Shown here: positions 1 through 64,000 of the stretch, in pieces | Position numbering within the stretch: position 1 is the first letter of the stretch | Layout of the letters: every line of letters begins with the position of its first letter | Assembly: GCF_029873635.1 (NCBI RefSeq) | Contig: NC_080423.1 | Location: 102,920,991 to 102,984,990 of the forward strand | Direction of reading: 5' to 3' | DNA from: Malania oleifera | Lineage: Eukaryota; Streptophyta; Magnoliopsida; Santalales; Ximeniaceae | Length of the DNA stretch: 64,000 nucleotides | The notes under the pieces: generated by a model | Database searches by the model: none | What the model was told of the DNA's origin: nothing | What the model saw: only the letters and a program-made list of their open reading frames with translations | Position numbers and translations under genes: made by a program

Positions 1-1878
1 CAGCGAGAAGCATAATACAAATAAACATTTCCATACATAATGATATACCATACTGTATAATACTAGAGTGCTATCATGTTTCCCAAAAGAATATATACAT
101 GTGTTACTAAATCCCCAAAATTGCCCTCAGCTAGCTAGGGCAAATACAAAAACCCTCCACTGTACTCACTTTGCTGTCAGGGCACTACAAACGCCCCTCT
201 ACCTGCGAGCCTGGTCTGCTCACCTACCTAGGTCACTTGAAAAATATTTCAACACTGGGATGAGTCAACGCTCAATAAGACGATATATGCTATTACTAGT
301 GTGTGGCAAATGAGTCATCATATCATAAAAATCCGTTTCCATGTAATCATGTATATCTGGATCCATAAATACAGTACAAATCATAATATTCATTACCATT
401 TTCATGTCATTTAACACGTCTGTATTTAAGTTACTATTCAAAATACTTCTAACATACATAAGTAATTCCCTTGTCTCTGTAAATCAGAATATACATAATA
501 ATAACTGTAACCTTCCCCTGTGGATATCTGTATGTCATGATTTAACCCCTCATGATAGGGTTGTGCGGCCCGTAGGCGGGATCTACACTGGCTGGCCGAC
601 CAGGTAAATCACTATACTTCCTCGATCGATCTGCCCACCTCTACCCATATCTGATGGGGAGCCTATCCACGTCAAGGGTACTATACGACCGACCTACAGC
701 CTATTATCTGAATAGGAGGTTGCACTCTGTAAACTGTATACTGCATGTAACTACAGTACCGTGCTCTGTAAACTGTACGGTCCAACAAGGTCTGATACTA
801 TATACGTATTCATATATATACTCTTTCACTGTTTTCATCATGTTTTCAAAATTACCATAACGCTATCTTTCTGTTCTGTACATACTATAACTGTAGCATC
901 TCGATGCTATCTCTGTATAACTGTCTATATATTCTGTAAATGCTCTGTTTGTATACTTTGATTGTTATGGTAATAGAAATCATGGCATGCTTTAAACTCT
1001 ATAAATCATAATACTGGAACTACGTAATCATAATACTGTATTCGTAATTCGTATAATCATGGTGTTAAAATCCGTAAAATCATGGTACTGTAATTCACAT
1101 AATCATAGTACTAAAATACATAAAATCATGAAACTACAATTCATAAAACATACTCCCATACTACATACATATTTCTCAAGCCACACCATACTTGAGTACA
1201 TAATTTTCATAAATAAATACACTGCATAGTATTTAGAAATTTCCTAGTATAGTATATATCCCTTACCTTAACTCTGAAAAGCCCCTATTGTACTCTAGCT
1301 CGATACCCACAGAGCCTCCTACAAAACACCCTGAAACCAATATTTGTCAGAACTAAACATCAGTATTTTTTTGCCTGTATCATTTCCTATAACTACCACA
1401 AGGCCAAAAGGAGACTAAAAGGTCTTACCCTAAATTTGGGATGATTTCCAACTCCGATTTCCCAACGATCCGCTCTGGTAGATGCGTAGAGAACTCCGCC
1501 AGGAGCATCGTGGTAGCTTCGGATCGTCGATTCGGCGACTGGTGGGGCCGAAAATGAAGAGAGAAGGGAGAGAGAGTCGTAGGAGAGAGAGAGAGAGAGC
1601 CGCGAGAGAACTAATAAAAATCCCGATTTTTCTCCTTTTATACTGCTAGATTTGTCGACGAGACACATCACCTCGCTGACGACTCATTCATAAAATTCGT
1701 AGATGAAATTCAGACCGCCCCAAAACCTCCCTCTGTATTTTCTGGTCGACGAAGCCCTGTGTTCGTCAACGAAATTCTAAAGACCTTCGTCGACGAATTC
1801 TACGGCTTCCTTCTGATTCTGGTTCTATTCTCTCCCTTTTATTATTACTAACATGCTATTATTCTTCGGATCACTACA
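1..1878 (-). mobile_element. Solo LTR A (Gypsy-type family 1), cut by window edge
   Basis: Minus-strand LTR whose 5' end is at 1878 (reads TGTAGTGATCCGAAG on the minus strand, close to the TGTAACGACCCGAA start of its relatives). It holds the family's array of TTCGTCGACGAA-type palindromes at about 1650-1800, a TATA-like TATAAAAGG on the minus strand near 1640, a CT/GA-rich leader near 1560-1610, and diverged remains of the distal LTR module out to base 1. It interrupts the 3' LTR of S2, which resumes at 1879. The other end and any target duplication are outside the window, so solo status is inferred from its relatives. Confidence 0.65.
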
Positions 1879-2582
1879 ACCGTACTGGGTTCGGTTGACC
1901 GAACTGTATGAACTTCGGTCGACCAAGTCATTTTGAACTTGGTGGTTTGGTCGACCAGAAAATTGGGACTTCCCATGAGGTGGTTCGGTTCACCAAAGCA
2001 TTGCAGCTCATTTCTGATCGGTCAACCGAAGAGTCAACTTGCTAACCCCAGGCAGTTTCGGTCAACTAGGACGTTGGAGTACATTTCTGGTCGGTCGATC
2101 GAAGGGTCAAAATGTTGACTTAGTGGAGGTTCGGTCGACCGAATGCTTCTGTGCATTACAGTTCGGTCGACGGAACATCCCTTTTTTGAGCATTTCGGTC
2201 CTAGTCCCATTATTAAATTATCCCTATTCATATGATGATTGAATTTAATTCAAAAGGGCATATTTTAATGCAGACATGAGGGTCCTAAGGTTAGTCTAGG
2301 TCTTTTTGAGCATATCATCCTACTATGCATGATGCAGATTATTACAGACCATATTGTGGTACGGTCCATATTTAAATTATAGTCCATAATGAAGAATATA
2401 AAAATAATTACAAATACAACACAATTTTCTTCATTCTTCTGTGTGATCACCATACGCCATCATGATGTAACTTTCTGTTCAAATACACGCGTAGGGTAAA
2501 CCTACATGCAAGCTCATGACAAATGTCAGTACCAAGTGTATTTGTGATTATCAAAATCGGGATATGACCAATTAGGTCAACA
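1879..2582 (-). mobile_element. 3' LTR of S2 (visible part)
   Basis: Closely matches 22660-23363, the start of the S2 5' LTR on the minus strand, including the GGTCGACC-rich segment and the tail that reads TGTTGACCTAATTGGTC on the minus strand. It is followed (plus-strand right side) by a polypurine tract read as AAAAAAAGGGGAGA on the minus strand. The rest of this LTR lies beyond the insertion of LTR A. Confidence 0.75.
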
Positions 2583-3333
2583 ATCTCCCCTTTTTTTATG
2601 ATGACAAATACATTATGCAAAAGTGGGTACAGCCAAGAAAGGCTCCCCCTGACTATATGCATAAAGAGAATTAAAGCTTAATTATTTATGAAAGAACCCA
2701 ATTTTGCCTCTTCTCCCCATTTTGGCAACAGCAAAAAGGGCTAGGAAATATAGCACGAAGGCAACGGTCATTTAAATACAAAAGATAAATTGAGAAAATT
2801 TATGAAAAATTTGGCAGCATGTCATTTGAAAATAGAGTATTTCCCAAAATAAATTTGTACCTAAGTGACCTAATTGAGTTCAAATTTTCAATTATCCATA
2901 ATAGTCAACTCACACAATCTAGTATGCTCAAAAACAATAAAAAGGAGTATAACTATCAACATGCAATAGGTATGATGGTCTTGCATTGCAAAGCACAAAC
3001 AAGCTCATAAAGTATAAAGCAATTAAGCACACAAACAATAAAACTAGTTATTAAAATATTTAAATGACATGAAAAATATAGTTACACCAAAAATATCCTC
3101 AAACCATTGTAATTTAAGCATTTCATGAGACTTGCAAAAAATTTGAATTTGAAGACATGCGGTGTATAAAAAATAGGTTTGAGCATAAACATAGTCTAAC
3201 TAGTTCGCATGCATTTTTATATGTAGTTACTAAACCAGTCATGCGATTTTAAAAACATAAATGTATATAATGATAATATAAGGCAAGAAACAAAATTAAG
3301 TTTTGAAATTAGTTCTTGCCATAAAGTATTACA

Positions 3334-3379
<46 letters not shown>
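2583..3379 (-). mobile_element. S2 internal non-coding segment next to its 3' LTR
   Basis: Internal S2 DNA between the 3' LTR and the S3 insertion. It is AT-rich and I find no coding region. It holds at least two polypurine-like tracts on the minus strand: one directly abutting the LTR (2583-2597) and one at about 2641-2650 (GGGGGAGCC). It ends in a (TA)n microsatellite at 3338-3379, which was the landing site of S3. Confidence 0.6.
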
Positions 3380-5602
3380 TGTAGGCCTTACAAGGCTTAA
3401 TATCCTATTTTGATGCTAACAAACAAGTAGATCTTAACATGCTATGTTAAGCGATGTATTTTCAAGACTAAATGAAGAATGCAAGGTTAAAGAGTTCATG
3501 AGAGCTTGTACCTCAGATAAGGATGATTATATCAAACTTGAATAATGGATTTAAAGTTTAAAGCTTGAAGAACATGAGAGCATTGATATTAAAGAAACGG
3601 CTTCAAAGAATGAAAGCCTAAGTGATCAACATGCAAAGCTCAAAGAAAGATGAAACAAATATAAAGACCTCAAGGAATTCAAGAATTGAAAAAGTCTAGG
3701 AAATTTCATGTAAGTACTTCAAAGAATTTCAATATGGATACATAAAACTCTTAGATAAATTTATTGGACCTAGATACTTTTGAACATACTTGGAAAATAT
3801 TTTTATAAGGTCAAAAATTGTTTCAAAAAGGTTAGAATCATTTTTGGAATGAAAAGTACCAAAAAGAGGATATCTCAAATACTCTCAATTTTTCTACATC
3901 TGCGTTGATGTACATATTTCTCTATTAAAAATCATTATTTTAAAATGTGTTCAACATTAAAGTTGTAGTATTTTATCTTAGATTTCATTTGACACCAATA
4001 TCATCAAATTTTGAGTTACAAAGAAAAAGTTATGACCAAAATACTGAAGGGTGCTCGAAGCTGACAGCTTGGTGTTGCACTGACAGACGCCTATCCGTGT
4101 TCAAACAGGAGACTACCACCCTGCTGTATCTATAATTTAACTGGACAGAAAACTGCCACAAATGGACAGTTTACTGCCATGCGGCTGTTTTGATTTTTTT
4201 TCATAACGGTCAAATTTTTAAAAGAGGTTGCTTGGGGCTCAAAATTTGTAAAAACTTGAGGAATACTCCAAGACACTTGGGGATCAAGTTATACACTTTT
4301 TAAAGTCTATAAATAAGCCTCAAAGATCATTGAATCACGACACCAAGAATTCAATTTAGCAAAAATTCAAAAGCTATCTCAATTGCTCTCAAATTCTCAA
4401 GGCTCTCTTATGCTATCAAGCTCACATATTGTGCACGAATTCAACTGAGTTTTGTTGATCTTCTTCCACCAGAATTGTGCTACAAATTCTAAATCTTTCA
4501 ATCATTAAAAGAATTAATCGGTGATATACTTCATTAAGCTTCAAGTTAATTTTGATATTGTTGTTTACTTTGAAGTATATTAGTTGTGTTGTAATTGGTG
4601 TACTAACCAGCTCTTTGGGGAGCAAGTTCTTTGTACGCATCTATTTGATTTATTTCTTATAGATTGACGATTCCAAGGATTGTTTGGATCGTTGGCTAAG
4701 CAAGAGGATATTACTTAGAGAGGCGGGCTCTAACCTAATTAAGGAGTGATCGTACGAGGGGATATCATTTGGAGAAGGCGGGCTCTAGCCTTACCCAAGG
4801 AGTGTTGTAAAGGTTTGCTCCGCCCGTTAAAGGAACAAGTTTAGTGAATCCTTTGGTGGGTTGCCAAAGGCGAGGACGTAGGCTAGGTATAAGCTGAACC
4901 TCGTAAAAATCTCCGTCTCACTCTCTCTTTCCCTACTCTTTATTTTCAACACATATTTAAATTGCGTGGATGGTTTAAATTGGAAATCATATATACTACG
5001 TATATTTGGAAATCAAGTAAACTTTAAGTCTAATTTTGATTTGGGTTGCGGAAATCGAAAGGGAGTACGTTGATTAAACCATATTTAGATAAAACCATAC
5101 GGGAGTACGTTACTTAGTTAAACATCCCAAAGATAAATTAACTAAGAGTTTATTTGGATTTTGAATACTGGGAAGAGTGTTGGATTCCATATTACACATC
5201 ATATTAAAGAGGCAAATCCATTCATACAGGGCTTTATATCAGCAAGCATAACATTTCATATATACAGGGCTTAATTCAATTTTATATCCAAGGCATAACA
5301 TAAGTTATATTGTGATTGAATGATTTAAAGTTTTATATTGAGTGGATTGTGTTTATATTCCAGAAGGTGCTGAATCTTCCATCAATTTAAATAGTGCTGC
5401 AGAGAACTTATATTTGGCAAATAAATTGTGTTGTTGATTGGTTTAAAAGAACTAAGTTCTTGTGTGTTTGACAAATTAAATAAATAAGTCAAAATTTGGT
5501 TAAAAGAAATAAAAGAAGTTTAAGGATTTTTAAAAAGAATTAAAAGAAATTTTTATAATCCAATTCACCCCCCCCCCTCTTAGGACTACACCTTACTTTT
5601 CA
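3380..5602 (+). mobile_element. 5' LTR of S3
   Basis: Begins TGTAGGCCTTACAAGG and ends CCTTACTTTTCA just before the primer site. It holds a cluster of TGACAG/CTG-type palindromic motifs at about 4055-4190 and a TATA box (TCTATAAATAAG) near 4309. The distal part is the usual mix of short GC-richer stretches, ending in a C10 tract (about 5570) within the sequence that precedes the primer site in many Copia LTRs. Confidence 0.85.
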
Positions 5603-5604
5603 AT

Positions 5605-5616
5605 TGGTATCAGAGC
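5605..5616 (+). other. Primer binding site of S3 (initiator Met tRNA)
   Basis: TGGTATCAGAGC, complementary to the 3' end of plant initiator methionine tRNA, lies two bases after the end of the 5' LTR. Confidence 0.9.
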
Positions 5617-5659
5617 GGGGTTATAACAAATCTTAATTAGTAGCTATAAAAAGATCTAA

Positions 5660-7574
5660 ATGGCTAACTTAGGCGTAGCTCCCTTTGGAGAGGGATAATC
5701 TTCAACTAGGCCACCAATCTTTTGTAGACGCAACTATACATTTTGGAAAAAAAGAATGCAAATATACCTTCAAACGATGGATTGGAAAGCTTGGGAGGTT
5801 GTTATGGAAGGTGACCAAATTCCCACTAAGATAGTTGATGGAAAACAAGTCCCTGAGGAGAAAATTGATATGACAGACTTAGACTATAAAATGTTGCAAA
5901 TAAACTCTAGTGCTATGAATGCTCTATATTGTGCCTTAGATGCCAATGAATTTAATAGACTAATGGCTTGCAAATCAGCTAAGGAAATATGGGACAAGTT
6001 AGAAGTCATCTACGAAGGCACTATAGATGTTAGGGATAATAGGATCGATATGCTTACAAGGGAATATGAAGCTTTTAAGATGAACCCGGATGAATCTATA
6101 ACTAGCATGTTTACTAGGTTCACTCACATAATAAATTCCCTAAATACACTAGGAAAAACCTACACTACTTATGAAATGATAAGGAAAATTCTTAGAGGGC
6201 TGCCACCAAAATGGGAACCAAAAGCCACAGCCATAACTGAAGGAAAAAATATGAAAACAACTTACTTAGATGAGCTTATAGGTTCTCTACTTACATATGA
6301 AATGGCTATGAATGAAAAGAATGGAAAAATCAAAACCCAAGATTCAATAGCCTTCAAAGTCTTAAAAGACAACTCAAGTAGTGAAGAAGAAATGGATGAA
6401 GATGAAGTAGCCTTCATATCTAAAAAGTTAGCAAGAATACTAAGAAGAAGAAATAAATTCAAAAGAAGAAATCAAATATCTGAATCAGATGAATCAGAAG
6501 AAGAAATTAGCAAGAAATCAAAGAATAAAACTCCTATGTGCTACAATTGCAATAAAGTTGGACATATAAAACCAGAATGTCCACTACTACTAAAGAAAGA
6601 GCCTAAGAAGAAAAAGAAAAAGGTCATGAAAGCCACTACTTGGGACATGATGAGTACAAGTAGTTCAGAAAATGAATCAAGTGACCAAGAGATTGCTTAT
6701 ACATGCTTTATGGCTTAGGACAATGAGGAAAGTTCCTCATCTAAATCTTCAAATAATTCTTGTTGTGATGAATCCAATGATGAGAGAATACCATCATATG
6801 AAGAACTTCAAAATGATTTATTCAAAATTCATAAGATGCTGATTAAAGTAACTAAACAAAATACTTCATTGAAAAATATGAATGAAGGTATAATGAAAGA
6901 GATAGAATCCCTTAAGGCTGCAGAAAGAGAAAAGGTTTCTAGAATCAAGAAAATCAAAAGTAAGAATGAATCTATGACAAAAGAATTAGAATCCAAAAAT
7001 CTTTCTGAAAAGGAAAAAGACTTGAAAATCAAAGAATTGGAAAGCAAGAATGAAAGAATGATAGAAGACCTTCGATCCTTATCCTCTACGGTGTATGAGA
7101 AAGACATATATTTTTGAATTGGAGGATAATGTAAAAAAATTATCTTTAGAATCAAAGAAATTACAAAAGAAGGTTGATAATAAGAAAGACATTGAAATAA
7201 ATGATCTCAAGAATCAAATTAAAGATAAAGAAATGATCATTTATAATTTTACAAAAGGAAAAACAAACGTTGACAAAATGGTAGGCTCCCAAAGAATGTC
7301 TCTTAACAAAGAAGGCATTGGATTTAATGGAATTGAAAATAAAAATAAAATGAATCTTTACATGGGTTATTTCTCAAAAGCCTCCAAAGAAAATGCAAGC
7401 ACATCCTTTAATGCTTACACTAACACCATATGCTATCAATGTAAGAAAAAGGGGCATATCAAGTTTGAATGTCCATTCAAGAGAAAAGATGTAAAAACTA
7501 AACAAGTATGGAAAGTAAAAGAAACATCCTTTATCAAACCAACTAGACCCAAGAAAGTATGGGTACAGAGATGA
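5660..7574 (+). pseudogene. S3 gag fossil (UBN2-like domain, coiled coil, two zinc knuckles)
   Basis: Reads a Copia-type gag. The N-terminal part has the YTFWKKRMQ, INSSAMNALYCAL and EIWDKLEVIYEG signatures of UBN2/DUF4219 proteins. A CCHC knuckle (CYNCNKVGHIKPEC) is encoded at about 6538-6579. A Glu/Lys-rich coiled coil covers about 6836-7250. A second CCHC (CYQCKKKGHIKFEC) is at about 7431-7472, followed by a basic KPTRPKKVW tail. Two knuckles separated by a long coiled coil fit Sirevirus gag. Pol, which should follow the tail, is not recognised. Treated as a fossil; it is broken in a few places. Confidence 0.8.
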
Positions 7575-7739
7575 AAGACTAGTTCATAAATGAAAAACTC
7601 CATGGATTAAGTCATTCCCCTTTAAAAATTGAGAAAGTAACTTAATTCATGATCAACAAATAAGTTTAAGAGCTTATTATAACAAATTCAAAAATGACAT
7701 TGTTGGCAAAATCATAGGATTTTTTTTACAAAGCTTAAC

Positions 7740-8270
7740 TTAAGAAAATATCAAATTGAGCTTATTACATAAGTACTTCAAGTTGATTTAAGTATGATTT
7801 TTTTTTTGGCTCAGACTTAGAGACCTTAGTATAAAACTTGGAACAAGCTTTTCAAAGTTAAACAAGTTCATATTCCAAGATTATTTGAGCAAAGAAGAGA
7901 AAACTCAAAAACATGTTGAAATGAGGAAAATCTTGCTGACAGATGACTGTCTGTCTAGTGACGGACGACTGACATGTTTTTGAAGTGTTTTTAACACAAG
8001 TCAAAAGACTGACAGACGACTGTCAAGTAATGGACAGACGACTGCTAGTGACCAGTGCGCCGCCTGTGAGTGTTCTGCCAGACGACTGTCAGCCTTCTGT
8101 GTATATTGAAAAATTGATGTGTTCATAGACAGACAACTGTCACCATATGGACAGACACCTGTCACCCTTCTATTCATTTAAAAAAAAAAAACTTGGTTGT
8201 TTAGTGACGACGACTGCCCCCTATTGACAGGCGATTGCATAAATTTTTTTTTTAAGATATTTGAGAATGA
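7740..8270 (+). repeat. LTR-like fragment inside the S3 internal region
   Basis: This stretch resembles the upstream half of the S3-related solo LTR at about 16861-17300: the AAGTACTTCAAGT motif, the TATTCCAAGATTA segment, then a run of palindromic GACAGACGACTGTC-like motifs (7935-8240). It lies downstream of gag, where pol would normally be. It is either a truncated insertion or LTR sequence captured by the element. Confidence 0.6.
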
Positions 8271-8529
8271 AATGCTATATGCTACATGCTTACATGCCTA
8301 TATGATATGCTATATGCTACATGCTTACATACCTATGCTACATGATATACTTGATTCATATTGAAAATTTATGGCTCACTATGTTGAAAATTTGAGCATA
8401 AGATTATTGAGCAACAGCATGAATTTTGATATGAGATTAATTCTTGATCATGCATGCTATTGATGAATTACATGGATAGACTTACTGCTTTTTATATTGA
8501 TATCCATGAGCTATGAGAGATATAATGGT

Positions 8530-8985
8530 TATATTGGTATTCATGAGCTATGTATAATGTGATAATGACTTTGGTATCTATAAAGTTTTTGGTATCCATG
8601 AATATTTTTGGTATCACATTTTAAAAAATTTTAATTGGTATCACAATTTAAAAAAAAAAAAGAAAAAAAAGCTCATTTGGTATCACAATCTAAAAGATCA
8701 ATTGGTTTTTTAAAGCATGACAAGAATAATTATATTTATGAGCATGGTATAACATTGATGATATAAGCATAATATTGATATTTGATACATAATGTGAATC
8801 AATGTTTTGAAACATGGGATGATGAAAGCAAAATTGATAACAAAACTGAATGTATTGATTCAGGAGGAGTGTTATGTCATATTACTTATGTTATGATTGT
8901 TTCCCTACTAATCAATTCAGAGAATTTTCAATTGGTATCATGAATTAAATTTTCAATTGGTATCAATTCTCAAATTGGTATCATG
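8530..8985 (+). repeat. Array of TTGGTATCA motifs
   Basis: At least six exact TTGGTATCA copies and three near-copies (TTGGTATTC, TTGGTATCT, TTGGTATCC) lie within about 450 bases of the S3 3' non-coding zone. The motif equals the start of the element's own primer binding site (TTGGTATCAGAGC). Spacing is irregular. Confidence 0.7.
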
Positions 8986-9410
8986 AATTTTGAATACATA
9001 TCATGAATTCAATTTTAAAGCTGTTAGTAAAGATATAACTATTAAAACACACTACACATGCTATATTGAAAAATAAATTGAGTGTGTACATATGTTGATA
9101 TGTATGTTTGATGATATGCTCAACATGCGATTTTACTTGAACTTAATCATTTTTTTTTCCTTTTTGATAGATGTCAAAAGGAGGAGAAGTTTTAAATAAA
9201 AAATTGAACATAGTCTTGCAAATTGCAAAAGCTGAGCATGAACATAATATATATCAAAATGAGAAGTATTTGATAATGATGAGTATGATTGTAAATGAGG
9301 TTTTTGAAATTGATATTGATCTTGCAAATTTTGTTAAGATGATGCTTATTGAAAGGGAGAGTCTTTTTAAGGCTCACTCCAAATTTTTGCTCCTTATTTG
9401 TCATCATCTA

Positions 9411-9422
9411 AAAGGGGGAGAT
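9411..9422 (+). other. Polypurine tract of S3
   Basis: AAAGGGGGAGAT directly precedes the 3' LTR, the expected plus-strand primer. A related purine tract, AAAAGGAGGAGAAG, lies about 230 bases upstream (9176-9189), and another, CAGGAGGAG, near 8861. Confidence 0.8.
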
Positions 9423-12400
9423 TGTTGGCCTTACAAGACTTAATATCCTATTTTGATGCTAACAAATAAGTAGATCTTAACATGTTATGTTAAGTGATGT
9501 ATTTTCAGGACTAAATGAAGAATGCAAGGTTAAAGAGTTCATGAGAGCTTGTACCTCAGATAAGGATGATTATATCAAGCTTGAAGCATGGATTTAAAGT
9601 TTAAAACCTGAAGATCATGAGAGTATTGACATTAAAGAAACAACTTCAAAGAATGAAAGCCCAAGTGATCAACATGGAAAGCTTAAAGAAAAATGAAACA
9701 AGTATAAAAGCCTCAAGGAATTCAAGAATTGAAAAAGTCTAGGAAATTTCATGTAAGTACTTCAAAAAATTTCAATATGGATACATGAAGCTCTTAGATA
9801 AATTTATTGGACCTAGATACCTTTGAACATACTTGGAAAATATTTTTATAAGGTCAAAAATTGTTTCAAAAAGGTTAGAATCATTTTTGGAATGAAAAGC
9901 ACCAAAAAGAGGATTTCTTAAATACTGTCAATTTTTCTACATCTGCATTGATGTACATATTTCTCTATCAAAAACTCTTTATTTTAAAATGTGTTCAACA
10001 TTAAAGTTGTAATATTTTCTCTTAGCTTTCATTTGAAACCAAGATATTCAAATTTGGAGTTACACCAAAAAAGTTATGACCAAAAGAATGAAGGGTGCTC
10101 GAAGCTGACAGCTTGGTGTTGCACTGACAGACGCATGTCCGTGTTCAGACAGGCGACTGCCACCCTGCTGTGTCTATAATTTAACTGGATAGAAAACTGC
10201 CACAAATGGACAGTCTACTTCCACACGGCTGTTTTGATTTTTTTTCATAACGGTCAAATTTTTAAAAGAGGTTGCTTGGGGCTCAAAATTTGTAAAAACT
10301 TGGGGAACACTCCAAGATACTTGGGGATCAAGTTATATACTTTTTAAAGTCTATAAATAAGCCTCAAAGATAATTGAATCAAGACACCAAGAATTCAATT
10401 CAGCACAAATTCAAAAGCTCTCTCAATTTCTCTCAAATTCTCAAGGCTCTCTCATGCTCTCAAGCTCACATATTGTGCACGAATTCAACTGAGTTTTGCT
10501 GATCTTCTTCCACCGGAATTGTGCTACAAATTCTAAATCTTTCAATCATTGAAAGAATTAATCGGCGATATACTTAATTGAGCTTCAAATTAATTTCCAT
10601 ATTGTTGTTTACTTTGAAGTATATTAGTTGTGTTGTAATTGGTGTACTAACCTGTAACAAATTGCTTAACTTATCAAATAATAAGCATATTTATATATAT
10701 GATCAACCCAACCTGTGGGCAATGGGGATAGACCAATCATAAACAGTGGAAACCTAAGCAGCAGTAAGTATAAAATTACAACCATCCAACCATAAAACAT
10801 AATACCAGAGTCTACTTACACCAAAATAACATACATATATGTTCAATCTCCCATAACATTCCAAATACAACTGGGATCTCACAACAATATAATCCTGATC
10901 CTAGTACAAAATCTTACCCTCCTAGTAGGGTAACTTAACAAACTCAACGGTGGCCATGACCCGTCGGTCTCTCAGTGTCTCCTGAAAAATTAATTAAATT
11001 CGGGGGTGAGACACTTCTCAGTAAGGGAAAATAAACTAAATACAGTTGTGTGACAACATGAACATTTAATGCAATTATACATATACAGTACATTTTATAT
11101 ATCTATAAACATTCATCATATCGTATTGAATAATCATATACTTTCATATTTGCTAATAAATCATATCGCTCATAAGACATCTTTTATAACTGATAATACT
11201 AAAAACATACCCATGATGAATAGCTAGCTAGTGTCATGTATTACCCCCCACGACAGGTTGTGCAACCCAAAGGCGAGACCCGACAATGGTTCGCCGACTA
11301 CTGCCGAGTCAAAAATGTTTGTAAGTACGATGGGCCCGCCACACCCTAGTTCGGACTGTCAGGTGGACGTCTACACTCTACACTGAAAGCCACATCGACT
11401 ATCCATCTCCCACCCCCTCATGGGGTGGTTAGCACCAATCTGATCATATCTGATCTATAAGTTACGGTACCGAGCTCTTGAAACTGAACTAAACTAACAT
11501 CCGGATTCTGATAACATATAATACATGATATTATAACATTTTTCATAATTTCACAAATACGGCCTCACGCCGAAAATCATTTCATAAATACGACCTCACG
11601 CCAAACATTTCATAAATACGGCCTCGCACCGAAATCATTTCATACATATCATTCTAAAAATAATCAATTATCATGTACTTATCAAAATCATCATAATATA
11701 CTATATCTTTTCATAACTCCTAAAAACATGTTTTATTCGTAAAATTTGTCATATCATTACTTTCCATGAAAAATAACATTCATGCCACACAAGTTAAATA
11801 ATTCCGTACATTTCATTCTAAAATCACATTTTCCGTATAATAGCAGTATTTTCCCAATAACATACATTGTCTCAATAATATTCAAATATCATGCATATTT
11901 TCCTGAAAATTAATTTACCAATAAATAATAATAATACGCGTGGAAAATAACTACTTTAGTTTATTCCCTTACCTGGCAACTAAAAAGTCCCTATGAATTC
12001 CTAGACTCACACCCGTAGGATTTCCTAATCAATACCCTGAAAATGAAAACTCTCAGTACTAAAATTCAATATTTTCACGTGAATATCATTTCCTGTAACT
12101 ATGAAAAGACCAAATTCGGCATAAAAAGTCTTACCTTAATTGGGACGAATTTCAACTTGCTCTCACCAATGATCTGCTCCAGTAAAAATGAAAAGAACTT
12201 CTCCAATAGCGTCGTGATGGCTTCAAATTTTCGAACCAGCAAAAATCTCGCTCAAAATCGAAGAGAAAGGAGAGAGGAACCGTAGAGGAGAGAGAGGGTA
12301 AGAAGATTTTTGATTTTTCTACGTTTAATCCGAGTTTTACACTATTTATACTAGTGGCTTCGTCGACGAGCCACGTCACCTCGTCGACGAGGTCAATAGT

Positions 12401-13688
12401 AATTTCATCGACGAGCTCTTTCCTTTGTCAACGAAATTCAAAGTCGCCCCAAAAACCTCTCGGTATTTTCTCGTCGACGAAACTTGTCTTCGTCGATGAG
12501 GTCCTCTTGTACCCTCGTCGACGAGTCTCCTACTTTCGTCGATGAGGACCTGATAATTTTCTTGGTTCATTACTTCCCAAAATGCAACGTCGTCGACGAA
12601 CATGAAGCATTCGTCAACGAAGTCAGCTGCCTCCTTCTGTTACTATTTCCATTTCCATCCCTCTTTATTATTTAAATATTATAATTTCTCCAGGTCATTA
12701 CATAACCAGCTCTTTGAGGAGCAAGTTCTTTGTACGTATCTATTTGATTTATTTCTTGTAGATTGACGATTCCAAAGATTGTTTGGATCGTTGGCTAAGT
12801 AAGGGGATATTGCTTAGAAAGGCGGGCTCTAGCTTAGTTAAGGAGTGATCGGATGAGGGGATATTGTTTGGAGAAGGCGGACTCTAGCCTTACCCAAGGA
12901 GTGTTGTAAAGGTTTGTTCCGCCCATTAAAGGAACAAGTTTAGTGAATCCTTTGGTGGTTTGCCAAAGGCGAGGACGTAGGCTAGGTATAAGCCAAACCT
13001 CGTAAAAATCTCCATCTCACTCTCTCTTTCCCTACTCTTTATTTTCAGTACATATTTAAATTACGTGGATGGTTTAAATTGGAAATCATATATACTACGT
13101 ATATTTGGAAGTCTGATTTTGATTTGGGTTGCGAAAACCGAAAGGGAATACATTGGTTAAGCCATATTTTGCGAAAACCATACGGGAGTACGTTACTTGA
13201 TTAAACATCCCAAAGATAAATTAACTAAAAGTTTATATGGATTTTGAATATTGGGAAGAGTGTTGGATTCTATATTACACATTATATTAAAGAGGAAAAT
13301 CCATTCATACAGGGCTTTATATCAGCAAGCATAACATTTCATATATACAGGGCTTAATTCAATTTTATATCCAAGGTTGATAACATAAGCTATATTGTGA
13401 TTGAATGATTTAAAGTTTTATATTGAGTGGATTGTGTTTATATTCCAGAAGGTGTTGAATCTTCCTTCAATTTAAATAGTGTTGCAGTGAACTTATATTT
13501 GGAAAATAAATTGTGATGTTGATTGGTTTAAAAGAACTACGTTCTTGTGTGTTTGACAAATTAAACAAACAAGTCAAGAATTGGTTAAAAGAAATAAAAG
13601 AAGTTTAAGGATTTTTAAAAAGAATTAAAAGAAATTTTTATAATCCAATTCACCCCCCCCCCTTCTTGGGACTACACCTTACTTTTCA
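9423..13688 (+). mobile_element. 3' LTR of S3, interrupted by solo LTR B
   Basis: Matches the 5' LTR from TGTTGGCCTTACAAG to CCTTACTTTTCA. The two parts, 9423-10652 and 12703-13688, abut perfectly in the other copy at 'TACTAACCAGCTC', so the insertion point is certain. It carries the same TATA box (near 10351) and the palindromic motif cluster at about 10105-10215. Confidence 0.85.
10653..12702 (-). mobile_element. Solo LTR B (Gypsy-type family 1)
   Basis: 2050 bases flanked by a perfect 5-bp duplication TAACC (10648-10652, 12703-12707), with TG...CA ends extended into a short inverted repeat (TGTAA...TTACA). No internal region or second LTR is present, so it is a solo LTR. On the minus strand it reads: start, array of TTCGTCGACGAA-like palindromes (12612 to 12360), TATA near 12350, leader, hairpin-type CGGCCTC..GCCG repeats (11645 to 11545), conserved TTACTGAGAAGTGTCTCACCCC module near 11010, end. 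Confidence 0.9.
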
Positions 13689-16454
13689 TATACATATAAA
13701 TATATATCCCCCTTTTGATATTTGCAAAAAGTACTGGGGGTGCTTGCTGAAAAAGAAGCTTTAAAGATCAGGTAAGCACAAATTTTCTGGTTTGTCAATT
13801 AAGCACATAAACTAATATAACCAGAAAACCACAACCATAATTATCTTAAAGATTTAACAATCACATGCAAGATCATATGGCAACCACAAAGAATGTGTGG
13901 CCAAGTATTATATTTTTCAATTAAGATATTCAATAAGCTCATCACAATTGAGCACGAGCCACAGTGAATAACAAACTGATCTAAGTCAAAAATATTCGTG
14001 AGCATAACAAGATAGAAATTTAATTTCATATGCTCCCCCTATCAATTTGAGTACGTACTTAGATTCTTTAACTACTTATGCTATCCAAAGATTAATTTTA
14101 TTTTGCTCAGTAGTATAAGTCATTCATTTTGAAACTTTAAAATCATCTATACTGAATATTAATCAACTTTATTTACCCCTATCAGTATAGCTGTCCCTAT
14201 ACACCATAGATGCATTAGAAAAGTGTATATTAAGGCATGCAATAGAGTTCATGACCCACGAACATTCCATATCTAAATATATAGCTTTAAAAGCTGGATA
14301 TGATGTTCAGGGTTCTTAGAAGAGTCTCAATATTCAAAAATCAAAGCATGATGCAAATGAGTTCTTTATGCTCCTTTTCTAGGGATGAATTTTAGCTTTT
14401 CTAAATATTTGATGATTATGCCAGGATGAAGTTAATATTCAATCAGTTTTCACTCATCCTTTCAAAAATATTTTATCATTTATTATATTATAATCATCTA
14501 CATATAAGGTTTTATTTTGGGAAAAAATTTTCGAAATTTCGGCAACATGTCCTCAGTAAATTAGACATTTTCCCATAAAACTTATACCTGATAGGTTCAA
14601 TCAAGCAATTTATAATTCAGTTCAAGGCACACGAGAACCTAAAATCACTACCAGCATGCAGTACACATTAACTGCATCCGCCATGCAGGAGGCTTTCAAC
14701 ACAAGCATGCAATCAGGTAGTACAATCAATAGTTCAATAAAAATATGCTATCCATAAAAAATATTTAGCTAATCAGTATGCTATAGATAGCAATGTGTAA
14801 TTTAGTTCCCATAAAGGCATATAAGCATATAGTATGATATTGGATCCAAAGAACATTTCAATTTATAGCCATAGAAGATAAATGCTACCCCTGAGTTATG
14901 TGCTAAACCATTTTATGCCTTTTTTCATTATCTAATTACTTAGTCAAGTGTTTTAGATTTTTCGTGATTTAATCTTGGCATATTATACTTAGTCTTAGAG
15001 GACCAAAACGTCACAATGAATATTTCTTTGAATGTTCTAAGCCTATATTTGTCTCTTTTCTTGTGATTTACAATATGTGAGAGGCCTAAGTTAGAATGAC
15101 TTTCGATTTAAGAAAAAGCACAAACATAGGTCTACTTGAATTTTATACATTCATCTAGATTGAGACCTAGTGCAATCATATTAGCCATTCAACTCATCTC
15201 TAAGTATATAAAGCTCTAATGGTGTGACTTAAAGTTTGGGAGCTTTGTGTGAGAAGGATTCCTTAAACCACAAGCTAGTGCAATGCACAAAAGGTATGCT
15301 TAGCTTTAGATATTCATATTTAAGCGTGAGTTAAGAAATTTGAAATTTAAATACAAGGCAAACATGCCATGTCCATTTGGAAGTGAAGTTTTATTCAAGC
15401 TGCCAATAATTTTATATTTTAACCAATGAATATATGCATTAAGTTCAGATTGGTTATTTTGCTTGAATTTCTGTATTGGCTTAATCTTTCAAGATCCTTA
15501 GTATGTAAAGTTTTGAATAGTGGACATATACTAAGTTTTTTACATTTTCAGCCTGAACAACTTCCTAAGCCTTTAATCAACACTACCCCCTATAGCTAAT
15601 CCTAAATGTTAGGGAAGAATTATGTGATCATGTAATTCCTATTTAAGTAAATTCTTTCTTGAATTTCAAGGGGTTTGTTTTCTTAACAACCCATACCATT
15701 TTTCTATCTTTAATTCTTGATGGGTCAGGAGTCGGTGATTCTTTGCCTTTCCATACTCATTTGGGTTTCACACCTTTTCTTTTAAACGGACAATCAAATT
15801 TTATGTGACCCTTCTTTTTACACAAGACACATGTGGTGTGAGTGTATGGACTGGAGGAGGTACTAGCATAATGTTTTGATTCTTTTACAAAGTACCCCAT
15901 GTATAGGTTCTTCCTTTTCCTATTTTCAATTCCATTCAAACATATACCTTCCTTATCTAAGGTCATCTTTTGTGAACCTAACAACTTATTAAAGTTGGCC
16001 TTGCCTCTAATGAACGTGTAGATGATCTTAGATTGGTCTTCTACTTTCTTTTCTAGCTCATGCATTTTTAAGTTCTTAAGACCTTTTCAAACATCTTGTA
16101 ATTTAATAAACTCTTTAGTCATCTTGTTTGCTTTGCATTCAAGTTCTGCAATGAGAAGATCGTTATTATTAGCACTTGAAGATCGAGATCTTACTACATT
16201 CAATTCTTTTTCTAATTTTTCATTCTTGTTTACTAACTACTTAATTTTTAAATCATTTTCCCTTTCAACAAGAACTTTTGATTCACATTCTTTCTCACAT
16301 GCCTCATACTTGTTCTTCAAAGCAGTATATCTCTTATTAGCTTTAACAAACGACTTATGAATTCTAACATATTCAATTTGCAATTCTTCATAAGTAGGCA
16401 TGCTCTCACTATCAGAATTATCATATGATTCAGTATCAGATGCATCATTCAATT
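13689..16454 (-). mobile_element. S2 internal segment with gag remnant and purine tracts
   Basis: Internal S2 DNA between S3 and the S3-related solo LTR. Positions 15757-16452 encode, on the minus strand, the back part of gag: an acidic-Ser stretch, a coiled coil, and a CCHC knuckle (CVLCKKKGHIKFDC, about 15789-15831). To the left, 13689-15750 has no recognisable coding region but carries polypurine-like tracts on the minus strand (AAAAGGGGGAT at about 13708-13718 and AGGGGGAGC at about 14032-14040). Confidence 0.65.
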
Positions 16455-18584
16455 TGTTGGTCTTATAAGGCTTAACATGTTATTTTGATGCTAACAAACA
16501 AGTGGAACTTAACATGCTTTGTTTAGTGATGTCTTTTCAGGACTCAATGATGAATGCAAGGTTAAAGAATTCATGAAAGCTTGTACTTCAAAGAAGGATG
16601 ATTATATCAAGCTTAAGGCATGGATTAAAACTTGAAGATCATGAGAGTATTGATATTAAAGAAAAAGCTTCAAGAATGAAAGTTCAAGTGATCAACATGG
16701 AAAGCTCAAGTGATCAACATGGGAAGCTCAAAGATCAATGAAGCTCAAAATCTAGAACAATATTGAAAGATCAAGACAGATATTCAGGATTATTGAAGCT
16801 CAGCAATAAAAGAGAACTCAAAGCAAAGAAGAGTCAAATGAGTCTTTAGAACAAGCTTTGTAAGTACTTCAAGTATGATTCAAGTATGGATTTTCATTTT
16901 TAAGCTCATTAGGCAAAGAAATCTAGAAACCTTGTTTTTAAGTCTTGGAGCTTATTTTTCAAAGAAAAACAAATTGATATTCCAAGATTAAATAAACAAA
17001 GAAGAGAGAGAACAAAAATATTTTAAAATAAGAAAAAATTGCTTGATAGGCGACTGACTGCACGTGGATAGTTAACTGCCCTGTTAAAAAGTTTTAAATA
17101 AAGAGACAGAAACATGACAGTCAACTGTCTAAAACTTGACAGGCGACTGTCAGTGAAAATTGAGACGACTGTCTGAGTTTTGATAGTCAACTATCACCCT
17201 TCTGCTCATCTTTAAAAAACTCAATTATTCAGTGATAGGCGCCTGACTCCCTGTTGACAGGCGACTGCCACCCTACTGCCTGTATATTTTATATGTGAAA
17301 TACACTGACAGGCGACTGCCAGAGACCTCACAGTTAACTGTCACATGGCAGAATTTAAAATACATAATGGACATATTTTAAAAAATTTAATTACTTGAGG
17401 TTCAAACTTATTTAAATCTTGGACCCTACTCCAAGTAAACTTGGGGAACAAGCTATATACTTTTCTACATCTATAAATACACCCAAGTTAAATTGTTTTA
17501 ATCACCAATAATCAAATTCAGCTAAAAAAAACTCTCTCAACTGCTCTCATCATTGAAAGGCTCTCTCTTACTCTCAACTCGCACGAAGCTTACTGAGTTC
17601 TTGCTGATTCTTACTCACTAATATTGTGTTACAAATACTAATTCTTTCATTCATTGAAAGAATCATATGGTGAAATATTTCTAGAGCTTCAATCTGAATT
17701 TCATGTTGTGAATCACATTGAAGTATATAGTTTTGAACTGTACTAATCAGCTCTTTTAGAAGCAATTCTTTGTACATCTATTTGATTTTTATCTTGTAGA
17801 TATTGATGGTTCAAGGTTATTTAGATCGTTGGCTAAGCGTGGGGATATCGCTTAGAGAGGCGGGCTCTAGCCTAATCAAAGGAGTGTTGTGTAAATGGTG
17901 TTGTTCCGCCCAAAAAAGGAACTGGTTTTAGTGTATCCTTTGGTGGTTTGCCAAAAGCGAGGACGTAGGCTGGGTATAAGCCGAACCTCGTAAATATTTC
18001 GGTCTCACTCTCTCTTTCCTTTACTCTCTTTATTTTCTATACATATAAAACTGCGTGGATGTTTTAAATATATAAATCATATACACTACGAGGATTAGAT
18101 ATTAAATAAACTTAAACTTAATTTGTTTTTGGGATTGCGGAAACCAAAAGGGAGTACGTTGGTTGATCAATCTTTTACAGAAATTGTAAAGTAGTACGTT
18201 GATTGATTCAACACCCCAAAACTCTTTAACTTAAAGTTTATTTAAGGTCTAAGTATTTAGAAAGAGTGATTGGACGTTGTATTGGATATCAAATTGAGAG
18301 ACAAATTTCATATATACAGGGCTTGATTCAAATTTATATAAACAGGGCTACACACAAGTTGAAAAAGTTGAGAATTTCTATTAAGTTGTAAAGTATATCT
18401 TGATTGAATGTTTTATTATTGATTGGCTTGGTTAATTGGTTTGATTGAATGGTTGTGGATTGAATAAAAGAATTAAGTTATTGTGCATTATCAACAAAAG
18501 GTTAAGTTTTCATTAAAGAGGTTCAAAGAAAATTTTAAAACCCAATTCACCCCCCCCCCTCTTGGGACTACATTTTAGTTTTCA
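16455..18584 (+). mobile_element. Solo LTR related to S3, inserted in S2 gag
   Basis: 2130 bases flanked by a perfect 5-bp duplication CAATT (16450-16454, 18585-18589). It starts TGTTGGTCTTATAAGG and ends TTTTAGTTTTCA, clearly related to the S3 LTR but diverged, so probably another subfamily. About nine TGACAG-N4-CTGTCA-type palindromes occupy 17041-17350, upstream of a TATA box (TCTATAAATACA) near 17469. A C-rich tract near 18549 sits where it does in S3. Confidence 0.9.
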
Positions 18585-18589
18585 CAATT

Positions 18590-19138
18590 CATCACATGAA
18601 TTATTACTAGATTTATCTAATAACATAGGAGGAGACGAGTTTACCTCATCGTTGGTTAGAGCTATGAAGCACGGTTTACCTCCTTCAAGATCCGTAGAGC
18701 TTGAATAACAAGGAGTGATTGTCTTTTCCTACATAGTTGCTCCATATATCCTTTCAAGTTCCTCCCATATCTCCTTAGCACCATTACATGTCATAACCTC
18801 ACAAAAAACATTAGAATCTAAAGCATGCAGTAAGGTATTCAAGGCATCAAAATTTATTTGCACTAAGTTCTTATCATTATCATTCAGCTCAAATTTAGAT
18901 TTAGGAACATCAACACCATAAATGATTTTTACTGGAATACTATCTCTTTGTGCAATAACCTCCCAAAACCTCCAATTTAAAGTTTTAACAAATACGGTCA
19001 TCCTAAATTTCCATACAACATAATTATCACCACAAAATACTGGAGGTTTCGTAACTAACCTCCCCTCATATGAAGGGGATGCACTAATACGAGTCATCAT
19101 GATCTTTTACTAAATTATGTTTAAGTCTAAGTGACGAG
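18590..19138 (-). pseudogene. S2 gag fossil, N-terminal part
   Basis: On the minus strand this encodes a Copia gag N terminus starting MMTRISASPSYEGRL, with the UBN2/DUF4219 hallmarks PPVFCGDNYVVWKFRM, NFDALNTLLHALDSN and GAKEIWEELERIYG. It lies just downstream of the S2 primer site and is separated from the rest of gag by the solo LTR at 16455-18584. Treated as a fossil. Confidence 0.75.
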
Positions 19139-19150
19139 ACTCTGATACTA
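19139..19150 (-). other. Primer binding site of S2 (initiator Met tRNA, diverged)
   Basis: The minus strand reads TAGTATCAGAGT directly after the LTR end, two differences from the TGGTATCAGAGC site complementary to initiator Met tRNA. Confidence 0.75.
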
Positions 19151-19152
19151 AT

Positions 19153-22100
19153 TGTTAGCTTTGGTGCAATCCCAAGAGGGAGTGAATTAGAGATTTAAAA
19201 ATTATGCCTAGGTTTATCTAATCATACAATCAGTATTACGCAACCTAGGGGGCAGTCTAAGCAGTTTCAAACCCAAGCAGATATTCAACCCATAAACATA
19301 CAAGTGCAGAAAATAAAGTACGAAAAATAAACTGACACCAGATATGTTATCGGGGTTCAACCAAAATGTATACGTCCCCGCCTTGGCTCACCAGCACAAG
19401 GATTCCACTACGGCTCACTTAACAGGTGGAGCGGCACCATTTACAACCACGTTAATTAGCGGGGCTAACCTCAACCTACACCTTACTAGGATGGTACACC
19501 TAACTTTCCTAACCGGGTCTAAGCCAATCTGGGACTACTCAACAAGGCTAGTCTCCCTCTTTCGACCCACGCTTGGAATACAACAAATGTAATTTTTGCG
19601 TACATGGAAATATGCTTCTACACAAGCAAATATATACTGCAATACAGTCCAGATAATATGCAAGCACGGATGATAGTAAATATGCTCAGTATTTAATAAT
19701 GTGCTATACACTCAATCTAATGTAAATCTATAGTTAATAATCTAGAGTATATTCCCAAGCAAACTTTGAAATAAATAATCAAGGTAAATCAATCAGCACA
19801 AGTTTCAAAGTATTCTAACAATAATATTCAAAATATCTCAAACAAGATTTTCTCAAAATAATGGTTCAAGAGATATTTGAAAAACATGTAAGCTTGTGAA
19901 AAATATTTTACAAATCAAAATCACATAAACTTGATGAGTCTTGCAACCAAGATGCAAAAACTCACTAGCTACATGTAATGACCCGAAGAATAATGGTATT
20001 TAAATAAAAAAAGAAAGGGAAATGGAAACCAGAAACAGAAGGAGGCAGTCAAGTTCGTCGACGAACACTGCACTTTGGAAGGAATAACCGAGGGGAATCA
20101 TCAGGGCTTCGTCGACGAATATAGGGGATTCGTCAACGAAGGTTTAAGAGAATTCGTCGACGAAGACTGAATTTCGTCGACGAAGAAATACCGAGAGAGG
20201 TTTTGAGCTAACTGAATTTCATCGACGAGGACTAAATTTCGTCGACAAAATTATTAAAGGATTCATCGACGAATGACGTGGCTCGTCGACGAATCTAGTT
20301 CTATAAATATAGAAAAATCTAGGTTTACTTCACAGTTAAGCTATTTTCATTTTCTCGCTCTCCCCTTCGGTTCTCTCTCTCTCTTTCGTCGATTTCAGGC
20401 TAAATTTATACCGAATCGACAATCCGAAGCCACCACGACGCTCTTGGAAAAGTTCTCTCCAAATCTGCCGGAGTGGATCGTTGGTGAAAGCAAGATGGAA
20501 ACCATCCCAAATCCAGGGTAAGGCTTTCTACTCAATATTTGGATTTTTGACAGTTGAGGAAAGTGTTATACGCTTAGAAATATTGTTTCTTGGGTGTTAA
20601 GTTGAGAACCCTGCGAGTGTGGGGCAGATTTTCTTAGGGGCTTTTCAGGAATCAGGTAAGGGGATAAACTAAGCTAGTTCTTTTTGAGAAAATGTATGTA
20701 TATATATATACAGCATTTGATTTTCAGAAAATAAATATATTTATATATGATTTATATTTTGGGAAATACTGTTGAAAATGATCGTATGTTGAATAAGCGA
20801 AAAATCTGTTAGTGTGGCATGAGTATAAAATGTTGTGAAATACTGTTATTTGGAAATATGATTATGATATGGATTTTAATAATGAAAAACCGACGTACGG
20901 TCCAAGATTTTTATATATTTTTTCAGCGTACGAGTCGTGCTATGTGTATGATTTGTTAGTGTACGGGCTGAGCTATGGATATATTTTGCCAGCGTACGGG
21001 CTGAGATATGGATATATTTTTTCGGCGTACAGGCCGAGCTATGGATGTGATTTGCCAGCATACGGGTTGTGCTATGATTTGCCGGCATACGAGCCGAGCT
21101 ATGATAAAATGTGAAATACCGGCGCACGGGCCGATGATTTTCATGATATACGTATATATGCAAAATGACATGATTGATTTGATAATTAATGATATAAGAT
21201 ATCCATGTATTACAGTTTTAGTATATGTTATATGATATCAGAACCTGGTTGTCTTAGTCTAGGCTAGCACTTGCACAGTATCATTGCTATGTGTCCATGG
21301 TTTTCGTGATCATGATATCTGTGTTAACGCCGCTGTACGGAGTGATGTGAGATTGGATGGTCGATGTGGTTTATAAGAAGTGTGTGATCGCCCCTAGTGT
21401 ACAGACCAGGTCTGACAGACCCATCAGACTTACAGACTGTACTTTTGACTTGGCAATGGTCGGCCAACCATTGTCAAGTCCCGCCTTCAGGCCCCACAAC
21501 CCAATCATGTGGGAGTAATGCATGACAACAGTCAGCTAACCTACCAGGAATGTTTTTGTATTATTATTATATGAGATGATATATGTTCATGAAATGCAGT
21601 ATGTTCTGCCATATTTTGATGATATATATATATATATGTTTCCCAGATTTGAAAAAACAGTTACTGAATATATTATGTATGGTATATGTAGAACACGGAA
21701 TACTCATGTTGTCACACACGAGTATTAGTTTATTTTCCTTACTGAGAGGTGTCTCACCCCAAAATTCTATAAATTTTTCAGGAGCCCCTGATAAGAGAGT
21801 GGGTAAAGCCCCGCTGATATAGTACGGTTGGTCTGCCTTTTCAGAAGGGTAAGTATTTTGATAGGGTCAAATGTATTTTGTGAAATGGCCTTAAGACATC
21901 TTTTTGGGTTGAGTGTTATGTATATATGTATACAGTGATTGTAGTAACTCTGGTATTGTGATGTATGGTATAACGAGATGTATATGATTGTATGTTTCCT
22001 GTTGCTTAGACTTCCATTTCGTGTTCTGATGTATCCTTGGTACCCTCGGGTCAGGTGGATTATGATCTGCTGAACTGGGATTTATGATATTGATTTTATT

Positions 22101-23363
22101 ATATTTTGAAAAAAAATGTGAAAATTAAGCCGGTCGTCACACTACAAGGGTTTTCCCATACAAAGATTTATTATTTAAATCGGGGGGAAAAACCCTAACT
22201 AGAACTCTCTATGAAAAAATCAATCAATCAACAACTAGGAGAGTTCAAGCACTTTGAATCACTCAACAACACTCTTACAAACTTGGATTTCTCAAAGGAA
22301 TAGCAAAGGGTGGATGTATGAGCTTATATGTGAAGAAAAGACCCTTAAAATTTCAGAGAATTTTCAAGTTAATCTAAGTGCTAATCATCTCCTAATTTTG
22401 CAAATGAGACCCTATATATAGACTTAGCCAATTTTATAATTGTTGGGGACCTATTAGTTATTTCTAAAAAAGTTTAAATGAGGTTAATAAAAATAATAGC
22501 ATTTTTAACCTCGGTAAATTTTGACAACCTGAGAGCATCGGTCGACCGACTTGAGTGTTCGGTCGACCAAAGTGCTCAATTTGGTCAACCAAGTAAAATT
22601 TGATCTATGCATTTGGTCTGCCATTCATAAGGCGATTCCTGAACCTCTGAGGTTCAATCGATCGTATTGGGTTCTGTTGACTAAACTGTACGAGCTTCGG
22701 TGGAGCAAGTCATTTTGAACTTGGTGGTTCGGTCGACCAAGAAGTTGGGACTTCCCCCGAGGTGGTTCGATCGACCAGAGCATTGCAGCTCATTTCTAGT
22801 CGGTCGACCGAAGTGTCAACTTGTTGACCCCAAGGAGGTTTGGTCGACCAGGATGTTGGAGTACATTTATGGTCGATCGACCAAAGGGTCAAAATGTTGA
22901 CCTGGTAGAGGTTAGGTCGATTGAATGCTTCTGTGCATTACAGTTTGGTCGACCGAACATGCTTTTTTCGAACATTTCAGTTTTAGTCCCTTTATAAAAT
23001 TATCTCTATTTATATGATGATTGAATTTAATTCAAAAGGGCATATTTTAATGTAGACATGAGGGTCCTAAGGTCAGTTTAGGTCTTTTTGAGCATATCAT
23101 CCTACCATGCATGATATAGACTATTACATACCATATTGTGTACAGTCCATAATTAAATTACAGCCCCGAATGAAGAATATAAAAATAATTACAAATACAA
23201 CACAATTTTCTTCATTCTTCTGCGTGATCACCATACGCCATCGTGATATAACTTTCTATTCAAATACACGCGTAGGGTGAACCTGTATGCAAGCTCATGA
23301 CAAACATCAGTACCAAGTGTATTTGTCATTATCAAAACGGAGATATGACCAATTAGGTCAACA
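19153..23363 (-). mobile_element. 5' LTR of S2, interrupted by solo LTR C
   Basis: On the minus strand it runs from TGTTGACCTAATTGG (23363) to GGGATTGCACCAAAGCTAACA (19153), about 2.04 kb without the insertion. GGTCGACC palindromes fill 22540-22960 and lie upstream, on this strand, of a TATA box (CTATATATAGG) near 22425. The GGGATTGCACCAAAGC end followed by the Met primer site is typical of plant Copia elements. Confidence 0.8.
19974..22141 (+). mobile_element. Solo LTR C (Gypsy-type family 1)
   Basis: 2168 bases flanked by a perfect 5-bp duplication CTACA (19969-19973, 22142-22146). It starts TGTAATGACCCGAAG and ends CCGGTCGTCACA. Nine TTCGTCGACGAA-type palindromes (20055-20295) precede the TATA box TCTATAAATATAG near 20302. 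A CT-rich leader follows. Tandem units built on GTACGGGC-GAGCTATG fill 20887-21130. The conserved module TTACTGAGAGGTGTCTCACCCC is near 21741. It is the clearest copy of the family in the window. Confidence 0.92.
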
Positions 23364-25130
23364 ATAGCTTTTTCAATTTAGATAGATTTACCAATTGTCT
23401 TTAGTAATTGAACAATTCTAAAAGGTTTTACAAATCTCTAAGTTCGTATTTAGGAGCTTAACTAAATTTAAATTTGTATCAACTTAGGCAAAATACAATA
23501 AAAATTAATATTTGTTAAATTGTGTCCAAATCTGAAACCGAAATATATACTCTCAAAATAATACATGATTTGGGATTGAAAGGCTACACTTGAAGAACTA
23601 AAGTTACAATTAGTTTGTGAAATATCCATTTTGTGGGATGGAATGGAATAAGTGAATGGAATGGAATAAGGTGAAAATGTAATTAAAATTATATATGAAT
23701 TAACAATTTAGGGAAGAACAAAAAAATCACTCATATAGAAATTTATGTTATTCAATCCAACATCAAATAAGATAAGAAAAAATATTTTGATTGTTAAAAT
23801 TTTAGGATAGTCATTTCTCATGTATTCCATATTATGGATCAATAAAAAAAATAAAGTTGTTTGACATTATTTCTATTTTTGTTTTTGTATAGTGAAGAAA
23901 CAAATTATGAAAATGTGTTTGTTAATATTATCAGTTTTCTATTTCTATTTACAATTTTCACTTGTTTGCAAAAAAAAATTGAAAATAAGATTTTATAGTT
24001 TTCAATTGTTTAAGTTATCTATTACTAGAATGTTTTAATATCTAAAATTAACTTTTTTGGATTAAGTCTTTCATTTTATCCATACTTTTAAATTAAAATA
24101 AAAATAAATAAAAACATGAATTTAAAATATAATTAAAATAAAAAATGCTCTTAAAATTTCAAAGAAATTAAAAATTAATAAAACCTACTGACAAAACATT
24201 TTTACTATAATTCAATTATCATATACAATAATATTGTTCTTGTAAAGTGAATTTTGAAATATAATAATTTAGTAAAATAGTTTTAATAGTTTTATGTTTA
24301 TTATAGTATTTTAAATTTATATTACTTTGTACTTTTATTATTTTTGAATCATAGTTTGCAATTATTGTTTGATTCAAAGATAAAAATAAGTATTTATTTA
24401 ATTAAAATATTAATTTAGTTTAATTCTAAAAATATTAACTAAACAATTGGTTTCCAAATTTTAGTTTTTTTTTTGGTTTTTTGTTTTCGTTTTTGATTTT
24501 CATTTCATAATTTTGATAGTAATACTAAATGACCTCTTACATTATAATTTATTTCATCTTTTGTGAGTCATCAACTCCTTATAATATGAATATTTTATTT
24601 TTTTTGAATAAACATTTTGCAAACCAAACGTAACTTAAAAATATTTAATAAGAAGACTATCAAGCAATTATTGTTAATAATGAATAGTTATAAGGAGGAT
24701 TTATATTTATTAAATCGTCATAAAATAAAAATTAATTTTTTAAAAAAAATTGAAAATAAAAGAATAGTCTAAAAATATTATGAGCATCAAAAGGCAAAAT
24801 GCCTTTTTGTGGATATTCATTCTAGTCTTTTTCTCTAGCAAATCAAGTACTAATAATTTTTAATTGTTGATCCTAAAAGGCCACAAGCTTAAATCAAGTA
24901 CTAATAATTTTTTATTGTTGATCCTAGAAGGCCACAAGCTTAAACATAGCTTTAATCTACCAAAACTTTGTCTTAAGTTGTTAAAAAGTGGTAAGGGGTG
25001 GCCTAATCTTTTATAGGCTATCAGCTTAGAAGGAAGAGCCCCTCGTGCAAGAAAAATACAGTGGCTCGAACTCATAATATTGAAGCTTTGGTAAAGGACA
25101 AAGCTTGATGCTTAAAGGGTATGGCTAATA
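23364..25130. other. AT-rich spacer upstream of the CTP synthase gene
   Basis: No gene or complete mobile element recognised. It is very AT-rich from about 23660 to 24780. A 51-bp unit is tandemly duplicated at 24841-24942 with few differences. A short hairpin AAAGGC-AAAAT-GCCTTT lies near 24791. Confidence 0.6.
24841..24942 (+). repeat. Two-copy 51-bp tandem repeat
   Basis: Two direct copies of a unit starting AATCAAGTACTAATAATTT and ending GGCCACAAGCTTA, differing at only a few bases. Confidence 0.85.
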
Positions 25131-25143
25131 TGTACAAATCACA

Positions 25144-25284
25144 TTATAAAAAGGGCTCTGATTACTAAGCAGGTGGGGAATGCGTAGCGTTGAATCCAGC
25201 GTCTTCCCGCCCAAACATTACCACAAACAGTTCGCATACAAGTATACAACCACCATACCAGAGAGAGAGAGAGAGAGAGAGAGA
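25144..25284 (+). promoter_or_regulatory. Probable core promoter and 5' UTR of the CTP synthase gene
   Basis: A TATA-like TATAAAAAG lies about 140 bases before the start codon. The putative 5' UTR ends in a (GA)n run at 25261-25284 that abuts the ATG. GA repeats in this position are common in plant genes and can bind GAGA-type (BPC) factors; any such use here is inference. Confidence 0.45.
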
Positions 25285-28200
25285 ATGAAGTACGTACTGG
25301 TGACAGGAGGAGTGGTGAGTGGGCTCGGCAAGGGCGTCACGGCGAGCAGTGTAGGCGTCGTCCTCAAAGCATGTGGTCTGCGCGTCACCTCGATCAAAAT
25401 AGGTTCTTGGCTATAATATTTTGCAATTAGATGCATCATAGTCTACTGTTTTCTTTTGTGGGTCTAGTCTCATGGAACTTCTTGTGGGATTTTTTTTATT
25501 CTAATGCAGTCATCGTTTTGTGAGGTTGTTTTTAACTGGAGAACAATACCCTTTTATGTATATTGATGTTTGTGCTTTTCAGAGTTACGGTTTGGGGCTG
25601 CCTAGTGGCGTTGGTGTTGTATCTTTGTAGTCTAGTTCATTTCACTTTGTATTGGTGGCAAAATGGGTGTTTTCCCCTTTTTAGTTCTTTGCGTTTATCT
25701 TGATTCATTTTGCAGGTTTAGCTGAATAATGGGTACCCTTTTCTATGTCTTGGTGCTTGCACTTTGTTGAGTCTTTATTCAGCTAAACCTGCAGTCATCG
25801 TTTTGTGGAGTTCTTTTTAACTGAATGATACTCTTTTCTGTGTATCGGTCTTTGCACTTGTCAGAGTTCTGGTTTGGGTCTGGCGTTGGTGTTTGCATCT
25901 CTATAGTCTAGTTCATTTCACTTTGTATTAGTGGCAAAATGGGTGCTTTTCCTTTTTAGTTCTTTGCGGTTTTCTTGATTCATTTTGCAGGTGCAGCTGA
26001 ATAAAAAAAAGTGCCCTTTTGCATGTATTGGTGTTTGCACTTTGTTGAGTTCTGATTTGGGGTTGGTTTTGGTATTGCATCTTTAGGGTCTAGTTCATTT
26101 CATTTTGTGTTGGTGGGCAGATGGGTGATTTCTGCTTTTACGGTTATACTGATTCATTTTCCGGGTTAACTGAATAAAAATACCCTTTTAATATATTAGC
26201 CTCTGAGCTTTCATAGTTATGGTTTGGGATCGCTATTGATAGTACATCTTTATAGTTTTTGTTTGTTTCACTTTGTATGAATTGGTGGCAGGATGGGTGC
26301 TTTTCTATTTTTATGGTTTTGTTGATCGACTTGACTCATTTTGCCAGGTTTAACTGAATAAAGATACCATATATTGGTGTCTGCACTTTGCAGATTTATG
26401 GTCTCGAACCAGTGTTAATATTGCATCTTGGTAGTCTAGTTTGTTCCACTTTGTATTAGTTGGTGGAGAAGTTGGTGCTTTTCTATATTTAGTCTTCTAC
26501 CGTTATATTGATTCATGATGCTGAGTTTAACCGAATAAAGAGCACCCTTTTCTATATATTGGTGTTTGGACTTTGCAGAGTTATGGTTTGTAACTGTTGT
26601 TGGTGTTGCATCTTTGTAATCCAGTTCGTTTCACTTAGTATTAATTGGTGACAAAACAGGGGCTTCTCCAATTAGTTTTTTATGGCTACATTGATTCATT
26701 TTTCAGAATTTAATTGAATAAATATTTTCTATATATTGGTACTGCATCTTTGTAGTCTAGTTCATTTAACTTTGTATTGGTGACAAAATGTTTGATTTTT
26801 AATTTTTTTTGGTTTCTTTTTTTTTTTATAATTGTTTCTCACATCTATAATTGCAGATCCTTACTTGAACATGGATGCTGGTACCATGTCTCCATTTGAG
26901 CATGGGGAGGTTTTCGTTCTTGATGATGGTGGCGAGGTAATCTTTTTACGATCGATGGATCCTTGAGTATGCATCTTTCAACTGTATTTCGATAAGGACT
27001 ACATACCTGCACACACATGTTAACAGAAAAGTACACACATGCAGGTGTGCTGATATATTCAAAAAAGGTAGTGTATGTGTTTCAGATTGAAGAAAGATTA
27101 TATTTGTGATCTAGAAAATCTTCATGGGAAAATATCGGATACTTTATAATTGCTTCTTCTTGTTTGATGGATACAAATTTGTAATTTCATCAAATTTCTT
27201 TTACATGCTGTGTATTTGGTGGATGCATATTTATAATTTAGTCAACTGCAAACCTAACATTTTGCTATAGCATAGAGGAAAGAGTTAGGCCCAGTTCACT
27301 TGCGGAAAACAGTTTTGTTTTCCATTTCAAGCTCTCCGGCAATGCAAAAATGCCACCTTGTTTTTCAGTTTTCCAAAATTTGTGTTAGAAAGGTAAAAAA
27401 TAAAGGTTTTGTCTAGTTGTGCAAAAGGGCATTCAGTTTTCATTTTTCATTTCTAGATTTCCAATTAATTACAAAATGACAGCTTGTTTTTCAATTTTCC
27501 AAAATATATAGGAAATCAAAATCTAGAAAATAATAAAAAGATGTTTTCCAACTTTCCTGTGCGCACTTAGAAAATTGAAAAACAAGGTGAAATTTCTGTA
27601 ATTATTTGAAAAAATGGAAGGAAAATAAAACTGTTTTCTACATTTGAATAGTGCCAAATTTTTTTGTAATTTTCCAGTGTTTAATGTACAATTTTATACA
27701 AATGTTGCAAAACTGGAAAATAAGTGGCTTATCTGAAATTATTTGGAACACTAAAAATGGAAAATTAAAACTATTGTCCACAACTAAACAGGCCCTTAAA
27801 TTTTCCAACAATTAATCATTTTAATGGAAATGAAACTGCAGAAGTAATTGAGTTCAAACAGTGACTACTGTGTTTGCTGAAGTTGAGCTTTGGGCAAACC
27901 TTTTGAATTGTGATTTTTCTCCTCATATCTGCCTGACTTTGTGGTATGCCAGAGTTGTTAGTTTTCATAATAATGCCTCAGTGATACTCATTCTTTGGTA
28001 TTTTGCATTTAAACTGTCTTGTGCTTAGTATGAGGTCTGAAATGGACAGAAATTTTGAATTCCATGAGCCATCATAGTGGATGGTTGTGGGCAGTGAAAA
28101 AAGTAGGTGTCAAATTTTTATATATATTAGTTACAAAACAGGATGATGATTTTGAATTCCTAGATTGATCGAGGTGGATGGTTGCAGATATGAAAATTAT

Positions 28201-31200
28201 AACTGCCGAATTCATTATATCTAATTTACAGAATAACATTATCATAAGTTTTCTGACAATTCTACTTCTTTGGAAAGTGAGTCCCATAGGTGAGATGGGA
28301 CAATTGAACATTGAATCTCAATGAAGGAGTCTTTCAAATTGACAAGGGAGTCTTTCATGGTGGATGGTTTTGGGCAGTGAAAATTATAATTTTCAAATTT
28401 CTTATTAGTTACAAAACGGGACAGTGATTTTGAATTCCCAGAGTGATCACGGTGGATGGTTGCAGATGGTAAAAATTGTAACTTCTGAAATCATTATGTC
28501 TAACTTACAGAATAGGATTATTGTAAGTTATCTGGCAATTCTATTTCTTCAGCGAGTGAGTCCCATAGGTGAGATGGGCCAATTGAATGTTGAATCTCAA
28601 CTAAAGAGTCTTAGCTTATGTTACTGGTGTTTACATGGGAGTCTATCTCCATTATATTGTATTTATAAAGAATGGCAATTGTTAAATAGTATTGCATGTC
28701 TTTTTCTCTCTCGCGTTTGTGTGGATATTTTAAATTGTTGCTTTGCATTATGGATAAATATCATGTTGCTTTGTTTATTAATTTTTATACCTGTGCTCAC
28801 TTAAAGTATGCTTTTTTTGTTAGTACTTAAACACACTGATAGTTATCATTGCAAGGGGTAGGAGGTTTGTTTCAGTTTCAATTGATCTTAAAGAAATATT
28901 AGCTTATGATTCTGTTATTTGATTTATTTTTTAAAGGTTGATTTAGATCTGGGTAACTATGAGCGCTTCCTGGATGTGACGCTTACAAGAGAGAATAACA
29001 TCACTACTGGAAAGATATATCAGGTGTTTAAAGTCTTCAACCATTCTATTAGATTTCTAAGGTCTATAATCTCACTGGAGATAATCAGTCTGTCCTGTTT
29101 TGTATCAGTCTGTCCTTGAGAAGGAACGAAGAGGTGATTATCTTGGAAGGACTGTCCAGGTGTTGCTTATATAAATGATGTGTAGATTTGTTTTGCAATG
29201 CACTACAAGAGCATTAGTTAATGCAATACTGCGCGTGTGAGTGGATTCCAGGTGGTCCCACACATCACAGATGCCATCAAGAATTGGATCGAATCTGTCT
29301 CTGTCATTCCTGTTGATGGTGAAGAGGGCCCAGCAGATGTTTGTGTGATAGAGTTGGGAGGAACAGTAGGTAAGAGCTTTCCAAAACTAAGCCAGAACTG
29401 GTCATCTCTCTCTCTCTCTCAAACACGCACGCATGCACACACACTTTACCTGCTAGAAATAATTGAATTATTTTTCTTCTAGGTGACATTGAATCGATGC
29501 CATTCATTGAGGCTTTGCGACAATTATCCTTTTCAGTTGGTAAAGTTGCATTTTTTACTGTATTTTTCACAAATATGGTTTTCTGCTCCTTTTTTTGTTT
29601 GTGAGATTGTCATTTTATTAGCCTACCACTCTTTATGCTTTTGCCATACTACTCTGATTAGATCTCGACCATTCAATTTTCATCTTAGAAGTGTGTGGGC
29701 AAGTCTGTTGAAGAAATGCTAATGTTGAATTTGACTGGATTGCTATTATCTAATGGCCGTGCTTTATGAGCATGGGACTTTGCATGTCAGAGGCAATTAA
29801 CTGAATTATTTGGATTTACATTTGCAACATGGTAATGATTGCACGAGCAGAGTCAATGAAAACTCCACATTAAGAATGACAAACTGTTCCTTATATGTAT
29901 TCTCATACATGCCTTTATATTGAGTTTTTATTATGTTTATTCTGCTAGCTCATCTTTATTGTTAATTCTTCCCTCAGGACAACACAACTTCTGCCTCATT
30001 CATGTGAGCCTTGTACCCGTTCTAGGTGTTGTAGGAGAGCAAGTAATTCACCATATTCAAGATTTTATTGTCTTCTCCCTTTCGGAATTTATTCAAAGAC
30101 ATCATAGTTATTTTTATTTCCAGAACTTCAAATTTAGTGAAATTAACTCTTTCTCACTCTCTCTAGAAAACGAAACCTACGCAGCATAGTGTGAGGGAAT
30201 TGAGAGCACTAGGCCTGACTCCTCATCTGTTAGCATGTCGTTCTGCTCAGGTATGTAACTTCAAATTTCTTAACCTGATGCTTACTTGCATGCAAGAATC
30301 TTTTTTTTTTTAAAATGCTTCATTTCCCCCTTTGTCCTACTCAATACGACATTGTAGTATTTCTTTGTACCATCAAATTGGGGAAGTACTGATGCAATCC
30401 CAAACAACAATAGACGTCATTTAGATCTGACAACAATTAGTCTGGTGTTTTAATTACATCAGTTTCTGTGTTGTACAAATTATAATATGAACTTAAAGCT
30501 TTTGATCATTTTTAATGTCTCACTTGCACAGACTTTAGAATCATCTTGTTTATAGAAAATTGCATTGGTCTTTTCTACAGGCTTGTTTTCTTTTTCTTGA
30601 CAACTTTTAACCATAATATTCATCCCTCTATGTTTCATACCTACACTTCCTCTGCTGCTTATGACTTCTGAGGTGTAAAATATTTGTTTTGGTTATTTTG
30701 CAGCCTTTACTGGATAATACAAAGGAGAAACTTTCACAATTTTGCCATGTTCCAGTAAGTTATGTGAAGCTTAGACCTTGTAAATTAATTTCATTTTCAC
30801 ATCTGAAGTTTTTTTTTCTCTCTCCATGGTCTCCCACAGGCTGCAAATATTCTAAATGTCTATGATGTTCCAAACATTTGGCATATTCCTCTTTTACTTC
30901 AGGTGGGTTTGTTAGCAAAATTTTGTTCCTCCTATGCTCGACTGCCTTTTCTTAACTCCCCATCAATCCTGAACCCCTGCAGCTTGACTTTCTCTGCTAT
31001 ATTTCCTTTTTATAATATTTCCATTCTCTTTCATCTAAGTTTCTGACTTGTGTCACTGTCCAGAATCAAAATGTTCATAATGCCATCCTGAAACAGCTGA
31101 ACCTACTTAGGTAAGTTTTGATTTAGCTTTTCTATTCATTAAGATTAGAGATTTCTTAGCCCCACCAGAACCGTCCAGAATGTAATGAGATGGGAACAAA

Positions 31201-34200
31201 TGAATTTGATTTGGGAGTCACATGGATTGTTTTTTGAGAAAAGTTTATTACAGTTTGAAAGTGATCTTGATTGAGTCATAGATCATATTAAACTTAGTAA
31301 CTATGTTGAATTTGCACCAGGGAAACTTGGTTAGCTCTTAATGAAACAAGATGTGCCACTGATTATGAAACCAGATTATTGAATCTGACAATTTACTAAA
31401 ATTTTGTGTCAGGATTGCTGCATCTCCTGATTTACAAGAGTGGACAAAGAGAGCAGAAATATATGATAATCTCACAAACTCTGTTAGTATTACTAGCCTG
31501 CAATACTCTCATTTGGAATGTCTTCTTTCTTGTTAGTGACTATAAACGGTGGGCTAGTGCAGGTCAGGATTGCTATGGTTGGCAAATATGTTGGCCTAAC
31601 AGATTCCTATCTGTCTGTTGTAAAGGTGCGGCAGTAACTTCAGCTCCATCCTTAATTTGTGTAAGACAATGGTCCAATATCATTTGCTGAGATGGCTACC
31701 AAAATATATTGCTTAGTTTACCAATCTTTTTATTTTAATTTTTGAATATGAATGCTTGAATGAGCATAAGAGGGTAATATAATTGAGCTCCTATATCTTT
31801 TAAAGTTCTATCTTCCATTCAATTGTATTTCCTGTTGTTAGTCTAATCCTCTATATTATATAGACAGTGCTACTTTTAAGTTGCATTTCCTTCATGTATT
31901 TTCCTATTGTTAGTCTAATAATCGATAGAATAAATAGGCCGCACTAGGTTTCAAGGATGAATCCTTGCAATCCTTTATTTAATTGGGTTGAGGGGCTCTC
32001 TATTGTTCCTAAATATTTCTTAAAAATCAATGACTCAACATGAGCATGGTAACAATCATTTTATGTTATGAATACTTGCATTTAGGACTACTTAAAATTT
32101 GAAATAAATGTTCTCCTGATTTAAACATAGATTTGGGTGCGCTATGAATAAGACATAAATAGTGGAATCCTTGTCATAGTTAAGATTCATTTTATGTGCA
32201 GGCCCTTCTCCATGCTTGCGTTGCGTGCTCTTTGAAGCCATCAGTTGACTGGATTGCGGCTTCTGATCTTGAGGATGATAGTGCAAAATTGGTAGTGATC
32301 CCTCGTGTGTTTCACTCTTGCAGATTTTTATTCTCTCTCTCTCTCTGTGAGTGTGTTTGTGTATGTGCGCGCACATGTGTCTGCAACGAAAGAGCTCAGT
32401 CTTGCTTTCAATGGTCGCATGTGTGCTTGTTTGTGTGTTTATGTGAAAAAACCCATAACTATTTTTAAAAATTGTGTAACTTGTGTTCCTCGTACAGAAC
32501 CCAGAAGCTCATGCCAATGCGTGGAAGACCCTAAGGGTAACCTCTGCTTCTGATGCCTATCTTCAATGTCTTCTCTCTCTCTCTCTCTCTTCTTTGTCAT
32601 CCCTTTCTCTTTTAGCTGCTAGAAGCCTGCACTTTTTTTCTTGCAAGTTTGGGTTTTATTCACTGCCTTGTAACGTGGACAAGGTACTTGAATAGTTGAA
32701 TGTTTGAACTACCTATCTACCACGGGGGGAACATCCAATAAAATGGCGCCGTGTTAGGTGTGCGCCCCCGGACAAGCTTAAGGGAAGCTGTTTTATGGAT
32801 GGGGACAAAGACGCCCATGGGACCTAAATTTTTTCCTAGGTTAAGACACTACTAAATAATTTCTTTGTCATCCAACAACTAGCACAAGCTCCAATGCCCT
32901 CCCCCCAACCCTGTAAACTGCATGCCTGTGCGTCTGTTTCTCTATCTCTCTTACAAGCGAGCACTCTTTGCTCCGTCGCAGACCAAGTTTAACTAGATTA
33001 CTTGTTTAAGGTTTTCATATATTTCTACTCCTGTATTTACTCTGTTAGCTGGTAGAAGATTGTGAGATTTCTGAAGTTGGTACAACAATAGGACCACAAA
33101 TCTGGTTTCACCATTTTCTTTAAAAGGAAGGATATTCTGTCTTCTTGTGTGAACTGTTTATGAACAACCTACATTTACAGAATGCAGCATGTGTCTTGGT
33201 TCCTGGTGGCTTTGGAGATCGTGGAGTGAGTGGAATGATACTGGCCGCAAAGTATGCTAGAGAGAATAATGTTCCTTATCTTGGGATTTGCTTGGGCATG
33301 CAGATTTCTGTGATTGAGTTTGCGAGATCTGTAAGTGGTGTTTCTATAAAATATGATTCCCTTTTTTATATGCAAATCATCTATTGGCCCAACTTCGGAA
33401 GTGTCTGTTAGGTTTTGGGTCTGGAAAAGGCAAACAGCACAGAGTTTGATGCTCAGACACCCAATCCTGTTGTAATTTTCATGCCAGAGGTATGTCCGTG
33501 TTAACTTTTTAGGAGCTATTTTTTGTAAAACAAACTCTTCGTATTTTGGTCCATCATATATCATCAATTTGTATTCATGTGCAGGGTTCAAAAACACACA
33601 TGGGGAGCACAATGAGATTAGGATCTCGGAGAACGCTGTTCCAGACTCCTGATTGCATTACATCTAAGCTGTATGAAATGAAATCTTTTACTTCGTTTAT
33701 TCTTGACTACTAGGATCAAACTCTGCTTTAATGCAGTGTATTCGTTCAGTGGATCCCATTGCTAAACATTTGGACCATAGATTACTAATAAGATGCACCT
33801 GTATGTCAGACCACAAGTCATTAAGGCAAACTCTGCTTTAATGCAGTGTATTCGTTCCAAACATTTGGACCATAGATTACTAGTAAGATGCACCTGTATG
33901 TCAGACCACAAGTCATTAAGGCCACTGAGTTCCATGAATGCTAGTAATGTGGAGCATGACCACTGGGTCCATTGTATTTTATGAAGTATGAAGATCAGTG
34001 ATTATTTTAGCAGTTTAGATGGTTTGCAGCATCTAGCTGGGTTTGTCTGGTGTGACTATCAGTAGACTTTCTTTGATGATGCATTGATAATCTTCTGCTT
34101 TTCATTAATTTCAATCCAACATAAGGATCTGTAAGCTCCAAACATGGTCAAACAATATTAGTTGAAGAAAGAGGAACAGGACTGTGCTTCTTGGTCTCCA

Positions 34201-35548
34201 TTTGTATTGTTTTATTAAACAATTACTTGCAGCTATGCCTATGATTTGAGCTGCTCATGATGGAGGCTTAGAGCTGGGTCCAGATTTCCCCATCATATTT
34301 CCGTAATAAGGAATAAAGTTGTTATGCTTGTTATTTTATGTACCTTTTTGATAATTGTTAGGTACCATAATTCACAGTATGTGGATGAACGACATCGACA
34401 TAGATATGAGGTAACTTATGAAATTGAATTTTTTGGGAACAAATATTCAATGAGTAGCACAGTGTGCATGATAAACCTGGAGTAATATTCAAAGCCATGA
34501 AATCATTGAAATGTTTGCCACAGGTCAACCCAGAAGCGATTGGCACTCTAGAAGAAGCTGGCCTCAAATTTGTTGGGAAGGATGAAAGTGGAAGACGAAT
34601 GGAGGTTGGTTTTTTCCCAGAGTAAAGATCATCCAGGCTAAAACTCAATGAACTAGAGGATTTGTTTTAGATTGACTAGATTAAAATTCCTGAAAGCCTG
34701 GATCTCCCTTTTGTCCCTGCTAGGGTCAATCTACTTTTGATGGGTTCATCCCCTGTCCGATCAGTAGGCAGATTTCTTTGTGCTTCAATGCTCTTCATTT
34801 TTTGAAATTAATTTTGTTCCTGTGTTTTGCAGATAGTAGAACTTCCAAGTCATCCATTTTATTTAGGAGTGCAATTTCACCCAGAATTCAAATCACGGCC
34901 TGGGAGACCTTCAGCTCCATTTTTAGGTACTTACATAACATTTGGTATGAGATAACTCTTATACATATCATTGAATGACCCTTTTTGACCTAGGTCCATC
35001 CATACTCTATCATCATATCGGTTCATGGGGTGTCGGTTTGAGATCTGCAAAGAGTAGTTTGTTTTATATAGCATTTACACAATGTTTTTCGTAACAGCTA
35101 TCCATAATAATAGAATTTTCCAGATTTCGAAGTGATCCCACTTTCTTTTTTGGTGAAAAGCTTTTTTGAGACCACCAAATTGCAGTATTAGTGTGATGGG
35201 CTGATTGTGACGATATTCAAATACTACCAATGACATCCCAGCATGTGAAAATATTAGTTTCCAGCAAAATAAAATGGGAGTGGTCTTGTTTTGAGATTTT
35301 AAACCATACTTATTTGAACTCTGGACAAAATCATGTACTTGTCATCTAAAACCCAAGGAATTTATAGTTTGCTAACCTCTCAGTATTGCCCAACAGACTA
35401 ACTCAATGTCTGCATGAGCAAGTAGCCTTCTTTTAACAACATATTTGACCATCTTGACATCTGTGAAATTGCTTTTGTAGGTCTTATCTTGGCAACAACA
35501 GGGCAATTGGAAGCTTATCTCAAGAAAAATCAACAGAATGGAATTTAG
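25285..35548 (+). CDS. CTPS: CTP synthase (glutamine-hydrolysing), 22 exons, complete
   Basis: Makes CTP from UTP, ATP and glutamine, the last step of cytosolic pyrimidine nucleotide synthesis. All 22 exons join in frame at GT-AG borders to give 562 aa: 25285-25402, 26857-26936, 28937-29023, 29109-29159, 29252-29369, 29483-29539, 29978-30042, 30167-30250, 30704-30754, 30840-30902, 31064-31110, 31413-31482, 31563-31625, 32202-32291, 32498-32536, 33181-33330, 33412-33489, 33585-33670, 34362-34410, 34524-34604, 34833-34926, 35481-35548. The N-terminal synthetase domain opens [17 protein letters not shown] (P-loop); [40 protein letters not shown] and [12 protein letters not shown] are family signatures. 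The C-terminal class I amidotransferase domain has GICLGMQ with the nucleophile Cys398 and FHPEF with His525 and Glu527. Length fits the eukaryotic family. The start is the only ATG giving the conserved N terminus. The first intron has an unusual donor, GTTCTT. The gene appears functional. Confidence 0.96.
25500..26790 (+). repeat. Tandem array filling intron 1 of the CTP synthase gene
   Basis: A unit of very roughly 150-250 bases recurs at least seven times with much divergence. It can be followed by the phrase GCATCTTTGTAGTCTAGTTC-ATTTCACTTTGTAT-GGTGGCAAAATGGG at about 25618, 25890, 26084, 26245, 26427, 26610 and 26747, and by TTGATTCATTTTGCAGG-TTTAACTGAATAA between. It makes up most of the 1.45-kb intron. 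Confidence 0.8.
27288..27795. mobile_element. Tourist-like (PIF/Harbinger) MITE in intron 2 of the CTP synthase gene
   Basis: 508 bases flanked by a TTA duplication (27285-27287, 27796-27798). The ends form a long imperfect terminal inverted repeat: the left reads GGCCCAGTTCACTTGCGGAA and the reverse complement of the right reads GGGCCTGTTTAGTTGTGGAC, with similarity continuing inward through an AAAACAGTTTT-like stretch. A 3-bp TTA/TAA target and a GGGCCTGTTT end are usual for plant Tourist MITEs. There is no coding region; interior A- and T-rich tracts repeat around TTTTCCAA. Confidence 0.8.
28073..28615 (+). repeat. Two-copy tandem duplication in intron 2 of the CTP synthase gene
   Basis: Unit 28073-28355 and unit 28356-28615 share CATRGTGGATGG, GGGCAGTGAAAA, TTAGTTACAAAAC, GATTTTGAATTCC, GTGGATGGTTGCAGAT and GTGAGTCCCATAGGTGAGATGGG in the same order. 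By eye they differ by roughly 15 percent or more. Confidence 0.85.
32700..32870 (+). other. GC-richer unclassified stretch in intron 15 of the CTP synthase gene
   Basis: A patch around GTGTGCGCCCCCGGACAAGC stands out in base composition from the AT-rich intron. No terminal repeats, coding region or RNA gene is recognised. It may be a degraded repeat. Confidence 0.3.
33717..33921 (+). repeat. Two-copy tandem duplication in intron 18 of the CTP synthase gene
   Basis: The unit starting CAAACTCTGCTTTAATGCAG and ending CACAAGTCATTAAGG occurs at 33717-33826 and 33827-33921. The copies are nearly identical apart from a short extra stretch in the first, so the duplication is recent. Confidence 0.9.
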
Positions 35549-36779
35549 TATGCAGCTTGTAACTCTTTTGTACCCCAAATTCTCTCTTACAAGGTGGATC
35601 AGTTTTTGAGAGGATAAATTTTTTAGGAACTTACATATAAGGAATCAAAAAATAATTGATTTTTGGGCTCTTTTTTGGGCTTTTTTCGAGCCTGAAAGTC
35701 GATCGAGGTACTGAATCTTTTCCCTTTTGGGCATCATATCATACAAATGTAAGAGACACCTTATACTTAAAAATGATCAATCACATTTAATTGGGTTGCT
35801 TGCTTACCCTACCTGGCTCTATGTAGTCTTTTACCAGTAGCTTCAAACCTGAAAGCTTCTCCAAAATGCCAAACCCTTAATTGGTCAATGTGCAGTTATT
35901 TTCTCCCCCAAAGCTTCACTTGGCTCCATATGTATCCTTGTTTTGTAGTTCTATGCTGCTGGAAAATCTCTCAACAAAACCTTCCAATGTTTGCACAATG
36001 CTGCACTGCAGTGCCTCTTTTAGCAATAATAATAATGATGATAAAATATAAACCAATTAATCAAGAACTTGATTTTAAGTGCCAGGTTGCTTGTTGAATT
36101 TTTAAAATGCCCCCATGTTACTTCCTCCCCACCCCCACCCCCCTCCCACCTTTTTTTTTGCCTAATTTGGTCACCAGCAATTCTAACATTCTAAATTATT
36201 ATAATTTAAGCACAAATTTGACATAATTATTTTGCAAAAATTATGCTTGGAATCATATAGGTATTCTTTGTCTATCTTTTAGTATTTCATCCAACATGAA
36301 ATAGGAATGGAATAGATATTTGAATGGTAAAATTTGTGAATCGTTATTTTTTATTTATTCATTATTATGAATTATGAAGTCATGAAAAAAAATTTGTATT
36401 GTTATTTAGAATTTATTTTATGAAGTAAAATGTTTTTTTTGTTTAAACAATCAAATTAACTGTTATATTCGTAGTGATAGGTTCACCAACTACAGCATAA
36501 TCTTAATTTAGAAATTTAATAATTTTAGTTGAAATGAATACAATTCTAATGTAAAGTTGAGAGACTTTGGACTTTGTGTTTTGATTGCACAAGTTTTAAC
36601 AAAATATAATACACAACTATACAAATTTTAATTCAAATTCACGAGGAAAATCCATGCTCCAAACACAAAGCTTGGCATTATAATTTATGTTATCAATATT
36701 TACACGAATATTTTTCTATTTCCAAATCTCGTGCATGTATTCCCACCAAATTTGTGATTTCCCGTAAAATCTGATTCTA

Positions 36780-36820
<41 letters not shown>

Positions 36821-37661
36821 TATTATAATTATAAATGATTGTGAAAGGCAAATTGTCACGGTCTCACATTATATGTATGCTAGAAAAATTTTGGGCTTAC
36901 AAGAATAGTTTGGACAGTAACCATGTGAGATGTCTTATAGGATAAATTTGTGAGGATAGTGGGCTAAAGTGAACAATACCTCACTAGAATTGAACTTAAG
37001 ACCGTTACAAAGATATAAATGACTCTGAGAAAAGTGTCAAAAATCAAATGAGAGAGCATGACATGGTCTCACATTAGAGGTATAAAAGGTTTAGACTTCG
37101 AGCATGTAAGACGTTCCTTTTATAAGACAGACCCATGAGATGAGTGGATTAAAATAGAAAACACCTCATCAAAATTACCTTACAATTATGAAATAGAAAT
37201 ACATCGTTAATGGAGCTGTTATTTAATAAATTATGTTGTTTAGATGTTTATCACAAATTCTTAACAAGAGGTGTTGTTTAATAAATTATGTTGTTTCGAT
37301 AATTATGCCTTACGAGCCATTGCTTTCCGCTGTGAATTACTTCATGCTTCTGCCTACATTTTTAATTCAAATTCACTAGTTAAGTAAGACACTAATTTCC
37401 GCCTGACATTCCAAGCAATAAGAAAATGTACAATATATTGAGCAGTGATATTGCAGAAGGGAGTCTGGCAAGGAATCGTCTCTTCCAGTGAGAGGATCAG
37501 CAGCACAAGAACACACTCAAAGAAACACACAAAGAAACCCTTAAAAAATGCAACCAGCACTAAAACTCGGGGAAAAAAAAGATCAGTAGATCGTATAAAC
37601 AAGATCACAGACTAATGTCACTGAATTACATATGCCATCTGAAGCAAAATTACACAAATGC
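35549..37661. other. Spacer between the 3' ends of the CTP synthase and SPC24 genes
   Basis: Untranslated ends and AT-rich spacer with no gene recognised. It holds a (TA)n tract at about 36785-36816 and two related stretches at about 36850-36985 and 37055-37165. These share GGTCTCACATTA, a 'GTAAG/GTGAGAtGt' motif followed by TATAAGA or TATAGGA, and GGATAGTGGGCTAAAG/ GAGTGGATTAAAA. They look like diverged copies of one dispersed repeat. A short AATAAATTATGTTGTTT duplication lies at about 37226-37304. Confidence 0.5.
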
Positions 37662-38264
37662 TCACTGATCGATCATCTTCCAAATCCTATTGCACAACTC
37701 AAGCGCAGAAACCTTTGTCGGATCAAACTCAAACATCTCAACCGTTTTCCTATCCCTTTCAACAATACGGCCAGAGATTTTGAACGCATCGTCCACGCTC
37801 GGAATCACCTTCGTGACGGAAGCGTACATCGAAAGCTTCCTATGTTCCCGCACCTTGTCCTGCCCGAGTCTACTCTGATTCTGCTTTCTCTCCTCGATAG
37901 AAACCCTCTGACGCTCTAGATCACTAATCTCGTCAACCACTGCTCTGAGCTCTTCTCTAAGCGAACGCTCCCTTCGAAGCTCCTCCTCCAACTCTTCTTG
38001 GAGGCCGTTGATCTCCGCATCCGAAGCAGCTTCAGATCTTGCCTCGTCCTTCTTCTGCTTGCACGCGTTGATCTTGTTCTCGCATTCTTGAATTGAACTC
38101 TGAACCTCGTTGATATCGGAAATGCAGAAGGATTGTAGAGCCTCGGAGTGTTCGATGCACTGTGTCAGATTGTTCAAATCATTTTTGTTCCTAAGGAACT
38201 CGACGAGGTCCTCGCTGAACGAGATCAGCTTCTGGACGTCGATCTTTCTAGACGAATCCCCCAT
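37662..38264 (-). CDS. SPC24: Kinetochore NDC80-complex subunit SPC24
   Basis: Encodes 200 aa. SPC24 pairs with SPC25 at the inner end of the NDC80 complex and anchors this microtubule-binding rod to the centromeric kinetochore in the nucleus. The protein reads MGDSSRKIDVQKLISFSEDL, then heptad-rich coiled coil from about residue 25 to 138 (ELEEELRRERSLREELRAV, ISDLERQRVSIEERK), then a small globular C-terminal domain with KLSMYASVTKVIPSVDD, KISGRIVERDRKTVEMFEFD and NRIWKMI. This layout and these phrases match plant SPC24, described in Arabidopsis as MUN. I chose the MGDSS start; an in-frame ATG 33 bases upstream (38297) would add 11 residues unlike the family. It is a single uninterrupted exon. 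It lies tail to tail with the CTP synthase gene. A retroposed copy cannot be ruled out, but no poly(A) tract or target duplication is obvious and the frame is intact. Confidence 0.9.
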   Translation of the reverse strand: MGDSSRKIDVQKLISFSEDLVEFLRNKNDLNNLTQCIEHSEALQSFCISDINEVQSSIQECENKINACKQKKDEARSEAASDAEINGLQEELEEELRRERSLREELRAVVDEISDLERQRVSIEERKQNQSRLGQDKVREHRKLSMYASVTKVIPSVDDAFKISGRIVERDRKTVEMFEFDPTKVSALELCNRIWKMIDQ

Positions 38265-38329
38265 TGGCGCCTGCAACTGGTTCGAAATCAAGTTCAAATT
38301 TATTTGAAGACTCTAGGGCTTCCAAAACA

Positions 38330-38415
38330 CGGGTCATTAGACTCATTACAGATAATGGGAGTTGCGGTCGTGGCCTGGGGCCGGGGCCGGGGCCCAGCGA
38401 CCCGACCGGACCCAT
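38330..38415 (-). promoter_or_regulatory. GC-rich promoter patch of SPC24 with GGGCCC motifs
   Basis: About 70-150 bases upstream of the SPC24 start lies a sharp GC-rich island in AT-rich surroundings, containing GGGGCCGGGGCCGGGGCCCAGCG. The minus strand has CTGGGCCCC. TGGGCC is the core of site II (TCP-binding) elements common in plant genes of dividing cells, which suits a kinetochore gene. Function is inferred. Confidence 0.4.
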
Positions 38416-38419
38416 TGTG

Positions 38420-38872
38420 TTATTTTTCTTTCCCTATATTAGCTGCAATTTATTCCACGCTTAAAATTTTATAAACTAAATAAATTATTTATAAATTAAA
38501 TATTTATATCTATTAATAATAGATAATTTGATAATTCATTATATTCTTTGCCAATCAATGTAGTGTCAAATAATATTTATATATTTTAAAATTTGAAATT
38601 AAATTATTGTATTTTTATTATCATTAGTGAGGTCACAAGTCAAAGAGACCAATACCTTTGCCAACATTATATTATTCTGTCTCAATTAAAGTCTCCAGCA
38701 AAACTTACAAATTTGGTTGCAAACTATTAAAGTAAGACATATGGTTTGCACAACCCAGCAGACAAGGTATATGAACATAACATGACTCTTCTTAATAAAC
38801 TAAATAGTTTGATTTTTCAAATAGCAAGCCCTCTATTTAATCTTTCAACTATTAGCGCTAAATAACCCTCAA
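38420..38872. other. AT-rich spacer upstream of SPC24
   Basis: AT-rich DNA upstream of the promoter patch, with no gene, element or repeat recognised. Confidence 0.4.
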
Positions 38873-39026
38873 GAACGATTCAAAATCAAAGAAATACCAA
38901 GTTATTTTGCAATTCAATCGTAAAACTTTAGTATTTGTTTGGTATTCGAGAACGATTCAAAACTAAAGAAATACCAAGTTATTTTGCAATTCAATCGTAA
39001 AACTTTAGTATTTGTTTGGTATTCTC
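38873..39026 (+). repeat. Two-copy tandem repeat of about 77 bp
   Basis: Two almost identical direct copies run from GAACGATTCAAAA to TTTGTTTGGTATTC and differ at one or two bases, indicating a recent duplication. Confidence 0.9.
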
Positions 39027-39201
39027 AGTTGTTGCTTTGTCAATATATTGCAGTTGGATTTATTCAAGTTCACTGCCACCCATGTGAACCTCTATAGTCC
39101 AACTATAATATTACAAATTACCCCGTGTAGATAGATTTGATGAACATCATTACATTATCTACAAATAATGAATGCAAAATTTTAGTTTCCACCTAAGACG
39201 C

Positions 39202-39382
39202 GATAAATTATACAGGGAACTCTTCCCTCCACGTATTCGTATGTCTGTTTCCTTAATGTTAAACATATGACAAATTGGTCCTACATTCATTAATATTAAA
39301 GAGAGACACATTTTCAGTAAGTGTATAATTAAGGAAACGGGTAGATGGACACGGGAAGGGGGAGGTTCTCTATATAATTTCT
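39202..39382. mobile_element. Mutator-type MITE
   Basis: 181 bases flanked by a perfect 10-bp duplication CCTAAGACGC (39192-39201, 39383-39392). The ends form an imperfect inverted repeat of more than 45 bases: the left reads TAAATTATACAGGGAAC and the reverse complement of the right reads GAAATTATATAGAGAAC, and both arms end inward in GTTTCCTTAAT. A 9-11 bp target duplication is the mark of Mutator-like elements. It is too short to encode anything, so it is non-autonomous. Confidence 0.8.
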
Positions 39383-39599
39383 CCTAAGACGCTCTAATTG
39401 ATTTATATTTTCACTCATTATTCATTTATTAAACAAAGGTGAAAGTTTTTACATGCGATCAATAAGTAAGTACAACGATAGAACAACACCCCGACAAAGT
39501 TCTTTAGAAAGATATAATCAAATAGATATTTCAAAAGTTGTGATGTAATTCACAACTAATTGGATAGTCTCGAAAAGCCAAAGTCGACAAAAATTTATT

Positions 39600-41180
39600 G
39601 AAAAAAAATAACACTAATGAACTCTATCATAAGCCATTTCAGAGGGTCATGGCAGTAGTAACCCAAACCCGTAGCAGAAGTAAATATAACCTCATATACA
39701 TTTATTACCAAAATATTAATTACTTTATTACAACAATATCTCCAATATCAAAACTAACATCCTTAGAAATTCCAAAATATGAAAAAACATCACTAATTTA
39801 ATATTCATTTTAATTAACTCTTTCTAATCTCACCCACGCTTTCGCTACGCTACTCTGATTCCGGCATGTTTTTCAATCCTATCTGTAATATGAAATAATA
39901 ATTATGGTGAGACGACGCTCAATAAGTAAAGACTAGATTATTATCAGTGTGTAGTTAAGATAACATTTACAGTGTAAAAATAATTAATTTAATTGTTAAA
40001 AACTACATTTGAATAATTATATATCATTTTTGTCCAACCAGCCATATGCATATAACTATATTTATTTCCCTTTATACTTTTTCTTCACATTATCATTTAG
40101 CTCTACTAAATGGGGCTCTATTCACATATGTGTATAATCATCATGTAGGCTCTTTAAATATGACCATGAATTATATATATATGCATACTTTTCTTTCAAA
40201 TTATTATTTAGACCTAATAAATGACCTTAATCACATAAATATATAAATATGTATGAAAAACTCTTTTGGCCTATGGGTGTCATGTTTACCTTTATGACTG
40301 AATTGTGTGATCTGAAAACTGAACTTAACTGGTTAGTCAATCAAATTAGATTAAATATCATGTCTGTAAGTGAGATTTTTCTATCACATTCTGGTCGAGA
40401 ACCAGGTGTGCATTTAGGACAAATTCACTTTCATCCAGCAACACTTACACAATAGTATGGTTGCACTCATAATTTTTTTTTTAACCATAAGTTGTGATAC
40501 CGAACATTCATAACATTCGAGTCATCGAGGTTCTTAAAACATATAATTATAATTTATGCAATAAAAAAAGTATCATAAAAAAATCCCAACATTTTTGCAT
40601 ATAAAACTTGTAATATAATCTCTTAATTATTCATAATAAATCATGTAATAATCATAACATCGTAAAAATTTCATACTTGCTCATTTATGCAATAAGATAA
40701 ACTCACATCACACGATTTGCGTGCAAATTATTATTATTATTTTATAAATTACCTGATAAAATTTATAATATTTCTTAACAAAAATATTCTCATATATATT
40801 TAAATAAAAAAATGGATATGATCAACTACACGTATTAATAAAGTAGATATAATTAAATTTATGTATTTAATTTAAATCAGGTATATTTATGAAAAAATCT
40901 GACATAATCTAATTCACTTACCTTTCGTTCAACTCTTTTTTGTAATTTCTTATAAAAATGAATTTAAAAACTGATCCTATTTATAGAAAATTGGGAAAAT
41001 TATATTTTCGTAATTTTATAGATTTTTTAAGGATTAAAAATGAAATAAATAAATAATTAAATAATAAAATAAAAGAAGAGAGAGAGAGAGAGAGAGAGAG
41101 ATAAACGGATAGAGGAGAAATTGAGACAAAGACATGTAAGGGGGATTCTTTGATTCCATCATCAATATCCTTATATATAT
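39600..41180 (-). mobile_element. Degraded LTR-like remnant related to the G5 LTR
   Basis: Shows diverged versions of features seen in the G5 LTR on the same strand: CTCACCCACGCTTTCGCTACGCTACTCTGATT near 39831 (counterpart near 49027), GGTGAGACGACGCTCAATAAG near 39908, and a 'CTTACCTTTCG' stretch near 40919. It ends in a (GA)n tract at 41075-41101. Borders and target duplication are not clear; it may be a separate older insertion beside or into the G5 3' LTR. Confidence 0.4.
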
Positions 41181-42466
41181 ATATTGAAAATACATACTTT
41201 TCAACATAAACATATTTTATTGTAATAAGTTTGTCTGTGTACGTAAATCATTTGATATATGTATACATAAAGGATTTTCCCTCGACGAACAATCATTTAG
41301 TATCATGTAATAACCCCACATGATCGGGTTGTGTAGTCCGTGGGCGGGACTTATCAATGGCTGGCCTACCACGCTAAGCCAAACATAACGCGTCTGTAAA
41401 TACGATAGGCCTACCCAGCCTGGTCCGAACTGCCAGGGGGGTGAACTACTCTTCTCTAGGTACAATTGACTATCTATACACCAACACTCTATCTGAGTAG
41501 TGTGGTGGCACTGACTAATCTGGGTAACTACGATACCATGCTCTAAATATAGTTGGTCTATCAAGGTTCTAATACCATATAATACAATTTATAAAATAAA
41601 ACTGTAACATGATCTCATTTTCAAAAGTCTGTATAAAATCTAACATGTTCACAATCCTGTATAAAATCTGTTATATCATATCTCTGTATAAAATTGTCAT
41701 TTTATATATTGACATATGCCGTCTGAACTGAATTCGACATAAAATCATCTAAACTGAATTTAGCATAAAGTCGTCTGAATTGTTATTTCATAATTATGTA
41801 AAAATCTGTCATATCATAATTATGTGTAAAACTATACTTTACTGTATATTTTCATAAAATATTCTAACATGTTTATTTATGTTGTAACATATTCATTACT
41901 CATGCCACACAGTTTGAGTGATAATTCATAGCATAATAATCTGTCTAGGATGACTATATTCTTCTATTGAAAAATAATAGTATAATCATCTAATAATTTG
42001 TCTGGGATAATTATATTTTTTTGCTGAGAAATAATGGTATAATCATCTTTAGGGTTTTACTTAAAATCAAATACCCAATTTTTCCCAAAACATACATATA
42101 ATAAATTCAAAATTTCCATTTCCATATGCCTGAATACTCAATATATATATATGTATATATATTATTCCAAAATATTCCAAAAAATATGATATAATCAAAT
42201 TCCTACAGTTTAATTTAACTCAGGCATATTTTTAAAATAAAATATAAATATAGATATAATTAATTTCACATACTCCATTTAAATCGGGCATATTTTAAAT
42301 AACACAATTCTAATTAAATTCACATACTCAAGTTTAATCGAAAATATTTTTAAAATAAACTTGACATAATTTATTCCCCTTACCTTAGCCCTTGAGTGGT
42401 ACCTATGAGGTTACGACGTCCAAACGACGAATCCACTCCAGTTAAAATGTTTAGGAGCAGAGTTAG

Positions 42467-44478
42467 TGTGATGACCCGAAGAATAATGATATTTAAATAA
42501 TAATTAAGAGAGTGGAAAAATGGAAACAGGAAAAAAAGGGCACAGCGTTCGTCGACGACGTTGCACTTTGGGCTCGTCGATGAGAAAATACCGAGAGGAT
42601 ATCTGGGCGACTCTGAATTTCGTTGACGAGTTGTCTTCTTGACCTCGTCAATGAGGTGACGTGGCTCATCGACAAAATTCAGAGGTCAACAAAGGTCAAT
42701 GTATAAATAGGCCAAACTTCATTTTTTCAGCGGAATTTCGACGCTCAACCCTCTCTCTCTCTCTCTCCTCCCTGCGGTTTCTCTCTCCTCTCTCTTCAAT
42801 TTTGGCTTCGCTGTTCACCGAATCAACGATCCAAGGCCACCACAACGCTCCTGGAGAAGTTCTCTCCAAGTCTACCGAAACAAATCGTTGGTGGGATTGA
42901 GTTGGAATTCATCCCTGGGTTAAGATAAGGTTTTTTATGCAAAATTTGGTCTTCCCATAGTTATAGGAAATGTTATTCACGGAGAAATACTGAAGTTTTG
43001 TTCTAAGAGTTGTTGGTTTCAGGGTGTTGTTCGAGGAACCTTGCGAGTGTAGGATCGACATATTCTAGGGGGTTTCTTTTTAGTATCAGGTGAGGGAATA
43101 AACTAAAGTAGCCATTTTCCATGAAAATTATAATTAATTAGAAGAATTATGTTTAGGAAAGCATGTATTATTTTTGTATTTTATTGAGAAAATGCATATT
43201 TGAGAAAATACTACTACGATGTAGAAATGTATATATATGTATGAAATGCCAGAAATTATGAATTCAGAATGGAATGTACGGTGTATTCAGCATTGTGTGG
43301 CATGAATATTATTTTACATGAAAAATATTATGTTATGGTTATTTTACGTATAAAGCATGTTTTAGAAATTATGAAATAATACGGTACATTATGGTTTCAA
43401 AATACATGATAAATGAATTATTTATTCAGAATGATATTTATGAGATGTTCGGCGCCAGACCGTGGTTGATAGTCGGCGCAAGGCCGTGTACATGTATGAT
43501 TTTGGCGCAAGGCCACAAATATGAAAGTAAATGGCGAAAGGCCGTAAATATTTACGTTATTACGGAAAATGCTATCAACCTTTTTACGATAAACTGTATA
43601 TTATCATGTATTATGTATTATCAGAACCCAGATGATAGTTTAGTTCAGTTACAAGAGCACGATACCGTAACTATACAGATCAGATTACTATGTTCAGATT
43701 TGAGCTAACCACCCCACAAGGGGGTGGGAGATGGATAGTCGATGTGGCTTTCAATGTAAAGTTGTAGACGTCCACCTAACAATCCGAACTAGGGTGTGGT
43801 AGGCCCATCGTACTTATAGACATTTTTTACTCAACAGTGGTCAACCAGCCATTGTCGGGTCCCGCTTTCAGGCTGCACAACCCGTCATAGGGGTAATACA
43901 CGACATTAGCTAGTTATAAATCATGGGTAAATTTTCAATATTATCATTAGTTATACCAGACAGCTCATGAACCGTATAATTTATTAGAAATATGAAAGTA
44001 TATGTTTATGTAGTTATTAAATGATCAATGTTTTTTGGTATGCAAAATGTACTGTATATCTATATTAACATTAAATATTCATGTTGCCACACTTAGTTTA
44101 TTTTCCCTTACTGAAAAGTGTCTCACCCCTGAACATTAAATAATTTTCAGGAAATTCAGAAAGACCAGCGAATCGAGGCCGCCGTTGAGTCACTGGTGCT
44201 ACCCCGTTAGGAGGGTAAGTTTTGTACTAGGGTCAGGAGATTTTTGTTGTGGGATCCTAGATGTATTTTTGATATTTTGAGGTTGTATATGAATACAACA
44301 TCACTGTGGATTGTAGTTGGCTCTGGTATTTTATATTTTATGGTTATGGGAATGTGATTTACATTTACTGCTGCTTAAATTTCTATTGTGAATATCATAG
44401 GTGTCCCCGTTACCCTTGGGTTCGTGACTTTATTATTAAATATGTTTTATTATATGATTATATAAGCAGGTCGTTACA
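42467..44478 (+). mobile_element. Solo LTR D (Gypsy-type family 1)
   Basis: 2012 bases flanked by a perfect 5-bp duplication GTTAG (42462-42466, 44479-44483), inside the G5 3' LTR. It starts TGTGATGACCCGAAG and ends AGGTCGTTACA. Palindromes of the CGTCGACGA type lie at about 42548-42680, TATA (TGTATAAATAGG) near 42701, a CT-rich leader near 42753, GGCGCAAGGCCGT-type tandem units at about 43449-43555, and the TTACTGAAAAGTGTCTCACCCC module near 44109. Confidence 0.92.
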
Positions 44479-44544
44479 GTTAGGACCCAAATATGATGTT
44501 CGTTTTTTGATTTGGCCGAGAAATGGAGAGAAATCTTAGAGAGA

Positions 44545-44554
44545 GAGAGAGACG

Positions 44555-44594
<40 letters not shown>

Positions 44595-44710
44595 ATATTT
44601 ATTATATTATATTATATTATATTAATTTATTATTATATTATATTATATTAATTTATTATTATATTATATTATATTATTTAATTATTAATTGATTAATTAT
44701 TTTATTTTTA
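44545..44710. repeat. (TA)n and TATTA-type low-complexity tract in the G5 3' LTR
   Basis: A (GA)n run, then (TA)n at about 44562-44588, then a long array of TATTA/TTATTA units, with related low-complexity sequence at the same place in the 5' LTR (52797-52930). The two LTRs differ strongly in array length, as expected for microsatellites. Confidence 0.8.
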
Positions 44711-44758
44711 TTTTTATTTTTTTACACTTCCATGCATATTATTTTGGGGATCGTTACA

Positions 44759-47700
44759 TTCTCCCCTTCTTATAAAAATTTCGTTCTCAAAATTTGCTAA
44801 ATATAACTCTAAATAAAATTCATCGCTAACCCAACAAATTTGTGCTGCAACTCGTAAACAACTTTGTCAAAAGCTGATAGCTAACACTGACCGATGGATT
44901 GGATCGATATCATGCTCTAATACCCCTTGCTACAAAACCCACACCTAACAACTTTAATTCTCGATTCCAATCCCCCATGATCTAACATCGACATAACCTT
45001 TTTCCCTCAATAGATAATATATTATGAATCCTTCTTGAAAAAGTGGTACCTAAAAAATTCAATAAGCAAGTTGCAATACTGTTAGGATCCCTAGTAACCA
45101 CTCTCCTATCATCCTTTAGTTCCAAAATAAACTTCCTTCTTCTCCTACCACCAAGAACTCGATGAACGAGTCTTAAAGTTACAATACCCGTCCTTAAATC
45201 AATTCATTCCCGACTCCTACCTCCAACTAATCTTATGAGCAAGTTTCTAACTCCCGAAGTATCACAATCTTAGTTCAAAGTCCTTCATCTAGAATGTAAC
45301 TATCAACTTTAAAAGGAAGGAATACTCAAGCAGTACATTAGATTTCACAGTAGGAAATCTTATTAGTAATACCATGACAACCAATAATCCAATAATTCTT
45401 GGCATATTTGTTAAGTCTAAATCCCCAATACCTTTATGATCGCTTTTTAAAACCTTCCAACACAAAACTCCACAAGGAAACCTTAGCGACAATCTTATCC
45501 TACAATAAAAACAACGGTGGGTACCAATCTTGAAAGAAAAATTCTAGTATTATACATGAAGACATTAGGAACTCTTCATCATAGACGACACTCAAACTTC
45601 ATTTATTATTATCCTATACCAAGATATTGTATTCCTGCGTGCACACACACCTATAGATCCATAGGCAACCACTTTTTCCTTTTTTCATCAATACACATCC
45701 CAATCCATTTAAGGAAGCATCTATAAATTCAACATAACAATCAAAGTATGGTTGAATAATTTGATTCATCGTATCCATGAAAATGCAAGGTGCATTGGTA
45801 ACCCCAAGTGGTAACACAAGAAACTTATAGTGATCATACTATGTACTAAATTCCGTCTTTGAAATTTTTAATTCTGAAATCTCAATCGGTGATAATTTGA
45901 TTGTAAGTCAATATTTATAAATTTCGGGATTTCGCCAATCAATCAAATAGTCCACCAATTCTTGGAAGTCAACACCAATTCTTAATGTAACCCCGATTCA
46001 ACTTCCAATAATCCATGCATAGCCTCAAGGACCTATTATGTTTCTTAGCAAATAACACAAGTGCAACCCATGGTTATACACTAGATCGAATAAATTCCTT
46101 GTCGAGGAGATCTTCTAGTTGCACTCTAGGTTGTGTTAGTTCAGCTAATGTCATTCTATATAAAGCAGTCGATATAGACTTTGTTCCTAGTACCATCAAT
46201 ATCAAATTCAATCTCCTTTTGGAGGCAGCCCCGATAAACCATCTGGAAAAATATCTAGAGATTCATCACCTAAATCTCATTACACCTACTACATGAGTTC
46301 AAACCTCAAACAACCATAAGCTCTGTACATCCACTTTTACTGACTCGATTATGAGTGGAAGCCTTATACAATAAGTCAATCCCAACTTAAGTGACCTTCA
46401 AAACTTAAACAGGAGTTGTCAAATATTTTCCCAGCACAATTGGTTTATCTGTAGAATAACTCTTAACCAAGACCTTATCATCGACTCTCAATTCTACTTC
46501 TAAAACACAAGGAAATGGTGCACTCCATGACCCTCATAATAGTTGCTTCATTTTGTAACATTAGATTTAAGGATATATGAAAAGAAAACTTACAAAAACA
46601 AAGGTATGCGAAGCCTTCATTATCTTGCATCACCTCACTAAAGATTTTGGAACTCCCGGGTATGGAAACATAACTGTAAGACAAAGAAACTTTCCTACAT
46701 GCAGTAATACAATATCATTATCCAATAACTTTAATTCTTCATTATAATCCCTCAAAACTTATGTATGTGAGCCTTCATAGATTTATGCTTGGAAGATAAG
46801 GAAACTGAATTAAGCAAACCAATTAAACAAAAAAAAAATTTCCTAAATAACCTAAAATCTTACTTTCTAAGCAATAGTATCCTAGAATTCCGAATATTTG
46901 TCCCCAATGAAATCACCATAAATAAATAACTGAATATACTGTTGACATTAGAAAGTTAATAATAATCTCTTGGTAACAAACTGCATTATTTTTCCACTAT
47001 CAGAAAGAATTCAACCTCAAACTTTAAAACGCAAAAGATGAATAACAAAGACCGCGACTATTTTTCTTCTTCAACTAACTCAACATGTTGTGGGTTGAAC
47101 CCCAAATACAGTGATGAAATAATTTCAGTAGCAACTTCCTCAACCACCTTTTCTCCCTGATTGACCTCCTTCCAACCTCAGGATTACTGTTTGCAAATTG
47201 AACCACAACTACGCTCGTCTTCTCCAAACCGACAATCGCCAACAACTTTTACAAGAACCTCTGCTTTTCATTTGTAAACCCAACTTTATAAGCTTACCAT
47301 TCTTTCTTTTGTCCACATCCAAGTATTTATCTCGCTAACTTTTTGTAATGAATACTTTTCTTCAATTTTCAAAAGCAAAGGCCAACATTCTCAAATCCGT
47401 CTAACCACCAAATAAAGAAATCTAACTCCATTAGCTGCAAATCTGGGTTTTCTCCTCCAAGCAGACAAAACATCCTATCCAAACATTTCCACTTGCAAAT
47501 TGAAGGGTTCTCTTTCAATCTAACACTATTTTGTGGAAGTGTTGCTTCCATACTATATATGTGTGCTCGTTTATTTGAATTCTAATTCCATACATTAAAG
47601 AACTTTGATAGTTTCCAACTAAATTTTTCCTTAGCTCATCAACTTAATATACTGGATTATCTTATTAAACATATGCAAGAATCATAACTTCCAAATCTGA

Positions 47701-48832
47701 GATGACTGGCCTGACTGATCATAGGACGAGTCTTAAGACACCTTATGCATCGCAGCTTCTTTTACATGCTGATATTCCCCTGGGTGTTGCATAAGTTTTT
47801 ATGGGCTAGTAATATGATTTCTTATCACAGGATCTTTTCACACTCACCTGAATTAATTATTTCTATATCCTTTTGTGCGTAACCCCATTTAATTTTTAAA
47901 TTTTATTCCATTATTGTTGCCTTGTTTTCTTTAACCACTTTAAAAAGATCCTTACTCTTTGAAATTTTAAATTCATTGCATTCTTGACTCATGGGCTGTA
48001 AAAATATCTTCTATTCCTCTTTTGCTCGAACAAAATCTACATTTATTTCCGTGACATTTTGATTGTAGCCTGGGATTGAATTTTGACCCTATACTCTCCT
48101 TAAAAAGTGGCTCAAAGACCCATGACTGACTTATAGAAATATGGAAAGATTGAATATTTTCTTTAAGCATGAGAAACACAAGAGAAAATGGCATACACCA
48201 AAGAACTATAACTTTTCATAAAATATTAGAATAACCAATATCCCCAATAACTTCACTATTAAAGAATCCCTGGGATTTCTAAGCATCTAAATCTGAAGGT
48301 AACCACTAACATTCTTTCAATTACTCTCAGATCCATGCACACTAAATCATAAGGAAACCATAGGGAACTAAGAGTATACTCTAATGTGCAAAGGTGCACA
48401 CATTCCAAAAATGCTCAAAATTCTATTTCAGATATTCCAGTATTACAAATGGTAGCTCATTCCTTGTAGTGAGTATTTAGACAAGACAATGTCATAATGC
48501 AGCATTTTGGGAGAAAAACGTCAATGGTTTGCCACGACTTTTCTAGAACTGTCAGCTGTCTCGGAGAAAGTCATAGAAAACCTTTGATGAATTTCTGCTT
48601 TCGGCTGCGAGACAAAACTCCAAAATTCTAATTTGCTTGTTGTATTTTACTCCGCTATGCATCCTATACCCGATCACTCTTACAACACTTAGCCTACCCA
48701 TTCCTATCCTCATCCTACTTCATACCTATACTCTGGTAATAATCATCTATAGAGTCTACAAAACCTATTTCCTAGGCTCTGATACCAACTGTGATGACTC
48801 GAAAAATATCATTCAATTTCTCTGATACCACT
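44759..48832 (-). pseudogene. G5 internal region with reverse-transcriptase/RNase H remnant
   Basis: About 4.1 kb, shorter than the usual 5 kb or more of a full Gypsy internal region. On the minus strand near 45817-45614 the translation shows [20 protein letters not shown], a decayed form of the Gypsy reverse-transcriptase block PFGLTNAPATFM, and [12 protein letters not shown], the RNase H block. No intact gag, protease or integrase domain was recognised by eye. It is a fossil with many breaks. Confidence 0.65.
48777..48832 (-). other. G5 primer-site region with two primer-site-like copies
   Basis: On the minus strand, AGTGGTATCAGAGA follows the LTR end at 48833. A second copy, GTTGGTATCAGAGC, lies about 40 bases further in (48777-48790) and is itself preceded by an LTR-end-like CGAGTCATCACA. 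The inner copy matches the initiator Met tRNA site better than the outer one. Confidence 0.7.
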
Positions 48833-50384
48833 TGTAATAACCTGAATATTTCATATTATAATAATCACTGATATAGACAGCGGAAGACCTCAAATTCAAA
48901 TTACCAGAGTACTAATTATCCCAATATAACATTATCATTTCCAATAACACAATTCATATCCTTAAAATTATGGACTCATCAAAACAAATTTTATTTAATA
49001 TCTATTATAAATAGAACTTTTTATCTCACCCACGCTTCTATTGCGCTACTCTAATCACTGTTATACTCCACATAGCATCTGAAAAACATTAGATAATCAT
49101 GGGGTGAGACACTTCTCAGTAAGACTGAATAGATTATCATCAGTGTGTGGTAACATGAGTTCTGGTGTAACATGAATATATACTTCAAATAATTGACTTT
49201 AACTAATAATATCATGTAAATCTGTACTCGCACCTATATGTATATTTTGAAAATACTTACTTTTCAACATAAACATATTTTATTATAATAAGTTTCTCTG
49301 TGTTCGTAAATTATTTGATATATGTATAAAGGATTTTCCCTCAACGAACAATCATATAGTATCATGTAATAACCCCACATGATCGGGTTATGCGGCCTGT
49401 GGGCAATACTTAGCAATGGCTGGCCTACCACGCTAAGTCAAACGTAACGCGTCTGTAAATACGATTGGCCTACCCAGCCTAGTTCAGACTGCCAGGGGAG
49501 GTACACTACTCTTCTTTGGACACAATCGACTATTCATACACCAACACTCTATTGAGTAGTGTTGTAACGACCCGAATAAAATGGTAGTTAAATAATAAAA
49601 GAAAAGGGATATGGAAACCGGAAACAGAAGGAGGCCGTCGATGACATTGAACTTTGGAAGGACTAAAGGAAAGGGGGTCAGCAGGCCTTCGTCAACGAAT
49701 CCCCTGTATTCGTCGACGAGAAGATACTGAGAGGGGTTTTTGGAGCCGATTGAATTTCGTCGATGAGGAGTGGATTTCGTCGACGAAATGTGTGAAGGAC
49801 TCGTCGACGAAGGATGGGCTCGTCGATGAAATCCCCTACTTATAAATATGAAAATCCAAAATTTAAGCTTCTTAAGGAAGCTAACACACACTCTCTCTCT
49901 CCCCTTCAGTCCTCTCTCCTTCTTTTGTCGATTTCGGGCCAGATTTTCGCTGGATCGACAATCCGAAGTCACCACGACGCTCCTGACGGAGTTCTCTCTG
50001 AATCTGCTAGAGCAGATCATCGGTGAAAGTAAGGTGGAAATCATCCCAAATCCAGGGTAAGGCTTAATACTCAATTTTTGGATTTGTGACAATTGAGAAA
50101 AGTGTTTTATGCGTTAAAATACTGGGAGTTTTCATTTCCAGGGGTGTTGATTGGGAACGTAAGAAATCATCCCTGAGTTGAGGTAAGACTTTTAAGTCGA
50201 ATTTGACTTAATGGTAGTTATAAGAAATGTTGTACACGTTGAAATACTAAAGTTTAATTCTGTGAGTTTTCATTTTCAGGGTGTTGAGTTAGGAACCCTA
50301 CGAGTGCGGGGAGGATTTTCTTAAGGGTTGTTCAGGAACCAGGTAAGGGGATAAACTAAGCTAGTTTCTGTTTTTGAGAAAATG

Positions 50385-50427
<43 letters not shown>

Positions 50428-53003
50428 CATTTGATTTATGGAAAATGTATATGTTTATATATTTGTTTTATATTTACAAAATACTGTGAAAATGATCGTA
50501 TGTTGAATATGTGGAAAATCTGTTGTGTGGCATAAGTAAAAATGTTGTGAAATACTATTTTCTGGGAATGTGGATGATACGGATTTTTATGATGAAAAAT
50601 CGGCGTATGGACGAGATTTTTATGTGATTTGCCGGCGTACGGGCCGTACTATGAGATGTGATTTGCCGGCGTATGGTTGTGCTATGTGATTATGGTTTTC
50701 CAGCGTACGGGCTATGCTATGTGTAGCTGGCGTACGGGGCGAGCTATGATAAAATGTGTAATACCGGCGTACGGGCTGATGATTTTCATGATACACGTAT
50801 ATATATATGTGAAATGATATGATTGATGTGAAAATAAATGATATGAGATATTTATGTATAACGATTTTAGTATATGTATATGATATTAGAACCTGGTTGG
50901 CTTGATTTAGGCTAGCACTTGCACGGTACCGTTGCTATGTGTCCATGGTCTTCGTGATCATGATATCTGTGTTAATGCCGCTGTACGGAGTGGTGTGAGA
51001 TTGAATGGTCGATGTGGTTATTTTCAAGAAGTGTGTTGTTATCGCCCTTGGTGTACGGACCACTCTGGGTAGATCCATCGGACCTACAGACTAGACTATC
51101 GACTTGACAGTGGTCGGCCAACCATTGTCAGGTCCCACATTCAGGCCACACAACCCAATCATGTGGGGGTAATATATGACAACAGCCAGCTAACCTACCG
51201 GGGTTGTTTTATGTTATTATTATGATATGAGATGAGATATGTTTGTGAAATGCAATATGTTCTGCCATGTTCTAATGTACTTATGTTTTCCCAGATTTGA
51301 TAAACAGTATTGAATATGTTATGTATGGTATATGTAGAATACAAAATACTCATATTGTCACACACTAGTATTAGTTTATTTCCCTTACTGAGAGGTGTCT
51401 CACCCCTAAATCTTATTAACTTTTCAAGAGCCCCTAATAGGAGAGCTAGAAAAGCCCCACTGATCTAGAGTGGTTTATCTGCCCTTTTTTAAGGGTAAGT
51501 TTTTGGTAGGGATAGTATGGTTTTGTGGGAATTGTCCCTAGATTTCACTTTTTTGGATGTATATATGGAAGTACAGTGATTGTAGTAACTCTGGTACATT
51601 GTGATGTATGATATGAAGGTATGAATATGATTGTACATTTTCTGCTACCTAAGCTTCTGCTGTATGTTCTAATGTATCCCTAGTACCCACGAGTCTAGAA
51701 GGATTGTGACTTGCTGAGTTGTGATGTTTGATGTTGATATTATTTTATATAAAAAAAAATGTGTAGAAAATGAGCGGGTCGTGACAAGTGTGGTGGCACT
51801 GACTGATCTGGCTAACTACGGTACCGTGCTCTGAATATAATTGGTCCATCAAGGTTCTAATACCATATAATGCAATTTATAAAATAAAACTGTAACATGA
51901 TCTCATTTTCAAAAGTCTGTATAAAATCTGACATGTTCACAATCTTGTATAAAATCCATTATATCATATCTCTATATAAAACTGTCATTTCATATCTCGG
52001 CATAAGTCGTATGAACTGAATTCGGCATAAAACCGTCTAAACTGAATTCGGCATAAAGCCGTCTGAACTGTTATTTCATAATTCTGTAAAATTATGTCAT
52101 ATTATAATTATGTGTAAAACTATACTTTACTGTATATTTTCATAAAATATTTTAACAGGTTTATTTATGTTGTAACATATTCATTACTCATGCCACACAA
52201 TTTGAGAGATAATTCATAACATAATAATCTGTGTGGGATGACTATATTCTTCTGCTGAAAAATAATAGTATAATCATCTAATAATATGCTTAGAATAATT
52301 ATATTTTCCTACTGAGAAATAATGGTATAATCATCTCTAGGGTTTTATTTAAACTCAAATATCCAATTTTTCCCAAAACATACATATAATGAATTCAAAA
52401 TTTTCATTTCCATATGCCTGAATACTCAAAAAAACATATATATTATTCCAAAATATTCCAAAAAATCTGATATAATCAAATTCCTATAGTTTAATTTAAC
52501 TCATACATATTTTTAAAATAAAATCTAAACATAGATATAATTAATTTCACATACTCCATTTAAATCGAGCATATTTTAAATAGCACAAATCTAATTAAAT
52601 TCACGTACTCAAATTTAAGTGGGAATATTTTAAAAATAAACATGACATAATCTATTCCCCTTACCTTAGCCCTGGAGTGGTGCCTACGACGTCTAAACGA
52701 CGAATCCACTCCAGTTAAAATGTTCAAGAGCGAAGTTAGGACCCGGATATGATGTTCATTTTTCGATTTGGCAGGAAAACGGAGAGAAATCTTAGAGAGA
52801 GAGAGAGAGAGAGATGGTGGAGGGGGGGAATTGATTTCTCAAGATGCTTCTGTAAGCATCCTGAGGTTATGATATATATATATATATATATCATATATTA
52901 TAATATTATATTATATTATATTTTTAATTAATAATTATTAATTAAATTTTTATTTTTTTATTTTTTTTACACTTCCATACATATTATTTTTGGGGTCATT
53001 ACA
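48833..53003 (-). mobile_element. 5' LTR of G5, interrupted by solo LTR E
   Basis: On the minus strand it begins TGTAATGACCCCAAAAATAA (53003) and ends TTCAGGTTATTACA (48833), about 1.94 kb without the insertion. It contains the GGGGTGAGACACTTCTCAGTAAG module near 49103 and GAATTCGGCATAAAGCCGT repeat units at about 51998-52070. The layout resembles family 1 LTRs, but I find no TTCGTCGACGAA array in it. Confidence 0.8.
49563..51786 (+). mobile_element. Solo LTR E (Gypsy-type family 1)
   Basis: 2224 bases flanked by a perfect 5-bp duplication AGTGT (49558-49562, 51787-51791), inside the G5 5' LTR. It starts TGTAACGACCCGAAT and ends GCGGGTCGTGACA. The TTCGTCGACGAA array lies at 49636-49832, TATA (CTTATAAATATG) near 49840, GCCGGCGTACGGGC-type tandem units at about 50600-50775, a (TA)n tract near 50389-50424, and the TTACTGAGAGGTGTCTCACCCC module near 51384. 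It is most similar to LTR C. An extra tract around 50157-50280 partly repeats the preceding leader. Confidence 0.92.
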
Positions 53004-54145
53004 GTGAGTAAGTAAATGAAATTTAGAAAAAATAAGTAAAAGAAAATTCACATGTGCACAGGGAAGAGAATGACAACTGTTAAATTATTCCCTACCAAGC
53101 ATTTGGGCGCCAAAACTCTTCCTAGACTCCTTATAAATAGGGAGTCTCACACAGTGCAAAAGGGGGGCAATTAGAAAGGGAAAAGGGCTCGCACAGTTAG
53201 AGAGAGAGAGCTTTGTGAAGAAAAAACTCAGAGAGAGAGAAAGAATAGAGAAATTAGCCACACAGAGTTAGAGAGGTTACGACGTAAAGAAGAGGGAGCA
53301 ATTAGAAAGAAAAAGGGCAATATAGAAGTTAGCGGAGAGAAATCAAAAAAGAGAAAGATAGTGAGAGCAATTAGCACAGGATAGAACCATTATAAAAGAG
53401 AAGCAATTACTGGTGAGGCAAAATAGAGAGCTTTAAGAAGAAGATCTTAGACTAACAGAAAAACTTGAAGGGACCTCACCAGACTCCAGAAAACTGGAGT
53501 TGGCCACTAAGAACTCAAAGGCCCCCCAGAAGGAGGCCCAGACAGACATGGAAGAAGGGGAGAAGAAGATCGAAAGAGTGAAAGATTGTAGGTACTCGCC
53601 CCCAAGATTTAGGTTCAAACCCGAACCTCTGACCCAAACCCAAACTCGGGTTCGAATCCCTTGACCCGAACTCGAACTCGGGTTCAAATCACATTTAAGA
53701 CCAAGCCCGACTCCCATTTTAAACTCGAGGCCCAACTCTCATTTTCAAACTGAGGCCCAAGACCATTTTTTAAAATCAAGCCCGAGGGCCCATATGTAAG
53801 AACCCGAACCGTGATATATGGATTAAATATTCGAAAGAAGGGTAAAGTGGTAATTTGGGCAAGTTTCGTCGATGAAGCCATAGTTCGTCGACGAAGTCCT
53901 TTTTGTTCTCGGCAACGAAATTCAGTGTCTCGTCAACGAGGAGATCCCGAGGGATTTTGGAAAATCTGGAACCTCGGGCTCGTCGATGAGCCCACCACCT
54001 CGTCGACGAAGGTAATGGCGGACTCGTCGACGAGGACGCCTATTCGTCGATGAGGGCAGCCAAGTCAAAGGGCTATAAATATCCAAATGAGTTGCTTCCA
54101 AGCTAAGTTAACTAAATATCCTCTTTTTCTCTCTCTATAACTCAT

Positions 54146-54190
<45 letters not shown>

Positions 54191-57100
54191 GATTTCTTTG
54201 CCGTTTGTTGCCTGATTCATAAATCCGACATTACTGCGAGGATCAGGGAAGGATTCTCTACGTTTCTAGCGGATCAGAATCTCGTTTTGAGCAATTTTGG
54301 ATTTCGGGCCAAAATCGAGGTAAGGCTCGATTTTCTTTTCTGATTCGAAATATGTATAGTAGTATGAGTTGTAAGCTTGTATTGTACTGTGGTTTATAGG
54401 TTTTGGAGTCTCGGTTCATTGTTTTGGGGACCGTAGAGTTCGTAGTTGGAATTCGGGTTAAGGTAAGGGGATTCTGTTTATATCAGTTTATTTTCAAAAT
54501 CAGGACTAGTAAGCTTGTAGGCTACAATCGTATGTATATTTTAACTACTTATTTGGAAAAATCTATAGGGTAAAATACGGGATTTTTAGGTTACAATTTT
54601 TGAAAAAATTTGGGGATTTCGGGTATCATCTCTGCTTTGTTTGGAAAACCGTTTGTTTTGTTTAAACTGTATTATTGAGATGACTGTTATCCATATTTGT
54701 ATAAAAATGTATACTTAAATTGGAAAACGATATGATTTTCCGTAAACCAAATAAGTGTGGAATGTATGGTTGTATGTAATTGTTCCAGGTATTTGTAAAA
54801 CAGCTAGTGGCGGCTAATTACCATACGCTGATATGTATAGGAGTGTGAGCTCCAAAATGATTCTAGGTTTTGTGAAATCAGCTAGTGGCGGCTAAATACC
54901 GTACGCTGAAACAGCTATGTGGCGGCTAATTACCGTACACTGCGCCATGTACCGGTGTCAAAACCATGGGTGAGAGTGTTCGACTCTATATCCAAGGGTG
55001 TGAAATATCACCTGTGTGTTCTGGTTGGTCACCGAGGGGTGTGAGCTACACCGTATTGGCAACGTAATCGCTGTGAAGCTTCGAGTTTCATAGAGTAGTT
55101 ACGTATTAGTGTGACGACACTGACTGTATGTTTGGGTATTATATGTACTGGAATGGATTTGTGAAAATACTGGAACTGTATGGAATTGTATGGAAATGTT
55201 TTCGAACTGTATCGTATTGTATGGTGTTATATTTTACGTAAAATAACATTGGTATGCCACACACTGATATAACCTGCTTTCTTCTTTACTGAGAGGTATC
55301 TCACCCCGAATGTATATACAAATGTTTTCAGGTCCTTCGGGTAGCCGAAACTAGCATCCTAGTATCCGGAAGCGGGGGTGTCATTTAGCTACATTTAGTG
55401 CCTGATTAGGTATGAGTTTTGTAACCGGGTTGTCGTGATGGTTTTTGTAGACACTCGGAGTATGTATTGTAATTATGGGTTTGTATATCCTAGTGCTGTG
55501 TAGACTATGGTATGGTGTGTTATATGGATAGATGAAACATTTTCTGTTGCGTATCTGATGAGTATGGATGTATATGTGTATGGGTATAAGACAACCGTAT
55601 ACCCCACGGGGTCGGACCCTTTTATTGTATTGTATCGTGTATGTTTTAATTGATACAGAGACAAGTTAGGTTACTATTTTCACACCTGGGACCCATCTGT
55701 GAGTTCGGGGCGTGACACCATACCTCTTAAAATCACCCACAACCCATTCTTAAAACTAACCCGAGCCCATTTTTGAAACTAAAATCCAGACCCAACTTTG
55801 TTTTTTAAATACCCGACCCAACCTAGTTTTTCAAAAGAGACCTAGGCCCGATTTGTTTTTCAGAAAAGCCCAACCCAATTTAAAACACTAACAGAGGCTC
55901 AATCTAAAAAAACACCCCAAACTCGGTTTTAAAACACTAACCTAGGCCCAATTTTAAAAAAAAAAAAACGCCCTAAACCCAGTTTTAAAAAAAACACCCC
56001 AAGTCCAAACTTTAAAACACAGACCTGGGCCCACTTAAAAAAAATCAGACCCAACACGTGTAAACCCCCTATGCGTGTCCAAGCCCACTCTGGCCTACCC
56101 GAGTCAACACAACCCTGGTACCACTCTTTGGGTTGAGACGAGTTAGCTCATCTTCAACCCTAACCTAACAAACCCTAGCCTTCTGAAGCAAAAACCCTAA
56201 AATCACCCCACCCAAACACCAGCAACATCACATTCAGGTCATCACAAAAGCCAAAACCACAACACACTGGACACATACTCGCACGTTTGACTTCAAACAG
56301 AAAACAATCAAGAACAAAAATCAGAATAAAAAAGGAAGAAAAAAAACTTATCTTGTTTTTTCTGAGGCATCTAGAGGAAACCCTCCCTCTTTCGAGTTAT
56401 TGATCGATCTCTTCCTCCGAAATATATTTTGGGTATTTGTCGTTCACTAGTGTGACAAAAATTGAGGTTTCAGTTCGACATACAAAGAGAGAAGAATGAG
56501 GGTTATTTGGAGTTTCGAAAGGAGTCTTTGAGAGTCAGAGAAAAAGAGATTGCAGAGAGAATTAGAAAGAGAGAACTGAGAGGGGATCAGAGAGAGAACC
56601 AAAGGGAGCTTGAGAACTTAGGGTTTGCATTGTTATAGAAGAGAGGCAAAGAGAGGGGTGAGTCTTGGGGAGAGTTTGGGAAGTAAGAGTTTAAGGAAAA
56701 GATTGTAGAAGGGACTAGGTTTTCGAAGAGTTTCAAATAGAGTGAGAGGAGAGAATGGTTAAACATGAGAATTAGGGTTTTGATGATGGAGTTGCAGAGA
56801 CCGGTAGTTGCAGAGAGGAAAAAGAGGATAGGGTTTTCGGATCGCATATAGAATGGAGATCGAGGGGTGCTGGCTTGCCAAAACCCTAAGGTTTTAAAGA
56901 GGCGAGCACAGAGGAATAGGCTAGGGTTTCTCAGTGAGCCTCGGAGAGAGCTTTGAGGAGAGTTAAGAGAAATAGGGAGTTGAAGGTTAGGGTTTCACGA
57001 ACTCAAGGGAGGAAGAGGAAGAGAGAGGGGAGACGGAGGGTTTCGAGAGGAGGAATGGAAAAATGAGAAAAAGAAAAAAAATTAGAAAAATCAAAGGAAA

Positions 57101-57876
57101 ATCAAAAAAATATTTTTGACTTAGTTTCTGTTAATTATTCTTTTTGTATCATATTATTTAATTGTCTTAAACTTTGGGAAAGATATGGAAAAATTACAAA
57201 AAATTAGAGAAAAATTGTGAAAAAAAATTGAGGCCAAAAATTTGTTTTTGCAAACTTTTCATCCTAAATGAGTTAAAAAATCTCCCAGGAATTTCAAAAA
57301 AAATATATATATCATTTAATACCTAGAAAAATCCTATAAAATTTCAAAAAATATTTGGGAGTTTATTTTTGTAAAGTATTTTCTTGATTTTCGTTCCCTA
57401 TGATTTCAAAAAGGGGCATGGGCTTTTTAAGTTTCACATGCCCTGATTATGAAGGATGCAATATACTATGTAAATATTTGTGTGGTTTATTTATTTGCAT
57501 GTATATTAATATCTTGTAAATTCAAAAAAGGAGTAAAACAGAAGGCTATTGAATTAAATTTGGAATAATATTCAACTAATTAGGTACCGTTCGTAAAACG
57601 AGTGTGTAGGGGGCGCTAAACCTTCCAGTCGCATAACCAAACTCCCGATCCCGATAATGGTAACGCAGGCCAATTCTACCCTTCATTAGGTGGTAATCAT
57701 GTGTTATAGTCACACTCCAAAAGATTAGTGACGATTGCATCACATCCATTTTTCACGAAAATAGCAAACCCTTTTTATTTTGCCCACCTCGGGGCACCCT
57801 CGCTCCCGGGGACGTCACGACGAGCTTAGAATTGAATAAAGAGGCAATATAATTTACGACAACTGTAATGCAACAA
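53004..57876 (+). mobile_element. Tat/Ogre-like LTR remnant, interrupted by solo LTR F
   Basis: About 2.9 kb of its own sequence on both sides of LTR F. The right part contains GTACCGTTCGTAAAACG, GGGGGCGCTAAACCTTCC and CGCATAACCAAACTCCCGATCCCG (57587-57655), which recall the distal LTR of plant Tat/Ogre Gypsy elements. The left part has a TATA box (CTTATAAATAGG, near 53130) and a purine-rich leader. The middle (53590-53790 and 55720-56050) is a degenerate tandem array of GCCCAA/CCCGA with A/T stretches. No primer site or coding region is seen, so it is an LTR remnant or solo LTR; borders are approximate. Confidence 0.5.
53795..55717 (+). mobile_element. Solo LTR F (diverged relative of family 1)
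   Basis: 1923 bases flanked by a perfect 5-bp duplication CCATA (53790-53794, 55718-55722). It starts TGTAAGAACCCGAACC and ends TTCGGGGCGTGACA. The CGTCGACGA array lies at 53865-54060, TATA (GCTATAAATATCC) near 54071, a (CT)n leader at about 54147-54188, CAGCTAGTGGCGGCTAAnTACC units at about 54797-54940, and the module TTACTGAGAGGTATCTCACCCC near 55286. Overall sequence differs clearly from C, D and E, so this is a separate subfamily with the same plan. Confidence 0.9.
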
Positions 57877-59988
57877 TGTAACGTCCCTCAATTTCCTAAT
57901 ATTAAATATCACATAATAAATGAATGGTCAACCTGAACCCGTGGGTAACGGGAACACCTGTCATACACAGCGGAAAACCTAGCAGTAGTAAACATAAAAA
58001 TCTATACATCCATCCATAAAACATAATACCAGAGCTTTTTAGTAACATCAATATACTGTCCATATGTACAATCTCCAAAAAGTCAAAATAACGCTAGGAC
58101 TATGCAACAAAAATCTCCTAGTCCTAGCTCAGGACTTACCCTTCTAGTAGGGAAGCACCAATCACTCAACGGCGGCCCTGACCCGCCGGTCTCTCTAGGT
58201 TTCCTTAAAAATATATTAATGTTGGGGGTGAGACACTTCTCAGTACGGGAAAGTAAACTCAATACAATTGTGTGGCAACATGAATATTTAAAGTGCTTAT
58301 ACATATACAGTACATTTCATAACTCTGGAAATAATCATATTATCATGTTGGATAATCATGTATTTTCATATTCGTTAATAAATCATAACATACATAACAT
58401 CTGTTATAACTTGTAATACTGAAAATATACCTAGGATGAATAGCTAGCTAATGTCATGTATTACCCCCCATGACGGGTTGTGCAACCTGAAGGCGGGACC
58501 TGACAATGGCTGGTCGACCACTGCCGAATCAAATATGTCTGTAAGTACGATGGGCCCGTCACACCCTGGTCCGGACTGCCAGGTAGACGTCCACACTCTA
58601 CTGAAAGCCACATCGACTATCCATCTCCCATCCCCTCGTGGAATGGTTAGCACTAATACGGCCTCATGCCAAATCTGATCTACCCATAGCTACGGTACCG
58701 AGCTCCTGATCTGAACTAAACTAACATCCTGGTTGTGATAACATATAATACATGATCATACATAACATCATTACGGCCTCGTGCCGAAAACATAGATACG
58801 ACCTTGCGCCGAAATCATACGTATGGCCTAGTGCCAAAATCATAGTAAATATGGTCTCGCGCCAATAATATCAATACAGCCTTGTGCCGATAGCATAAAT
58901 ACATGGCCTCGTGCCAAAATCATATAACTACGGCCTCGTGCCGATAACATAAATATGGCCTCATGCCAAATATATTTCAGGTATTTACATTTGAAAATAA
59001 CTCATTTATCATATATTCGTCAACTCAATATAACATAACCCATCTTTCCAAAATACTTGAAATTGTATTTTACTTGTAAAAGCATTCATATCATATCTCA
59101 TTTTACGTAAAATAATATTCATGCCACACATGCTTTATTAAAAGTCATACTTCATATTTTAAAATCATCCTTTCTGGCATCTCATACATACATATACATT
59201 TTTCATCATAAAAACAGTATTTTCCAAATATACATTTCATATGTAATATACAAAGATAGCATATGCTTTTCTGAAAATAAATGTGCTCATAATTAATAAT
59301 AATATGTATAGAAAATTACTGCTTTAGTTTATTCCCTTACCTGACTACTGAGAAAGCCCCCAAATATCCTAGCCTAACTCCCGTCTGAGTTCCTGATCAA
59401 CACCCTGAAACTCAAAACTCCCAGTATTAAATAACAGTATTTTCATGCGTACATTAATTCTTATAACTATCACAAAGTCTAATTTGACTTAAAAAGCCTT
59501 ACCTCAACTCTGGGATGATTTCCAACTTCGTTTCCCCAATGATCTGCTCCGGCAAACTTGTAGGGAACTTCGCCAGGAGCGTCGTGGTAGCCTCAGATCT
59601 TCGATCCGGCGTAAAACCAGCCCAAAATCGAAGAGAGAGAGAGAGTGAGAGAGCCGAAGAGGAGAGAGAGGAGAGAGAGAGATTTCTTAAAAAAATGAGA
59701 TATTTCCCGGATTTCCATATTTATAAAGCAACGAGATTCGTCGACGAGTCCTTCACAAATTTCGTCAACGAGACCCTGTATTCGTCGACGAAATTCAAGC
59801 TGCCTCAGAACCCCTCTCGGTATTTTCTCGTCGATGAAGCCCTGTGTTCGTCGACGAAATCTTTAAAGCCTTCGTCGACGAAACCCTGTGTTCGTCGACG
59901 AAGCTTAGCAGCTTCCCTTCTTTTCTTTTATTTTCAAATTTTCCTTTCTTTATTATTTAAATTTCATTTAAAAATTCGGGTCGTTACA
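57877..59988 (-). mobile_element. Solo LTR G (Gypsy-type family 1)
   Basis: 2112 bases with TG...CA ends (TGTAACGTCC at left, GGGTCGTTACA at right) and ACAA on both flanks, four of an expected five bases, so the duplication is slightly decayed or its border ambiguous. On the minus strand: palindrome array 59910 to 59730, TATA near 59721, a GA/CT-rich leader, CGGCCTCGTGCCGA-type tandem units 58975 to 58765 (at least seven), and the conserved module near 58228. It resembles LTR B most. Confidence 0.88.
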
Positions 59989-60770
59989 ACAATCTTATTG
60001 TTTATCAATGTAAATTATAAGGAATGTGAATGTGTGTAATTAAATTTGAATTATTTTATAAATTTATTTTAATAATTACAATATTGGTCTAATATTAAAA
60101 AGCTTGCAAATAAATACTTTTATTGTGCATAAATACTCAAATGTCATATCAAATCATGAAAATAATAAAATATTAGCAGGGAAGATTATAGAAAGTCAAG
60201 TAAAAAAAAATAATTATTTAAAATTTAAATTACTAATAATCATAGCATAATTCCTATTAAATTTAAATACAGAGGACATTTAAAAAGAAAGAAGAAAACA
60301 CAATGTTTCGACTATAATAATATATAAATAAATAAGAAAAGTATAAATTGATGCATTGCCCATGTGTAGATGCTACTAGTATAAACTATATATTTTTTCA
60401 CTTCAAACCCTAAAAATTTATATTTAAAAAATAAAAAAGACTATAAAAATGATTTTATACTAATATAGTATTTTTTTGAATGGTTCCAACTTAAAGGGAA
60501 TCAATATAAAACTTTAAATTTCGTCCTTACATGAATGTAAATTTTCTCATAATATAAAAAAAAATCAAAATATTTTTATTGGTAATATATTGTTTTTATT
60601 ATAACATTTTACTAAATGAGTTTAACATTTTGTATTTACATCATTGCCACGAAGCTCGTCTTCATTTTGAATGTCGTCTCTCTGGCCTCTGCGAGGGAAA
60701 ATCCAAACGGCGCCTTTTCCTCCGGCGGCAAATCCAAAATAAGCCCTTCAGGTGTTTGCAGCTTTGCATA
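59989..60770. other. AT-rich spacer upstream of the helicase gene
   Basis: Strongly AT-rich, with no gene or complete element recognised. The part closest to the helicase gene (60650-60770) becomes GC-richer and is probably its promoter or 5' UTR; no clear TATA box is seen. Confidence 0.5.
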
Positions 60771-60796
60771 AACCACCACCACCACCACCACCGTCT

Positions 60797-60865
<69 letters not shown>

Positions 60866-60866
60866 G
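60768..60866 (+). repeat. Stacked microsatellites in the helicase 5' UTR
   Basis: A (CCA)n run at about 60771-60790, then (CT)n at about 60795-60850 and (CA)n at 60851-60865, ending nine bases before the chosen start codon. Confidence 0.9.
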
Positions 60867-60873
60867 GCACGAA

Positions 60874-62713
60874 ATGTACAAAGAAAACTGTGAGCCAAAT
60901 GAGGAAATCTCGGAGGAGCAAATGGCTCGGATTTCGCAGAAATTCAGAGCTGCGAAGGCCCTTCTTGCCCGCAAAAGGCCCCGATGCGCCGCCGGGGCAC
61001 TTGATCAATCCCCTCAAAAGTAAGTAGTTTCGTCGCTTCAGTTTTTTTTTTTAATATATATATATATATATTATTATTATTATTATTATTATTTTGGGGT
61101 GATTCGACCCATGTACGGCCTGTTTGGTTGCCGAGAGAATCGAGGAAAAGGGGGTATCTAAAAGTGGTCGAATATTTTGTTTTCTGTTGTTTTAGTTTGT
61201 TATCAGTGACAAAATCACTTGAACCAAGTACACCAAGCGAAGCTGTTGTATTATGTAAAATTGTGTGTGGCTATATATATATTGTGTACATATTTATTGG
61301 AGGTCCCAAATAAGCATTTAAGAGATAAAATTCTATTTTCTTCATTTCCCCCCTACATATCCTCAGCAACCAAATTGCACTATAGGAGTAGAAGATAAAA
61401 GAAAATAAATGCTGAAATGTAGTTCCAAAAAAACTCAATTGTGGTTCTTGTAGCTACATAAAAGAAAACATGAAATTCCTGTCTTTTACCCCTCCTTGAT
61501 TATTTCTGGTTTCAGTAATGGAGATGCTAATATATTTCAAACCCCGGGTCAGGCTACTAGCATCAAAAGAGCTCCTCTTGCGGGGGTATTAATGAACAAG
61601 TTGTCGCAGTTTTATGTTAAGGGTTTCAGTTCAATGGATGGTGGCTGTGGGAGCAGTCCATACAACGTGGGTGTATCTGTTGAAAGGATTGAGTCAATTG
61701 ATAATAGTTCTAGTGCAAGGATGATGGGTGTTCCTTTGGAAGATGGGTTCGTGTTGAACTCTTTTAAGACTCCAATGAAACGACCACCGAGTTCTAGTTC
61801 AAGGGATTCTTTGACGTCACAAGATGTTCTTGATGATGATTTTGATGAGTCCATTTTAGAAGAGATTGATGCGTTGTGTGAGCAGAGGTCAGCAGCTAAG
61901 ACAGAAAGGGATGGATCAAGTAGCAATTATCATGTGGAAAATCAGTTCAATGATGATAAAAATGGGGAAAATAACAGCAGAATCAATGTGGAGTCTATTG
62001 TAGTCAGGAATTGTTTAGAAACTGAAGGTGCATCGGATTCTGCTAGTGCTCTTGTTTCTGGAGATAAAAATTCAAGGATTTCTGAGACTACACAAAGTAA
62101 GGGCATGCCTCTCGAGTATTGTGGGTATTTGCAATCTCTTAATGATAGGCAGCGCGAAGCAGCTTGTAGTGACATCTCAATTCCTTTAATGATTGTTGCA
62201 GGCCCTGGGAGTGGAAAGGTTTTTTTTTTTTTTTTTTAAATCTCTGTTTAATAGTAACTCTTTTCTCTCTCACCACATGCGTGCACACACACGCCCACGC
62301 ATATGTTGTTAGGGCTGATTTTGCTGGTTTAAATTTCAGACATCTACAATGGTTGGGCGTGTTCTAGTGTTGCTCAGTGAGGTATGGCCACAATTTTTTT
62401 AATTGAATTTTAAGTTCTAACATAAAGCTGTTTGATTTTTGTTTTTAGCCTTTAATGTGCATTTGTCCTTTTTAATGGTGTGGCATTTTTATTCTCTGTT
62501 TGATTAATTTTCTCCCATGCCCTTTTCCCTTGCCCTTACTCTCTGGAAGGGCATTGGTCCATCCCATATTCTGGCAATGACTTTCACTACAGCTGCTGCT
62601 TCTGAGATGAGGGATCGCATTGGAGCAATAGCTGGGAAGGCAATAGCAAAAGAACTTATGATCAGTACATTCCACTCATTTTCTTTGCAACTCTGTCGTC
62701 TGCATGCTGAGAA
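60874..62713 (+). CDS. SRS2: SRS2/UvrD-type DNA helicase, first four exons (continues past window)
   Basis: N-terminal part of a superfamily 1 3'-5' DNA helicase, related to yeast Srs2 and bacterial UvrD, which unwinds DNA and strips recombinase filaments during repair. Exons seen: 60874-61019, 61516-62218, 62340-62381 and 62550-62713; junctions keep one frame with GT-AG borders. The start gives [20 protein letters not shown] followed by [15 protein letters not shown]. Exon 2 is a long low-complexity plant-type extension ending in the Q motif LNDRQREAA and the Walker [12 protein letters not shown], continued by [14 protein letters not shown]. Exon 4 carries motif Ia ([18 protein letters not shown]) and the [12 protein letters not shown] block. 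The exon 4 end is a predicted donor GTACGA; reading on is open for about 100 bases but loses family similarity. Later exons, with the Walker B and remaining motifs, are beyond the window. The product is probably nuclear. I see no break in the part visible. Confidence 0.88.
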
Positions 62714-63301
62714 GTACGAATTTGCAGAATTTTTGCAAAAGCATTTACTTGTTGATTCTCTTTCCCCCTTCCTAGTGAAAATATTCCAAATTGCAATTGG
62801 TAGTTTTATTCACATTTTATAATTCTTTGTTTTAATTTATTGCTAAGGCTTGGTTGTCATTGCTGTCATTGTTTCTGTTGTATCTTATCAATAATCATAA
62901 CCACAAACTATTTCATGTTATAAAGAAGCTGCATGGATTATTTTGCAATATTCTATATATATTTATTTGATTAGATCAATGCAACACTATCATAAATTGT
63001 TTTGGTGTTGCATAAGCTGATTTTGATATTTCTCATGATTTTTTAAACTCCCTGACATGAACCTATGAATTTGTTGATGCTATTGCTGTGCTGGATAGTT
63101 GATATTGCTGCAACTGCAATTAGAGAGGAATTGAAATGTGTTTTCTTTTTCACTTTTTCTATTTTGAGAGTTTCTAGGGGTTGGCATGATGAATTCAAGG
63201 CTGAGCATTAATTTTCCTTTTATTGAAATCTAGCCTAATGCATTTGATGTAACAAAAAACATTTTTTTGGGTACTTGCATGTTTTGAAGGGCATCCCAAG
63301 G
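62714..63301 (+). other. Intron 4 of the helicase gene, left part
   Basis: AT-rich intronic sequence with no further helicase exon recognised before the chromovirus LTR begins. Confidence 0.6.
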
Positions 63302-64000
63302 TGTCACAGGCCGAATATTTCACACCTTTGTGAATGGACCGTGCGGCGCTACCTAAAACCCTCTTGTTTAACTAGCCAGTCTATCGTTTACCACAATTTA
63401 TCCACAAAACACTTTCATTATCATTCAAGCAAGTATTAGCGGAAGCAGTAAGCAACTTATGAAAGGAGAGGCAAGTAAAGAGTAAACGTTGAAGCAACGT
63501 AATTCATTAACAACCCCTCCGTTAACATTGTGTGTCTAGCGAGGGAGACAAGTAGACTAAACACGTTGACAATAGCTAGTGAGTTTTACAAGTTGATGAA
63601 CACTCACCCTCCTCTAAAGAGCTTTCTATTCTATTCTCACTCTGACACTAGGAAACATCAAAGTGATCGAGGAGTCATACTACCTTTTTTAGCACAAGGA
63701 GAAACTACTACTAGAAAATAAACCTACAATAGTATTTACATGATGGAAACCCATCCCAAACGCATAAGACAAGCGGTCAAAGGCAAACATAATGCCCTGA
63801 ACAAGCTCGGCTCGTGACACTCCCCCACTTATGCGGTTGATGTCCTCGTAGACGTTGACGCTAGTTACACTTTTACTTTGTCCACGAAGGGTTGCATATT
63901 ATTTGCAGAAACCTAGCTGATTTCTTCGTCACCAAGGCCTTTCCACTGCACTAAGAACTCCCGCGCTTCTTCCTTGAGGATGTGAACTCTTTGCCTGCAA
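63302..64000 (-). mobile_element. 3' end of a minus-strand chromovirus (Ty3/gypsy) in helicase intron 4
   Basis: A short LTR (63302-63819, 518 bases) begins TGTCACGAGCCGAGC on the minus strand and ends TTCGGCCTGTGACA. It is preceded on that strand by a purine tract AAGTGGGGGAG. The adjoining internal part (63820-64000) encodes, on the minus strand, REFLVQWKGLGDEEIS, the core of an integrase-linked chromodomain. This marks a chromovirus. The rest, and the second target duplication (expected to match CAAGG at 63297-63301), lie outside the window. Treated as a fossil; the visible coding end looks broken. Confidence 0.8.

Follow-up and report, generated by a model that had tools for sequence, protein, structure and literature searches.

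The window analysed here is the whole stretch of 64,000 nt from Malania oleifera (GCF_029873635.1, contig NC_080423.1, 102,920,991–102,984,990, forward strand), and the conclusions rest on this one genome. It holds seven LTRs of a family designated family 1, six with both ends inside, each flanked by a 4–5 bp target duplication (TSD), and one truncated by the left edge. All seven carry 5–10 near-copies of TTCGTCGACGAA upstream of TATA. On the plus strand lie the arrays f1c (20054–20293, nine palindromes; LTR 19974–22141, TSD CTACA, TATA 20302), f1d (42548–42676, five palindromes, decayed; LTR 42467–44478, TSD GTTAG, TATA 42702), f1e (49634–49830, seven; LTR 49563–51786, TSD AGTGT, TATA 49841), and f1f (53865–54054, eight, the most divergent copy; LTR 53795–55717, TSD CCATA, TATA 54074). 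The minus strand holds f1a (1651–1797, six; LTR 1–1878, cut by the window edge, TATA ~1642), f1b (12359–12621, ten; LTR 10653–12702, TSD TAACC, TATA ~12350), and f1g (59737–59902, seven; LTR 57877–59988, 4-bp TSD, TATA ~59725). A natural contrast is provided by element X, the 3' LTR of which is homologous to that of family 1, but whose AT-rich U3 part (44479–44759, minus strand) bears no palindrome array.

Family 1 arrays begin ~70–90 nt into the LTR and stop 8–25 nt before TATA, with TATA and a CT-rich stretch following them. Under one rule for all seven LTRs, 52 TTCGTCGACGAA-type sites are found in 1,978 bp upstream of TATA versus 18 in 12,389 bp downstream. Beyond the window, the family 1 profile found matches in 12 of 20 random loci, and the array statistics cover ten LTRs from eight of these loci (two of the ten lack the LTR start), omitting L044 (U3 cut), L053 (a fragment without the LTR start), and the 3' fragments L038 and L042. 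In each of the 17 family 1 LTRs examined, a set collected by similarity to the family itself, the array precedes TATA. Genome-wide, TTCGTCGACGAA has 37,861 occurrences, compared to 67 for its reversed control. The observed/expected CpG ratio is 1.41–2.06 in the seven window arrays and 0.73–0.94 in the remaining LTR; within the 52 palindromes, C>T or G>A accounts for 31 of the 33 changes at CpG bases. Spacing follows an inherited 20/24/20/46 pattern; a constraint on spacer length was rejected, as the spacers are no more constant than downstream windows. Selection on symmetry is without support, since mirrored outer positions of the family 1 palindromes show no covariation (Fisher p 0.76).

Two further motifs occupy the same promoter side of other LTRs. 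Palindromes of the TTCGGTCGACCGAA type form arrays at 22537–22957 (minus strand; LTR running leftwards from 23363 and broken by f1c; TATA ~22420, gap 116 nt) and at 1890–2175 (minus strand; LTR from 2582 leftwards, cut by f1a). The sequence-only reading had listed these S2 stretches at 22540–22960 and 1879–2180; by their layout, they look like the 5' and 3' LTRs of one nested element. The motif TGACAG-N4-CTGTCA (S3) forms an array in a solo LTR (17044–17343, plus strand; LTR 16455–18584, TSD CAATT; TATA 17471, gap 127 nt). In a relative of S3, the 5' LTR (~3380–5602, ends by eye; TATA 4307) holds a weak array of this type at 4062–4179 on the plus strand, whereas a strong cluster of the same palindrome lies between gag and the 3' LTR (7937–8240, plus strand). 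The earlier claim of palindrome arrays upstream of TATA thus holds for family 1, S2, and S3, and for the S3-relative in a weakened form.

S2 and S3 look, on their sequence signatures, like members of one lineage, Sirevirus. At the 3' LTR of the S3-relative, the Sirevirus polypurine octamer AGGGGGAG, with AT/TG after it, is exact (one copy), and the junction AGGGGGAGATTG (9413–9424, plus strand) matches the published Sirevirus twelvemer. In S2, the purine tracts (2585–2720, minus strand) end in AAGGGGAG, with one mismatch to the octamer (AAGGGGAGATTG), then AT/TG, and S2 holds two exact copies plus near-copies (an exact one at 2643, a near-copy at 2713, and another exact one at 14033); in an S2-type locus elsewhere (L041) the octamer at the 3' LTR is exact, and four copies are present. 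At their 3' ends, the LTRs carry the polyC integrase signal: CACCCCCCCCCCTCTTAGG in the S3-relative, CACCCCCCCCCCTCTTGGG in S3, and, more weakly, CACTCCCTCTTGGG in S2. As read from gag alone, the S3-relative has a Copia-type coding region (Retrotran_gag_2, 9.9e-31), and S2 gives a match to the same domain below threshold (1.2e-5, 25.3 bits against a cut-off of 27), as does L041 to RVT_2 (1.8e-4, below cut-off). The S2 motif contains the CGG-CCG core of the Sirevirus repeated motif, which the S3 motif lacks. CpG observed/expected is 0.99–1.08 in the S2 arrays against 0.49–0.53 in the remaining LTR, and just 0.52 against 0.40 for S3.

Family 1, on the other hand, is Ty3/Gypsy, as the sequence-only reading had proposed, and the outcome that would have overturned that reading, a Copia family 1, does not hold. 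Gypsy pol domains lie upstream in all three relatives with an LTR-adjoining purine tract: L037 (RVP_2 2.6e-39, RVT_1 2.9e-12), with the Gypsy order RVP_2, RVT_1, RT_RNaseH_2, SH3_Tf2-1; and, with partial order, L039 (RVT_1 7.5e-12, RT_RNaseH 5.8e-28) and L050 (SH3_Tf2-1 8.2e-26). The integrase core of these relatives gave sub-threshold matches alone (Integrase_H2C2 16.7 bits against a cut-off of 25.5, L050), and a putative chromodomain of L037 also stays below threshold (Chromo, 17.2 against 25.1 bits). Eleven further pieces of element X showed no retroelement domain, and its reverse transcriptase piece gave 13 weak PDB matches (best E 0.17), nearly all to HIV reverse transcriptase. Because family 1 is Gypsy, the palindrome plan spans two superfamilies. 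Of the families first described as unrelated, S2 and S3, both Sirevirus-like, do not count as independent cases.

These LTR arrays lie upstream of TATA, but in the same position, as had been supposed, only loosely: the gap of 8–25 nt in family 1 and that of 116–127 nt in S2/S3 differ about tenfold. The GTCGAC centre is indeed common to S2 and family 1, the LTRs of which hold 37 of the 38 GTCGAC sites in the window; none of the three gene upstream regions in the window contains it. Among 6-mer palindromes it ranks first in random DNA, an effect mostly of these arrays. Comparison with shuffled controls gave a divided result: counting perfect arms of 6 upstream of TATA, four of 11 LTR pieces (f1c, f1g, the S2 5' LTR, and S3) exceed all 100 dinucleotide shuffles, whereas seven do not, f1d having no such arms. 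In a symmetry-blind search, the 10-mer repeated most often was TCGTCGACGA for six of the seven family 1 U3s and a one-base-shifted version of it for the seventh; the top 10-mers in S2 and S3 are part of the palindrome (4/5 pairs symmetric at best), and the top word of the S3-relative LTR is AT-rich and unlike it. The palindromes are no generic by-product of repetition. A blind search yielded 45 interspersed arrays containing GC. Of the 21 assigned by eye to the family 1, S2, or S3 types, 13 are perfectly palindromic, compared to one of the 24 others (Fisher p 4e-5; 12/20 and p 1e-4 without one ambiguous array counted as S2); one array in this comparison, from L048, turned out to be S4. Loosening the scan raised the number to 190 arrays, of which 24 are perfectly palindromic, with many AT-rich among the matches listed.

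The main new observations come from S4, a multi-copy Copia group whose array is homologous to that of family 1 in spacing and spacer sequence, the homology stopping at the array edges. The family 1 profile matches the array pieces of two LTRs, L058 and L059, and not the flanking LTR on either side (E up to 1); f1g is the window array closest to that of L059. Sense scores exceed antisense scores (90.2 versus 50.9 in L059; 43.9 versus 13.4 in L058) and the similarity therefore extends beyond the palindromes, which alone cannot yield a strand bias. A register-free spacer test, run first, placed L058 below its shuffles (77 versus 84.1) and L048 at no significance, but this test is weak, because it also missed L046, one of its four positive controls from family 1. 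With spacers alone in a fixed register, performed afterwards against 14 pooled family 1 LTRs (seven from the window and seven random, omitting L050 and the second LTRs of L051 and L039), L059 scored 54.7 versus -41.3 ± 11.6 and L058 31.0 versus -32.6 ± 11.1, with none of 3,000 shuffles as high in either case, and the S2 control was null. Spacing agrees as well: 20/24/20/48 in L059 and 21/25/21/46 in L058. Three other S4 loci (L048, L061, and L066) have the family 1 spacing without sharing spacer sequence in the fixed-register test.

Since neither L058 nor L059 has an internal region, they were assigned to S4 by LTR homology, their ends matching the polypurine-bearing LTRs of the group. The junction between array and S4 sequence has 402 candidates, and all 40 scored, including L059, are 88–100% identical; five same-strand pairs lie 7.7–10.2 kb apart. 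In L076, a copy other than L058 and L059, a Copia polymerase (RVT_2 1.3e-59) lies on the same strand between the two junction matches of one such pair. Its left LTR has a 301-nt array 90% identical, the whole array being seen there only, and the right-hand array falls outside the 40 scored places. The word ACTCGTCGACGAGT, which brought four loci, was counted 1,348 times, a number not due to S4 alone because L057 and L060 are family 1 LTRs. As sources of the S4 polymerase, L073 (Gypsy-like pol pieces on the opposite strand, by eye) and L074 (nothing clear found) were discarded, and L075 gave no PDB match and no Pfam family of note.

These data point to descent of the S4 and Gypsy arrays from one ancestral array. 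The row itself appears to have moved between superfamilies in at least one case rather than having been invented twice; since the S4 Copia array is homologous to a Gypsy one, exchange of a regulatory module would account for at least that case. The explanation we favour, and consider fairly probable, is that the arrays are promoter-proximal modules in the U3 part of the LTR that bind host dimers, and that one module passed between Gypsy family 1 and Copia S4. Each palindrome would most likely bind a homodimeric host transcription factor, so that a row recruits many dimers and drives the TATA promoter of the LTR, to the benefit of the element. The S2 and S3 arrays would correspond to the known Sirevirus repeated-motif array, and family 1 would represent the same kind of array in a very abundant Ty3/Gypsy clade. 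The module may have crossed as one piece, perhaps from Gypsy to Copia and through gene conversion or template switching; its copy number would then have risen along with that of its new carrier. Loopless palindromes are expected to make poor single hairpins and good dimer sites, which supports an activator role, as do the TATA and CT-rich stretch behind the arrays. A more specific version, somewhat short of an even chance, proposes a mobile palindromic enhancer module between Ty3/Gypsy and Ty1/Copia that, in its carriers, became one of the genome's commonest regulatory words, with the nearly identical S2 dyad arising independently and one host dimeric DNA-binding protein driving all of them. 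If so, unrelated retrotransposons would be rivals for one host activator and would also exchange access to it.

Among the alternatives to such shared activator modules, the one that survives best, though unlikely, is that U3 transcripts fold, feed small RNAs, and direct methylation to the LTR, with the arrays persisting as a by-product or trap. Folding is stronger than in dinucleotide shuffles for four whole arrays (z -5.25, -5.11, -7.90, and -4.56, no shuffle being equal), but any palindrome array folds automatically, a 146-nt part of the f1c array reaches only z -1.71, and the palindromes of family 1 and S2 are loopless. The C>T and G>A bias at CpG bases is expected for methylated DNA, but such decay is consistent with past methylation and not with a cause. 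Palindrome clusters of maize Sireviruses are small-RNA hotspots (PMC5311732, PMC10760457), whereas in the Ty3 elements of maize a peak of such structures is generally absent. Pure convergence, in which unrelated LTRs evolved GTCGAC dyads independently under one host factor, is distinctly improbable. It agrees with S2 and family 1 having the GTCGAC core and TTCG ends in common, yet different spacing (mostly 32–40 versus 20/24) and no spacer homology, and with the genomic rank of GTCGAC, inflated as it is by these arrays. However, sharing one of 64 possible centres, noticed post hoc, is weak evidence alone, and the shared spacer sequence in L058 and L059 would go unexplained; convergence, as first proposed, is not the best reading of the spacer-sharing arrays of S4 and family 1. 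Passive tandem duplication of a chance palindromic word without function is very improbable: repeated spacers (CACAGGGT/CACAGGGC in f1g), the inherited spacing, and the alikeness of equal-length spacers within arrays (0.42 over 15 pairs versus 0.28 for letter shuffles) favour it, but within arrays palindromes are more alike than spacers (82% versus 42%, the former inflated, similarity having guided the choice of sites), interspersed arrays of other types are seldom palindromic, and the family 1 arrays consistently precede TATA.

Descent of the S2 array from that of family 1 was rejected on the null spacer test, and a heat-shock-element reading of TTC...GAA was dropped for its spacing misfit. 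Viral contigs were likewise rejected, on the searches made, as a source of relatives: the conserved LTR word had no matches there, and the reverse transcriptase piece no relatives. The array word had 32 matches, all 28, 31, or 34 nt long, and these are probably phage coding DNA, given their GC content (0.58–0.75 in 31 of 32; 0.40 in L024) and lengths differing by multiples of three.

Earlier descriptions present palindromic LTR arrays as a trait of Sireviruses (Copia). A Gypsy array and a Copia array of the same source would show that retrotransposon promoters evolve as modules exchangeable across superfamilies, and why some LTR families come to dominate a genome, a long-standing question, would become testable. 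By titles and abstract openings, neither a Gypsy palindrome array nor a cross-superfamily LTR chimera was recognised in the open-licence literature. Template switching via co-packaged RNAs is a route to chimeric plant LTRs (Sabot and Schulman 2007, PMC1950507), although the chimeras described there are complex three-LTR elements with similar parents, and not promoter modules carried from one superfamily to the other. The palindrome-rich LTR cis-region tied to small RNAs in maize Sireviruses (Bousios et al. 2016, Genome Research) is, as cited in PMC5311732 and PMC10760457, a Copia feature, with no mention of a cross-superfamily array in those accounts. The closest known system is the Sirevirus repeated motif (RM), a high-copy, CpG-rich array of short palindromes that precedes a conserved TATA in the LTR, with extra internal copies in some elements (Bousios et al. 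2010, PMC2829016). As presented there, the RM is Sirevirus-specific among the Ty1/copia elements compared, and its CGG-CCG core has one listed exception, Tnd-1. The S2 core equals the Vitis RM published in that work, CGGTCGACCG. Family 1 resembles the RM in its palindromic array upstream of TATA and its high CpG, but differs from it in being Gypsy, in where its array begins in the LTR and how near to TATA it stops, in having the motif TTCGTCGACGAA without the CGG-CCG core, and in having its array in common with a Copia group.

The palindrome layout described in the sequence-only reading is real and spans unrelated LTR classes, Copia and Gypsy. The convergence claimed to explain it gives way in at least one case, where the likeness between a Copia and a Gypsy array, judged by the spacers of L058 and L059 (loci fetched from elsewhere in the same genome), points, as the best reading, to descent of a putative regulatory module from one source instead of convergence.

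The window, judged by its content to be plant DNA, contains LTR elements nested in one another. Family 1, a Ty3/Gypsy LTR family, is represented by seven LTRs of ~2 kb (f1a, 1-1878; f1b, 10653-12702; f1c, 19974-22141; f1d, 42467-44478; f1e, 49563-51786; f1f, 53795-55717; f1g, 57877-59988), and target duplications of 4-5 bp flank the six that lie wholly within the window. All seven hold 5-10 near-copies of TTCGTCGACGAA upstream of TATA, with a start-to-start spacing of ~20/24/20/46 nt in which missing units leave gaps. Counted by one rule, there are 52 TTCGTCGACGAA-type sites in the 1,978 bp upstream of TATA vs 18 in the 12,389 bp downstream. Repeated units of ~33 nt (CAGCGTACGGGC...) are also seen downstream of TATA, at 20891-21129 and 50600-50773.

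The array of S2, a Copia, Sirevirus-like element, lies on the minus strand in two pieces, 22537-22957 and 1890-2175, which by layout lie in the 5' and 3' LTRs, respectively, of one element split by later insertions, and therefore do not represent two independent cases. S3, of the same kind, is present as a solo LTR, whereas its relative is a longer element whose LTR array is weak but which has a strong cluster of the S3 palindrome internally. Gag, and not pol, is the coding part noticed in the window for the S3-relative (5605-9422) and S2 (2583-19157), so both may be gag-only, non-autonomous derivatives. In two cases only, at 1878/1879 of the window and at ~1276 of L041, a family 1 LTR interrupts the array of palindromes in an S2-type LTR.

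In a test against chance, 4 of 11 LTR pieces have more palindromes with perfect arms of six upstream of TATA than any of 100 dinucleotide shuffles, and pooling of the seven family 1 LTRs gives 16 arm-six palindromes upstream vs ~3 expected, and 18 downstream vs ~12 expected. In a symmetry-blind search, TCGTCGACGA is the commonest 10-mer in six of the seven family 1 U3s, with a one-base-shifted form in the seventh; the top 10-mer is part of the palindrome in S2 and S3, and AT-rich and non-palindromic in the S3-relative LTR and in element X, whose LTRs are homologous to those of family 1. Across the genome, a sample of 20 pieces of 10 kb, taken at round coordinates on seven contigs, ranks CGTCGACG first (21 vs 0.11 expected) and GGTCGACC second (9 vs 0.54 expected) among palindromic 8-mers, two-letter words omitted. 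GTCGAC has the highest observed/expected ratio of the 64 six-base palindromes (66 vs 11.2), and 46 of its 66 sampled sites have array-like neighbours. Exact counts over the 1.49 Gb genome reach 37,861 for TTCGTCGACGAA vs 67 for its reversed word, 3,249 for TTCGGTCGACCGAA vs 1 for its control, and 1,348 for ACTCGTCGACGAGT vs 4. The four loci fetched with the S2 word all resemble the S2 LTR. GTCGAC is absent upstream of the three window host genes recognized by eye (CTP-synthase-like, 25285-35560; small coiled-coil, 37670-38270; helicase-like, 60870-62700).

The possibility that family 1 is Copia fails. Family 1 is Gypsy, as previously claimed. A profile built from its LTRs hits those of element X (best 2.8e-48, broadly collinear), with no match to Sirevirus LTR pieces or to reversed element X. 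Element X (39826-53004, minus strand) is Gypsy-like with a decayed RT (a fragment matching RVT_1 weakly, at 5.4e-4, short of the cut-off), and its LTRs are broken by f1d and f1e. Stronger evidence comes from ten further family 1 LTRs in random pieces, three of which have a purine tract directly upstream, preceded in all three by Gypsy domains: RVP_2, RVT_1, RT_RNaseH_2, and SH3_Tf2-1 in L037; RVT_1, RT_RNaseH, and SH3_Tf2-1 in L039, which has an extra opposite-strand LTR between tract and pol; and RT_RNaseH and SH3_Tf2-1 in L050, where the sequence examined starts after the RT core. The chromodomain and integrase core of these relatives fall below cut-off. At L044:8548-8710, a family 1 U3 start joins directly, by eye, to Gypsy integrase-like sequence, as if at a deletion or recombination joint. 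The U3 of element X is AT-rich and holds no array; arrays are, therefore, not universal even among homologous LTRs.

Tandem duplication contributes to the arrays, because some spacers repeat within them and equal-length spacers are 42% alike vs 28% for letter shuffles. Spacer lengths between copies are no more constant than those of same-size downstream windows, and the regular spacing of family 1 is, therefore, inherited. Repetition alone does not yield palindromes in these arrays. In a blind scan of 264 kb (at least six near-copies, GC-containing, interspersed), which returned 45 arrays, perfect palindromes were present in 13 of 21 arrays of family 1, S2, and S3 types vs 1 of 24 others, with types assigned by eye, the L048 array first counted as family 1 and later as S4, and one ambiguous array counted as S2 (p 1e-4 without it). 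A looser first scan had given at least 190 arrays, 24 of them perfectly palindromic. Shortly past an LTR/PBS-like junction, L043:4139-4279 holds a seven-copy array of non-palindromic GCCACGTCAGC-like words. Arrays of CGTCACTAA-type words, ~38 nt apart, occur at L051:4040-4432, L045:4363-4660, L048:7791-8026, and L055:1349-1604, and presumably resemble the subterminal repeats of CACTA transposons.

The blind scan also led to L048, whose LTR starts with TGTTAGCCC and falls into S4, a Copia group. The junction AGGGGGAGATTGTTAGCCC has 15 exact genome occurrences vs 0 for the control, and 7 of 12 loci fetched with it have at least two PPT octamers. L048 is 78-80% alike over 1.5 kb to the PPT-bearing LTRs L066 and L061. 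Across 12 PPT-bearing LTRs, GTCGAC-type sites number 4-7 in L061, L066, and L065, one or two in four, and none in five. L058 and L059, found through ACTCGTCGACGAGT, belong to S4 by their LTR ends: the 5' end of L058 matches the PPT-bearing L062 (78% over 86 nt), and also L069 and L063. L059 resembles L058 at its 5' end (81% over 69 nt) and, in its 3' part, both L048 (76% over 152 nt) and L062 (73% over 135 nt).

The arrays of L058 and L059 match the family 1 profile, and the pieces before and after them give no match to it at E up to 1. Sense scores exceed antisense ones (90.2 vs 50.9 bits in L059; 43.9 vs 13.4 in L058) and, since palindromes score alike on both strands, this excess derives from the spacers. 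In fixed register, spacers alone score 54.7 vs -41.3 +/- 11.6 for L059 and 31.0 vs -32.6 +/- 11.1 for L058, values reached by 0 of 3,000 shuffles in each case; the test was null for L048, L061, L066, and for S2 as control. In a previous test that left the register free, significance was reached by L059 (84 vs 69.9 +/- 2.7) and not by L058 (77 vs 84.1) or L048 (51 vs 47.6), with one of four family 1 positive controls (L046) also failing. Over the opening 14 nt of the long spacers, a stretch picked post hoc, L059 agrees with family 1 at 12 and 13 positions (0 of 20,000 shuffles), and L058 at 8 and 10 (P 0.05 and 0.005).

LTRs of the L059 type form a multi-copy family. A query of 141 nt spanning the array/S4 junction yielded 402 first-look candidates, and the 40 scored, L059 included, all showed 88-100% identity with at least 134 of the 141 nt aligned, and came from many contigs. 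Among the scored places are five pairs on the same strand, separated by 7.7-10.2 kb, which is the layout expected of the two LTRs of one element. Inside one pair, two 600-nt reads gave RVT_2 (Copia reverse transcriptase, 1.3e-59) on the same strand, followed by a stretch that aligns with a Copia fragment of L041 at 70% identity (47 residues). The left LTR of this pair holds the 301-nt array at 90% identity; the right LTR array lies outside the 40 scored places. With RVT_2 between the junctions and the array in the left LTR, the best reading is that Copia elements bear an array descended from the same source as the Gypsy one.

The claim that the arrays occupy the same position relative to TATA stands only in part: all lie upstream, but the last palindrome ends 8-25 nt from TATA in family 1 (copy by copy, 8, 8, 8, 25, 10, 19, and 11 nt), compared with 116 to 127 nt for S2 and S3. 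The core palindromes, which have no loop, would suit a putative homodimeric DNA-binding protein, and the palindrome row, lying next to TATA with a CT-rich stretch after it, has the appearance of an activator platform. In CpG observed/expected, family 1 arrays reach 1.41-2.06 vs 0.73-0.94 in the rest of the LTR, S2 ~1 vs 0.5, and S3 only 0.52 vs 0.40. Of 33 departures from the family 1 word that fall on CpG bases, 31 are C>T or G>A, the pattern that methylation of already inserted copies would be expected to leave; 44 further departures affect other bases, mainly the outer pair. Folding beats that of shuffles in four complete arrays (z -4.6 to -7.9), whereas five control segments give z values of -0.2 to -2.7 and a 146-nt portion of the f1c array gives -1.7. 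Such folding is automatic for palindromes and does not choose between activation and silencing.

Part of the layout is a Gypsy version with no earlier report found: titles and abstract starts of the open-licence literature gave neither a Gypsy palindrome array nor one shared between superfamilies. In maize, Ty3 elements generally have no obvious peak of miRNA-like structures, according to PMC10760457. The other part is known Sirevirus biology. Bousios et al. 2010 (PMC2829016) consider the array Sirevirus-specific among the Ty1/copia elements compared, and report palindromic motifs, grouped in the LTR ahead of TATA, for 13 of 21 Sireviruses. S2 and S3 carry Sirevirus marks given in that paper: the AGGGGGAGATTG junction is exact in the S3-relative and has one mismatch in S2, the polyC signal is present in both and weaker in S2, and Copia gag is detected in the S3-relative and falls below cut-off in S2. 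Because the Vitis motif CGGTCGACCG published there equals the S2 core, and given these marks, S2 is an ordinary Sirevirus array, whereas the S3 motif is devoid of the CGG-CCG core, like the published exception Tnd-1.
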